A stretch of DNA of 64,000 nucleotides from Phlyctochytrium arcticum (lineage: Eukaryota > Chytridiomycota > Chytridiomycetes > Chytridiales > Chytridiaceae). The notes beneath the pieces are model-generated. The model searched no databases and was not told where the DNA came from. It saw only the letters and a list, made by a program, of their open reading frames with translations. Shown piece after piece: positions 1 to 64,000 of this stretch. Location of the stretch: assembly GCA_025602905.1 (NCBI GenBank), contig JAHLKI010000003.1, positions 868,001 to 932,000 on the forward strand, given 5' to 3'. Position numbers and translations under genes: made by a program. The first letter of the stretch is position 1. The number at the start of each line of letters is the position of its first letter.

Positions 1-2539
1 ATGGCACGCACCATTTGGTCATCCCAGCATCCGCGTTTTTCAAGACATGGATAGTCGGGTTCTCCAATTTCCCAAAATCGATCCTACCACCATCCCGGCC
101 GATCCAGCCTCATGTTTCACATGTGCCCAAGCTAAAATGACACAATTACCTCTGGGTGTTGCCGAACGCGTTACCAAGGCTCCCTTCGAGGTCGTTCAGA
201 TGGATCATTTCTTCCCGCCTAAGAATACACCCGGACCCTATGCTTGTGGAATTAGTATCATTGATCGACACACCCGCTTTGCTTATACCGAACCTCAAAC
301 TAGTCGCCACATAGAGGTCATCACTGCCGTCTTCCTTCGCTACATTGCAAATGTGGTTGTCTTTCACAAAGGTGTAATCAAATTGGTGCGTTCTGATCAG
401 GAGTTTCTCAATAAAGATCTCACTGACCAACTTCTTAAACTGTACATTCGTCACGAAACCACTCATCGGAACAAATCCTCTCAAAACGGCCTAAACGAGC
501 GGTTTAATCGTACAATCATGACGATTGTCCGAGGTCTTCTATTCCACGCCGACGACATACCTCACAAATATTGGAACTACGCTCTTCAGTATGCCACCAT
601 CCTTTACAATGCTCGGCCCCATTCAGCTCTTCGCAACCGGATGACACCCTATGAAGCGCTCACTGGCAAGAAACCCGATGTTTCCCAATTTCACAGCTTC
701 GGCTGCTTCGTCAACTATTGGACCGGGGATGCAAAGGGCACCAACAAACTCTCTGAGCGCTCCCGTCGCGGTCGGTTTCTCGGGCTCCCCTCGGCGTCCG
801 ACGGCGATATCATCCTGGATTGCGAGTCTGACAAAGTAATCACCACTCGAGATGTTCGCTTTCCCTTTCCCGAAATTGCATCTGCGCGTCTGCTGACAAC
901 GGTTAATCATCATGCTGTTATGGAGGACCTTATTGACATACCTGAGGATTATCCGGAACCGCAGACTTACGAGGAAGCTATTCATCCCAATAACCCTGAA
1001 GCACCGTTGTGGCAAGCCGCAATTGCTTCCGAACTGGCATCACTGGCGGAAAACAAAACGTGGGAGTATGTTTCGGTATCCGGTGTTACTCAAAAACCCA
1101 TCTCGTGTCGCTGGGTGTTCAAGCGGAAGCGTGATGCTGCCCGTAAGGTTGTACGCTGGAAGGCCCGCTTGATCGTTCGTGGTTTTACTCAAGAACCGGG
1201 AGTTGACTACAACGAAACTTTCTCCCCCGTCATCAAGAGTCAAACATTGCGCCTTTTTCTCGCTCTGGCCCTTGCCTTCAATCTGGAAGTTCACCAAATG
1301 GATGTTATTACGGCGTTTCTGAACGGTCTTCTCAAGGAACGAATTTACATGAAAATTCCTGCCGGTGTGCAAGCCCCTCCTAATTCCATCTGTCATCTAC
1401 TTCGGTGTCTTTACGGTCTCAAGCAAGCGCCTCGTGAGTGGAACCGCTGTCTTCACAAGTATCTGTTGTCGCTGGGTTACCGAGTTACCTATGCCGACAC
1501 CTCCCTCTACTATCTCATCGAATCTGGTCAGATCGTCGTACTGATTGCGGTGTACGTCGATGACATCCTAGTGGCGGCTGCCCCGGATGCTCTCGAAGGG
1601 GTGAAAGCACCGCTTAGCGAACAATTCAAAATGACAGACAGTGGACCAGTGTCGTACTTGCTCGGAGTTCGGATTGTCAAAGGAGAAAACTGCTACATCC
1701 TCGACCAAGAAGGATACACCGAATCTATCATCAAAAAGTATGCAGGCGAAGTTAATACTCGACAAATCCATGACACTCCAGTAGCCTTAAGCAAATCCAA
1801 CTTACCGGATGAACCACTATCTCAAGACAAGCCCTATCGACAAGCTGTCGGAGCCTTAATGTACCTTATGACGAACACCAGGCCAGACATTTCCTACGCA
1901 GTTTCAATTGTTGCTCAGAAGATGGCAACTCCTTCGACGCAAGACTGGGAAGCGGTAATCCGAATCTTCCGGTATCTTTGTCGAACAAGCAAAATGGTAA
2001 TGAAGATCTCAAAGTGCGATCTTGGCAAGAAGACAATTACGGGTTTCTCGGACTCGGATTGGGCTTCTGATACGACGACGAGACGATCCCGTACAGGCTA
2101 TGCATTCTTCCTGGGAGACGGTACCATATCCTCCAACTGTATCTCCTGGTCAAGTCGACGTCAGCCAACTGTGGCTCTTTCATCGACAGAAGCTGAATAT
2201 ATGGCCATCACGCAAGCTGCGAAAGAAGCCATCTGGTACCGCGGTCTATTTCAAGAACTGGGTCTACTGGAAAGTGCCGACGAAAACTCCTTCAAGATCT
2301 GGATCGACAACGAGTCTGCAGAAAAGATAGCGCGAAACCCCGTCAATCACAATCGTACAAAACACATTGACGTGAGGCATCACTTTATTCGCGAAACTCT
2401 GGACAAGAAACTGTTAGCGATCGATCATGTACCCACACAAGACAATATCGCGGACCTGTTCACCAAAGCACTCCCAAGACCCCAATTCTTGAAGCTAAGA
2501 GACAAACTCGGCTTGTTCATCAGAACTGAGAAAAATTAA
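1..2539 (+). CDS. Ty1/copia pol polyprotein, 5' part cut by window edge
   Basis: The frame is open from base 2, so the gene enters from outside the window; the ATG at 47 is internal. Domains in order: GAG-pre-integrase (WHAPFGHPS at the very start, then a CFTCAQAK zinc motif), integrase core (MDHF, RSDQEF and the NGLNERFNR glutamate region), linker, reverse transcriptase with the copia signatures MDVITAFLNG and YVDDIL, and RNase H (DSDWASD, KHIDVRHHF) ending with the usual LFTKALPRPQF tail. No stop or frameshift interrupts the visible 845 codons, unlike most elements here, so this is one of the youngest insertions. It copies the element RNA and inserts the cDNA. Gag and protease lie upstream. 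Family call is very safe. Confidence 0.95.
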   Translation, partial: WHAPFGHPSIRVFQDMDSRVLQFPKIDPTTIPADPASCFTCAQAKMTQLPLGVAERVTKAPFEVVQMDHFFPPKNTPGPYACGISIIDRHTRFAYTEPQTSRHIEVITAVFLRYIANVVVFHKGVIKLVRSDQEFLNKDLTDQLLKLYIRHETTHRNKSSQNGLNERFNRTIMTIVRGLLFHADDIPHKYWNYALQYATILYNARPHSALRNRMTPYEALTGKKPDVSQFHSFGCFVNYWTGDAKGTNKLSERSRRGRFLGLPSASDGDIILDCESDKVITTRDVRFPFPEIASARLLTTVNHHAVMEDLIDIPEDYPEPQTYEEAIHPNNPEAPLWQAAIASELASLAENKTWEYVSVSGVTQKPISCRWVFKRKRDAARKVVRWKARLIVRGFTQEPGVDYNETFSPVIKSQTLRLFLALALAFNLEVHQMDVITAFLNGLLKERIYMKIPAGVQAPPNSICHLLRCLYGLKQAPREWNRCLHKYLLSLGYRVTYADTSLYYLIESGQIVVLIAVYVDDILVAAAPDALEGVKAPLSEQFKMTDSGPVSYLLGVRIVKGENCYILDQEGYTESIIKKYAGEVNTRQIHDTPVALSKSNLPDEPLSQDKPYRQAVGALMYLMTNTRPDISYAVSIVAQKMATPSTQDWEAVIRIFRYLCRTSKMVMKISKCDLGKKTITGFSDSDWASDTTTRRSRTGYAFFLGDGTISSNCISWSSRRQPTVALSSTEAEYMAITQAAKEAIWYRGLFQELGLLESADENSFKIWIDNESAEKIARNPVNHNRTKHIDVRHHFIRETLDKKLLAIDHVPTQDNIADLFTKALPRPQFLKLRDKLGLFIRTEKN

Positions 2540-2910
2540 CGATTAGTATAGTTATTCAATTTCAAATTTCCTGTATCCTACATTCATCAAAACTTTACCT
2601 ACCTCACCGACGTGTAAACGTCCCTGGTCATAGACTCAAACGTCCCTGCATCCTCAACCCTGTCAACTGCAAACGGAACATCGTGCCGTCTCTGACCGAT
2701 TGACTTGAACAAATCCTGAGACAGCAAACGTTGAGCCAAGGCAAGAGAACGTCCCTGACTGATCAACGGAGCATACCCGGCTACAGCAAACGTCAGCGCT
2801 ACAAGCGTCAAACGTCCCTGACTGAATGTCGAAGAGCATAGCTACGCAAACAAGATGATCCCCACTGACGATTCGTTGACAATGATCCCGATGATCGCAG
2901 TGAGGGGGTG
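2540..2910 (+). other. Copia 3' untranslated stretch with AACGTCCCTG repeats and polypurine tract
   Basis: Between the pol stop and the LTR lies non-coding DNA in which AACGTCCCTG recurs four times between about 2617 and 2820. It ends with the purine-rich run GTGAGGGGGTG just before 2911, the expected plus-strand priming site. Confidence 0.6.
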
Positions 2911-3019
2911 TGTTAAGAGATCACTGCAACCACCATGGATCCTCTCCTGGTTAGTTTGGTTGGACATGGCATCACTCCGTAATTATGCCTGAAACAGGCA
3001 AATGCCCTCAGCTATGCTG
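2911..3019 (+). repeat. Start of copia 3' LTR, probably truncated
   Basis: TGTTAAGAGATC directly follows the polypurine tract, as an LTR should. The far end cannot be placed because unrelated transposase sequence begins at about 3020; the LTR is probably cut there. The matching 5' LTR is outside the window. Confidence 0.5.
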
Positions 3020-3873
3020 CTAACCTATATGTACTTTCCTACACTGATCATTCCAATATACAATCATCCACCCGTAATCCTTAACATACTTGTCCGGCAA
3101 GCTTGCAAACCAGCGGTATTGTTTCCGCTTGCCTGAGACAATGATGAGTGGGGGAAATCTAGTGCCAACCGCGCTGATTACCTTCACCAATGTCACCCTC
3201 TCACGGCTAGTCTTGGAACCGAAGTACACTGGTGCCGTTTTGGACTTTGTGACAACTCGCTGGTCGCGGCCAATACCCACGCAACAACCAGTCTCATCCA
3301 TATTGTATATGTCAGATGGTTGTATATTGTAAGCATGGAGGACCTTTTGCAGTTTCTCAAACCACGCTCCAATGAACGCGCGACTATGAGCAGCATGTCT
3401 TGTGGCCTCAATCGGATACTGAACTCTGGATGCCGAGCCAGGAAGTGTTGGGTCCAATGGGGACTGACCTCCCGCCTGGGCTCACCACTTGCAGGGTCGT
3501 AATCCTCGTTGAGGATATTGTTTGCGGCGCCTGTGACCATGCTGAACAAGGCTGACGTTCCAATTTTGTCCAATTTATCCAAGTACATGCACAATGTCGT
3601 CTCCTGACTGTTGTCTAGGTTGCGATTGTTCACTTGTCTTTCATTAAGAGTAGGTCTCCCGAGCCACCTGGCTCGCAACCGCTGGTATGGAACATCATAC
3701 TTTTTTGCGATCTCAGACAAGTTGGAGGATTCGATATCGTCTTTGACCAACTTTGAAATTATGTCTGCAATTTTTTTATTTAGATTGTTGTTCGTTTCTT
3801 TTGCGACAAGAGGACGGTAAAGGTGGAGGTCTACATCTACTGCTACATCAGATTCAGACTCGGAATCAGACAT
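3020..3873 (-). pseudogene. pogo/Tigger-type DDE transposase, frameshifted and 3'-truncated
   Basis: Read on the minus strand from 3873. The first part (about 150 residues) opens with an acidic SDSESESDVAVDVD stretch, then a Psq/CENP-B-like helix-turn-helix region (SEIAKKYDVPYQRLRARW, NERQVNN, PHWTQHFLARHPEF). A +1 frameshift near 3415-3430 is needed to continue into the DDE_1 catalytic domain, which shows the first aspartate in YNMDETG, then VTLVKVISAVGTRFPPLIIVSG. The protein is cut soon after, so the second and third catalytic acids are missing. It was a cut-and-paste transposase of the Tc1/mariner superfamily that targets TA. The 5' end may extend into the spliced exons upstream (3874-5190). 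It cannot be active. Confidence 0.8.
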
Positions 3874-4312
3874 TGGTGGGCGGTGTTGAGCCTGTTAGAA
3901 AGATTAATTAAACGGCTGGCAGCTATGCTTCATACCACATACCTGAGAAGCAAACTCCAACATTGACTCATCATCGGAGCTATTTTCATCAGAGGAAGCA
4001 GAGGGGGGGCGCTCTGGAACCTGTAGCAAGATGAATAGAGAAGCTAACAATGGGCAATCGGTTTACTTACATGATGGTGAAGCGTTTTGTCCTCTGATCG
4101 GTCCGATGTTTCAGTAGCTGTAGTGGACATGAAATCCTGACCCTTCAAAAACATGTTAGAAAAATGACGCACTGTGCGTGTTCGGGAATACATACATTAG
4201 GTGGAAGCGGAAGATCCACATCAGACTCGGTAAAGGACTCGGAGCAAGACATTGGCATGCGCGTTTGTGCCAGTAAAATGTTAGTTGAACGATTGACAAA
4301 AGCCTTTAAGAC

Positions 4313-4319
4313 TACTGTA
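4313..4319. repeat. TACTGTA excision-type footprint (paralogue-confirmed)
   Basis: The sister module at 4684 has its own footprint one TA further along. Removing CTGTA here and CAGTA there makes the two module copies align without any gap over more than 30 bases. Confidence 0.8.
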
Positions 4320-4447
4320 CATATGCGAGGGGTCACTCTAAGGGGTGTATCTTTCTCAGACCCATCTGTCTCACTTAAAGGATACTGGGGGGGCTCTGGA
4401 GTCTGTAAAGGTGTTAGATAAGAGCTGATAATATCGGCCCATTCGTA

Positions 4448-4454
4448 TACTGTA
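4448..4454. repeat. TACTGTA excision-type footprint (paralogue-confirmed)
   Basis: This copy reads GTATACTGTACATACATGAC where the third module, near 4819, reads GTATACATACATGAC. The difference is exactly the 5 bases CTGTA beside a TA. Confidence 0.85.
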
Positions 4455-4683
4455 CATACATGACAACGAGGGAAATCATTTGCTTCGTGTGGTTGACATA
4501 GACATAAAATCTTCACCCTTTGAAAAAGTGTTGGAAAAACGACGGATGGTGCGTGTTCGGGAGTACATACATAAGGTGGAAGTGGAAGATCCATGTCGGA
4601 CTCGGTAGGGGACTCGGATTGATTTGCGCTTTTGTGCCCGTAAAACATTAGTTGAACGGTTGACAAAAGCCTTGAAAACTGCA

Positions 4684-4690
4684 TACAGTA
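4684..4690. repeat. TACAGTA excision-type footprint (paralogue-confirmed)
   Basis: This is the partner of the site at 4313. Without CAGTA the copy aligns gaplessly with the first module. A less clear relative, TACTGTA at 4785-4791, lies in the third module. Confidence 0.8.
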
Positions 4691-5317
4691 TGCGAGGGGG
4701 CATTCTAAGGGCTGGCTCTTCATCAGACCCATCTGTCTCAGTTGAAGAGTACTGGGGGGGCTCTCGAGTCAGTCAAGGTGTTAGTACTGTATAAGAGCTT
4801 CCAATATCGGCCCATTGGTATACATACATGACCAAGAAGGGAATCATCGCCCTCTGATTGATCCGGAGTATCTGAAGTTGACATTGGCAGAAGAGCTAGA
4901 CCCTGAGACAGGTCTTGGTCAAAGGATCAAAAGCGATGCTTAGAAATACATACAATATGTAAATAAGAAGGAAGTTCAATATCCATGTCAGACCACTCGG
5001 AAGAGGAGGGTATCGACATTGCTATGCGGGCTTGACCCTGCAAAATTGTTTGTAAACAAGTCACAACTATGGGACCTCCGACACGCACCCAGGCTGAATG
5101 TTGAACGGCTGCAAATCTGGGGGTTAACGGGCCGGTATGTATGGGTGTGTTCGTCTGATCTTGTGGGAAGATTGAGAAAATGAACCTCACGCGTTGCGCG
5201 ACGTGTTTGTTTATATTTCCAGATTTATTTGATCATTTGAGATTTATCATTTGGCTGGCAGGCACTCACCCTGGTGAGTACCTGGTCAGCGAGAATCGCG
5301 AAAACCAGGTCGGTGGC

Positions 5318-6180
5318 CTAGCCACCAGATCCTTGGGCACGAGTACCATGGGGAAATAAATGGGGGAATGCCATGCGAATGTCCCCACAAGCAGGCCATT
5401 GCAAAAGATGTTCAGGGGAGTCGGAAGAGTTGGTACCATTTGCAATATCGCGCACAGCCTGAACTAGCAGCTCTGGCTCCGTCTGATTTTGAGGATTAGA
5501 TGGTACAAATCTACCCAACACGAACCCGTGGACCCACAAGATCCAAGGTTGCCCGAAGGACGGTTCGTGGTGGAAGCTGGCTGTGGACGTTCCCATGAAG
5601 CGGTAGAGCTTTCAGATTGGCACGATTAGGGTGAATCTGGCGGTAGTACTTCTTATGTCGGATCAGCCATTGCAATGCGGCTTGAACTTTAAATCGACAC
5701 ACGCGAAAGTCCCGGAATCTTGTGCCATCCGCAGCGTCATAGCACAAAATCAGGGTTTCAACGCTGGACACCAGCCGGGGGAGCTTGGTAACAATAGAGG
5801 TAATATCTTAGGCAAAGTTAATGACATGACCGGAATGCCTGTATTGACCTGCAACAATTGGTCTGAGAGCGTTATACAGCGCGCAAACAAGCAAACTTAC
5901 TGTACCTCCTTTCAAAAGGTAGCAACTAACAATGGGATGAATTTGCGCTATGAGCATTTGTTCCATTAACGTCAATCCTTGCAGTTCGTCTGGAACAATC
6001 CCCAGGTCCATGTCATTGTTGGCGGAAAGTTTTTTCATCTTTTTCTCGTTCTGACATCGCCGACAAAAGCCGGCAATTTTGAAAATTTCCATATTGGGCC
6101 ATTGTTGCTTACAACATTGACAAAAGTGGACTGGGGTTGCCAATTTCAATTTTTTGCCAAATGTTTTCAGCAAGTTCTGT
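5318..6180 (-). pseudogene. DUF6570-type Helitron N-terminal fragment
   Basis: On the minus strand the segment begins near 6170 with a paired zinc motif (FCQCCKQQWPN, then FCRRCQNEKK) and the family line NDMDLGIVPDELQGLTLMEQ. It runs through LLKGG, an intron at 5849-5905 (acceptor TTGCAG), YRHSGHVINFA, VETLILCYDAADGTRFRDFRV, and a zinc-poor end around WPACGDIRMAFPHLFPHG near 5350. This is the N-terminal domain seen in many fungal and animal Helitron-like replicases. Here it is fused in reading order to the back of a different Helitron Rep (next entry) exactly where that element's helicase should begin. Frame changes near 5810 and 5590 break it. Family call from memory of the domain pattern. 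Confidence 0.65.
5898..5904. repeat. TACTGTA footprint inside a splice donor
   Basis: On the minus strand the donor reads GGAGGTACAGTAAGTTTG. Taking out CAGTA gives GGAGGTAAGTTTG, a perfect GTAAGT donor in phase with the next exon, so the 5 bases look inserted. Confidence 0.75.
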
Positions 6181-9100
6181 TGCTCCAAGTTGACGGAATG
6201 TAAAGGATGAGGCAAGGGGGTTTCTTGCTCTGTAAAGTCGACGGTTAATTGATGACGTCGATTCATCCTGTGTGCCAAAATGGAGGGGCCGGTGATCTGG
6301 GGGAGGGTTGGGAAGGCTTGCAAAGATCTGCCGTTTTTTGCCAGGATTTTGTCAATTTGGTGGAGTGTTTCGTTCAAAATTTCATCCGGACTTACGCGTC
6401 GTCTGCGCAGCAAAACGGGTCCATGTTGAATCCTGTGGGCCATATCATCTGACATGGATGCAAAGTGTTCATCCCATAGCTCCCTTGGATCGGTGGGGTT
6501 GCAGCAGAGCAAGAGGGCAACGAAAAGGTTGCGCACTCCAGCACCCGTTTGCCATCCGGATGCTTCAGTCATGGCCCGAGACAACTCCTCATCATCCTCC
6601 AAGAGTCCAAGCTCTTTGCATGCCGCCTTGAATGTGGGAAAAACTTGTCCGTTGACCGTCCGAAGGTCTTCCCAGCTAATAGGACCGCGTGCTGTAATCA
6701 GCAACAGGCGCAAGTAGAACCGTTCGCCAGATGTGGGATGGGCGAAAGAACCGCGGCCGACAGACTTTCCCTTTTTTCTTGGCTGCCAGGTGCGGGTCTT
6801 GGATATCCAGGTGAACACTTCCGGAAATTGTCCATACATTACAGTGCTGGCTGTTTGTGGGAAATCTTGATTGGCCTGGAAGAATGCCGTGATGTGGGTA
6901 TTGCGAGCTGCGCCGGGGCCGAAAAACCCTCGAGTGCTGATCGGGAAGATGGACCGGTAAGCGAAACACAGGAGGGAAGTTTTGGTGCATCTTGGCTCCA
7001 AACAGTCGCCACACTGCCTCAGGGGGGGAAATGAAGCGGGCATCCAGGTACTGCTTGATCGTCCTCTATGATTGGCTCTATATCAGGGCCGCTGGTCTGC
7101 CCCGTAACCTCAACCGTTGCCCGGTCATGCCCCTTGTGGATGTACTTGACGATATACTTGACGGTGGTAATTGTTGAGTGCAGCTCAACATTGACATGGC
7201 CGTTGTATTTCTTTGTGAGGTATGCGTTGTTGGGGACCACCCAGCGATTGTCGAGAGCTACTGACTTGGTGCGGACGGTCCTGCCATCGTCACGGCGGCG
7301 GTACTCTGGATAGCCATCTTCGGCAGCCTGGGTGTGACTGATGAATTTCTTGGGGAAGTCCTTGCTACAAACTCCGCCGTTGTCTCGACAGCAGGGGGCT
7401 TGGGGATTGGCTGTTCTGCACGGTCCGTGCATCATAGTTGTGGTGACTGTTTGGTACAGGAGGGGATCAGAGTGGCGGTCGGGGATTTTGGCGGAGATGA
7501 CACGGTCAATGTCTTTGGGGGTGATGGTGACATCCGCCGGTCTGACCCACATGAGAATGTGAATGTGGGGGAGCCCGCGCTTCTGAAATTCGATGGTGTA
7601 GGAGTGAACGATGCTTTCGCCAAGAACGCCTAAGAGGAATATCGTGGTCAGTCTTTGCAACGGAGCAACTTATGAGCAATTGAAGCCTACCTTTTTGAAT
7701 AAATTGTCCTTGAGTGACTTGATGCGGAGGAGAAAACTCCGGACAATCAGATCCGGGCGGTTGTTTGGTGTTTGGCCGGGGAGTAGGCATTCCAAAATCT
7801 CGGGCCAATTTGGGTTGCATGTGAATGTCACAAAGTAGGTACGTTTCCCAAAGACACCCGCCGATGCCATCGCATCTTGGTAATTTTGGAGCATGTTGCG
7901 GGGGGAGCCTACGTGACTGGATGGCAAGATGATTTTTTGTCCAAGTCTGCCCGCGTCGTGGTCGCCAGAGTTGAATGCATCCCTGATTCCCTGGTAGAGC
8001 TCGGCTCGCAAGTCTTCTTGATGAGTCCGGAGATAGTTGAGCCGGTTTTGCTCCACCACATATTGTTGGAAAAGTCGGCCGCCCCGTAGCAATGTCTTTC
8101 CTTCCCCCGCCCTTGACTGCATGCGGAAGGCGTAGAATTGGGAAGTGGTAACATGTTTGGACCGGTTCCTGCCCCGTCGCCCACCGTCATCTTCTTCCAC
8201 ATCACCACCGTCCTCCACTGCATCAGCGTCCCCAACTGCATCATCCCCAGCAGAAATGTGAAAGTTACCCCCAGCCAACGGAATGTCCAAATGCCAGCCG
8301 TCTTCACCGTATGGAAATAGTAGTGGGAATGCTGTGGGAAAAAACTTTGAGTTAGAAAAGAGGTGGATGTTGATTTGACCACATTCATTTACATACCTGT
8401 TGGCATATAAGCAGGGTGGTAGTCACTATTGCGCAGCAGAGGGCCGCTGGTGGTGGTGAGAACAATGTCGCGGTTTTCTACTTCTTCTGTCCCATCGCCA
8501 ACCATGATGGCCGCGACTTCATCGGTGGTGGGTAGATTGTACTGTATCGACGGGGGTCCTGGTTACGTTTATTGACTATGCGCCTCTTGAGGTCCGTTAC
8601 TTGATGGTCACTGGTAGCTTGAATGTGTGAACGGGCATTGCAAAATGACTGAGCATATGGGTTGTGCTCATAGATCATGCCTTGCAGCCCAGCCATAAGT
8701 TGCTTGTTGACACCATCGCCAGTCGCCGTACGACGATGCAGTTCTGGAGCGGAATCGTAGATATACACTTGGGCGAATTGCGGTCTGGAAAGAATGCCAG
8801 TACGTTCATCCACCTGGGGCAAGAGAGAGCCGATTCGATGCGTGAGGTTTCCGTGAATGCGGTAGGTCCAGAGCCCTTGCTGACCGGTGAATCTGGGATC
8901 CAATTTGACTCCCACAGAGGCAAAGGCCAGGCTAGAGTTGTAGGACCGGATGCTGGTCCGGAATTGTTTGTGCTGAGGACTGGGACTCATGAGATATAAA
9001 GCCAGAGGATCAGGAGTTTCGCGTAAAAGTGGGAGTGTCCCTTGGCCGTTGCTGCAGCACATGGAGAACATTGGGTTGGCTTTTGTCGATTTTGAGATCC

Positions 9101-9767
9101 GTTCTTCTATCCACATCTGTGCCCCACAGCTGCTACAAACTGCGTCACGCGGTCCAGGAGCCCAGCGTACGATGTTGTTGGGAAAACAAAAGCCGATAGG
9201 TCTTGTACGATCATCCGTTGGTGCAGGGTCCGTGTTGAGTTGATTCTCTTGCGCAGCTGTTTGAGCTCTCCTTTCCCATCGCATGCGGTTGCGACGTTCA
9301 ATAGCCGATTCCTCCACCACCACGTGCTCATCCTGAACAATAGCTTCTAAAGAACGTGGAGCTAAGTTAGAACAAAGTAGGTAAGCAGCACAAAATATCA
9401 CATCACAAAACCCACCTTCAGCATTCATTGCGGCAGCACGTCGTTCACGTCGCAGCGTGCTTCTCCGATCTTTCGCAGAGTCTTCCTGAGGCTCATCGTC
9501 TGTAAGGGCAAACATTTCATTAGTACGTGTTCAACCTCATAGCGTGGGAACATAACTACCTTGGGCATCCACCAATGTCACTGCTCCAATAGCGGTAGTT
9601 AAGTTGTCGAGTTGTTTGGCCTGAGCTCGCCTTTCGCGCTGAAGACGGTTTCGTCGCTCCCGTTTGCTTTCAGTTGTGATCTCTTGTGGGAGTGCTGGTA
9701 GATCTGGCATTTTGATATGACTGGAATTCGAGGGAGGGTGGATTTCTGCCCCTCTTTTTATACGCAA
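6181..9767 (-). pseudogene. Helitron RepHel, Rep half only (element A)
   Basis: Minus strand, start near 9767. N-terminus has repeated basic RRNRLQRERRAQ-like segments, then a zinc site (CSSCGAQMW, MCCSNGQGTLP), the Helitron_like_N region (LRGGRLFQQYVVEQNRLNYLR, LPSSHVGSPRNMLQNYQDAMA, FVTFTCNPNWPE), and the HUH nuclease: RGLPHIHILMWV carries His-Ile-His and KYIVKYIHKG the tyrosines. Two introns are clear: 8332-8396 and 7630-7690. The gene is broken by a 5-base footprint at 8540, frameshifts near 7060 and 6985, and is cut near 6170 at VNLEQQNL, the point just before the Walker A loop in the related element at 25.8-30.4 kb. The helicase is missing and replaced by another Helitron's N-terminus. 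It would have been a rolling-circle transposition initiator. Confidence 0.85.
8540..8546. repeat. TACTGTA footprint causing a frameshift in Helitron A
   Basis: On the minus strand CGATACAGTACAATCTA becomes CGATACAATCTA when CAGTA is removed, giving RRYNLPTTDEVA. The related Helitron at 26.7 kb reads RRYNLPTADEVA at the same place, so the restored frame is right. Confidence 0.9.
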
Positions 9768-10545
9768 ATTTCACAAACCCGAGTTACATGCATCAATTCA
9801 TATTCGCACACTGCTTTACATTGTCACCTCAAGTACCCGAGTCCATCAATCATTTACTTTGACATCAGGCAGTACGGAGCCCGATGCATTTTTGATCAAA
9901 ACATATATTTTCACCTATGCGCTTCAACCTTGGAACATCAGGCGCTGCGGTTCCTCACTCTTTCTACAAAACCTCTGTGTCTGGGTTTCATGTTTATCTT
10001 GGCAGGAACCATTACTGGTTGCTGGTTTGCATGTTACAATCATCCTTCAAACTTTGAATCCACACGCCCGAGCCATTTTTCAAGCAAACCTTTTGGCACC
10101 ACTTCCCCGACATTTTACAACATACGCCCGGACTTTGCACATACGACACTTTGCTACAACCTCGCAGCTTATCTAGCCTGCCGTTCGGGGTTTCGCTTTG
10201 AGGATTCGCGCAATATCGCTGCTCTTTGGGTGGGGGAGAACCCCCGCACCCCCCTTTTGCCTGCCGGCGGCCCCCGCAGGGGTGCAAGCTCCGCTTGGGG
10301 TCCTCCGGACGGGAGGAGTCATAGAGTTGCTGCTCCATGCAATGCTCAACCTATCCTCACAGATTTGGCCAGGTCCCCTCGGCATTACTTGGGTCGCTTT
10401 GCCACCGGGTTGTGGTTGCGCCACTCCCAATAGCATGGCTTTGCCACAATGATGCAATGGTCCTTTGGTCCTCAAAAACCGTTTTTGATTATATAATAGA
10501 TCTATCTGGAGCGGCTGTATTACAAGGTGGCCGGACTTACCTTTC
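9768..10545. other. Gene-free stretch between Helitron A and the MULE fragment
   Basis: No protein family recognised on either strand. It contains the GC-rich repeat listed at 10236. The 5' terminus of Helitron A should lie here, but no reverse complement of the TCTATAC-type terminus was seen. Confidence 0.5.
10236..10300 (+). repeat. GC-rich dispersed repeat, copy 1
   Basis: About 65 bases, including TGCCTGCCGGCGGCCCCCG and GTGCAAGCTCCGCTTGGG, that recur almost unchanged in opposite orientation at 32559-32622. It is much more GC-rich than its flanks and is full of short self-complementary blocks (CCCCGC/GCGGGG-type). Nature unknown. Confidence 0.75.
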
Positions 10546-11223
10546 AAGGATCATTTCGCCGGCTTCTCTACCAACCAACTCAAACACTGCAGACATACGG
10601 AGACATCCATTGTCGAGAGCCAACATCGGCGGATCAAACAAAACCTGAAGTCTTCCGTCGGAACTCTTGCCCACACGTACAAGAAGATATCCTTGACGGT
10701 AGCAAGCATGCAGAAGAAATCCGAGATTCGGTACAATAACGAGATCAACGGCATTGTCACCACCTTCAACGTCATGTTCTTGCCGCTTCAGCAAATTGTT
10801 TCCAGATTTGCGATCAACCTGACATCGAAATCTTGGAAGAGCGTGACGGCAGCAATTGACGATGGTGATGTGGAGTGCCGGTGCACAATTCGCAAAGTTT
10901 ATGGTGTGCCGTGCGGCCATGAAGTCATGAGTATCCTCGAGAAGAAGGAGCACCTCAGCTTCCGGCAGTTTGACGCGCGATGGTACTTAGTCGATGAACC
11001 GCAAGACAACACAATTGCTCCAGACATTGCCGGAGCTAGAGAACCGCAGCAAAAGCAAGGCATTGGAAGACCACGAAACCAGTGGCAAGAACCCCGCATT
11101 CACAGTAGTGGCGAGGATCTTGGTCTTGCTGGAGATGCTGAAGATGGCGAAGACGACCTGAGCGCGCCAGGAGACCAGCCAATTCCGGAGTCCGACCCGG
11201 AATATGGAGATGGGGGCGGGTGA
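10546..11223 (+). pseudogene. MULE (Mutator-like) transposase C-terminal fragment with SWIM zinc finger
   Basis: The open frame begins before the ATG at 10693: FKDHFAGFSTNQ and TETSIVESQHRRIKQ match the end of the MULE catalytic region, where transposases read like HFGV..T..VES.H..LK. It continues through VTAAIDDGDVECRCTIRK and VYGVPCGHEV, a SWIM finger (C-x-C ... C-x-H) that binds DNA, and an acidic, Pro-rich tail. The catalytic domain upstream is missing, so this is a 3' remnant. A Gly/Arg-rich string, TTGRGRGGRRGRGRDGG, follows in another frame to 11428 and may be a frameshifted tail. Confidence 0.65.
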
Positions 11224-11784
11224 GGACGCGTCTAGTCTTGGTTTGGACTTGACAAAGCCTCCCACAAAGCGTCGGAGCACAGGGTGCGGATCAACCGAGC
11301 ACCAGTACGACCATGTTCTGAAGCAGTGTGGGAAGGTTCGGAAGGCAGCTCCCAAGCCCAAGACTACTGGACGAGGTCGAGGAGGACGCAGAGGACGAGG
11401 TCGCGATGGTGGTTCTACGCGTGCGTGAAGTGTTGACGTCCGTAATCAACATTCGTTGCTATGGCAATCTGTCTTTTTTTGTTGCTGTCTTGTTTCTCTT
11501 TGACCACCTGTTCTATTTATTGTCATAATTTTTCATTCTCAATGTTATCATAATCGTCGTTGGGTGTGTCTGGCAAAAATCTGTCAAATTGTGGACATTG
11601 TTAAAAGTGTATGAACATAAACAAACATTGTTACGGGGAAAAGTTGTTAAACGTACGACGCCCAGATGAAGAACTAGGTCCGAAACCGTGGTTTAGAGGC
11701 TCTGGGAGCACATCTGGCAGCACAAGGACAAAAAGTTGTCCTAAAAAGGATAAAGCGCGTCCCCCAGTGGGAGAACCCCGCATT
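11224..11784. other. Intergenic, Gly/Arg-coding patch then nothing recognised
   Basis: 11204-11428 can encode a short RGG-rich tail possibly belonging to the MULE fragment. From 11430 to 11784 nothing is recognisable. Confidence 0.4.
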
Positions 11785-12780
11785 TTAGCGATCGGCACCG
11801 TGCATTCGAGGCGCTCTCCACTTTATCATAAACCCTAACTGCTGCAACAATAGTATTGTCAGCATGGTACTGTTGGCGCACTCTTTGCGAGTCTTCCCCA
11901 GGACCAGTAGGTCGTCAATGTAAGCAAAGATCACGACTCCGTTCATGCGCAGAGTGGCAATTGGAACTTCCATCAATTTGGTCCATATCCGGGGTGCGCC
12001 GTTGAGTCCGAACAGCATTGCGGTTGGCAGAGAAATTCTGCCAAACATCTCCACCAAGAGCAGTAAACGATCTCGGGGATGAATGCTGACATGCAGATAA
12101 GCGTCCGCAATGTCCAATTGGGTTGCAAACCGATAATGAGGTACCAGGACTAATAAGTCCGCCCATGTCTCCATTTTGAAATGAACCTGAGACAGCCTGC
12201 TGTTCGTCGACCGAAGATCGCCTATGGGGCGCAACTTCGGGTGTTCCACCACAAAAGGGGGATGGATGAACACATTTGGTTTCGGAGCTCCTTTCACGCC
12301 CAAATTGCGGGGAGGATAATAATGCTCCTGATCCTGGACCAGGACGCCTAATTGCGTCCAAGTCTTTTCTGTTTCTACCAGAAAGTTGGCTAGACGGGCT
12401 TCTGGAAGTGGATACTGAATCCACCCTTCCTCCTGCTTCCAATTCGCGTTTGGAGCACTCTCCGCTCGGGGACTGTACCCGTCGCGCACGATTGATAGGA
12501 TCGTTGGAGAATTTGGACAAAGGTTTTCCCACTCCTCTGCAAGAACTGCAAATCTTCCCACTACCAACAAGTTCGGGTGAGGATGGGGAAACCAGGTTTC
12601 GTATACCGACTCGCGGAAGTCGCAAGGAACCGGCGTGGTCAACAGTAGCTGAAGTAGCTCTTGTGACCAAAACTTTTCTAGGGAAGTTTCGAAAGGAATA
12701 CGGGCCCACCAAAGAGGTAGGCCCTAAAAGTGGATGTGCCAAACGACACTTACCCAAAGTGGGAGGTTGAACTTCATGTT
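11785..12780 (-). pseudogene. DIRS-like reverse transcriptase, truncated
   Basis: Minus strand. The upstream part (WWARIPFETSLEKFWSQELL, WFPHPHPNLL) leads into the RT: FVVEHPKLRPIGDLRS, HFKMETWADLL, the catalytic DIADAYLHVSIHP, MLFGLNGAPRIWTKLME, and the active site FAYIDDLLVLGKTRKEC. This order and wording fit tyrosine-recombinase retrotransposons (DIRS/Ngaro group) better than Ty1 or Ty3. The frame carries a TAG at 12724-12726 and is cut near 11822 straight after LQQLGFMIK, before RNase H. No recombinase is visible. The minus-strand gag-like gene just upstream (12884-13830) is its natural partner. Confidence 0.65.
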
Positions 12781-12883
12781 TTGCAAGACGGTCTTCAGGT
12801 AATTTTGAAGACCTACAGTAGTTGGAAGCGAAAAAGGTTGTAAATCAACGTTGTCTGAACTAGAAACATCACAAATAAAAGAA

Positions 12884-13830
12884 CTATTTTCCGTTGGTCG
12901 CTTTCTTGCTGGCAGACGAGGAGCCACTCCCCCCTTGGCTACCTGATCGAAAGGGCCTTTTGCCTTTGCCCTTTCCCTTGTACTCGTTGTTGCGGTCCTT
13001 GACCGTGCGTAAGTTGCGTACCAACTTGGAGGCTTTGCGGGTGACTCTCAACCACTCGTCAGCATCAAAAACCGTAACCTTCTTCGCGTTGCTGATATAA
13101 CGTAACTGGTTGAACACGTCGGTTGTGGCCATCCCGGCATATCCAAAGATGCAAAAACTTTGCAACGATAAAAGTCCAAAATGTGGCGAACATTATTAGC
13201 TTGAAGTAGGTAGGCGGCGTAGACCGGGGCCAAATTGGTTTTCTTTCCTTCAGTGGTCAGGTCAGTTTGTTGAATTTGCTGAACTCCAACAGCCAGGTGC
13301 TGCAAGGCGGCCAAGAGACCTTCCGCTTTGTGTTACGCAGTGATCTTTGCAGCTGACAGGTGGGACCCAAGGTTTTTCTCTCGTTCGGGTATTTGTCTGT
13401 TTAAGGTTTCGGGGAGTTCCAGGTTTAAGAGTCTGGTGAGACCGTTGAATCCAGGAGCGCGGACAATGAGACGGTCTCGGGTCGAGTCTGATAAAACTAC
13501 TTTCAAAGTTCCTTTGGGTAGAAAAGCTCTTAATCCTTCGGGAATGGTAGGTAGTCCTTCAGCGTCGTGGTCTCCTTCGTCCTTAAGGTCATGGGGGACT
13601 TCCGGGAGGCAGGCCAAAATATCCGTACTGTCGAGGTCCAAGGGATCATTTCCTTCATCCTCTTCTTCGTTCTCAGTGTCGGAGTCAACCGGGAGTTGGC
13701 GTTTCTGGTTTTTGCTGCGCTCCATACAAAGGATATCCTTGATTAAGCTCTCTTTTTCCATCTCTTCCTTTCAGGCACGGAGACGCTCGGGAGAGAGGTT
13801 TGCCAATTCGTCAAGGCGGTCGTTATCCAT
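12884..13830 (-). pseudogene. Gag-like ORF of the DIRS-like element
   Basis: Minus strand from an ATG at 13830 (MDNDRLDELANLSPERLRA). One frame runs on through acidic DSDTENEEEDEGNDP and a hydrophobic-rich middle, interrupted by an in-frame TGA near 13771 and TAA near 13330, then a frameshift near 13150 leads to a basic end, YKGKGKGKRPFRSGSQGGSG, typical of a nucleic-acid-binding gag tail. Identity rests on position directly upstream of a reverse transcriptase and on composition; no conserved domain was recognised. Confidence 0.5.
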
Positions 13831-14389
13831 AGTGGTTGTTTTGTTGTTGAAAATCTGCGGTTTGAAAAACGCCCCTAGCTATGCGGAAATGCAAGCTCTC
13901 TGTTGGGGGGTGGTGTGATTGCTCGGTGGGGAGAATGTGTCTGGAAGAAAAATTCTCTTTTTATTCAAACAACTACGTGGGTGTCATGTGACTGCCACCA
14001 AGCTAGTGAGACCATCGTTATACGTAGTATAATGACGTTAGCAAAGAGTGATGAACAGAGGACCTACCCGTTGAGAGGAATCTACTTAGGGTATATCCAA
14101 AAATCCTGAAGGACAACACATTATGGATGATCTCACATATGCACGCAATATTGAAGATCTGATGATGGTGGGGAAAGATGATGATATATTGTGTTGATGC
14201 AATGATCATGAGTACTAGTAACAGAGAAAATGACGTCAGAGGAGGGATCCATGGGTTTTTACAATGGAGGTAGAGCTTCCAAGTAGGAATTGAACGTCGG
14301 GCTGGTTTAGTGCAGGCTGTGGAGGTGCAGCAGCCTGTGATCGCCAGAGTTTTCGGATCTCCCTTCTCCATGTTGACCGACGGCTGAGG
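13831..14389. other. Gap between DIRS-like and Plavaka elements
   Basis: No gene recognised. It should hold terminal repeats of one or both flanking elements, but none could be matched within the window. Confidence 0.4.
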
Positions 14390-16390
14390 AGGCATGGGCC
14401 AGGTGTTCCGAGCCCAGGGTAGGTGTAATGTGTGAACGTTCAAAATGAAGTTGTCATCTTCAGTGTGCGCCCATACTGTATGGTCTTGCGCCGTTCTTGG
14501 ATAATGCGCGAATGATGTTGGGGACTGCACCCTCCAAAGACGCAATGGTGTTGCACGTTTACTGCACTCTCAAGGTTTTGGGCCGAGATCAATTCATGGC
14601 GATGGGTCCTGATAATGATGGGACATCCATGGAACCTTTCATCCCAATGCTCAAAAAGATAAATGAGGCAAAAGACGCATCCAGACTCGCTGCTTAAAAT
14701 CTTTTTCAATTGTCCGACGCGCCCCGCTGTCAGTCCAACAAAATCACCAGGTCCAAATTGCGTTTCGTTGGAAAACTTCATCCAACGCCAGCGCGTGCAC
14801 ATTGATATGGATGTTGATTGATGAGCTGCCGAACGAGTGCTACTGTACGGGATTGGTTGTTTGCCATGTTGACTAGACACTTTCAGTACACGTTCTTCTT
14901 CATTCGTATCATCCTTCTTCAAACGTGGCGATGGTGTTCAATCATGCAAATACCAGAATTCCGCATAGTCCGACATACCCAAACTCTCACGTACAGTATC
15001 ATCCCTCATCTGGTCCCGAAGTTTTCTACTCGCACGCTCGTAGGTATCTTGTTCGTTCTTCCAGAATCCACCACTGAAAACATGTGGAAGTGCTTGGAAT
15101 TTGGCAAACCTCTCTGCGGCATTGCGTCCTGGAGCGGCACGGTTGGTATGGATGACCGCCATTCGCATTATCTTGTTGGAAGCTTCAAACTTCTCCACAA
15201 TGTTCAACAGCCCAGGTCCAAACCGTCGAATATCATCCAGCAAGTGTACAAGAATGTGGAACTTCTTTTTTGCAAACACGTCGCTATTGGCCGCGTATGC
15301 TGTGACAAGCATGGTGTCGATGGCGGTCCTCAAATCCTCTTCGTAACGCTCAAGTGAGTCGATGGTGCGGACCCAGCACATCTGCACTAGTACGGCCGCG
15401 GCTTGCCATGCCTCCATCCACTTCTGATCGACAAATCCGTCAAAGGCAAAGATGGCAACCTGAGCAAAGGCACGGAAATCTTTGCCAACTAATGATCCAT
15501 GGTATTGAACAAACTCCTTTCCGGAGAATCTTCTGTCCAGTCCCGTATGAGCCAAGGATGTAATCTTGAGGGAAAGATCGGGTTGACGCGTCTTTGAGAT
15601 GCTTGCCATAATTGCACAGTAGAGCCATTTCAGCACACCAAGTGACACTGTGTGGTGCAAGTCCACTGGCGTATCAAGGTATCCATTAAAACCTTTTACC
15701 CAAAAAATGGGATTGATGAGCTCTTCCATGGTACCAGAAGCATTTTTAGCTGCAATCGCCGCGTCGAGACCTGCAGTCCTCTTGATTACGAGGAGCTTGG
15801 TAATAGTCTTCTCTGCATATTGGCACCGTACTCCTTGCGAGGTTTGTAATTTGCACAATGCAGTTTTGGTACTCGGTACGCATGCCTGATTGATGTGACC
15901 TTCAACTTGCAACTGCGTTTGAGCCCAGTCGCAACGCGTCCCGAGTTTGGTATACTTAATAATATCTTCCGCAGTCTCCAACTCTTTGGTAGCTGTACAG
16001 TATCGACAGAAGCGGTATCCAGTCTGCATCATCATTGTCGATGTCAGCTCACTGTGCATCGGGTTGTCGCCCAACAAGGCAAACAACCCTCCGACAACCA
16101 GCACTGGTTTCATTGACTTTGCGTCATAGGCGTCTATACCCTGCTCAAGCCCAGATACGAGAGAGGACACCAGGCCTTCCATGAGCTCCAAGGGAGAGGC
16201 AATGTTGGATGTAGCCAAAAAGTGAGGGTTATAATCCTTTTGCCGTTTGTGGTACGGAAGAGCGGCCAATTGGAAGAAGATGGTATAGTGACAGTTCCAC
16301 GTTTTTGACTTGTTCCCACTGGCATCATCAATCTGTACAATCAGAGGACATCTCAGCGCAACCCGGGTTTTTACTGACTGTGCCGGCAGG
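14390..16390 (-). pseudogene. Plavaka-type (CACTA-like) transposase, central and C-terminal part
   Basis: Minus strand. An intron acceptor (GGCACAG) near 16370 leads into CPLIVQIDDASGNKSKTWN, the family line with the catalytic DD-SGN motif, then YNPHFLATSNIASPLELMEG, LFALLGDNPMHSELTS, RFCRYCTA (zinc pair), NPIFWVKGFNGYLDTPVDLHH, KKFHILVHLLDDIRRFGPG, MAVIHTNRAAPGRNAAERF. A TGA at 14938-14940 interrupts; the same frame then continues QFGPGDFVGLTAGRV and VNVQHHCVFGGC, and after removing a footprint at 14474 ends with WAHTEDDNFILNVHTLH, all standard for the C-terminus. It is a DNA cut-and-paste transposase. The N-terminal part seems to sit at 19802-20899. Flanking CACTA termini were not found. 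Confidence 0.75.
14474..14480. repeat. TACTGTA footprint in the Plavaka C-terminus
   Basis: Minus strand: the frame reads KTIQYGRTLKMT; without CAGTA it reads KTIWAHTEDDNFILNVH, the conserved end of Plavaka transposases. Confidence 0.85.
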
Positions 16391-16745
16391 GTGGCACAGT
16401 CATTGTACAGTTAGGTAATCAGATCTCTGTCAGATCTGGCCGAGCCGTTTTACTGTACGTTTTCCAAAGACATTTGTTCACCATCCGTCGTTTCTGACGC
16501 GACCTTTCCGCTAACACACGTCTGGTAAATGTTGGAAACTCACCCCAGCCAGTGTAATCAGAACTCTACGCGATTTTACACGAAACTTTTCGGCCAGCAG
16601 CTTCACATTTGGACGTGCAACCGACGGCATGCCGCCGAAGCGCAAGGTGATTTGAGAATGTTCATGATCTTGAAGAGGAACAGTTATACTACTGTAGAAG
16701 TCAGCCCACTTACTTTTTTCCTCCTTCTCATTGCTACCATACTGT

Positions 16746-19236
16746 AACAGCGCCAGGTCTCGGACGGCCTTGCCTGGTACTCGCAGAAGCCCGGGAAGTG
16801 TGGCAAGGGTCAATACAAATATATCCCGGAATGCATCGGTTGTGGGAAACCGCATGCCAAACTGTTCCACAAAATTCAATGGGCAGAAATTGGGGGACTT
16901 CAAGCGGCCGGTCTGGTCCTTCAATTCGGCCCTGGCACCATTCATCCATATGCTTGCAACAAATGTCGTGGCCGATGGTATAGAGCTGGCATCTTCCGCC
17001 CTCCTGTTGTCCCCATTCACGATGTCGATGCTGTGACAACGGCGCCGATTGAACTTGATGAAAATGACACTGGCAATGTCATTATCATCGTCGACTACAA
17101 TGACCCGGAGAACGCCGATGCGGTCGTTGCGCAGACTACTCACGCGCCAGGTGTTAGTCCAAAAGTCTTTGAGGAGTATGAAGCGGCTTTGAGTGAGCTG
17201 ATTGACCAGCCCTTTGACGCCAACCCGTTCCTCGAGATCGATGCATTCGCAGAAAAATATTGAGCATATGACTTGAAGGCACAGTTGGTCGGGTTTCGTG
17301 AGCAGTATTCTCCTATCTACAACGATCGGGTCAAAAGACATATTGTCTTTTCCGTTTGTTATGACGGACAATTACGGAACCAGAAGTGTGACTACGTGAA
17401 GCGATTTTTCGGTAACTGCTTCTTGATGGCATCATACTCGGATCAGCAGTTTTTTTCGAGGTATAACGTAGGGTTTCATCCTTCAAAGGCAATTACCCGC
17501 CAGAACAATTTGATCTGTTCAGCTCACGAGCGCATTGTGGAGGACATTGTTCAGAACGACCCGCTTCTCGTCTTCACAATTGATGACTTCCACTGGTGTC
17601 AGGTTCGGCCCGTCCCGGATGCCGCTAATGCGCCTGGAAAGTTCACAGGCGCGAGGACCACTGCCAACTATGCGGTTAAGCTGCATAGAGAAATGCCTCC
17701 GCTTCCGCCTAACATAGGCGATGTTATGACTGAAATCCTGGATGACTCTTCTTGGATTCGCAAGGCCCTTGGCACTCCAGAACCGGAGACTTATGCTGAG
17801 GTACGAAACGGTAAAGTTCTGTCGAAGAAGATGTACGCCTACAGCATGGCTACGAAAGCTGGGTCGCAGCAGGATTTCTGGTGCCGGATAATATGCATGT
17901 CGCTCTCAATGCACAAGAGGCGGTCCTGATCCACGCCTGGACGATTATTCATCCGCTCTGGAGTGCTGGGTATCCAGACGTGGAGAATACAGCTCCCATC
18001 AACATGAGGCCGAAGCGTAGAACGGCAATGTTGGCCCTTCCCATGACGGCGTGGCAGGAATGTCGTGAAGAGTTTTTGAAATCCTACAAACTGCGCATTG
18101 CCAAAAACCCCAAGGCAACTCCTGTCCGTAAGGCGATGGTGGAGTCCATCTTGTCCATCTTCGAAGACCATATTCCATTGGCAGTAGACTGCCCATACCT
18201 GTTAACAAGTGGAGATCTTCTCCAGATCAAGATGTGCCTCAAGCGTCTCTTCCCGTTGTTTACTCTCTTGGGCAAGAAAAACTACCTTAACATTGTTCTG
18301 TTTCAGTTGGGGCTTTTGGCGAAACTTCCTTCCTCCCTGCCACAGGATCTCGTGATGGCTTTTCTTTTCTCCGTATTTTCTAGTGAGGACTTGGAAGTTT
18401 TTCATTCAATCCTTCGAACTGCCATTCGGTTCCAAGACACCAATGTCCAAGTTGCGCGGAAGGCTATGCTGATAACGGCCATGAGGGGAGATTCGGCATT
18501 GAGGCAGCTTGCTGCCATTACCGAACGCGAGAAGGCCATACGGGCACGTTCGAAGGCTCCGGTCGAAACGGAGGAGACGGAGGTTTCCATTAAGATAGAG
18601 CCAGGGACGGCTGACGAACCCCGTGCTTCCGCTCCATCCCCATTGGAAAAGGCTGCTGATGATGTGGTCCCAAGGATGGTTGCATATATCAAAAAGCTTT
18701 TCGCTACCCGCTTTGACTTTTCATTTGATGTGGTTGGCCAGCATGAAAAGCTTCCGTATGCATCCTCCGCGGTGTCCCACTACAACTTGGTCATTCGGGC
18801 ACCTTCTCCCACGACACTTTCCCAGAAGGAGAACCCTGCGGTCAATTCAACTTCTCCCACTGATCCCACCGTAATCGTGGCCACTATTCGGGAGTCGTTA
18901 GTGCCGTTGCCGCTGCGCCGACAAAACTATGTCAACTTGGGCAACCACGTAGATATTGAGAACCTTCAGAGTGTTCCGATGCCGGCCGAGAACCGCTGCC
19001 CCCTTGGTGACATCACCAATGAGCAAGTACCGGCCACGACAAAGAAAACGAAGGTCCGAGAATTCTTGACGACGGACTCGTTGAAGTACGACCTGGCCCC
19101 TTGTGGCTGCCTGCTATTCAGTTGCCAATGTGCGGCTATACTTGAACGGATTGCTACCACCTCGATAGAGAATTTATCTGCCAATATCGACAAGAATGCG
19201 GTCCGCGATGAAACCACTGAGGAAGAAGGTGAGTAA
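16746..19236 (+). pseudogene. Zinc-ribbon protein with DUF6589-like region, antisense between the two Plavaka parts
   Basis: Plus strand. The frame opens about 16748 without an ATG and starts with a zinc ribbon: CGKGQYKYIPECIGCGKP and YACNKCRGRW. It continues to a TGA at 17261, resumes in the same frame (KAQLVGFREQYSPIYNDRV, ending near 17875), then shifts to another frame at about 17880 (VPDNMHVALNAQEAV). Marks of interest are LVFTIDDFHWCQVRP, the spacing GKKNYLNIVLFQLG followed by EDLEVFHSILRTAI, a Ser/Pro-rich linker and a cysteine-rich end APCGCLLFSCQCA. The middle resembles fungal DUF6589 proteins, which belong to transposons, but I cannot prove it. One stop and one frameshift make it a pseudogene unless they are sequencing errors. 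Confidence 0.45.
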
Positions 19237-19801
19237 GCTGGAGGCTACCCCCACGATGCATCGCGAGCTGCATTCGTTATACTACTATGAGTAATCACTG
19301 ACCTTGTTTCTTATGGTATCTAGAATTGTCCCTTTGAATCCCAGGATGATTGCTCGATTGCCTTCCCATCAGTTTGCCGTTTAAGTACCCCCGTCAATTT
19401 CTTGATGAATTTTGTCGCTCAGTTTTTAGGCCAGAACAACCGTTTTTAGATAGATTCTGGTAGCAGGCACTCTTTCCCCAGTATCTTAGATATGTTTCCC
19501 GTCGTTTTCATTTATGCATGGTCTTGTTATATGTAAGGTTTCAGGTACTTTCAGGTACTTTCAGGTACCTGCTTGTTTCTCGCGCAACGCGTCTGGACAG
19601 TCGGACTTGCTTATGTAATTTTTTGGCACCAAAAAGCCGGGTTGCGCTGAGGAGGACATTGGATGACGGGGCGTCCATTGGCTTTTTGTGTGATCTTCGA
19701 ACCAGCGGCGACCGCACGTCGCTGACTGGTTGTATAGAGCACACGACGCCTACAACCCTCATCAACCACCTCCAGGAACCCTTGTAAAGAATTCTGACCA
19801 T
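19237..19801. other. Non-coding spacer with a 10-base triplicate
   Basis: TCAGGTACTT is repeated three times at 19541-19570, the last unit ending in CT. A minus-strand continuation of the Plavaka N-terminal part could reach in from 19801 but is not readable. Confidence 0.45.
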
Positions 19802-20899
19802 TTAATGGGGGATGGTACTGGCCACGTAGATGCGCAATCGGGCCGCTCCATTTGTCCAATGTAATCCAAGAGCGCGACGATCTGCTGCAAGTAATGTTCC
19901 TTCAACAGACAAAACTTGATCCACAAGGAAAATATTGTCTATGCAAATTACTTGGTTCTGGTTGGTCGCAGCAAAGTCGTCCACAAAGTATTGGATGTTG
20001 TTGTGTTCGGCCATTGGTGCGCGAAAGTGAGGATCTGTGGGCCATTTCTCGGCCTGATAAAGCTCTCGTATGCCGGCATTGGTATTTCTTTCCCCGTAGA
20101 ATCTCAAATGTTGCATAACAATAGGACTTGCTATTTCCTGCGTGACAATTTTGGTAATGTCCTTGAGGAAAATTTTGTTCTTAAAAAGTGTGGTTTTTTC
20201 CAAGATATTGTTGCCCGTCTTTGTTTTCAGCTTAGCCAGAAATGATTTGACGGATTTGAAAGTTGGAAGCTTAAGACCCATAGCCTTGCCCCACCACCAA
20301 ATTGCCTTCAATGTGCTCTCTGACATGACATGTCGCGGGTGCATGATGAGTAGTGAGCAGATACTGTAGCAAAATTGCGATTTGGGAAAGGGAAGCAGTC
20401 GTCATCATCCAAATCCTCCAAAGAAGCCGTACTTCGTAATAGTTCCATATGCGATTCAGGCAAATTCTCACCAAAAGCACCATTGATATCCGCTTCGTCA
20501 TCCTCGTCATCTTGGTCATCCCAATTTTGCACAGTAAAATCATTGTGGTCACTTTCCGCAGCCAGATTTTGCATCGACCTGATGAATTTGTCCTCTTCCT
20601 GCATACTTACCAGGCCCTTCATGTGCTGGTGCATGTGGATGTGTTTCAGGCGGGCCTGGATGATCTTCTGTTGATTGGCGGGCAGCCTGCTGGGCGGCTT
20701 CTACTTGTTGCTGATGGCTTTGACTGGCCAAATGCTTGTTGAGTACTGAGGGATAGTCATTCATGGAGACCGAGCACTGCTGACAGACTACTCGACCAGG
20801 CCCATTTCGTTGAAAGACGCCGTACTTCTCCTGAAGGCCCAGAGGATCCACACTGTCACAAAGTTCATCGTAACCTTCAGTGTCAGAGGTGGTTGGCAT
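19802..20899 (-). pseudogene. Plavaka-type transposase, N-terminal part
   Basis: Minus strand from ATG at 20899 (MPTTSDTEG). A C2H2 finger follows (VVCQQCSVSMNDYPSVLNKH and SQSH), then an acidic stretch (NWDDQDDEDDEAD) after a frame change near 20620. A 5-base footprint at 20362 shifts the frame again; without it the line reads NRNFAICSLLIMHPRHVM, followed by STLKAIWWWGKAMGL, typical of the region before the catalytic core. Then NNILEKTTLFKNKIFLKD, MQHLRFYGERN, YQAEKWPTDPHFRAPM and QVICIDNIFLVDQ match the family pattern of HLHFYPE and QAKRW. It stops at 19802. It probably once joined the part at 14390-16390. Confidence 0.65.
20362..20368. repeat. TACTGTA footprint in the Plavaka N-terminal part
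   Basis: Minus strand TTTTGCTACAGTATCTGC; deletion of CAGTA joins the acidic upstream frame to the downstream frame that carries IMHPRHVMSESTLKAIWWW. Confidence 0.85.
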
Positions 20900-21339
20900 T
20901 TACTGTAGTGGTGTGTGGTGTGTTGTTAAGGAAGGTTTGTGTTGGTCGTTGGAAGATGGCGAGATGCGGGAGCAGTCCAGTGCTCGTCATGACAACTTCA
21001 ATCTGTGATCTGCATATGGAGGGTTCATGTGAAGCACATATGAAAAGCAGGTGCTTTCCACATGAAGTCTACATGTGCAGAGCATAAAATTGACGGTTCC
21101 TGCGGAACACACGCAAAGGACTGATGCGTCGCATCAAACGCGTTCATCTGCGCTGCTTATGAAATTTCATATGCACCGCATCTGTCCAGTGGCGCAGCAA
21201 GGATTATATGCAATGCATGTGCGTCGCGGTTGGGCGTGTACCATTCCCAGGTGGTACACGAGGGAACCGGCAAGGGTTGCATTAACTTTGTCAAGATCGA
21301 ATTTCTCTTCAATATTCATAGCACCCGCACAAAGGTGTT

Positions 21340-21620
21340 GAAGAGAAATACAATTTGGTCCGGGTTCAAAAAGACCAAACTTGTCCCGTTTAATCCCCAC
21401 GTGATTTTGGAATTCTTAGGGTACTTTGAGCCCGAAAAGCAGCGCCTCTACCCAGACCCAGAGGGACCGCGGACGCCGTCCTCATATGACCTTGCAAATA
21501 TCCGTACTCCTACCAGTGACCGTTCTCTTAAGAGTGGAGTCCGGAAAACACTATACTTCCTGGTCCAAACAGGTTACACAAAACGCCCTTGTGTGACGAG
21601 AATTCAATTAGTAGATGCTC
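21340..21620 (+). pseudogene. pogo-type transposase C-terminal remnant
   Basis: The frame around 21345-21420 reads NTIWSGFKKTKLVPFNPHVIL, which matches the conserved segment after the DDE_1 catalytic domain (usually ..AF..TGLVPFNP..VL). It is followed by EFLGYFEPEKQRLYPDPEG and a diverged tail to 21676. No catalytic domain precedes it. It is not simply the missing end of the gene at 3020-3873, which lies on the other strand 18 kb away. Confidence 0.5.
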
Positions 21621-21676
21621 AAACAGTTGCAACCGGTCGAGTTCACACAATAGAGACCTGGCAGTGCGCGCAATGA

Positions 21677-22641
21677 ATTCGTCTTGTCGAAAAATATAAT
21701 TCGGTTGATGAAAACATCTAAAACTCGACTTTCCACATAATTCTATGTCAATGTATATAAGCTTATTCTATTCCTCAGAATTTGTTGGTGTTGAACGAAG
21801 AGACAAGGATTGCTCACCATTCCAGATATCCAAGAACCCGAGTCAAGTTCCCATTATATTTGTCCCTATAGATGCCTGCCTAAGTTCCCCTGTTCCCTTC
21901 ACCAGGTCCCAAGTTCCCTTGGTTCCCTTGTAGGCCCCGGTAAATAAGCTTGATATGATCATACGATAGTTTACTCTCATCATCTTTACATTGTAACTCT
22001 AGATCCTCTGTTGTTGATGGACAAAGTCTTTCTATCGAACATAAAAACAGCCAGCCAGGTATCTTTTCCCTGGCATGCGCAACTACAAACTACTTCTTCG
22101 CCTACCTCTGGAGCTCTCTACTCTTCTATACTTTCCTCACTTCGCTATTCTCAAGTTCTCGCTCATTAACCATTCACAGTTGGCTGGCAGGTTAGCTCAA
22201 TGGCCGGCCAAGTGGGGTTTTTTTTGCGGAAATGTCCCGCGATCGATTTTTGCAGAGGGCACATTCTCTTTTTGAGGCCCAGCCAGGTACGCTGGATGGG
22301 TATGAGAAATGATAGTACAATACACCAACAATAAATATTAAAATAACAGTGAAGAAAAGAAATGATTATGTGTTATGAATTCGGTCAATGAGATCACCAT
22401 TTGAGATCCTTATGCATTACGTGAACACATGTATTAGTAACTCCGCTAGGGAGGATAGACCTGGTTGAGTGTTGAAGAACTTTACTCGATAACTGAATAG
22501 ACAACGAGGTCGAGAACCAAAGCATACGCACACATAAGTTGGCTGTCAAACAGTGATCTCCATAAACAACATTACAACACGTGAGCACCACCATTGTCTC
22601 TGGGTGAGATCAACTGTAAATTCTGACCAGCAAATGCCGAC
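21677..22641. other. Leader region of the second copia element, LTR not delimited
   Basis: No gene. AGTTCCC is repeated several times between 21850 and 21930, and CATAAAAACAGCC near 22040 could be the TATA region of an LTR promoter. The LTR should lie here, but only one copy is in view so its ends cannot be fixed. Confidence 0.35.
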
Positions 22642-25454
22642 ATGTCGAGCAAACTAGAAACTTTATACCTGAATCCCCTAAAGGTGGATGGCTCAAACTA
22701 TCTGACATGGCAAGCCCAATTCAAGGCACTACTTATGGAAAAGAAAATATACCGGACCATTTTCCCCAGTAGTCTGCAACCTTTGATACAGCCCCAGTCC
22801 AATGTATCCGAAGGGACTGCGTCTGAATCTGCAGCAACAGTGGCTGACAACCTTGAGAGCCTTTATGCCACAATCTTCCGCCCTATACATTGGCATATGG
22901 ATGAAGGCCTGCAAGCTCAATATTTGACAATCAGCAACCCACGCACATTATGGGATAGACTTGCCGAGCAATTCGACCATCTCAGAACGGTCACCCTCCC
23001 CATGCGTATTCGAGAGTATGAGACCATCAGACTGATGGACTTCAAAAAAGTAGCGGATTATAATGCTGCGCTTATGGAAATCGTCACGGTGTTGGACATG
23101 TGCGGTACACCCAACACAGACGCAGATATGATTGAGAAGACCCTCAGCACGATGCCTATTGCCCAATTGCAATTCTCCAGACAGTTGCGGCTAGCCAAGT
23201 ATAAAAGCTACACGGAATTCATCACCTATCTCCTCCTTGACAAGAAACAATTGGAAGTGCTAGTTCACAATGCAGGAGCACAACCCGCGGGCACCACTCC
23301 AATCGAAGCTAATCAGGTTAACATCCGTGGTCGAGGACGCGGTCGTGGGAATTTTCGCGGCCGCGGAAGAGGAGATTTTCGGGGACGCGGTCGAGGACGT
23401 GGTCGTGGTAATTTCAACCAAGGAAATGGATTTGAACACCACAAGAGCAAATTTCCATACAGCAACGGGTCTACATCTGGAAGACATTACAAGAAGACCG
23501 GTGTGTGCTTCAAATGCGGTGATCCGTCCCACTACAAGGCAGACTGTACAGCATCAGAGTACGTTGTCAATCTATACAAGCAAGTCGTTCCGGAAGCCAA
23601 AGCCAATTTTTCCCATTCAGCTGATCTTTGGGGGGACAATGTCAACGATATCCTTGCGGAAGCTAACGCGGATATGGAAATCAACATGGCATTCATCGGG
23701 GATGAGGGGGAGGAATTAAACGCGATGAACATTTTCATCCTCGACTCGGGGGCCAGCCACACGATCATAAAGGAACGACGTTTTTTCACTGGCAAAATTT
23801 GTCCAATTAAACGGGCCATTAAAACCATAAATGGATCCATCAGCAACCTAATAGAAGGATATGGCGAAGCTCGACTCAAATTGAAGAATGGCACGATAAT
23901 TACCTGCAAGGATGGAATCTATGCGCCAACATCCACCCGGAATCTCCGAAGTTATCAAGAAGTACTTAACTCGGGTTACCATCTGTCGACAGCAAAGGCA
24001 CCGGGACAACAACCCACAATCCTTGTGGTGGCTGGAAATAAATTACTGGAAACAGTCAAGAATGTCAACGGGATGTTTGAAGTTACCTGCTATTCAGCTG
24101 AAAGTTCAAGTATTCATCCGGATGCTATACTATGGCATGAGCGTCTTGGCCACCCGGGAACAACTATGTACCAAAGAATTCTTGGACATACCAGCGGACA
24201 TTCCATCAAGAATGTCAATCAGACAGTTACCTCCTGTGCGCCGTGTGCCAAAGGGAAGTTGATTACCCGTCCATCTCCATCTAGCCTCATCACTGAATTA
24301 CCTGTGTTTTTGCAAAGGATTCAAGGTGACATCTGCGGACCTATCAACCCAAATAGCGGGGGGTTTCGATATTTCATGGTCCTTCTGGATGCATCAACCA
24401 ACTGGTCGGACATATGCCTACTCTCATCTCGGAACTTAGCATACCCGAGGCTGCTTGCCTCCATCATCCGACTACGTGCACTTTTCCCGGAACATCCAAT
24501 TCAATCTATACGACTTGATGGAGCAGGAGAATTTTCTTCCAAGACTTTCGACAATTATTGCATGTCGATAGGCATTAAAGTCGAACATCCGGTTGCGTAA
24601 GTGCATACACAAAACGGACTTGCGGAGGCTATGATCAAGCGACTCCAATGGGTGGCAAGACCATTACTGATCAAGAGCAATTTACCTACTTCCTGCTGGG
24701 GGTGGGCTATTCTGCATGCTGCGGCATTACTGCATCTACGACCATTGGCATATAACGACCTTTCACCATATGAAATGGCTCTAGGCCGACCTCCCAACAT
24801 CCAACACCTACGCACATTTGGATGCGCAGTACACGTACCAATTGCCAAGCCTCAACGTACAAAAATGGTACCCCGGCGCAGACTGGGTATCTATGTCGGA
24901 TTCGAATCTGCCTCTATAATACGCTACTTGGAACCCACAACGGGGGAGAAATTCCAAGGAAGATTTGCCGACTGTCAATTTGACCCGTCCATTTTTCCTA
25001 CCTTGGGGGGAGACTTAGCAAAACAAGCTACATCAGAGGAATGGACTACTGAAGACGTAGAATCTTCACGAGTGATTGATCCCAGGACTTCTCAATGCAA
25101 TTTGGAAGTGGATCGAATCATCTCACTCAACCGGATTGCAGAACAATTACCGGATGCTTTCAATGATGCAGCAAAGATCGTTTGTTCACCTCTAGAAATT
25201 GAGAACATACCTCAAGCAGTCAAACCCTCTCTAAATGCGCCAGCTAACGCTTCAGCCCCGATCCAACGTGGACGAGGACATCCAGCCGGACAGAAGGACG
25301 AGGTTCCAAGAGAGCAACAAACTCGAGCACAGATTCTTGCTGATGCAGAAAATGGATCAGACTCAGAAGAAGAAGAGGAAGAGACCAATGTACTCTCATC
25401 AGAAGCTGCCTTCCACTTCAGTTTGACGGGCAAAGTATGGAATAGAGAAGATAT
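22642..25454 (+). pseudogene. Ty1/copia gag-protease-integrase, stop codon and 3' truncation
   Basis: Starts at an ATG with MSSKLETLYLNPLKVDGSNYLTW reading as a UBN2/gag start (VDGSNYLTWQ). Then an RGRGRGR RNA-binding stretch, zinc knuckle CFKCGDPSHYKADC, protease FILDSGASHTI, GAG-pre-integrase LWHERLGHPG, integrase DICGPINPNSGG, LDGAGEFSS. A TAA at 24598-24600 replaces a tyrosine-type codon within the integrase just before VHTQNGLAEAMIKR. The frame continues to 25454 in the linker that normally precedes reverse transcriptase, and is broken there by the TCTATAC terminus of a Helitron. RT and RNase H are absent. No TAC(A/T)GTA footprint is present. Confidence 0.9.
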
Positions 25455-25820
25455 TCTATACATTAAAATAGAATCCGTCCGAACCACGTGCCCCACGTGA
25501 CCGCTGTCCGAACGGGCCTCATCTTGCGAGCCGCAGGCGAGCCTTTCAAGCTCTTCCCCTGTTTTTCCCCAGATACATTTTTGTTTGGCGAGAACCAGTC
25601 GATTTAACGCTTTCTGTACTGAGACCTTTTGCTGTTCTCTGTACCAAAGCCACCAATCAAAACCTTTACCTGCCTCCCTCCCTCTCCCCCCCCATCCATG
25701 ACCCATTACCAAGAACATGTGCTTCAAAATCCCCTGCGTATGTTATACTTCAAGTTACTTTCATATCTTCGCCAATACTAATCTCATACCTCACAGATAC
25801 CAACCATCTTCAATCAAACG

Positions 25821-28800
25821 ATGTCTACGAGATTGATTGAAGAACGCGCGGCTGCACTCATAGCACAGCATGGGAGTGCATCTGCTGCCACCAGTCAGGT
25901 ACAGCAGCAACAGCAAGTTCCCCAACGCGAGCCGATCGTCCCTGGATCCGCAGCCGACCCAGCCGCCACCACCAATGATCGACTCAGAGCATTAATTGCT
26001 CAACACGGAAGCGCTGTTGCCGCCCAACAGGCTCTGGCAGCAGCACGAATCATTGCCCAACCCCGTGCCAGACCAAGACCTACACCGCAGATACCGGTTG
26101 GGTTGCGCACTTTCCAGGACACGGACCCTGGAGCCCCAAAGCGAGCTAATGTTGGGAACCAGGATAAGATATGCCCGCTGTGTTCTGCACGGGTATGGGA
26201 AAAGGAATCGACAGGCCGACAGAATGGGATGAAAGTGTACGGCATCTGCTGTGCAAAGGGCAAGGTCGATCTTCCTAATCTGCCAGAAACACCAACGATG
26301 CTTGCACGGTTGCTTACGGCAGGAGGACCTGGTGAGCAACAAGCATTGGCATCCCGTAAGAACATACGGAAGTTCAACACGGCACTAAGTTTCACCTCCC
26401 TTGGAGCCATGATTGACGAGAGAGTGACTGGAGGAGGCGGGCCACCAGTTTACAGCATCCGGGGTGAAGTAATGCACCGGCTTGGGTCTCTGCTCCCCGA
26501 AGAAGGGCAAAGTCCCATGTTTGCCCAGTTTTATGTCTCTGATCCGGCGACAGACCAGACCCACCACCCCCTGACAATCTCCGAACCGCAAGCCCCATTG
26601 TGTGAGGAATTGCGGCAGATGCTAATGGACGTCAACCCGTATGCCCATGCATTCCGGATGGCCTACGAAAGACTCCAGGATGCAGAAAATCCCCCCGTCA
26701 ACCTTCGATTGCGACTTCTGGCAGACCGGGCCAGGGATGGTCGTCGCTACAACCTGCCAACGGCAGACGAGGTTGCGGCGTTGATGATTGGTGATGGGTC
26801 TCAGAATGTAGTTGGTAGAGACATCATTATCGAAGAAAGGAATGGGGGGTCAACGCCGGATCTATGAGCACTATGTTGGTTTTTATGCGCTGGGTTATCC
26901 CCTTGTTTTCCCACGGGGTGAAGATGGGTGGCATCCCAAACTCAAGGTTCGGGATCGTAGTGCCGCGGCGCCTGTTGCAAGTGACTCCGAGGTGGAGGAG
27001 GTCCCAGATGCACAGGATGGTGACGATTTGTCTGGCAAACAAAAGTTTGTTTCAATGCGGGAGTTTTTGGCTTATCGCTTACAAGTGCGACAGACTGACG
27101 GCGTTGCATTGATGCGCGGGGGTCGGTTAGTCCAACAATTCATGGTGGATTGTTACGCTTCGCTGGAACAAAATCACCTCAACTACCTGAAGCAGAATCA
27201 GGACAAATTGAGGGCTGATGTCTACCAAAGGCTACAAGATGCCGTTATGGGTGGCGACTTTGATGGGAACAGCATTGGCAGGCGCATCGTTCTTCCATCA
27301 TCGGTCACTGGGGGACCAAGGCACATGATGCAGAACTATCAAGATGCAATGGCCATATGGCAACCTTTGGCAAGCCGGATTTCTTTGTGACTTTCACCTG
27401 CAACCCCAACTGGCCAGAGATCCAAAACGCACTGCTGTCAGGGCAGACGGCCAATGACCGTCCCGATTTGATTGCCCGCGTGTTCCATCTCCGTAAACGC
27501 GCGCTTACCGATGAGCTGTATAAGGGGCACATTTTTGGAAAGACTGTTGCACATCTGGGAGTGATTGAGTTCCAGAAACGGGGGCTACCGCATACCCATA
27601 TGCTCCTTTGGTTGGATGAGGGCTCCAAAGTACGCACTGTAGATGAGATTGACCGTGTGACCAGTGCCAAACTCCCTGATAAGCGGAAGAATCCTTTGGC
27701 CTTCGACACCGTCTCCAAGTACATGATGCATGGGCCATGTGGGGTTGGGTTTGCAAATGCACCATGTATGAAGGATGGAAGGTGCTCGAAAGGATTCCCG
27801 CATGAATTTCGACCGTCAACCTCTGTGCAGCGAAAAGGATACCCACAGTACCGCCGCAGAGACAATGGAGAAAGTGTGTTGGTGAAGAATGTGCCGTTGG
27901 ATAATCGCTGGGTCGTCCCCCATAATGTCTACCTCAGCACCCGCTACGATGCCCATATCAATGTGGAAACCGTCAGCAACGTCGGGGCCGTAAAGTAGCT
28001 ATTCAAATACGTTTACAAGGGCCACGACAGGGCAACTGTAGTCATCGAACGGGATGCCGCTCCACCGACCACCAACGCTGAACCCGCAGCTGTGGAGGGT
28101 ACGGATGAAATCAAACAGTACATGGATTGTCGCTATGTTTCCGCCTCTGAGGCCATGTGGCGGTTGAGTCGATTCGCAATGCAGGACAGATTTCCTTCTG
28201 TCGAGCGTCTGCCCACCTACCTACCAGGACAGCAGATGGTTACATTCGACGCCGCGGACGACCTTAGGGCGGTTTTGGAGCGGCCAGTCAAGAACTCGAT
28301 GCTGGATGGCTACTTCCTTGCCAATCAGCATCCCGACCCCGCAGCATTGGCAAACACTCTGACCTACAGTCAGTTCCCCACCGAGTTTGTTTGGAAATCA
28401 GACCAGCGCAAGTGGACCATCCGAAAGAAGGGGTCCTCCATTGGCCGACTCTATTTTGCGCCTCCCTCATCCGGCGAGCGGTACTATCTGCGGATGCTGC
28501 TGACAACCGTCAAGGGCGCCACATCCTTCGAACAGCTCCGTTTGGTGCACGGAGTACAGCATGCCACCTTCAAACAGGCATGCATTGGGTTGGGTTTACT
28601 CGAGGATGATGATGAGTGGCAAGCGATGCTGACAGAGGCCGGAGTTTGGCAAACCAGCAAACAGTTACGGGAACTATTTGGGTACACGCTGATCTTTTGT
28701 GACGTGACGGATCATTCCGCCCTTTGGAACGCTCATTGGCAGAACTTGAGCGATGATCTGGAGCACCGGGCCTGTGCGGAGACAGGGAACCCGGACTTGG

Positions 28801-30428
28801 TGCTCGGCGAGGCAGATCTGCGTAATCGGGCGCTGTTCGAGATCGAACAAGACCTGCTGGCGCATGGACGGAACCTCACGTTCTACAACCTGCCACCATC
28901 CACCTACGTTCCTATGGTGAGCCTGCCCAATCGTCACGTCCAAGCGGAATTGGATTTCGACCGTGTTGCTCTGACTACGGAAGCAGATGCAAACGTTGCG
29001 ATGCTGAACGTCGACCAGCGCAAGGCATACAACGAAATTTTGGACTCTGTCTCTCAGCAGAAGGGTACAACGTTCTTTCTGGACGGTCCTGGCGGCACTG
29101 GCAAGACCTTTGTGTGGAATATGCTCATGGCACAGCTTCGAGGGGAAGGGAAAATAGTACTTGCGGTTGCCTCTTCTGGGAGTGTAGCCCTTCTCTTGCC
29201 CGGTGGTCGGACAGCTCATTCAAGATTCGGGATTCCCATCAAGTTGCATGAGGGAACCACTTCACGGATCACAAAACAAAGCCCTGTAGCCGAGGTCTTA
29301 CGAATGGCCGACCTTATTATCTGGGATGAGGCACCAATGCAGCATCGACATGCCTTCGAATGCGTTGACCGGATGCTTCAGGACATTATGGACAATGACA
29401 AGCCATTTGGGGGAAAGACCGTAGCATTGGGGGGCGACTTTTGACAAATTTTGCCTGTGATCACCAAGGGCAGAAGAGAAGACATTGTTGCCGCCTCTCT
29501 TCCCCGTTCCCTGCTCTGGCAAAAAGTCACCAAGCTCTGCCTTCATGTCAACATGAGGGTTATGCGAGAGGACACTGTTGCGGCAACCACTTTCGCGCAA
29601 TGGGTTCTGGAGCTGGGGAACGACACACTCCCAAAGACGGCCGCAAACGAAGGCGAAGAGCGCAAATGGGTTGCCATCCTTCCAGATTTGCGTTTACCAG
29701 CGGATAAGGAAAACCTCAAGGGACTCATTGATCACGTTTACCCGGCGTATCAAGATAAAGTCGGCAACGCCCAATACCTCATGAAGAGGAACATTCTGAC
29801 TTCCAAGATTGAGGACGTGGACCAAGTGAATGACATTATGCTGCAGTCTCTGGGTGGAGAGACTGAGGAGTACCTGAGTGCTGATTCCGTAGACACCGGT
29901 GTCGCCGAGCAAGAAGGAGCCCTGTTGGCATCCGCAAGCTACCCAGTTGAATATCTCAACTCTTTGAAAGTCAGTGGTCTGGCAAACCACAAGTTACAAC
30001 TCAAAACGGGTGTTCCCATTATCCTTTTGCGGAACCTGAATCCCTCATTGGGGCTGTGCAATGGGACCAGATTGATTGTCAAACGCCTGGCTCGGAGGGT
30101 TATCGAGGCAACTATTCTAACCGGAACGAATATCGGCACGGCGGTATTCCTCCCACGGATTTTGATGACCACAAACGAAGGGGATCATCCCTTCATCTTG
30201 AAAAGGCGTCCGTTTCCGGTTAAAGTTGCATATGCGATGACCATCAACAAGAGTCAGGGTCAGACAATGACACAGGTTGGATTGTATTTGCCGATGTCTG
30301 TGTTCTCACATGGACAACTTTACGTGGGAGTCTCAAGGGTGACTTCACGGGCCAACCTTCGCATTTTGAATATGGAAGGTCCAAATGGGTGTGTCTGCAA
30401 TGTTGTTTACAATGATGTGCTCCAGTGA
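25821..30428 (+). pseudogene. Helitron RepHel, nearly full length with four breaks
   Basis: Starts MSTRLIEERAAALIAQHG, contains two copies of the ALIAQHGSA motif, a zinc site (CPLCSARVWEKE, ICCAKGKVDLP), Helitron_like_N (LMRGGRLVQQFMVD, LPSSVTGGPRHMMQNYQDA, FVTFTCNPNWPE), HUH site RGLPHTHMLLWL, LFKYVYKGHD, then a Pif1-family helicase: Walker A LDGPGGTGKTFVWN, Walker B LIIWDEAPMQ, GGDF-QILPVI, and [14 protein letters not shown] with VGVSRVTS. Breaks: an extra base in a G run near 26850, a 1-base loss near 27357, TAG at 27996 (at the tyrosine before LFKY) and TGA at 29442 (an arginine codon). It would initiate and unwind rolling-circle transposition. No introns needed, unlike Helitron A. Confidence 0.92.
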
Positions 30429-31287
30429 GGGATCAGTGCCTGATGTGTCGGATTCAAACTGCCTATGTGTCGGATTGCAGTGCCTGACGTGTCGGATTCA
30501 AAGTGTCATTGCATATTGCAAATCAACACCACCCCGTAGGATTCAGTGAGTTTGCTTGGAATTTTCTTGGGCAAACTCAGGCAAGTTGAGCAGAGGTCAA
30601 ACTCTTTATGCCAGTGAGCTACCAGTGCCATGTGGGGGATTGATATATACCGTGTGAGGGATTGTTGTGCCATGCGAGGGATTGATTTCAGTTGCATTCC
30701 TTAAGCGAGTCATTATTCTGTTGGGGGTCTACTTAGGGTTCTCCTGAGTAGGCCCAGTGAGCTTGATTCCAGTTGCATTAGACCCAATGGGTTAGTGGGG
30801 TTTTGGCCAAAGACGGGGTTCCTGCTTTTTTGATCAAGGGAATCACCCGTCTGCTTGAGTTACTTAAACTCAGGATGGTGGCAGTGTTTGCACAGGAACC
30901 GATACCCGTAGGATTCAGTGGGCCTACTTGGGGTTTTCCTAAGTAGACCCAGAGTGGGTGAGCTGAGTTTTCGACTCAGTATGAACTGCGGGTGGGTAAG
31001 AGTTCTTCTTATCCAAATAAAAATCACCTCCTCCTCCCAAACTTAAGGAAGAAAACTATAAAAATGCGCTGCATATGAGCAGTGCCTGCCTATTGTACTT
31101 CATAGGTAGCGGGGCCATCCATCACCCCAAGAGAGTGAACTAAGTGGTCCCCGTACTTTCAACTATCGGATTGGGCTTTTTGTCAATGGACATGTTACAC
31201 CTGGACATCAATTGTTCTCATAGATGCAAAATTTCTCAAAGTAATGAGAGAGAGGATATATGCGTCAAAGTTTCTTTCACCTACAGG
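30429..31287 (+). other. Helitron 2 3' region with three related hairpins
   Basis: Non-coding. CGTAGGATTCAGTG precedes a hairpin at 30536 (GAGTTTGC ... GCAAACTC) and another at 30906-30950 (GGGCCTACTTGGG ... CCTAAGTAGACCC). A third, similar hairpin lies at 30725-30755. TGTGTCGGATT is repeated three times at 30446-30502, and (G)AGGGATTG-type units recur at 30630-30690. A TATAAAAA box near 31060 lies downstream. These are seen; their role is unknown. Confidence 0.6.
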
Positions 31288-31321
31288 ATTGGGCTTAGCC
31301 CCATCCCTGGCATATCCTTGT

Positions 31322-31888
31322 TCTATACATTAAAATAGAATCCGTTCAAACCACGTGCCCCACGTGACCTGTTCGGACTCCAAAATCTTTGGGCAAATCC
31401 TCGAGGCCGTAGGCCGAGTCCCAAGGCCAAATTTGCTACACCTGAGCGTGGGAAATCACATTGCATCTTGGCATGGCAGTTGGTAAGTGATGGAGGGCCT
31501 TGAGTTGAAATCTCTGGGCAAATTCTTGAGGACGTAGGCCGACTCCGAAAGCCAGATTACATCTTGGCATGGCCTGAGCGTGGGAAAATAGATGGCATCT
31601 TGGCATGGTCGTTCGTGAGTGATGGAGGGAATGAGTATCAATGGTGGAATGGCATTGACTGGGCGGGTATTGCACACAGCCCTTGATTTCCAAAGCCAAC
31701 CCAAGATGGGAGGGAGGTTTGCACACAGCCATGGTTTTAGAGGAGCGCCCAATGGTATTGGTGGTGAGAATGACCAGCGGCATTCTGTATATGGAAGCTC
31801 TGCCATTTTTTTGCAGACTTCTTCTGTCTTTGGTTTACAGTATATTCGTCTCTGTATTGGGCTTAGCCCCATACCTGGCATATCCTCG
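31322..31888 (+). mobile_element. Non-autonomous Helitron, 567 bases
   Basis: Begins with the same TCTATACATTAAAATAGAATCCG as Helitron 2 and the shared CCACGTGCCCCACGTGACC, and ends with the same hairpin and tail as Helitron 2 (31856-31888). The interior is unrelated and non-coding. It contains two copies of a unit of about 126 bases, starting near 31384 and 31510, built around CTGGGCAAAT and GTAGGCCGA. It starts one base after Helitron 2 ends. A TACAGTA lies at 31836. Confidence 0.7.
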
Positions 31889-32558
31889 TGTAGCTTTAAA
31901 AAGGCAAATGCGTAGTCACGTGAAAAGTGAGACAAAAGTGAGACATGTCTCAGTTGGCAGGCTCCTGGCCATTCGTTGCGTCCCCAGAGGGAGCTTGCCA
32001 AGATCAAGTCTGTTCAAGTCACCATTTAGTGCAAAATTCGGAAATAGAAAATCAGATGTATCTTGTCTGACCTGATGTGAATAGTTAGTCGCTCTTGCTC
32101 CAAACGCTGAGCTTCCCGTGAGCTTCCTGCATATGGGATGTGCCGGTTGCAACTGCCAGACGTGAGACAGCTTCATAGAGCGGCTTTTGCTTGCTCCAAA
32201 ACTGACGATCTGGATGGGGGTTTCGCCATTGGGCTTGCCACTTCTCCTCCAATTGCTTTAAATGTTCTTTAGCGCGACCTGTAATGCAAGGTCTTCTCTG
32301 GAGAATGCAAACCTTGCAGGAGATCACATTCGTTGGTCCAACTTCATACTCTGACCATGCTCCGGTCACCGTTTTGAGCACCCGCAACTGCTTCCGGACC
32401 GGAACAAAGGCCTAGCCCGAGAACCGGTTCGCTAGCAGCGGCCCAAGGGGCAATTTCTGGCGAATCAGATGCGGACCGAGGGGCAAAACTTGTGAATGCC
32501 TCGATTGAATCGGTTCCAAATAACGGTTCATGATGCATACTTCCTGTAACAAAGTTTG

Positions 32559-32622
32559 CCCAAGCGGAGCTTGCGCCCCTGCGGGGGCCGCCGGCAGGCA
32601 AAGGGGGGCATGCGGGGGTCTC
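32559..32622 (-). repeat. GC-rich dispersed repeat, copy 2
   Basis: Reverse complement of the copy at 10236-10300 with a few changes, such as GCGCAAGC for GTGCAAGC. Confidence 0.75.
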
Positions 32623-33812
32623 TCCCCGTAGAGGTCCTGTAGAAGTTTTTTCATAAAGCCTCAAAAAAATAAATATTCAGAAAAAGTATGGTTATAATCA
32701 CTGCGGGCCATTGTTAGAGTTGATCGAGATGTTGATGCTGCCACCAAAACAAGCTTTGCAGAACATTCGCTGGTGCGAGGTTGATTGACTGGCTATTGTC
32801 TTGGTGGTTGACAGTTCGACAGGCCGGAGAATTGTTCTCTTTTCCCATTAATGTCCCGGTGCACCCTCGCGCCTGAGGGTGAGCTATGGTTTAAATTTGT
32901 AAATTCTGAAGTCGACCCATGTACGATACAAATTCAACTATGTGAGAGCAAAGTACAACAAATTATGATGACGGATACCAAAAGTGTAGCAAGAAGCTCA
33001 ACTAAACCATGAAGATTGAATTTTTGGATCACGGGGCAAGTGGTGAACGTGAAGAGGGAAGCTATTAGAGAGAGGAGACATGTCCGTGTCCAAAAAAGTT
33101 GATCTGTCCATAGGCACGGAATAGTTGTGAAGCTAAGAGCGGCATACATCCAGTAATGGCAGAGTCGGAGTCCCTGAAGTGGTAGGCAGGAGAAGGGAGC
33201 GTCAGCATGGACAGAATGGGATGTAAATCAAAAATCAGAATAGTGCTGCAGACGGGCACGGCAGATAATTACGGGGTATTGAACATGGGCAGATGGCACA
33301 AAATATAAATTATACAGTAAGAGGATTTCCCATATTACACGAAGACGTACAGAACATATGTTCATCGCATGCTCTTCAAGTCCCTCTACCACCTCCAGGC
33401 AAATGCTAACTAGACCCGTACCATTCAAACCTCATCACATTCCAAATATGATATGGCATGGCAAAGCCCCACCCATTCTACATTCGCCCAAATGCTAGTC
33501 ATCCCTACTGTCAAGGTTCACATCGTCATCTCTTGGAGAAGCATGATCGGCACGGCGCAAAGAATCCCTGACGGGCAGCATTGCCAGCACTGTTTCTCAT
33601 GATGTGCTATCCTGCAATCTGCCTACAAACCGCAGCGGACTGAAAAGGAGTGGTAGGGCATTGGGAAAATCGCGTGCCATCATTCAGGTTGTTTGGCCAA
33701 CCCTTTATGCTAGAAAGCTAGTGCGTTGGGGGCACTCCAGCCCAGTTGGCAAGCAGCGATGAAGAAGGGAAGATTGTCCACTCCCAAACGCGTCCGGAAG
33801 CAATTACATGCT

Positions 33813-33841
33813 AGTTATTGCATGCAGAGCGTGCAATAACT
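33813..33841. other. Strong hairpin, 13-base stem, 3-base loop
   Basis: AGTTATTGCATGC, loop AGA, GCGTGCAATAACT; the stem has one mismatch. It is in gene-free DNA. Confidence 0.6.
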
Positions 33842-34446
33842 CAGTACTTGAGCATCAGGTTTACACCACGAGAGCGTCACGTGCAATTTATCCGATTGGC
33901 TGCGGGCACAGCCCGGGGGCAATTTGGGATAAGCACGGGACCTTGAGGGTTGTAAGTAGCATGCTCAATACTGAGGCAGGCACGATCCAGATCAATAATG
34001 AGCTTATCAAATTTTTCAAGCATTTTGTTTCTTCCCCTCGGATTTGAGCGTGAGGAGTGCAACGGATGAGCGTGTTGGACCGAAATGGACGCAGCCGAAG
34101 GCAAGTCGATTGAATCTCCATGCGTGAATCCAGTTGTGCGACGAGCGCAAGCCCTAGCTGAGGTGGATATTGGCCAATCAGCAACAAGCCGAGGTTGATA
34201 TCAGCCAATCAGAGCAAGCCTGTCGCCAGTGGCAAAGCCGAATACACCTGATATTCCTCAGCTATACTAGTAAAGAATCCGATAATGATGAATAACTAGC
34301 CAAGGTTTTCCTGCCAGAATGTACCAAGGCATGGAGAGTCACATTCAGCAAGAAATGGGAAATTGGGAGAAGACGTGTCATGGCAAAATGCGGTAGGATA
34401 GGAAACATAGTGGGGTAATGGACATAGAGGGAGGAGATGAAGCAGA

Positions 34447-35260
34447 GGAACCTTGTAGAGTAAGATCACATTGAGGAAACTGTGGCCACGTGCGAAAGAA
34501 TTGGGAATCACGGCAAGGCGACATTAAAAGGGTCCATGGTGAATAGAAAATTTTGGAGAAGGTACTACCATTGGGAAAGCATAATATGTTGGGAAAACAA
34601 CAAGGAGTGAAAACTAACCAAAAAATCGAAAGTTGCAAAATTTGTAGATTGTCAGCGAAGTAATAGACAGCAGGAGATTTGCTCGGCTAAAAAGAGACAG
34701 CAAAAGGGGTAAGGGTGAAGAGCAAATTGTAGAGAGGGAAGTATTTTCATGAGCTAGCGGAAATACAGAAAATAGAAGGAAGTCAACATGAAGGGAAAAA
34801 TTTGCAAAAAAGCACGGAAATTCATATACAGGTAATTGGCCAAAAAAGTAGATTGTCAGCATGGTAACGGACAAAGGGAGAGCTGAACAGCCAAACAGAG
34901 CCTGTAAAAGGCATGAGGGTATAGAGGAAATTGTAGAGGAGGAAATGATGTCATACCTAAGTGGAAAGAAAGAAAATAAAGGGAAATCAACTTATCAGAA
35001 AAAACATTAGTCAAAAGGCACAGAAATTCATGAAATTGCCAAATGCCCAGATCATCAGCGTGGTAATGGACAAGGAGAGAACTGAACAGGCTGAACGGAG
35101 ACAGTGAAATAGTTAGGAATATAGCGCAATTTACAAAGCATGAACTGATACCACAACTATGTGGACAGCAAGAAAACAGAAGGAAATCAACATGAAGGGC
35201 AAAATTCCTTGGAAAATGCAAATGTTTGGAAAACCTGCCAAAAAATTAACGGACGCATTG
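34447..35260. repeat. Degenerate tandem repeat, period about 200 bases
   Basis: The marker GAT(T/C)(G/A)TCAGC recurs at 34647, 34851 and 35050, giving periods of 204 and 199. Each unit repeats the same order of landmarks, including GTAATGGACA-type, AATTGTAGAG, GAAATCAACATGAAGGG and CACGGAAATTCAT. A fourth, weaker unit precedes. The plus strand is purine-rich, so the minus strand is long open by composition; I do not call those frames genes. Confidence 0.65.
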
Positions 35261-35746
35261 AAGTCTGCAGAGAGAAACCTTCAGATCAATATACAGTAGA
35301 TAAGGAAAACGGGACACATGTAAAGAGCTAATTTACGGGAACAGAATGGACCCAAATGAATGGTGAAAATATTCTCTGGTCTAACCAGAGTCCTAGGGGT
35401 CTGGGGTCCGCCAATTTTGTCCGCGTTTCAAGTGTCCCATTTTTGGCGGCATAGTCACCCAATGCCATTATTTATTTTGGATTTTGAGTTTCCTGTGTTT
35501 ACGTCTGAATACCCCTGCTTTTAAAACTTTCCCAATCCTGCCTTGGTCTCTCCATTAAATCCATCCAAAATTGCCTCTCCTTGTCCGGTATTTTGCTATC
35601 AACCCGATCCGTTCTACAGTACTCTATGTTCTTGTCTGTTGAGGAATTTTCTCCCATTCTTGAAGGTCCCACTTTTGCAAGCAAAAAATATCATTAGGCT
35701 GAAATTTCTAATCACATCTACTGTACATATACTAATCTAATCTATT

Positions 35747-36900
35747 CTACTCCTTATCCCTCGCTACAATGAAAAGTGATCGGAAATCCTCCCTGACTGA
35801 GGTCCCTTCAACAAATTTGCACATCTTGGCCTCTGTGATCTTCGCAAGACGTTCCAGCCGTCGTATCTCTCGGGATAAATCCTCGCTTGGTTGAAAGTAC
35901 TCCAGATCTGCGGCGGTAAGTGGTTGCAACAGTTTCGTCCCATCTGCTCCTGACAGAGTAGTCCCTCGCGACCAGGCTACGTACATTGCTATTTGTTGCG
36001 GGCCCTTTCGCTCAGGAACCAGCAGTGGCGCAAGAATCACCCCAGGCAACGTAACACCCTGGCATTTGTCAACGGTCATACTGAAGGCTAAGACGAAGGG
36101 CATCTGCTTGACGTAGAATCGGAATTTTCGGTGCGGCAACTTCACTTCGATCGCGTCCCGGGTCTTTGTTGGACAAACACCCACAACTCTCAAACTTTCT
36201 CGCAACAAAGACAATGTCGGGCAGCATGTCGCACTCCAGGAACGCCTTCCCGTCCGGCTCAACTCTTTCCACCGTTGTTGCCGCTTGGTTCAACTGGATA
36301 CCAACAACCGTCCCAATACTGCCGTTCGGAATCCTGCGCTTCCCGTCGGCGTTCTTGGTGATTTGTACCGGGCATCCTACGCAGAGTTCCAGTTTCATCG
36401 CAAACTTGTTGGTCTTGTTTTCGGGTTGGTTGATGATGCTTCGCTTGTCCGACCCACTAAAATGACCTCGTTGCGTGGCCGTTACTTCCGCCTTGAACAG
36501 ATACCGAACAGCACCCTGTCGAGGAGCGAACTCCCTGATGCATGCTTTGTTGAACTCAATGCGGTGTGCGTTTGCCCCCGTCAAGATTCGCCGCGCCAGC
36601 TGCGTTGGGTTCCCATCCCGTTTCTCCCCCTTCGTAAGTACTTCTCGGTTACAGAGATGCACATCCGTTGCTGACAACTTCCCCACTCGCATCCTTCCCA
36701 TGAGCCCTGCGTAAGGTGTGTTTGCGCCCTGCCGCATATTTTGCTTGAGGAAGAAGACGTTCGAGATTCCCTGTCACAACTTTGACCGAATCGTCCGATG
36801 CTAATGGCTGATATAGGCGGGCCCCGGACCATGCCGACAGTTGCAACCAGTCTCCGCAAAACATTATCAACACACCGCCAAAGCCGTTCCTTCAGCAATT
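35747..36900 (-). pseudogene. Helitron-type Pif1 helicase, C-terminal half (second family)
   Basis: Minus strand. Begins inside the helicase at MFCGDWLQLSAWSG near 36870, continues MRQGANTPYAGLMGRMR, KLELCVGCPVQITKNADG, IPNGSIGTVVGIQL, LECDMLPDIVFV, and after a frame change near 36150 LPHRKFRFYVKQMPF, LAFSMTVDKCQGVTLPGVIL and IAMYVAWSRGTTL, which are the last helicase motifs. The same wording appears in the plus-strand copy at 57.6-58.4 kb, so it belongs to that Helitron family. Rep, Walker A and the N-terminus are absent, and at least two frameshifts are present. Confidence 0.8.
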
Positions 36901-37089
36901 GTAGGGATGGCCAAATCCGGGTTTTATTTTCAAAATACCAAACCTACCAAACCCAAACAAACCGAGACAACCCTACCAATGTGGCACCAGAGCCACAGCT
37001 CCCACTGTGGGTGGCACAGTTTGCATAGCAGCGTCGGGCGGCCTCAAATTTGAGATACACGTGTTAACATCAATTCTGCTTCTGCAGAA

Positions 37090-37200
37090 GAAGGATGAGT
37101 TGGCACAGTGGTTAAATCTGGTTGATACATGGCAGAGACTCTGAGTTTGAATCTTGTGGAACAAGCGGTTTTGCACTTTGTAAATTTTGTTTTTTTTTGA
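37090..37200 (+). repeat. Possible tRNA-derived SINE with poly(T) end
   Basis: TTGGCACAGTGGTTAA resembles a polymerase III A box, and GAGTTTGAATCTTGTG, about 45 bases on, a B box. The pair is followed by a T-rich end (TTTTGTTTTTTTTTG near 37190). The arms do not fold into a good tRNA, so this is not a tRNA gene. Only one copy is in view. Confidence 0.35.
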
Positions 37201-37552
37201 AATTGATATACATCCATGCCTTTTGAAATATGACAGAAGGCTCAACTTACCTTCTAAAGCCCTACGAAATAATGGGAAATGAATGTTGAAGTGCCATGAA
37301 CATCAATGAACTAGGTTGTGCAAATACGCTGGATGTTTTAATATTTAATTGTATATGGGACCTCCGACCTTGCATTCTGAGCCAGGATGAAAAGGGTGGA
37401 TAAACGACTCACGAGACAGTCCGGACCGTGCGGACTTTGAAAGTCTCAGATCTGAGAACTTGTGAAAAGTTGCCAATTGCCAGGCATCATTCTCACCAAC
37501 TCTCCCACAACCAGACTGTGCATTAGACTTTCAACAATCATCATCATCAACA

Positions 37553-37954
37553 ATGGGAAGTAACACCAATCATGCCACTCGTCGCGAATCTAATATTACA
37601 ACTGATCCCAATCAAAGGACTGAGCGTGCCAGTTGCAAACACTGCGAGTTCAGTTGCGCGTTTAACATGTCTCGTATGAGGGCGCACTTGGCAGCCTGCA
37701 CTGCCTACCAAGCATCAGACGCTGCACAGAGAGCTCTGCTGGCACCGCAAACCGAAAACGTGATTAGTAAATCCATACCCTCATCTAGTCGAATTATGAA
37801 TTATGTGCATAAGTTAACGCCAGAAGAGAATGAAAAGCTGCAAGAAAAGCTATCATTAGCTATTTTTGCTGGTAAAACAACATCGAACATTACTATTATC
37901 CACAAATCCCTGCAGGATGAAGCGGTAACATCCAATGCGTGGGCACGTGACTGA
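37553..37954 (+). pseudogene. hAT-type transposase N-terminal fragment (BED-like finger)
   Basis: ATG in a good context after ATCATCATCAACA. A finger of BED type: ASCKHCEFSCAFNMSRM, then RAHLAACTAYQ. Further on LQEKLSLAIFAGKTTSN resembles the start of the hAT catalytic region (L..AI...G.P). The frame stops at 37954 with no catalytic domain, so only the first tenth or so of a hAT transposase remains. Could also be a stand-alone finger protein derived from one. Confidence 0.5.
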
Positions 37955-38092
37955 CAAATCGGGTTATATTATATTCGCTGCGCAGCTTGGCAGAAAATCC
38001 CCATCTTAAAAGGTCCAACTCCTCTATCGTGTTCCTCCTTCCTCCTTCTCCATCACGAGCTGAATCGCAAAAAGCTCAACTCTTTCTCTACC

Positions 38093-39427
38093 TTGTCCCG
38101 AATTCAACCCTTGCAAATGACTGATGAGATTGCCCATCACAAGCGTGCCATGGAAATTGTGGCCTCCCACCAGGATGGACGGATAGATGAACGGATTGCT
38201 GCCTTTGAGAAGATCGCCACCCTCATCCCCAAAGACAAGCTCCCTCTCTTCCGAGACCGCCTTCAGTTGCCCGACACTGCTTCCCAGGATGATACTAACG
38301 ACAAGGAGCAATATTTTTCCACGGACGACAGTCTCCCTGGTCAAGGTTCAAAAGACCCCCCTGCCCGATCGTTGGTCGACAGCCTGGGGCCCGCAGCTCC
38401 GGGACGCGACGCTCAAGTCCCCACTGATTTGCAAGCTTTCGTCGACGAAATTCGTAGAGCGATGCCACGTGCAGCGAACAAAAGGCGACAGGCTTCTGAT
38501 GACAAAGGAAACGATGAACCCAACGAACCGCTGGCAAAACGTCGGTCTTACCTTTTCCCTCCCATGCTCACCGACTCACGAAACCTGGACAAGCCGGTGG
38601 ACCCGCTTCAAGCAGAGATCGCCCTCACCGCACGCGAATTTATCGAGAACAAGAAAGGATGGGCGTCTGCCCTCGACCAAGCATGCCGTGACCTTCGCGT
38701 CCCCACTCTCGCCTATTGGCTTATCCACACCAACAAGTTTGTGCCAGCGGGCTGTTGTGAGGCTCCGCAAGATGGAGAGTACAACGCGGTTAATTGTATC
38801 GCCGCGGGCAAGTTCCCGAAACTGGACACGGTTCCTGTCACTGACTATTATTCCTACATCGAGTTTATCCGCGTGGTTCGCGAGGCGCATGCTGCTGGAA
38901 TGCATGTCGTATGCGGAGTGGACGCTGCGCGACGGTGCCGGGTCATGTGGACGAACTACCTGGACTACATGGCGGGCAAGTGGGCCTACCTTTGTAAAAA
39001 TTGTCCGGACAACACTCTCCGCCACTTCCTCTGCTACGAGAAAGCTTTTCGTCAAGCATACCACAACAACCACTTTTGTACGCTGGGTGATACAGCGTTC
39101 CTGGAATCCCATGCCGCTTCGTACCTCATCGGTTCCCTCGTGGAGGACCCAGCACCTCTCAGATTTGACCGTACCCTGGGAGAGACAACCGTGGAGCGGC
39201 GCGAAAAGCGCGGCAAGTTTGATTGCGGGGGTGACAACGTCTGCCACGGATTTAACACAGGAAGATGCCCCTTCGGAGACAAGTGCCACTACAGTCACGA
39301 GTGCGAGCTATGTCACGGCCAGCACCCGATCCTCGACTGTCCCACCAGCCCCCGGCGCGGTTCCTCGCCACCACCTCGAGGTCCCCCCCCTCAGCCGGCA
39401 ACCACCCCACCAACCGCGCCTAGATAG
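38093..39427 (+). CDS. Gag-like protein with CCCH finger, of a DIRS-like element
   Basis: An uninterrupted 444-residue frame. The N-terminal part is helical and charged, the middle has REFIENKKGWASALDQACRD and YYSYIEFIRVVREAH. The C-terminus has DNVCHGFNTGRCPFG with DKCHYSHECELCHGQH, a CCCH-type zinc finger for nucleic-acid binding, followed by a Pro-rich tail. It lies directly upstream of a reverse transcriptase in the same orientation and so is most likely the gag of that element. I am inferring gag from position and finger; similar fungal proteins are usually annotated as hypothetical. A second, overlapping long frame at 38187-39440 is an antiphase shadow. Confidence 0.6.
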   Translation: MSRIQPLQMTDEIAHHKRAMEIVASHQDGRIDERIAAFEKIATLIPKDKLPLFRDRLQLPDTASQDDTNDKEQYFSTDDSLPGQGSKDPPARSLVDSLGPAAPGRDAQVPTDLQAFVDEIRRAMPRAANKRRQASDDKGNDEPNEPLAKRRSYLFPPMLTDSRNLDKPVDPLQAEIALTAREFIENKKGWASALDQACRDLRVPTLAYWLIHTNKFVPAGCCEAPQDGEYNAVNCIAAGKFPKLDTVPVTDYYSYIEFIRVVREAHAAGMHVVCGVDAARRCRVMWTNYLDYMAGKWAYLCKNCPDNTLRHFLCYEKAFRQAYHNNHFCTLGDTAFLESHAASYLIGSLVEDPAPLRFDRTLGETTVERREKRGKFDCGGDNVCHGFNTGRCPFGDKCHYSHECELCHGQHPILDCPTSPRRGSSPPPRGPPPQPATTPPTAPR

Positions 39428-39538
39428 ACGCGGGGTATGATGTTTCAGGCGGCTTCGGCGGAGGACCCAATTTGGCAGCCGTCTATCGAACGCACCTACA
39501 CCGCCGCCCCGTTCCCGTCCCCGCCCAACGGTCCTTTG

Positions 39539-41020
39539 GAGAAACGCATCTAGAAAGAAGTTATCAAGCCCAACGCCTCCTTATTCAAGGTATCCACGCC
39601 CATCAACATTGAAGCCTTTGCCCGTTACCTGTTTCACCCTACGCAACTGCACCCGAATCCTGCGTTGTGCAAATCCGTCATCAAAGGGCTGCAGGAAGGT
39701 TTTTGGCCGTGCGCCAATGTCTCTGGGGTGTAGCAGGAGACCCCAATCATCCACCGAAACCACCCGTCAGCCAAAAGCAACATGGAAGAGCTGCGCCGGA
39801 TGCGGGCCATGGAGGTGGCTGAAGGCCGTTTTTCCCCCGGTTTCAAGATTCCTTTACCATATTCTCGGTCGTCCCCAATGGCCCTAGTGCCGAAGCCAAA
39901 CTCCCCCGACAAGCTGCGCCTTATCACGAATCAGAGCTACCCACCTGAGGAGTCCGTTAACGACACAATCCTGGCCGATGAACGCAAGGTCAAATACAAC
40001 ATGGTTCAAGATTTGGCACGGAGGCTGCGCGTGTTAGAGAAACGCGGCGTACTCAAGGAGGTGCAGGCCCTTTGGAAGGCGGACATTCAGGGTGCCTTTC
40101 GTTTGTTACCGGGACATCCCCTCTGGATGCTTTGGCAAATAGTGGAGATTGATGGCGAGCTGCATGTAGACCAGCGCGTAGTCTTCTGCGGAGGAACATC
40201 ACCTCGCATTTGGTGTACGGTAGCCGCACTACTGGGCTGGGTTGCGGTCGTTCATTTTAAAGCCTCGACCATTCTTCACTATGTTCACGACTATTTTGGG
40301 TAGATTTCATTCCCAGAGTGATACAAGGACAGCCGCCGGCGCTGGAGAGATTCTTAGAAGCATGCGCCGCACTGGGTTTCCCAGTAGCCAAGGAGAAAAC
40401 GGCGTGGGGTTCCGCATTGGAAATCACTGGTATCGTTGTGGACCTGCTGGCGGGGCAGCTGCGCTTTTCTCACCAACGAAGCGACCGATTAGCCACGGAA
40501 CTCGAAACTTGGAAAAACTCCCCGCGACGCCAAATGCATGACCTGTGCCAACTAATTGGGTGGTTGAATTTTTTCCTGACCGTCGCCCCTATCTGTCGCC
40601 CGTTTCTGGCCCCATTGTATGCAAAGCTCGGAGCCTGGACCGCGGACTATCGCATGATTCACATTGGTCTGGAGCAAAAACAGGTGTTCGCCTTTCTTCA
40701 ACATGTGGTGCAGGAGCAACTGGGCACCTATTATTTATCGGCCACCACTTGGGGACCACAGTCGGCAGACTACGAATTTTATGTCGATGCGAGTACGAGC
40801 TGGGGTGCAGGGCTCTGGTTCCCACCCCTTCAACTGGGCGTGGCAACGGATCTGCAGCATGCTGATGCCTTTAAGGACTGGACCATCTTCCCCCTTGAAA
40901 TGTTGGCAATCTGGACTGCATTACTATGAATGGAGCGCTGGTTCATGTCGCTACCGCCTAGGACTAAAAAGATTGTCACCTGGTCCAATTCGTCCAACTC
41001 GGTATAACTTGCTCGGTTTG
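39539..41020 (+). pseudogene. DIRS-like reverse transcriptase and RNase H, decayed
   Basis: Frame starts near 39554 (EVIKPNASLFKVSTPINIE). RT marks: ALVPKPNSPDKLRLITNQS, LWKADIQGAFRLLPGHP, VFCGGTSPRIWCTV, and the active site LHYVHDYFG, where the first aspartate of YVDD is His, so it is dead. After a frameshift near 40305 it continues FLEACAALGFPVAKEKT, MHDLCQLIGWLNFFL, and RNase H (YEFYVDASTSWGAG, FPLEMLAIWTALL, TWSNSSNSV). TAG codons lie at 39551, 39731 and 40301. Such RTs in fungi travel with tyrosine recombinases, but none is left here. No footprint heptamer occurs in it. Confidence 0.65.
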
Positions 41021-41090
41021 GTTGGGCCCTGGTAGCGCGACGTCATACAGTGCGACGCCGGCGCGGCGACATGACGGGCCGTGTTTGTGT

Positions 41091-41110
41091 CCGTACGCGT
41101 TCGCGTACGG
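41091..41110. other. Perfect hairpin CCGTACGCG-TT-CGCGTACGG
   Basis: A 9-base stem with a two-base loop just after the DIRS-like element's end. It could mark its terminus or be part of the Rep upstream region. Confidence 0.55.
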
Positions 41111-41329
41111 CTTCTGGATTGGTCTAGAGCCTGGCGGACTCGGTGTCCTAATTGATAACCTTGTGACCCTGCATTCCACAAGCTCGTGGTCCAACCTCTA
41201 ATATCGGTTTGGCGGTAAGATCTTTTTCTTTTTCCGGCCATCTTGCGGAGTTGCACAACCCCACGCTTCTATTTATAGTTTTTCTGTGATGTAGTAGTAC
41301 GGGGTGTTTTTTTTTGGCTTTTTGGGGGG

Positions 41330-41440
41330 GCCCATCATTGTAAGGGCGTGATTACAAACGATGGGCTATCCCTAACCTTCCCTAACATAGTACACCTGGG
41401 TGTTACAATGATCACCATGCCTACTTGTAATTTACAACCC
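41330..41440 (+). promoter_or_regulatory. Stem-loop and TTGTAA repeats upstream of the Rep fossil
   Basis: GCCCATCATTGTAA (41330-41343) pairs with TTACAAACGATGGGC (41352-41366), leaving the loop GGGCGTGA. TTGTAA or its complement occurs five times between 41338 and 41440. CRESS viruses have a stem-loop origin and short Rep-binding repeats upstream of Rep; this arrangement is similar, but the loop does not carry the usual TAATATTAC-type nonamer. Inference only. Confidence 0.35.
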
Positions 41441-41651
41441 ACCTGATCTTGGCAGGGCGGACGCACATATTGCCCATATTTTTTTCCCAATGAAACCCAT
41501 GATCAGTGGTATACGTCCTTCTCAACCTCCATTAGGGTCCCTAGGATATTTTGATTTGTGCTACACATACGCGTGGGCGGCATGGGCGCGTGCTCCCGCA
41601 CGTCATGTAGCTGTGCGTTGGGGCTCTGTTGGGGGGAATAGACCCGAATCT

Positions 41652-41658
41652 TATAAAA
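41652..41658 (+). promoter_or_regulatory. TATA box of the Rep fossil
   Basis: TATAAAA lies 49 bases before the ATG at 41707, framed by GACCC and GGGTC. Confidence 0.5.
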
Positions 41659-41706
41659 GGGTCTAGTTCTGAATCCCCCTTCCTACCTTCCTTCCTTATA
41701 CGTTTT

Positions 41707-42350
41707 ATGCCGTTCCGTTTGCAAGGAACTACATTTCTGATCACGTGGTCCCAGTTCCCGCTATCTGAAGATGACACACCCTCGCTTTTGCTTCAGCAAG
41801 TTCTGCCTCTGCTCGGATTGTACGGAACAACTCGTTTTACCCGTCTCTGTATCGAACACCACGACGACGGCGTCCACTACATCCACTGCCTCTGCAAATA
41901 TGGTTCAAGAATTGACAGACACCTTTCCTCTCAGTGGGATTTACTTGGGAAACACCCTAACGTCAGAAACGAGCCGCGTACTCCTATCTTGCGAAGGACG
42001 GAGTCTTTGTGGATGAGGGAACGCCAGGATGGGATGCTGCCAGTGGGGGTGATAGGCAGGGAGAGCCCGGAGTCACAGACGTTGTCGCAGCAGTCGGAGG
42101 ACACGCTACGTATCCTGGATGGCTCCAGTTTTGCTACGAGAGAGGTGTCCCGTCAGGTAGTACCGAACTATGGAGATCGTGCCGAGTTGGTGTTGAAACG
42201 TTGGAAAGTGCTGATGACGTTGAGGGAGAAATATCTGATCCGGGATTGCTTGGATTGCATTTCGACCTGGAACTCCATCGAGCTCTCGTTTTGGTCGGAC
42301 CCTCAGGCTGTGGAAAAACAACTTGGGCACGTCGGCACGCTCCTAGACCA
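41707..42350 (+). pseudogene. CRESS-DNA-virus-like Rep (geminivirus/genomovirus type), fossil
   Basis: From the ATG, residues 10-17 fit rolling-circle motif I (TFLITWSQ). Motif II follows a typical acidic lead (EHHDDGVHYIHCL); the first His of the usual His-x-His appears as Tyr. Then WDLLGKHPNV matches the geminivirus Rep sequence region. A single-base frame break lies between about 41958 and 41979; the new frame holds motif III (YLAKDG) and, near 42300, the helicase Walker A (VLVGPSGCGKTTW). The copy ends abruptly at 42350 against a Helitron fragment, so the rest of the helicase is gone. Rep nicks the viral origin; this one cannot work. The spacing and order of motifs make the family call strong; which virus family is closest needs a tree. 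A TATA box and stem-loop lie upstream. Confidence 0.8.
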
Positions 42351-44968
42351 TGCGGCAAACAGCGGATTATAGTTGTTCAGGTATAGGGATCCTTCTTGAC
42401 GCTCCATAGTAACTGACACCTCGGGAACTTCCGTGCATGGGACTGCCATTTCAGGTTTGAGGAATTGGCAAAAATATCCGCTGGGAGTCCGAACGCTCTT
42501 CTTGAAGCATGATTTTGCGTGTTGCCACAAATGCACTTGATACAGGAACAGGCTGGTTTCCAAGTTCAGGACATCCTTGGCATTGATTGGGTCGAGGAAG
42601 CTCGAGACGGGAATGGCGTCCCAAGTGCTATTCCGGTGTGCTGCTTCCTCCTGCATCCACAAGTCAAGGCTTAGGATACCGCTCCTGCTGGCGAAGTGCT
42701 CTGCTGATTGTTTGGCCAACTCTAAATTTGAGAACCCGACTTCACAGCTGGGTCATGTAGCGGATATCGGGGCGGTCCAATTGCTTCTCGCACGGCGGAA
42801 TGCGCGCAACGGTATGGGCTCTGCAACCTAGGATGCTTTGCAGCTACTGCAAAAGGGGTGGTATGGGATTGGGGACGTGCTAGACACTATTGACGCAAGG
42901 TAGTCGGCGACGTTATTGAGGTACAAGGGCCCGCTTGGTGTCCTAGCCAGCTTCATGAATAAAGATGTTGTCGACGGCAATTCCGCAACCCATAGCAAGA
43001 AATGAGCGTGCAGATTACCGGTTGCTTGGGTCTCAACCGATCCAATGTATGCTCGTACAGTTCCAAGCGCCCCACCACCACGCACTGCCTGCCCTTTGAC
43101 AGTACCCCATCCCAAGAACGATGTTATTATCACGTTGATAACCCAATCGAAGTATCTGGCAACCCCCGCTGGATTTCCGCCAACTGCCTCCCTTTGCTCC
43201 TCCTTCGACATCATCTCAATGCGTTTGTTTATCTCTGCGACTGCCATGTCCGCCCCCAAGAATTCGGTGTATGTGACAATGCAATACGAATTCATCGAGT
43301 CTGGAGTGACAGTAAAGAAGATGTTGGGCATTCCCAGTGTATTGCAATAGGCGTTGACGCGGTGCAAAGCTGCCTTTCGTTCCTCATTCGACCCCTAATA
43401 CGACGACATCCCCGCACATACTCCATTCTGTAACGACAGCACCCCGCCTGCGACGGTGTCCATAGACGGTAGTGGAAGAGATCGTGCCGCCGCTTCAAGG
43501 TCCGCGTAGTGCTGAATCTCTTCCATGGTGACGGTGGATGCCATTTCCGCTCCAGTGGGCTTCAACCGGCACCAAAGATATATGGATTCATTGGCTCTCT
43601 TACGTGCCACAATGTCAAAAGCCATGAGAATGAAGGACGGGTGCTTGGCAAACCTTTGCTCCGGCAACCGCAACACATAGCCTATCCATTCTTCCAGTGA
43701 TATTGGGTTCCTTCGATGCTCATTGGGGCCTCCTCGCCCGTACGGCAATAGTTCAGGAACGCGGAGGTACATGCTATCCAAATCTGTATCGGAAACGAAG
43801 GAAACCTGCCCTGAGTGTGTGTTCTCAGATCGCTGGTCAATAATAAGGGAAGTTTCGCTGTCCAGGTGTGACATCGACCATGACTGATTCCTGCCCGCAG
43901 GCATCTCCGGCTCCCGATCTGTGCTGCTGGAGGCATGAATTGTTTTCGCGAGCGCTTCGTACTCTGGATCTTCTTTCTTGATGTTTGTCACTACTGTTGT
44001 GGTGTCGAACATTGTTGCAGGTGCGTCATGGTTGATATTGACTTTTTTGTATACCCAATTGTGTTGCATAAAAAATCCAAGTAGTTTGTAGGTATGGGCC
44101 CGGTGGACGCGGTACTCCTTGGCTATCCGTAAAGATGCTTCCTTCGGGAACGCGCCAACTGTTGTCACAAAGATATCGCCTGGTGTCCCTACGTCACGCA
44201 GCAGTAGCAACACCGGCGGTGCCGGGTTCGCCAGCATCGCATACGAGTGTCCCTTCAATCGTCGGAATACGCCCCCATGCACTACGGAAATGTAATGCGC
44301 TGCCTGACTGGGTGCCGTCATGCAAAAGTCACCTTGGATGCCCCTGAATACAGCTATGTCTCAAGATTGCCCATGAATAACCCGTTGGCAATGGCAAATT
44401 TTGGAGGTGTATTCGCTTGCCGGCGAAGAGACGAAATGCATGGCGTGTAGAAGTGCATGAGTAATTCGCTCCACTCTTCCCCCCGCGCTGGTGAGAACCC
44501 AGCACGGGACAGCATAAGTCCTCCCAATCTGGCATCCATGTCTCTGCAATTGTACTCTTCCACCAACCGGCAGGGGATATCGAGAAAGGGGGCACTTAAT
44601 CGGGATCACATCAATGACAGCGGTAGATTGGGGGAACTCAATGCTAGTTTCTGGATCGCGTTCTTGGTGGAGAGTGTCCCGCATACTGCGCACACCTCCT
44701 TTTCCATGTGGTCATTGGATAAGGTCGTTGTGCACCGAGCATAAACCTGCTCCAGTGGCGTCTGTGGAATCGCACCTATGGCTTGGTTGTGCTCGATGGG
44801 TTCAATCTCTGCTGCCATGTAGCTTGTACTCTGTGCGCGTGACTGGGTTGCTCTACGTTGTTGTGCCGTCTCCTCTGCGACCACTGATGCCTGCTGCCGT
44901 TTTCTTCTCCGAGCCTCTAAGTTGCGTCTGGTTTGTGCTGCTCTGAGTTTGGTTGCACGACTAACCAC
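42351..44968 (-). pseudogene. Helitron B, copy A: N-terminal and Rep part, truncated
   Basis: Minus strand. Probable intron at 44961-45025 (GTAAGT ... GGTTAG), then basic NLEARRRKRQQASVV, a zinc pair (EVCAVCGTL and FYTPCISSLRR), PPKFAIANGLFMGNL, ISVVHGGVFRRLKGHSYAM, LRVPELLPYGRGGPN, MAFDIVARKRANES. A TAG at 43395 interrupts, then the same frame gives MPNIFFTVTPDSMNSY, FLGWGTVKGQAVRGG and the HUH site GNLHAHFLLWV. TGA near 44603, a frameshift near 44335 and another near 42820 add to the decay. It ends at 42351 within NNYNPLFAA, where the Rep fossil begins. Helicase absent. Same family as 52960-58390. Confidence 0.8.
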
Positions 44969-45025
44969 ACACGAGGTACGTTAGCATTTGCGCAATTACC
45001 AGTTGACTTCACAGTTACTACTTAC

Positions 45026-45841
45026 TTGATATGGTTGTTCTCATGTACGTTCTCGGCGTGTTGGTGAGCTAGGCGATTGAATGAATTCCCACTATATTTA
45101 CTTTGGCCATTAGTATCATGGTTGTTATGCAGATGTATTGTAATCTTACATTGGATTGCACCTATTCTCTCTCTGTTTCCTCTTGCGAATGGAGGCTGCT
45201 GATTGAGATGGAATACTGCAATATACTTTGGCTGATTCCGCCTTCTCTCGTTCCATCCTCATATATGTGCCTATGGCTTCTTCTGCTCTCCTTGCCTTGC
45301 ATGGCCGCTTTAATATTATGCTTAACTTTATCGACTAAACCTTCTTCCGCTACAAGGTGCTACTCTTTAGTCAAAAAAATGTAGTGGCCAAAACTATGGT
45401 CTTGAAGGATATGACTGACTGTGCAATGTAGTCTTCTTCAAGAATATATGTATAGAGGGTTCTATACAAGCGACCTCCCCTTCCCCCCTCTGAATCTCCG
45501 ACGGTTCTTGATCCCGCCAAAAAACTAAGGTAACACAACCTTCCCTAATCTATCTAAATTATGAAATCGAACAAATGCTAGAACAAACGCCCAACGCGTC
45601 TCCTACATATACCCTATACTTGTCGAGGCATATGCCGGTTTGTCAAGTAGGAAAGTGGGCGTACGCCAGCCTTCCTCATGCCCCATCCCCGGTGAGTCCC
45701 CGCTACTACCTAGTAACGGCCTTGTCCATCGTAAGCAAGCGGCTTCCATGCCTTGTTGGCCTTGCAAGACTACAGTAATGCGAAATCCCCGCAGAGTCGC
45801 CGCTACTACACTTATGCCGGGCCCTGTGGAGTCCCTCTGAC
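45026..45841. other. Spacer between divergent Helitron B copy A and accessory gene
   Basis: No protein recognised. It should hold both promoters. CGCTACTAC occurs twice (about 45700 and 45795), and a TACAGTA heptamer lies at 45771. Confidence 0.4.
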
Positions 45842-45848
45842 TATAAAT
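45842..45848 (+). promoter_or_regulatory. TATA box of accessory gene copy A
   Basis: TATAAAT lies about 90 bases before the ATG at 45933. Confidence 0.5.
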
Positions 45849-45932
45849 TCCCCCCGTGCTCGCTAACTCCTTCTGTCTTCACCATCTCCTCTTTCACTGC
45901 CCACTCTCCTCTCACCGCCCACATTAATCAAC

Positions 45933-46830
45933 ATGCTCCTCATCACTTCCATTGTCAAAATTTTGGAGATTTCCAAACAAGACAACCGCATCCTCGATGT
46001 CGTTCTCGCCTTCCCAACTTTGGACGGCGACTTTATCAAACTGTCCGCTTCCTTTTGGGTTACCGCCGACCGCATTGGTACCCCCATTCTGGATGCCATG
46101 TACTTTTGCGACGTTGCTCCTATCGATGCTACTTCCAGTAACTTACAAGTTTTTACCTTGCACAATCTCCCCGACATCTCCGAACCTGGAGTCGCGCAAG
46201 TCTCCGTGATGGGCCATATTACCACTGTAACCGACGACACCATGACTAGCATTCCGCCTCTACCACAACAATGCTGATGGTTTCCGTTCCGTTACAATCT
46301 CCCGGCCAGGAGGCTGGAAAACCCGCCGCCAAGTGTTGAACGGTGGCGCCGCCATTGAGGTCGTGGGACAGATGGAGAACCTTGACACCATCCAGGCGAC
46401 TAACTTCTAACTTGTTCCCAACGGTGCACGCAACCAGTCCACCACCCCTACTGCACGACGAACCGCGGTATGGAATCGCTGTCCCCAGGCCGCTTCCCAG
46501 CAGGGCTCCTTGTCCAACTTGTCTGATGCGGAAGTAGGAACTATGGATACCACACCGTCCCCCTCAACCTCCAAGGCGGCCGCCTCCCGCTGCGCCACAG
46601 GTTCCGGCAAGAAACCCGTGGGTCAGCCCCGCAAGACTGCCATCCAAAGTCTCCCTCCCGTCTCCGACAACGACGTCATTGTCGCTACCCCCGTCAAGCG
46701 CAAGGTTGGCCGTCCGCGCAAGGTCACCAACGCTCGCAACCCCATCGCCGACCCTAAAGGGAAGCATAAGGTAATTGAGCTTGACGAGGAGGAGGAGTAC
46801 GTCCGGCGTCCTTTCTGTTACTGTATGATG
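45933..46830 (+). pseudogene. OB-fold-like protein with AT-hook, copy A (Helitron-linked)
   Basis: ATG at 45933. The N-terminal half (LLITSIVKILEISKQDNRI, VLAFPTLDGDFIKLSASFWV, LQVFTLHNLPD, QVSVMGHITTV) is a run of predicted beta strands. After a frameshift near 46262 it continues GFRSVTISRPGGWKTRRQV and AAIEVVGQMEN, a TAA near 46408 interrupts, and an acidic Ser/Thr/Pro-rich linker leads to two AT-hook-like GRP cores: KKPVGQPRK and RKVGRPRKV. The strand pattern suggests a single-stranded-DNA-binding OB fold; AT-hooks bind AT-rich minor groove. A homologue at 49769-50678 has the same order. In both places the gene lies head-to-head with a Helitron B copy. The fold is an inference; no family was recognised. 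Confidence 0.5.
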
Positions 46831-46854
46831 ACTGTTTTCCCATGTTCTTGTACA

Positions 46855-46866
46855 TACAGTACTGTA
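46855..46866. repeat. Double footprint TACAGTACTGTA
   Basis: Two heptamers overlap by TA, as expected if a second insertion and excision hit the TA left by the first. No paralogue is available to prove it. Confidence 0.5.
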
Positions 46867-47241
46867 TTTCCTTCCTGGCTCTCTAGCCTGTACAAATATA
46901 TTTTTCGCAATTATTATTGTTCGTTTTCTGCTCCTCCTCTCGTGATTACGAACAGGGAATTGACTATTCTCGATTCACTTCAATTATCCTCTATCCCAAT
47001 TCCGGTACTTTTGCCTTTGCTGCATTGTTTATCCCTGACAGCTTTTGCGGCTGGAATCAAAGGCCGTTCTATATAAAGGTCTTGCAATGCTATGAATAGT
47101 GGGGCTATGCATCTGCGGTGCCAACGCTCCCATCATCTTTTCATAAATAGGCAGCAGTTCCGTTCTTTCTCTCTCTGCCACGCCTTTGTCTGTCTTCAAT
47201 ACACCTCTGTACACCCAGCTCCACCGCCTTCCTAACACACG
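46867..47241. other. Gene-free stretch
   Basis: Nothing recognised beyond a CATAAATAG box near 47145 that could serve the short gene fragment following. Confidence 0.4.
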
Positions 47242-47404
47242 ATGCCTGTAACGCGGACCATGTCAGTTAATATGGAGTGTCAACAAGCATCCCCTTCCCT
47301 AAACAACTACAACCCGCAGTTTGCCGGTACCTTCAAATTTAACTACGACATACGCCCTATGCGCGGAGGAGAGGCAGTGGGTGTGAAGTACACGTTCATA
47401 CAGT
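47242..47404 (+). pseudogene. Helitron B fragment, about 35 residues, with own ATG
   Basis: The frame starts MPVTRTMSVNMEC and then reads NNYNPQFAGTFKFNYDIRP and RGGEAVGVKYT. This matches Helitron B at 55.59-55.70 kb (NAFNPLFAAIYKFNSDLRP, LLGGEAAGLKLY). It starts at about the same codon at which copy A is cut (42351), but includes the residues beyond the cut. It is followed by QC and GTAAGC, a possible splice donor. Confidence 0.6.
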
Positions 47405-47870
47405 GTAAGCATTAACGGCCGCCGTATGATTGTGGTCAAAGAATGCAGCCAGCTAGATAATTGTATTACTACTCAATGACAACGGCTCTGTATACTATAA
47501 AATTGATACGCTGTTGCTCTCTTATATGTGTATGTGGGGACTTGGCAGAAGAAGTCCGCTTGGACTTTACTCACGCCCTGCCATTCATCCCTTATTATAC
47601 CCTCTCGCGCAACATCTCTTTTCCAATGAGGCAAGGCCATCACATCTGATGACAGCTCGCCAGGAATAACATAATTGACTTTGAGGCAGGTGCTTGTGGA
47701 TGTCGGGGATGATGTGTGGCCAACAAAGGCTTAGCTACGCGACCTTCACGTGCTGGACGCTGACACCGTAGCGCGGTGCCAATTTTAGACCAGAGCTCTT
47801 CCCCGCAGCTGCGCACGGGGTTGCTAATGATGGTTAGCACAATTCTGACCAACATAAAGGGAGCTTTGTT
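47405..47870. other. Gene-free stretch
   Basis: No recognisable feature on either strand. Confidence 0.4.
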
Positions 47871-47877
47871 GGATGTA

Positions 47878-48125
47878 GCTTAGCTGCGTGCTGCTAGAGC
47901 AGGTGGCATTTTCTTTGTTGCTGGTGGGAGTAGATACTTCTAAATCAACGATCTGAGAAATTTTGGAAAATGTATTTAGTAATTCTAGCGAGATTAAAAA
48001 GACAAGTCTCTTTCAAAGTTAGCTAACCTGCGCGCTGCTTGAGCTGGCACCCGTTTGGTTGGTGGTGAGAATGAAGTCCTCTAAATCAACAATCTGAGAA
48101 ATTTCAGAAAATACAATTAGTGATA
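47878..48125 (-). repeat. Duplicated exon-like module, about 130-140 bases
   Basis: Two copies share AAATCAACGATCTGAGAAAT and its surroundings (about 47948 and 48081). On the minus strand each has a TTTCTCAG acceptor followed by a short frame starting IVDLE and ending SSS-x-Q. It lies in the region expected to be the copia LTR at 48295 and downstream flank. The coding reading is speculative. Confidence 0.4.
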
Positions 48126-48295
48126 TAAACTACAGTATTGAGTGAAGTGGGAGACTGAGAATGTATTGAAAATATGCACAGGAGAGACGCAGCGATCATG
48201 CTGCTCTTATACAGATCAGAAGCTTTCTAGAAATTTCTACAGATTTCATTCACCGCTCACATCACAATCGTGCACGTGATTCCGGATTCGCAACA
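48126..48295 (-). repeat. LTR start of a minus-strand copia remnant
   Basis: On the minus strand a polypurine tract GAGGGGGAG (48296-48304) is followed by TGTTGCGAATCC starting at 48295. The far end of the LTR is not resolved. A TACAGTA lies at 48131. Confidence 0.55.
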
Positions 48296-48339
48296 CTCCC
48301 CCTCAGCACAAAGCTGCGTAAACCAAAGACAACAGAGTC

Positions 48340-48693
48340 CTAGGGACCAAGCATACTTGAGATACGGCGAAGTCCAAGGAGGGTTGTGAGTTCTTCATGA
48401 GTAATAGGAGGCAGGCTCTTGGTAAAGATGTCGGCGATGTTTTCCCTTGATCGAACTTGTTTGATTTCCAGATCGCCTCCTTCGAGTTCGCTTGTAAAGA
48501 AGAACTTGGGATCGATGTGCTTCACTCTGTCGCCTTTGACGAATCCAGACTTGAGTTGTGCCACGCACGCCGCGTTGTCCTCGCAAATGGTAGTTGGTGA
48601 AAGGTCAATCGGAAGTCCAGTTGACTCTGCAATAAATTTCAGTACGCGTCTGAGCCAAATGCATTCACGACTTGCTTCATAAGCAGCTATCAA
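48340..48693 (-). pseudogene. Ty1/copia RNase H end, 3' fragment
   Basis: Minus strand: YEASRECIWLRRVLKFIAE, TTICEDNAACVAQLKSGF, RVKHIDPKFFFTSELEGG and ENIADIFTKSLP are the last 110 residues of copia pol, here meeting the stop before the polypurine tract. Its wording is unlike the two plus-strand copia elements, so this is a third lineage. Everything upstream is lost at about 48693. Confidence 0.85.
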
Positions 48694-48713
48694 CTAGTGA
48701 ACCAAAGTCAAGG

Positions 48714-49081
48714 TTACAGCGGAATAACGAACGGTGCAGGGGTGTGAATGAAAATAATGTAACGCATAAAACGGCAGCATGAATAGTGGAAAAGTCCAAA
48801 GGGGAAATCAAGGACCAACACTAGATAGGGAATGTACATAAGGCAGGGGGAAACATTGAATCGCCCGTCAAGAGAAGAAGAACACAAGCAACATAGCCAC
48901 TTTGGAGGATAACATCCGAGGGCCAACCACTGCCGCAATAAGGCAGCGAAAATGTCGAGCCATGAGGCATAATCCATTGTAAGTATGGCAACACCCAGTA
49001 AAGAAGCATCAGAATTGACGCAAGGCAATTGTATATTACAGAGCTGCAACAACGCGGAATGTTGATACATTGAGGGAAGCG
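48714..49081. other. Gene-free stretch
   Basis: Nothing recognised. It could be the 5' flank of the Helitron B fragment that follows. Confidence 0.4.
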
Positions 49082-49580
49082 ATGCAAAGAAAACGCACGC
49101 GTAACACTGAGGCGAAACAGAGAGCTCGACAGCAACAAAAGCAACAAAGCTATACTAAAAGGGAACTAGAGTACAGGGAAGCAAACCCAACCATTGGCCC
49201 CATCCCGGAGGAGACGTTGCGAAGAGTGTACGATGAAACATGAAAGGCCTTGTCCGATGACCACTTGCAGGAAGAGGTCTGCGCTGTCTGTGGAAGACTG
49301 TGGACCAAAAACGACATTACCAAGATCTCGCTTTCAGCACCACAACTCCCCATGCAAGCCATGAGCTCACGGTTACAATGTCCCAGCTACAATTTCCCAG
49401 GTCGCATGGTGCAGGAGTACGATGCCAGCGTCCCGAAGCGGCTTTCCTACGCACAGGAAGCAAGAAGCAACCGAAATCAAGATGCACTTCTGTGACCAGT
49501 GTCTCGCCTTGCTCCGACGACATGCAGAAAAGCCTCCCCGCAAGTCTATAGCGAATGGGTTACAGAGCCCCGGTCCTTCA
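49082..49580 (+). pseudogene. Helitron B N-terminal fragment (copy C)
   Basis: ATG at 49082 opens MQRKRTRNTEAKQRARQQQ, then NPTIGPIPEETLRRVYDET, a TGA at 49241, KALSDDHLQEEVCAVCGRL, MSSRLQCPSYNFPGRMVQEY, and after a frameshift near 49440 MHFCDQCLALLRRHAEKPP and IANGL, where it ends. This is the same zinc-bearing N-terminus as copies A and B. It is cut right after IANGL. Confidence 0.8.
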
Positions 49581-49768
49581 GTTGCGGGGATTGGCTCTGG
49601 TACATATTGGACCGCCAATGGAAAAGTACAACATGGTAACCACAACCAGTGAATGAGAAACAGATTCAATTTACGGTAGAAGGAGCAAACATATTTACAA
49701 TAAAGATGAAAAAAATAAAGAAAGAAGAGCAAAGTGAAAAACATAAGGAAAACAGAGAACAAATACAA

Positions 49769-50678
49769 CTAATAGTAACAACGGCGAAGCTTTTCACGGC
49801 GGGAAGCGATCGCATCCTCGTCATCCTCGCCCTCGGAACCAGTTTCGGTATTGCCATGGTCAGAGACTGCCGTTGGTGGAGGAGGGGCCGGAGGGGTACT
49901 CTTGCGAGGACGACCGCGCTTCTTGGGAGCGGGTGTGGCGGGTGTGGCGGGGGTGGCGAGCGTGTCGGAGGGAGCAGCGGAAGGCGTTCGCAAAGGTGTT
50001 GGAGGTAAGGCAATTGGGTCATACTTGGGAGCATGTTCCTTCCCTTTGCGGCTGGGATGGTTGGGACAGTCGGAGGGGAGGACCTCGGCGGCAGCAGTGG
50101 ATATAATCTTCTTCCCCCATGCAGAGTCCCGCTTCATGGAACCCGAGGCGGCAGAGGAGGAGGGGACCTTAGTCTTCGCGCCAGTGAGGAAGAAGTTGTG
50201 GATGAGAAACTCCCTCATGGACAGGAGTTCGCCCATAAGCTGGACGACAGTGCCGGCAGTGAGGCACTTCAGTCGCGAGTGCCAGCCCCCGGGACGCAGC
50301 CCGGTAACGAGTCGCCACGATTCTGTGCTGTTATTGTACATGACACAAACGGCGCTGGATCCGGAAATGATGCCAGTGACGGAAATGATGCCAGTGACGG
50401 AAAAGCTGCCCAGGGCCAGGGATGTGGTCTTCGGGGAGGGGGATGTCCTGGAAGGTGTAGACCTGGAGCGTGTCGGCGGAACCGTTGTCGGAGGTGGCAA
50501 CTGCGAAAAAGTCCTGGTCGATCACGGGTTCACAGATGCGGCCTTCCTTGATCCACAGGTGGGCGTGAAGTTTGACGTGGGCATCATCGGCGGTGGGGAA
50601 AGCCAAGAGGACATTGAACTCCTTGTCCGATTGGCTGGTAATGGCCAAGACCTTCACGATGGAGGAGATGATGAACAT
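49769..50678 (-). pseudogene. OB-fold-like protein with AT-hook, copy B (Helitron-linked)
   Basis: Minus strand from the ATG at 50678 (MFIISSIVKVLAITSQ). It follows the same order as copy A: VLLAFPTADDAHVKLHAHL, LQVYTFQDIPLPEDH, a frameshift near 50430, VTGIISGSSAVCVMYNN, WRLVTGLRPGGWHSRL, GTVVQLMGELLSMREFLIHN, then a basic and Pro-rich linker and the AT-hook KKRGRPRKS, ending in an acidic tail EGEDDEDAIASR. An 18-base direct repeat (AGTGACGGAAATGATGCC, near 50371-50407) sits in the middle. A TATAAG box lies about 95 bases upstream. It is head-to-head with Helitron B copy B, 2.2 kb away. OB-fold reading is an inference from the strand pattern. Confidence 0.55.
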
Positions 50679-50739
50679 GTTTGAGGTTGAGTTGAGAGGT
50701 GGTAAAGGTGAGGAGATCCAAGTTGGGGGCAAGAGGGGT

Positions 50740-52959
50740 GAGTGAACGATGGGGGCGAGGAGCAGGACGGCAACTTATAGCAGGGGATGGAGGGCAGCTA
50801 GCAGCCTACGTTTGGGGAAGCATCGGACTTTGGAAAAATTATTCAAGGTAGCGCACCATAAGGAACAGCAACAGTTGAATATTCCAAGGGAAAGGCCGCC
50901 GGCCACCCTAATGAATCTTTGCCCCAGTTCACAAGGCGGTCCGATATGCACTGCGTAATACAGCCACGCAAAGGGCAAATGGGAAACAGTCTCGACGACT
51001 TGACAAGCGAGGAGCGCTCAGCAAAAGGAAGGTGGAATTTAGTTTATGCATAGTATGAGAATGGAAACCGCAACCCATCATGAAACTTTGCCTCACTTAA
51101 CAAGGCATGGCCAAGCAACTGGGATTCATTGTAGGCGCAACGACGTCTCACAGGAACGCCCGGCAGTAGAAATACTGCGCGTATTCGACCCGACGCGTCG
51201 CGCTCATACAGTTTTGTTTCTCACTGGCAAACGTGCGACGGCAAGAATTTCCAAGAAAAGCGAATAGCCACGGTAGAATAGGACATGGCGGCCGCGCGTG
51301 TTACAGTTAGAGTTAACTGACGATTTACACTTACGTATGAATGTGTGTATTTTACGGCAGAATATGCAATCCGCTTACATTTGACTGGGCTACAACTGTC
51401 TACAACCTCCCATGTTATGCATTACTGTATTAGACGCGCCATGAAGATTGGTATTCTATCTGCAGAGCCAGCTTTTCAAAGAGCGAGTGGAGAGAGAAGG
51501 TAGGTGCGGCACCAATAGCAGGGCATGGAGTATGCCGAGTGGTAGCAAAAAACGAAACAATAATGGGCTGTATATTGGGAGACCCCCATATCGGCCGCAG
51601 CAAGGGCATCTACGTGGGAGATACAGTGCACTTCACCGGCCGTCAAAAGTTGGCTTGCTCAAGCCGCAGAGTGTGATAAGACTAAAGACTAAAGCCATAC
51701 AATAGACGGCAGGGCGAAAGTTTAAGACATAAAATGGTCAACAAACAAACAAAGAAGAGCAGGGAAAGCAGAGCAAGAAATCCTTTGATTATGATGGCGA
51801 TGTAGCCGCAAGTGAATGAGTAAAGATGGTAAGGCGCCCCGAATACAAAAACATACAGTAGAATTTAGCAAGAGGTGCGGCATGCAGATATGTTAAAAGT
51901 TAAAAGTTTAAGATTTAAAGGAAGGTTAAGCTTATCCCCATGGATGACGGAGTGCCTGTCAGGTCAACCGTACTCCAGACAGCACAGAGCCGACTCAGTT
52001 TTACAAGCATGACCAGCAGCACCTCAGTGGAGAGAAATGTTATTATAGAGGCCAAGACATGGGTAAAAGAAAAGGAACCACAAATGTATTAATTACTAGT
52101 GTCCAATGTAATGGAAGTAGCAGCAACATCATGCAAGGTGAGAAGGGAACCCATTACGATCACACGAGCATCGAGTTGAAGGAAGCCAAACAAAGAGACC
52201 ATGTTGTCAGGACGCGTAACAAGGACAGTCCGAGTGCGGAGTTTTTTGGAGCGGGCCATTACAGAAGTTGTCACTGATGGCGGTAACAATCCCGCACACG
52301 GTCGCAAGAACAGGGGGAATGGAAAACCTGGACGGAGTTGTTAAGAGGTAAATGAATCCCAAGTTAAGTTCGTCCTTGTAGTCCCCCAGGTTCGCGCAAA
52401 ATATATAAGCGGAACAGCGTGTGAAAGTGCAGGAGCGTGAGGCCTCAGACACGCCAACCTCGAGTAAGTGGTAGTTGTTGAGTGCAATTTCCATGGAGGT
52501 CGAAGTGGGACCTCCAGTGAGAAGACAAATTCCTGAAATTGAAAACATGAAGGTTGCGCAGAAAGCACGGTGAGGACAAATGTGGGAAAGTCGACAATTT
52601 ATTGGGCCAGAACATGAAGATAACGGCCTTTATGGCGGCCGGAAAGAAGAGACAACAGCAACTGGCTCACAAACCCTCGTGCATAGTTAAGCATAACTTA
52701 AAATAGACAGCCTGACAGATCCGGAGAAAGAACGGTTGACCTGACAGGCGGAAAGCTGGCCAAGTATATATGAAAAAAGCCAAAAATGGAACCCTGCTGC
52801 ACAAAGTTGCATTAACAGTGGCCAATAGCATTAGAACACCGCGGGAGCTGTCCATGACTCCAGCCGCGCAATGGGCCCGCAAGTACCGAGCCAGACAGGC
52901 AGCGGGAAGGTAAAAAAGGAATATATAAATGTATTGAAAACACACCATTGACAACATAC
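50740..52959. other. Spacer of 2.2 kb without recognised genes
   Basis: Several short frames exist on both strands, none with a known motif. TACWGTA heptamers lie at 51423 and 51854. It separates the accessory gene from Helitron B. Confidence 0.45.
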
Positions 52960-53840
52960 AAACAGAATCACAGCAGAAGTGCGAGAAGCACAGAACCAAA
53001 GACAGCAAAGGTGTCGCGCGAACAACGAGACATGCCGAGAAAGGGCACAGCAAGTACGCAACCAGCGCGGCACGATTGCCAGGGAAGGGCGATATACGAC
53101 GTCGGAGTTGAATGAGATAGCAGAGAAGCCAATATTGGGTCCATTGCCGAAAGAGACCCTCCAGGCGGTTTACAACAGAACTCGTTTAGCGCTTTCCGAT
53201 GAGCAAATGGCCGAAGGAGTATGCTGTCTGTGCGGAACCCTTCATTTGTTGACGGACATTCACAAGGTTGCCACAACGTCGCCTCATGTGCCAATTCAAG
53301 CGATGGCCCGAAGATTGCGTATCCCTGTTGGGCATGAACTTCCACCACGCCTTTCTTTGGAATATGACTGCAGTGATATCGATCCACGCTTCTCGGGGTT
53401 ACTGTTGTCGCATTGGGGGATATCAGAGAGTGCGGATATGGGAACATCGGATGTGATCATCAACTTCTGCACCCCATGTTTACGATCACTGCAACGTCCC
53501 GCGGAGACCCCACCGCGATTTGCCGTTGCCAATGGTCTTTGTATTGGAAATTTGCCAAAGGAGTTGTGGGACGGAGCAACGACAACGGATTTCGCAATGA
53601 CTGCTCCTTGCCAAAACGCGCACTACATATCCGTTGTTCATGCCAAGACATTCAACCGACTCAAAGGCCACTCCTATGCAATGTTGGCCGATCCTGCACC
53701 CCCGGCCATGTTGCTGCCAAGCGGTCTTGCAAAGACTGGTGATATTTTCGTTATGATTGTGGGGAGTTTCACGTCGGAGGCGCAACAACGGTTGGCAATG
53801 GAATACCGCGGCAATCGGGACAAGATACACCAACTCCTCA

Positions 53841-53847
53841 TACTGTA
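53841..53847. repeat. TACTGTA footprint causing a frameshift in Helitron B
   Basis: CTCATACTGTATTCTAC without CTGTA reads CTCATATTCTAC and restores LLIFYKDNNEVYQE, which aligns with KLLGFFMQHNWVYKK in copy A. Confidence 0.85.
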
Positions 53848-56717
53848 TTCTACAAAGACAATAATGAGGTTTACCAAGAAATCGCAATCAAGGACAACTC
53901 CCAAGATCATGTTGGCGATAGCAGCCTTTGGACATCCCATGTTGGCAAAGAGGCAGCCAACTTCGATGGTATCATGGGATCTTTGGAAGCGTACGAAAGC
54001 AACCATCGCACTATGGAGCCATCCGCAGCCCCTATGGATGAACTGCAGTCAGAGCCGCATCCCATCACGTTCGAGAAAGAGACGTCCATGGTGATAGACA
54101 TGCGAACAAGTGAAGGGCAATCGGAGCAAATCCAACGGGCAATCCAAATGCTAGTTCACGGGGCAGAACGGAACAAGATTTTGCTTAAGAGGCTGTCAAC
54201 GTTTGTGTCGGATGACAAGGGGGCCAGTCTATATGCTAGGGTGCCGGAGCTGCTACCATACGGGCGGGGAGGGCCGACGGGAACGAGACCCAATCCTATA
54301 TCGTTAGAGGAATGGTTTGCATACACGTTGCGGTTGCCACAACAGAGGTTCGCAACCGACGAATCGTTTGTATTGGTAGCATTCGATATTGCAGCGCGCA
54401 AGAAGGCCACACAGTCGTTACATCTGCGCGTCCGCCTAGCCCCAAGAACTGCGGACTTGGCAGCAACAGTGACGTTGGAGGAAATTGAGCGATACGCCCA
54501 ACACGAGGCCGCGAAACTTTCCTTCGCCCCACCACCACCACCAGAGTCGAATGGGAACGTGCTGTCTCTGCAAAACGGCGTCCGAGCAGGAATGTCATCA
54601 TATTAGGGGTCAAACGAAGAGCGGACAGCGACGCGAAACCGGGTCAACGCCTACACGAACGAACTCGGGTTGCCCAATCTCTTCTTCACCGTACCGCCAG
54701 ATTCAATCAATTCATTTAGAGTCATCCAATATTGCCAATATCCAGTAGTCAAGGCGGCGGTGGACGAGTTCAACCCCAGACTCAGAGAAAAGGCGAACGA
54801 TAGTTGCTAGCAATCCAGTCGCGCTGGCGCGATATTTCAACCGGGTCATGTGTTCCATTATCACGGCGTTCCTTGGATGGGATATGAAGAAGAGGGAGCC
54901 GGTCAAGAAGGGAGGCGCCTTAGGAGTGGTGCGAGCTTTTACCGGGGCGGTTGAGAACCAAGGAACAGGAAACCTACACGCACCCATGCTCGTGTGGGTG
55001 TACAATCTGCCATCAACAACTGCTCAATTTGCCAAGATGGTGAGGGACCCCCAACAACCGAATTTTTTAGAGGGAATTCGACAATACATTTCTTCCATCG
55101 TAACGGCCAAGTCACCCGTTCCGCACCATCCGTACTGCGGCAAGTGCTATGGTCCACTGGAATTCCTGCCAATACCGCTACGTTCATATAAGCGTGGACG
55201 AACCAACTGGACGCGTCCAATGACGGCAACATGCGCAAACTGTGGCGAGGGGTACTCGGATCTGGCAGTAGCGTTAAACTCATCAGATTACATGGCGAGC
55301 TGAAGCGGGATACTTATCAAGGATCTGTGGACCAAAGAAGAAGCTGTTCTGCGAAATTGCGATTGGGAGCCGCGGCCATACGCGTCAAATTTCGATGAAA
55401 GCGACGCCAAATCCCGATTGAACTCCGAGACCAGCCTCTTCGCATTCCAACTGCACGACTGGAGACACTGGAAATCTTGCTTTACAAAGAGCGCGCGCAC
55501 GCCCACTGGTAGTCTATGCCGTTGGACCCTGTGTCAGAAACAACAGTCAGTGAACTTTCGGAGTTCGTTGAAAGGCCAAACGGCAGCCTGTACGTGAACG
55601 CATTCAATCCGCTTTTCGCCGCAATCTACAAATTCAACTCCGATCTTCGTCCACTGTTGGGAGGAGAAGCAGCCGGCCTCAAACTCTACGTCCTCAAATA
55701 CTATTCAAAAACCAAGTCACCTTCGAGAAGATACATACAATATACGTGTCCGCCCTCAGAAAAAGCATGATGCGGGAAGAGGAGCAAATGGCCAACGGGG
55801 AGCAGGTGCCGCAGTGGACACAGGGCTTCCGGCGCATGAGGCGACAGGTGACGGATCTAAGCGGCAAAATGGAAGTGGTGTCGACGATGGCTGCCCTTTA
55901 TCTAGAGAGAAGGTCGGCGTTCTACGAATCCCATAACACTGTCAACCTTTTGGTCAAATCCATCATGAACGCGGTTACGTCGGAGGGAGAGGTGGATGTT
56001 GTGTTTGCGGCGGAAGACATCAGTCATGATGTGTGGGCTACAGCAGCTGAGGGCAATCAGGTCGAAGAGCAGCCGGACAGAGTGCAGTCAGAAAAGATCT
56101 TCAAAGCTATCAACAACGGCACGGATTACCTTGCCCACCCGACAACACCAGAACTTGAAGACATTTGTCTGTACGACTTCACGGCAACATTCGTAAAGAA
56201 GAAAGGAAGATCAGGAGGTATTCCATTCGCCGACGGCCACCTGCAGAAAAACAGTCACCTGCTCGAGAGAAGACGGGAAGTCGTGTTCGTAAACGTCGTC
56301 GCCAAACAGATAGCGGATTTGTCGTGTGAAGATTTGCCCGAGATGGAAATGGAGAGAACGTGCAAAATACTTCTGTTCCTATTCAAACCATACCGGAGGC
56401 TGGAAGATTTGAAAACAGCGTCAACGTGGGAGAAGTTGTTCCTGGATTTCACCGAACAAGAAGGCAACCCCGAGTACTACAAGTCGCTGCGAAAGTTTCT
56501 GGCGCACAACGAACGTAACTTGGAGGAAGAGTACAAGGCGCAACGGCCGGATGAGGTTGTCCAAGTAACATCGCAATACGGAGAATATCCTGAGGATAGT
56601 GAAGAGGAAGGGTCGGAGGCGGGTGATGGAGAGTACGAGGAGGTGGACGACGACGAATTCGACAAAGAGAATGGATCAGCAAGCGTCCACATTAACCAAT
56701 ACCCGTGCGCCAAAGAG

Positions 56718-57050
56718 GCCACACATTTGGCGACGAAGCTCATTGCGCCAGATCCAAGTATCACAGTACCGTACATAAACGATTTGGGGGCGTTCGATGC
56801 AGCCGCGGAGGCATTTACAGTACACCAGTGATGAGTAGGCAAGAAAACGGCAAAATGGTCGACCGAGTGTTGAGCTTCACAACAGGCCACACAGTTGGCG
56901 ACGAAGCTCATTGCGCCAGATCCAAGTATCACAGTACCGTACATATACGATTTGGGGGCGTTCAATGCAGCCGCGGAGGCATTTACACCAGTGATGAGTA
57001 GGCAAGAAAACGGCGAAATGGTCGACCGAGTGTTGAGCTACACGAGACAG
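56718..57050 (+). repeat. Tandem duplication of about 166 bases within Helitron B
   Basis: The block starting GGCCACACATTTGGCGACG (56718) recurs at 56884 with about 95 per cent identity over the unit. The first unit carries an extra CAGTA that the second lacks. The duplication adds about 56 codons and, with the footprint, a stop at 56829. Confidence 0.9.
56816..56822. repeat. TACAGTA footprint (paralogue-confirmed)
   Basis: First unit GCATTTACAGTACACCAG; second unit GCATTTACACCAG at about 56979. The only difference is the 5 bases CAGTA at a TA. Confidence 0.95.
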
Positions 57051-58390
57051 TTCCCGACGAGAGAAACACAAGTGCAGCAATATGAAGCGTGCCTGGGCGA
57101 TTTGGCGTGGGAGGCGACGGAACCACAAGACATATCCACCCTATGGAGTTTCGCGACGATCGGAGAGATATCCAGGACGTTCAGTTTGAACCCAGAACAA
57201 CATGATGCTTTCGTAGTGTTGGCCTCGGGTCTGATCAAGCAGTTTGCGGAGGAGGACGACAACAATCTCGCCGGCGGCACTGGTGAAGAAACGAATCAGA
57301 TCATGGCATCGATATGGGGGAGTGCGGGAACGGGGAAAAGCGATATCCTTAAAGCTCTATTGAAGCTTGGCGCACTGTGGGGCCGGCCAAACGCGGTGAT
57401 GACGACGGCACCGACCGGCATTGCGGGCCCCAACGCAGGTGGAATGCATCTTCACAAGCTGTTCAATTGGACCATACATTGCACGAGGCGGAAGCAAGGA
57501 GCAACAGCGAGCGATTTGGACACCTTTGCCCCATTGAAGTTGTTGATTGTTGACTACTCAGTAAACAGTATCTGGATCTTTGGTCGACAACGTTAAAGAT
57601 GGTCAAAGGAAAGCCGTACAGTGCGATGGGGGGAGTGTCGGTTGTTGTATGCGGGGATTGGATGCAATTGTCAGCATGGTCAGGCTCGAAACTGTTTACG
57701 GAACTGTCGCCGTCTGATTCTTCGAAAACTGCGAACGGACACCAAATATACCACTCCATCGAAGACATATTTTTCCTGACCCGGAATATGCGCCAAGGGC
57801 CAAGGACACCATATGCGGATATCATGTCGAGGATGCGAACCGGGCAAGCGACAAGTATCGATATCGCCAATTGCAATAAGATGGTTATCCGACCAGACGA
57901 GCAGATGCCTGAAGGAGCGGCAGTCAACATCCGGCCTATACTGACAACGTCCAACCGACTGCGATGCGAGTTCAACACAGGTTGCTTGGAGGAGCTGGCG
58001 CGGAAACGAGGAGGCACCCAGTACCGGTTCAAGGGGAAGGTCAGCGCGACGGCAAGAGGACGCATTACGGCGCACGAGGTCCGAAGTCTGCGAAAGCTCC
58101 CTGACAACAAAACGGGACATTTCGCCCTGAATCTGGATCTCATGGTGGGATGCCCGATACAAGTGACCAAAAATGCCGACCCGAAGCAAAGATTGCTCAA
58201 TGGAACTCTTGGGACGGTTTTGCACATCCAGTTGCACCCAGATACAGTATGCACAGTGGAACAGTTGCCCAACGGGATAACATGACTTCACAGCGACAGA
58301 CTACCCGACATAGTGTTTGCCTGCCTGCACGGATACGACGAAGTGGAATTCCAGCCCGGGCTGCCGCCAGGAGTAGTCGGACTTTGGCCG

Positions 58391-58930
58391 TATGACAGTA
58401 TCAATCCAATCGACGGAGGAGATTCGGCGGTACTTCCACGACGGTCTCGAGCGCGGTGGCCCGTTCTGGTCTTTACTCGTGAAACATGTTTTCGGGGGTA
58501 ATCGAGGGTCAAGCTTAACCCAAATCCAAACCGCCGCCGCCCAACATTTGCAAGACTGGGGATGCAACTCCGATGGGGAATACTGTATCTCGCTATCGCT
58601 GGCGCACCCATTGACAGAAAGGGAAAGGGACCTGCCACTGCCACCACTGAGCTCAATCAGCCAGCCAAGAGCGGGGGAGGAAAGAGCCCCAAATCCAAAG
58701 TCAGCGCAGCGAATGTCAGCAACCGCGGCAAACCCTACAACCGCGGCAACCCCACCTCCGGACCCTCCAGCTCCAAGGGCAAGGACAGCGACAAGAGGCC
58801 TGCCAAGAAGAACCCCAATGACCAACATAACGGGAATGATCCCCGGATGCATTGTTACATTTGTGGGCTTAGCGGCAACCACTGGACCGCTCGCTGCCCT
58901 GACGCCAAGCAGAGAGACCCAAAAAACTAG
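58391..58930 (+). pseudogene. Ty3/gypsy gag, C-terminal part
   Basis: The segment STEEIRRYFHDGLERGGPFW and AAAQHLQDWGCNSDGEY in one frame joins, once the footprint at 58581 is removed, to LAIAGAPIDRKGKGP in the next, then a basic linker and the zinc knuckle CYICGLSGNHWTARC, ending at 58930. The 5' part of gag and the 5' LTR are missing; the Helitron B helicase abuts at about 58390. Confidence 0.7.
58581..58587. repeat. TACTGTA footprint in gypsy gag
   Basis: GAATACTGTATCTCGC without CTGTA reads GAATATCTCGC and makes one frame of DGEYLAIAGAPIDRKGKG. Confidence 0.8.
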
Positions 58931-59061
58931 CTTCGACAGGAGAAGGCGACACAGGTCGCCCGTCAAACGAGGCACCGATAGAATTACTTAGTCTTAGTTT
59001 AGCACAACCAGCTTCTGTATTAAATTCTTCTAATTCTAAAGAATCGGTCTCCCTCAACTCT

Positions 59062-62000
59062 GTGTCCAGTTGTACTGGAAAAGTTCAAACCCCAGGTTCA
59101 CCGTCAAATGGTAAACAACCCGAATCTATGGAACATCCAACCTTATCCCAGCCGTCAGGCTTGGTCCGGGCTACCCAGGTTGATGCCTCCTACGATGACG
59201 GTCGGTATGCCCCAAGACGTGTTACTTGTGGACCTGAACCAGTAATTGCTGAACATGCCTTTGTTGTTCATGCAAAGCTGAATGGCAAAATGGCACGAAT
59301 CCTCGTTGATACAGGTTGTGACACCTTAATGATCAACAACAAATGGGTTCGACAGCACAAATTTCCAACATATCGTCCATCCTCTGCTATTGAAGTAGAA
59401 TGGGGCGAGGATGGAGAAACCTTCAAGTCCGAAAGAATGATGATCGGCCACCTGGACCTCTACTGTGACCGCGTCAAATGCTCGTTCGGTGAACTACCGT
59501 TCATTGTCGCGCCGCTCAGAGTAGATGCCATTGTCGGCCTCCCATTCATCCTCGACCTTGAAGGACTCCAAATCGACAAAGTCGACCAACACCCGCGCAT
59601 GTCTTTCATGTTTGACGGCATGCGTCAGATTTGCGAAGCAAGACCCGTATCACGGAAACGGGAGGAAGTACGTCCGTCTTGCAATGCCGCTCACCTGCGA
59701 ACGTTCGACTGCCCACTCGAATCTCCCCGCCTCAAGTCACCTCTCGCTTCAGTCAAGGACATCAAGACCCACCTGAAGGCTGAGAAGTTTCTTCGAGCTC
59801 GGCGGAAGAAGGAATTCGCTTCGGTTTTTGCTGTCAACGTCAACGTTCTTGAGTGGATCGACGGAAATGGACGTGTGCAAGTTGCCCCAGCCTCCGCGCG
59901 CGTTACCGTGGCTGCAAGCTCCGGTACCGACAGTTTGGCTCACGGACCAAACGCTCCGGATGAAGATCCGTTGGCGTCCATTCCTGAAGACAACCCACTG
60001 TTGGCCATTCTCAAGAAATTCAAGAAGATGGTGTTCACAGAGCTACGCACCTTACCACCTTCTCGAGGGGAGGATGATTTCAAGATTGAAATCGAGGGCG
60101 TAGAAAAGCCTCTGTCAGTTCCCTTGCGGTCTATGGGTCCGAGCAAACTGGAAGAACTGAAGCGTCAGATCACAACGTTGCTTGCCAAAGGATGGATTAG
60201 ACATTCGTCAAGTACATGGGGTGCAGCTGTTCTATTTGCTGCCAAGAAGGATGGGACTTTACGTTGTTGTATCGACTATCGGGGGTTGAACAAGCAAACA
60301 AAGAAGGACCGTACCCCATTGCCGCATCTAGGAGAGCTGCGTCACCGTACCGTCGGCAAGAAGTACTTCTCTCTTCTTGACATCAAGGATGCCTAGCACT
60401 GCGTTCGAATCAGAGGCAGTGATATCCAGAAAACCGCGTTCTAGACGCGATTCGGACACTTCGAGTATGTTGTCATGCCCTTTGGTTTGACCAATGCACC
60501 CGCAACGTTCCAACGCATCATTAACAAGGTTTTCGGATACGTTTGAAGAACATCAAAAGCATGTTGAAACTGTGTTAGCTGCTCTTGAATCAAGCGCCCT
60601 TTACGTCAAGCCATCCAAGTGCTCCTGGGCAGTACAGGAGGTTGAATTCTGTGGGCAAATGTTGGGAAAATCCGGTGCACAAATTGCTGAAAGCAAAGTT
60701 GCCGCGGTCAACAATTTTGCTACGCCCAAGAACTTCAAGGACATTCAATCCTTCCTTGGACTGACAAACTACTTGTCATCTTACATTGACGAGTACGCAC
60801 GGATAGCATATCCCCTCTCGGAGCAACAATCTGGCAATAATCCGTGGAAGTGGGGTAATGCCGAGATTTCAGCGTTCACTACGTTGAAAGAATGAATCTC
60901 GACGGCTCCAGTGTTGACGCCGTTTGATCCTGGGAAGGAAGTCTATGTGTTCTCGGACGCATCAGGCTTCGCCATCGGTGGATGGCCTGCTCAACCAGTT
61001 GACCCAGATGATCCGATGCCGTCTCCTCTCCCTACGACGATACACGGATTCTAGAACCTGCCTAAACTGCGACCCGTCTTGTACTTTTCGCGAAAGATGC
61101 AAGACGCGGAGACACGATACCCCGTTCACGAACAGGAGTTACTCGCGCTGGTCAGAATCTTGAAGGCAAATCGACAGTTCCTATTGGGACGTCACTTTCG
61201 TGCGTTAGTCGACCACAAGTCCCTGATCTATTTACAGGATCAGCAACACTTGAGTCGGCGACCAGCGAATTGGGTCGAAGTGCTTCAGGAATTTGACTTT
61301 GACATCGAGTATCTTCCCGGTGAATGGAATACGGTAGCCGATGTGTTGAGCCGAAACCCATACTATGCCCCGCGATGTGCGGACTGCGCTCAGCGCGTGG
61401 TCCTGAACGCCATCGCCGTGCATTCCGCCAGCACACCTCGCGACAAGTCTAGTCTTGTAGTGACGGTCAATGCTGCGCGTGCCAAAAAGCGTGCATCGAA
61501 ACAGATTGCACAGGCAACAAAACAATTCGAACTTCCCGTAGACATGTCAGTCTGGGCTGAATTGTTACTTACAGACGATTTTGCTCTCCAGATGCAAAAG
61601 ACTCTCGAAGACAAGGCTTCTGCGCCAAAGACCATGACCGTTCCAGAACGGCGATACTCTGTAGAAGTCCTTCCGGAGAAAAGCAACACAGGTCAAACAT
61701 TGACGTTGCTCCGATACGAGGATCGCCTGTATGTGCCCGATGCCCTACGTAGTGCTTTGCTTGCGCAATACCACGATACGTTGGTCACCGGTGGCCACAC
61801 TGGTAAGCATACGACTTTTGTTGGTCGCTTATTGCAAAAATACCATTGGCCCACTATGGAACGGGACGTTGCAGCCTATGTCCGCACTTGTGCGACATGT
61901 CAACGATTCCGTAGTCCCGCACGAAGTGTAGGACTGTTACGCTCGCTCCCAGTGCCTGACAAGCACTGGCACACCATTGGCATGGACTTTGTCTCACTGC

Positions 62001-63211
62001 CAAGGACGGAATCGTGGGGGGGAAGGACTAGCCATAACGGCGATTACTACGATGCCGCCCTTGTCATTGTTGACTACCTGTCAGGACGTGTGTACTTGAT
62101 CCCCTGTAACGTGGAGGTTTCAAGTACAGAGCTCGCGTCTCTCTTTATACAGCACTTCTTCAAGAACGAAGGTGCTCCCAAGGTCATTGTCAGCGACCGC
62201 GATAGCAGAATCTTGTCCGAATTTTGGCAAGCATTCACTGCCGCACTAGGTATTAAGCTAGAGGTCGCAACCGCTCGACATCAGCAGACAGACGGAAAAT
62301 GCGAACGCAAGATCAAGTCTGTCAAGAACGTGCTGAAGGCCTACATAGACGGAGATGGTCAGAACTGGGTTGACATTCTACCTTTGGTGGAATTTCACTT
62401 GAACTCTACACCATCAAGCACCGGCGATGCCCCGTTCATGATCGACAAAGGCCGTCTCCCCGAGGTATCCGCTGGATACCATACCCGGGAAGGTCTAAAG
62501 GATGTTTCCAAGCCAACAAAGGAACAAGTTTCCAAATTTGTTGAGTCCGTCCAAGAGATTGAACGGGTTGTGCAACAGCGTTTTCGCGATGCACAGGATG
62601 CTCAAGCAAGAAACCACGACAAGGGTCGTCGGCCGCTTGCATTCAAAGAAGGCAATTTAGTCTTGCTTAAACGCAAGGGAATTCATATCCCAGCATTAGG
62701 GAAGCTGCCGGAGAAACTCCGCCAAGATTGGCTCGGCCCATTCAAGGTCAAAGGAGCCGGTCCACATCCCGATACTTACACATTGGAATTGCCGCATCCA
62801 ATGCGTATGGTACACCCGACATTTCATGTCGACATCCTGAAGGCATGGCACAAACCAGGCTTTATAGCCCATCGTGCCACGAAGGATGCACCTGAACCTG
62901 TGCTGCTTAACAGCGAAGAACTATGGTTCGTAGACCGCATTATGGACGAGAAGGTCCGTCACCGTAAGCGGATGTACTTTGTTCAATGGGAAGGCTTTGG
63001 GCCCGAGGACGCGACTTGGGAGCCGCGTGAGAACCTCGAGGAAACCGACGCACTGAGAAATTGGGAAACAGCAAACCCCTCAGTAGCGAAGGGTCCATCT
63101 GCGCGACCGGCAAAGCGCAAGAAGGCTCAAGAACCAGCCGTGGTTACTGACAGTCAGTCAGCAACAGCCCCATTGAATCGATCACAACGCAAAAAGCGCA
63201 GAAGTGCGTAA
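59062..63211 (+). pseudogene. Ty3/gypsy chromovirus pol: protease, RT, RNase H, integrase, chromodomain
   Basis: Protease ILVDTGCDTLM near 59310; RT from IEIEGVEKPLSVPLRSMG, IRHSSSTWGAAVLFAAKKD, CCIDYRGLNKQT, to YFSLLDIKDA with a TAG at 60394, then [18 protein letters not shown] deletion near 60530 removes the YxDD active site, joining NKVF to [15 protein letters not shown] and shifting frame. FCGQMLGKSGAQIAE and FLGLTNYLSSYIDEYA follow. TGA at 60893 and TAG at 61052 break RNase H (FSDASGFAIGG, HEQELLALVRIL). From 61055 the frame is open to 63211: integrase zinc HTGKHTTFVGR with CATCQRF, core IGMDFVS, VSDRDSRILSEF, QQTDGKCERK, then a chromodomain (WFVDRIMDEK, YFVQWEGFGPEDATWEP) that would guide insertion to heterochromatin. 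Decayed and inactive. Confidence 0.92.
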
Positions 63212-63886
63212 GTTGTGGTGAACAGGAATATGTGTTTCTCCGTCAATCACGGACCCGATGCGCCTGTTAACATTCCGAAACAGGAAAAACATGTTAACAC
63301 TGCTCAAACAGCAGCGAGTGTGTTTGATATCACTCTTTGGGTTTCCCACCCTGCATCATGACATAATGCACGCGTGCTACAATCTCAAAATCACTGAGAT
63401 TACATCCAAGGTTGCCCCTTGCTGACGGTGCGTCTTGCCCGTCAGGACTCTGGTAGGCCTGATCAGCCTGAGCCGAGTGGATGCATTGTCAGTGCATTGA
63501 TGATGAAAGACCGGGACAGCAAGACTAAGGTCTTCCCGTTATTACGCGTTATAACCTTCAACGTAAGGAAACACATACACACCTGAACTTGCACAATCTG
63601 CAAGAGAGTCTCGGGACAGCTGTCAATCACAGCTACTCCCTCGTGCCACAGCAAGATTGCTGGATACGTGCCCCTTCACAACTCAAGTAACCAGACGCCT
63701 TGGCGTGTGTCCGGTCTGGCTCACTTGCACCGCGTGGTATCTATATACGTCTGGCGAGACCGGTATATAGAGGCCCGGTGAGGTTGCGCTGGTAAACGGA
63801 AACTTCAATCTTGTTGCTGACACACAAACCCTGATCTTTAGACTCGCGCTCTTTCCAGGAACTCAGACCGTCGAGTCTGAGGGGGG
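63212..63886 (+). other. Gypsy 3' untranslated region
   Basis: No gene. Ends with the polypurine tract TCTGAGGGGGG at 63876-63886. Confidence 0.6.
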
Positions 63887-64000
63887 TGTAGCGGGTTCGT
63901 GGTTTGATGAGTGACTGCGCAACGCGTCGCGCAGTACATCTTAGTGTCCTAGTGTCTCGGTTTCTTGGTGTCTTGGTGTTCCAGCCAACCACCGACGACC
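63887..64000 (+). repeat. Gypsy 3' LTR, start only
   Basis: TGTAGCGGGTTCGTGG directly follows the polypurine tract. It leaves the window. TTGGTGT repeats occur near 63963-63980. Confidence 0.65.

Follow-up and report, generated by a model that had tools for sequence, protein, structure and literature searches.

The window analysed here, a stretch of 64,000 nucleotides from the chytrid Phlyctochytrium arcticum, contains 32 copies of the heptamer TAC(A/T)GTA (18 TACTGTA and 14 TACAGTA), where an earlier note on the same DNA had tallied about 31. That note read the heptamer as a TA to which excision of a Tc1/mariner-type transposon has added five bases, and named eleven places where this could be seen. 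Nine of the eleven are borne out, one of them (14474) weakly, and the sites at 5898 and 20362 fall outside the supported set. No full-length element lies inside the 64-kb window.

Partners shorter by exactly 5 bp exist for all three heptamers proposed as footprints in repeat modules: TACTGTA at 4313..4319 (against C29, locus L041, and other partners, in 5/5 alignments), TACTGTA at 4448..4454 (against the window's second module and the DDE_1 loci L039 and L041) and TACAGTA at 4684..4690 (against L039 on C19 and L041 on C29). The TACTGTA at 4785..4791 differs from its partners by 6 bp, not 5, and is a possible footprint. TACAGTA at 56816..56822 stands, as the note had it, in a tandem duplication; its units are 168 bp long and 93.5% identical, and the one without the heptamer is shorter by exactly 5 bp, the sole gap between them. 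The same holds for TACTGTA at 58581..58587, where the paralogue C3:965744-964420 is 97.6% identical over 1330 bp and again lacks exactly 5 bp as the sole gap, and where the reading frame also switches. TACAGTACTGTA at 46855..46866 is likely a double event with two overlapping footprints: at C6:1138970-1138991 the 22 bases that flank it surround a bare TA, 10 bp shorter and without either 5-bp unit, in a comparison that covers those 22 bases.

The note had also mended several frames by removing five bases, and this holds at 8540, 53841 and 58581. Protein homology identifies TACTGTA at 8540..8546 as a footprint, since the alignments to P0121 (51% identity) and P0125 run in frame -2 as far as 8538/8541 and resume in frame -1 at 8541/8547. 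At the TACTGTA at 53841..53847, the alignment to two paralogous frames passes from frame 3 before the site to frame 2 after it, a shift of +5. The TACTGTA at 14474..14480 is a probable footprint of weak homology, its switch from frame -3 to -2 being judged against two distant paralogous frames (27–34% identity). For TACTGTA at 20362..20368, the paralogous proteins begin 7–9 residues ahead of the site and stay in a single frame across it, and a pattern search for a second copy found none; at 5898..5904, a TACTGTA for which a repaired splice donor had been claimed, the homologous sequences compared do not span the site. Two further scars were found at C3:780770 and C3:860731. Where a struck frame could be identified, it falls in transposon-like sequence and not in a demonstrated host gene: the frame at 53841 matches DUF6570, and the sites at 4.3–4.7 kb lie inside sequence common to loci bearing DDE_1. 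A Pfam search of the frames at 8540, 14474 and 58581 gave no match.

Heptamer density in window, region and genome

Among the 32 strand-symmetric TANNNTA classes compared in the window, the 31 others total 117 sites (149 - 32) with a mean of 3.8, the next commonest being TACAATA with 11. The excess is thus 28 or 21 of the 32 heptamers, depending on whether the mean or the largest other class is subtracted. Markov models predict 2.9 heptamers (first order) or 17.6 (maximum order), and TAC(A/T)GTA ranks first and second, respectively, among over-represented 7-mers in the window. Across a joined region of 264 kb (C3:768001-1032000) it occurs 98 times against expectations of 11.9 and 50.9, and is the most over-represented 7-mer under both models. 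Five of the 98 are supplied by an 83-bp tandem array in which a single site has been copied. Relative to the genome average, the Poisson probability is about 4e-10 for the window and 5e-17 for the region with the array counted once.

The excess across the whole genome that the note had anticipated is modest. We count 4110 heptamers in 31.48 Mb, or 13.1 per 100 kb (naive 1/4^7 expectation about 3840), which is about 1.5 times a control class: TACNATA occurs 5441 + 5425 times over four classes, or 8.6 per class per 100 kb. A uniform excess was therefore dropped; the strong excess is regional, with 37 heptamers per 100 kb in C3:768-1032k versus 13 genome-wide. At the start of C1, the densities among the first 100 matches listed for each are 11.2 per 100 kb for TAC(A/T)GTA and 8.5 for TACNATA. 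Two flank-restricted pattern samples suggest dense stretches on C2 and C4 as well (one lists 100 out of 273 matches, the other 100 out of 213). The density on C3 may reflect insertions that repeat-rich DNA tolerates, local hopping or the two together. The flanks of the 98 sites have a weak preference for A at -3 and no other target-site preference.

Five-base gaps and frame breaks at the heptamer

Where paralogues align at 80% identity or better, 9/43 distinct heptamer sites have a partner exactly 5 bp shorter, compared to 0/124 other TANNNTA sites (P 2.5e-6) and 1/15 TACAATA. Places in overlapping loci are counted once (with duplicates, 9/50 vs 0/133). Alignments below 80% identity or shorter than 100 bp (435) are excluded, as are 31 that pair a sequence with itself or with the same place and 4 views of a site lying within 12 nt of where an alignment stops. 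Two gap censuses at the same identity agree with the note in concentrating 5-bp gaps at TAC(A/T)GTA. In one, the five 5-bp gaps comprise four at TAC(A/T)GTA and one at TACAATA, and 0/65 gaps of other sizes lie near the heptamer; in the other, all 7 rows with 5-bp gaps (6 distinct sites) fall at the heptamer, as do 2/76 gaps of other sizes. Of the 43 sites, 30 are unchanged in every partner and are therefore either inherited or not footprints.

Such conservation is what would be expected if TAC(A/T)GTA were a functional or compositional word (a near-palindrome bound by a regulator, a splice signal or a product of biased composition) that is dense here by chance, and the excess over the maximum-order model, whose 6-mers already contain footprints, is only about 1.9-fold. 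A word of this kind does not account for copies that differ by the presence or absence of exactly 5 bp, or for +5 frame breaks at the heptamer, and the TACNATA control is not elevated in the region (83 over four classes, 7.9 vs 8.6 per 100 kb). We regard this explanation as extremely improbable. It is also improbable, though somewhat less so, that there were few independent excisions and that the heptamers were multiplied through copying of the repeats bearing them. One heptamer recurs five times in the tandem array and several heptamers are common to different copies, but each scar that has a scar-less partner occurs in a single copy, a 98%-identical pair bears reciprocal private scars (C3:1028133 and C4:1081452), and 72/98 heptamers lie outside every paralogue alignment of at least 150 bp found within the 264 kb. 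An age gradient, with fewer scars in young repeats, was looked for and not seen: in a comparison with 9 sites, 5 of them from one array, the youngest class is not poorer.

Frame breaks associate with the heptamer in a similarly size-specific manner. Between homologous frames, it is present at 8/12 loci with +5 shifts and at 1/53 loci with other shifts (P 8e-7). The proposal that many frameshifts in this fungus have a single cause fits most of the +5 class but not frame breaks as a whole, as the heptamer marks 9/65 of all those detected; footprints are one cause of frame breaks among several. No frame break occurs at 23/29 heptamers located in protein-homologous sequence. For other TANNNTA sites a frame break lies within 12 nt in 4/149 cases, one of which overlaps the heptamer at 53841 and another of which is TACAATA at C3:800153.

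Resident Tc1-like families as candidate sources

The genome contains three Tc1-like families, A, B and C, with ends CAGTGAC...GTCACTG bordered by TA, so that a DDE-encoding Tc1/mariner family with CAG...CTG ends, which the note had called for, is present. Copies of family A are ~99% identical over 1.6 kb and have TA on both sides in 4/5 cases, as do 4/4 copies of family B; family C is a TA-flanked element of 1560 bp at C3:774680-776239. The terminal inverted repeats match over 28–36 bp in copies of families A and B and at 22/22 bases in family C. Family A has an open frame of 338 residues, a predicted DD34E transposase whose best PDB match is SB100X (E 2.8e-62, residues 113–338 aligned), with the catalytic residues presumably D148, D240 and E275 at a spacing of 34, as placed by motif. 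Profile searches match the transposase to DDE_3 and HTH_Tnp_Tc3_2, the latter, taken as the sign of the paired helix-turn-helix, above cut-off in families A and B. Judged by TA duplication, inverted repeats, the predicted DDE/D spacing of 34 in family A and the helix-turn-helix in families A and B, the families belong to Tc1/mariner DD34E.

Sleeping Beauty, a reconstructed fish Tc1/mariner element, shares the TA target, the CAG/CTG ends, the DD34E transposase and the footprint. Its inner motif copies are direct repeats. In family A, too, the end motif recurs ~200 bp in from either terminus, but there the inner copy is inverted relative to the adjoining outer one, in contrast to Sleeping Beauty, whose ends are named IR/DR (PMC3432063). 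The present families further differ in being natural, with near-identical resident copies, and in being known from sequence alone. Excision of impala leaves a five-base footprint, and impala and mimp ends start with CAGTG. These Fusarium elements are likewise fungal Tc1/mariner elements moving by cut and paste, a likeness drawn from descriptions; mimps differ in being short and non-autonomous, whereas a search of the 264 kb for TACAG...CTGTA inverted-repeat pairs (at least 17/22 bases) found only the 1560-bp family C element and no small non-autonomous relatives (six control end-words gave 0, 0, 1, 1, 0 and 1 pairs). Impala itself is described as active (PMC2874221). Elements of the Fot1/POT2/pogo type (DDE_1), TA-inserting relatives of Tc1/mariner, are also present, with 20 PF03184 matches in the genome, but the loci examined have no CAG...CTG terminal repeats and are thus an unlikely source of the scars.

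By analogy with Sleeping Beauty, the transposase would cut one strand at each end three bases inside the element, leaving flanks with TA and three-base 3' overhangs, as described for that system (PMC7827188). End joining would pair these overhangs with a central A:A mismatch, which on resolution to A or T would give TACAGTA or TACTGTA, the original TA plus five bases. The Sleeping Beauty footprint is given as TAC(A/T)GTA in PMC4378557 and PMC3432063, and conflictingly as TAG(T/A)CTA in PMC2874221. The filled-in variant TACAGCTGTA occurs 0 times in the 264 kb.

The scars with shorter partners have the form expected of footprints, TAC(A/T)GTA with 5 bp added at a TA. Together, these partners, the +5 breaks and the resident elements support the earlier reading as largely right, and most TAC(A/T)GTA in the window are, with little doubt, excision footprints of Tc1-type transposons with ends CAGTGAC(T/C)(T/A)CCAAAA next to TA; we infer that this extends to most heptamers lacking a testable partner. 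Families A, B and C are the probable makers of these very scars. The alternative that the scars are real but come from another, lost TA-inserting element with CAG...CTG ends draws on numbers and ages: only 35 ends of the A/B/C type are recognizable genome-wide (control 1) compared to about 67–84 excess heptamers in 264 kb (98 minus the largest or mean other TANNNTA class), and family A, with copies so alike, is recent, while some scars lie in sequence 80–90% alike. Nevertheless, the ends of A, B and C are of the required kind, their transposase resembles that of Sleeping Beauty, 15/35 of their ends are on C3, a contig that makes up 5.5% of the genome, and cut-and-paste elements can be gone from the places they scarred, which makes a lost source rather unlikely.

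A possible record of past excision

Both the mechanism and the footprint are already known; what is new is their display in bulk in the repeat-rich region of one genome. Single excision footprints are described as almost undetectable in genome comparisons (PMC10691877). Here, in a TA-poor genome with old repeats, they become visible in bulk. In the literature searched, which included few subscription journals, we found no paper that tallies TAC(A/T)GTA over a whole fungal genome to trace footprints.

The double heptamer TACWGTACWGTA occurs 40 times genome-wide, while its reversed control occurs 9 times and about 8 would be expected (4110/512); one of the 40 has a bare-TA partner. Tandem order (22) and inverted order (18) are similarly frequent, which suggests that slippage alone would not yield the double heptamer. 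We tentatively propose that repeat-rich DNA is a readable archive in which the heptamer count estimates end-joined Tc1 excisions far in excess of resident copies, with re-entry at scars above chance. If this is true, footprints would not only preserve the history of excision like fossils but also attract new insertions. As excision scars, the heptamers make past jumps legible even where no jumping gene remains, and past cut-and-paste events ending in end joining become countable apart from the resident copies. Footprints could also show the distances over which elements hop and the ways in which they disrupt reading frames in other transposons.

Heptamer abundance and sites lacking five bases

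The heptamer TAC(A/T)GTA (TACWGTA), a candidate excision footprint of Tc1/mariner-type transposons, occurs 32 times in the window (C3:868001-932000), compared to a mean of 3.8 for the other 31 TANNNTA classes there, the highest of which is TACAATA with 11. With 100 kb added on either side (264 kb in all) the count is 98, and the heptamer is the top over-represented 7-mer under both first-order and maximum-order Markov models. One site is counted five times among the 98 because it was copied in an 83-bp tandem array of five copies (C3:940968-941386; L015:8968-9386) with one TACAGTA each. The assembly (31.48 Mb, 91 contigs) holds 4110 heptamers. The heptamer excess is a regional effect: density is 37 per 100 kb in the 264 kb versus 13.1 genome-wide and 11.2 over the initial 892 kb of contig C1, with the control TACNATA at 7.9, 8.6 and 8.5 per class, respectively. 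The strong excess seen in the earlier note holds around the window rather than across the genome.

We compared the 264 kb and 24 loci of ~3 kb, all against all, using alignments of at least 80% identity and removing places present twice. A partner shorter by exactly 5 bp was found for 9 of 43 TACWGTA sites, versus 0 of 124 other TANNNTA and 1 of 15 TACAATA sites. The nine include five in the window (4313, 4448, 4684, 56816 and 58581), all proposed earlier as 5-bp additions and now supported by paralogue alignment, and C3:780770, C3:860731, C3:1028133 and C4:1081452. The scars at C3:1028133 and C4:1081452 are reciprocal: they sit in two copies 98% identical to each other, and each copy has one scar that the other lacks. 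Gaps of other sizes at TACWGTA are rare (0 of 65 in one census, 2 of 76 in a second). Thirty of the 43 sites are identical in every partner, which implies that they are inherited or are not footprints. At C3:800153, a TACAATA/TATTGTA behaves like a footprint, mutated or variant in sequence: its partner is shorter by exactly 5 bp, and a +5 shift of frame occurs alongside. Two 99.2% alike regions, around L001:2862 on C3 and in L004 on C80, show a 4-bp difference at a TACTGTA adjoining TAC, perhaps reflecting two different outcomes at one TA.

The double heptamer TACWGTACWGTA (for example at window 46855-46866, C3:940718 and C3:979017) occurs 40 times genome-wide, 22 tandem and 18 inverted, versus 9 for the reversed control. 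Random hits by themselves do not account for this number, except if most heptamers are scars or if insertion prefers footprints as targets. The double event suggested at 46855 agrees with a 22-base match on C6 that has a bare TA and is, over those bases, exactly 10 bp shorter; a chance match is unlikely, about 1 in 10,000 by our own estimate over the 22 bases.

Reading-frame breaks

Searching the 264 kb with proteins from stop-to-stop frames of at least 100 aa revealed 65 loci where the frame changes within otherwise contiguous homology. A heptamer lies within 22 nt at 8 of 12 loci with a +5 shift versus 1 of 53 with other shifts. That one, at 14474, also listed in the earlier note, has a shift of –7, which falls into the same class of reading frame as +5. 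The near-variants TACAATA and TACAGGA are found at two of the four +5 loci lacking a heptamer. Within homologous sequence, a break lies no more than 12 nt from 6 of 29 heptamers, versus 4 of 149 other TANNNTA, 66 of 4707 TA and 40 of 2626 random positions. At 8540, as predicted, two homologues from outside switch frame at the heptamer. These results show that footprints are the main cause of +5 breaks, yet mark only 9 of the 65 breaks overall; the proposed single cause of many frameshifts thus applies to the +5 class.

Resident Tc1-like families

The central A/T of the Sleeping Beauty footprint derives from an A:A mismatch. For Sleeping Beauty the footprint is given as TACAGTA or TACTGTA (PMC4378557, PMC3432063); contrary to both, a review prints TAG(T/A)CTA (PMC2874221). 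The cut is described as lying three nucleotides within the element; the 3' overhangs left behind are three nucleotides long and become the footprint through end joining (PMC7827188). Elements with matching ends and a DDE transposase, anticipated in the earlier note, are present. A PF13358 profile search of the genome gave 29 matches, 10 on C3. Family A (1.6 kb, copies ~99% alike) has ends reading CAGTGACTTCCAAAAACG after the TA, and 4 of 5 copies are flanked by TA at both ends; family B ends in TACAGTGACTACC, flanked likewise in 4 of 4 copies; and family C, at C3:774680-776239, ends in TACAGTGACCTCC. Their common-end pattern, with one mismatch allowed, finds 35 ends genome-wide, 15 on C3 and none inside the window, versus 1 for the reversed control.

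The 338-aa open frame of family A contains HTH_Tnp_Tc3_2 and DDE_3 domains; its best solved relative is SB100X, and its acidic residues are D148, D240 and E275. At least 5084 database proteins match it, based on 8000 scored candidates, the closest among the 120 matches listed having 73% identity. In family A (L034:1108-2711) the inner 16-bp end motifs point the opposite way from the outer ones, in contrast to the direct repeats of Sleeping Beauty, so the predicted Sleeping Beauty-like mechanism does not imply placement in its subgroup. The scars may have been made either by families A, B and C or by a lost relative. C3, 5.5% of the genome, carries 43% of the family ends, a clustering that fits the local hopping described for Sleeping Beauty (PMC7827188). 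Repeat-rich DNA that tolerates and keeps insertions could also account for the density.

Sequence struck by the scars

The window has 22 frames of at least 250 aa; a Pfam scan of 20 of them gave matches in 11, to Copia-type and Gypsy/chromodomain retrotransposon domains, reverse transcriptase, PIF1 helicase and DUF6570, and none in the other 9. DUF6570 is a Helitron companion, and the DUF6570 and PIF1 helicase pieces at 5808-7043 (–), 43395-44321 (–), 52979-54094 (+) and 28092-30428 (+) are suggestive of decayed Helitrons. The modules at 4.3-4.8 kb sit in sequence 82-88% identical to loci with a DDE_1 transposase. A DDE_1 (pogo/Fot1-like) element in window 1-4850 and C3:864933-866457, with relatives at L038-L041, seems to be interrupted by a Copia-type one (frame 47-2539, RVT_2). 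Most of the window is old transposon sequence. The earlier reading of the heptamers as excision footprints was correct in kind; their scope is narrower, being regional, mostly within old repeats and tied to one class of frameshift.
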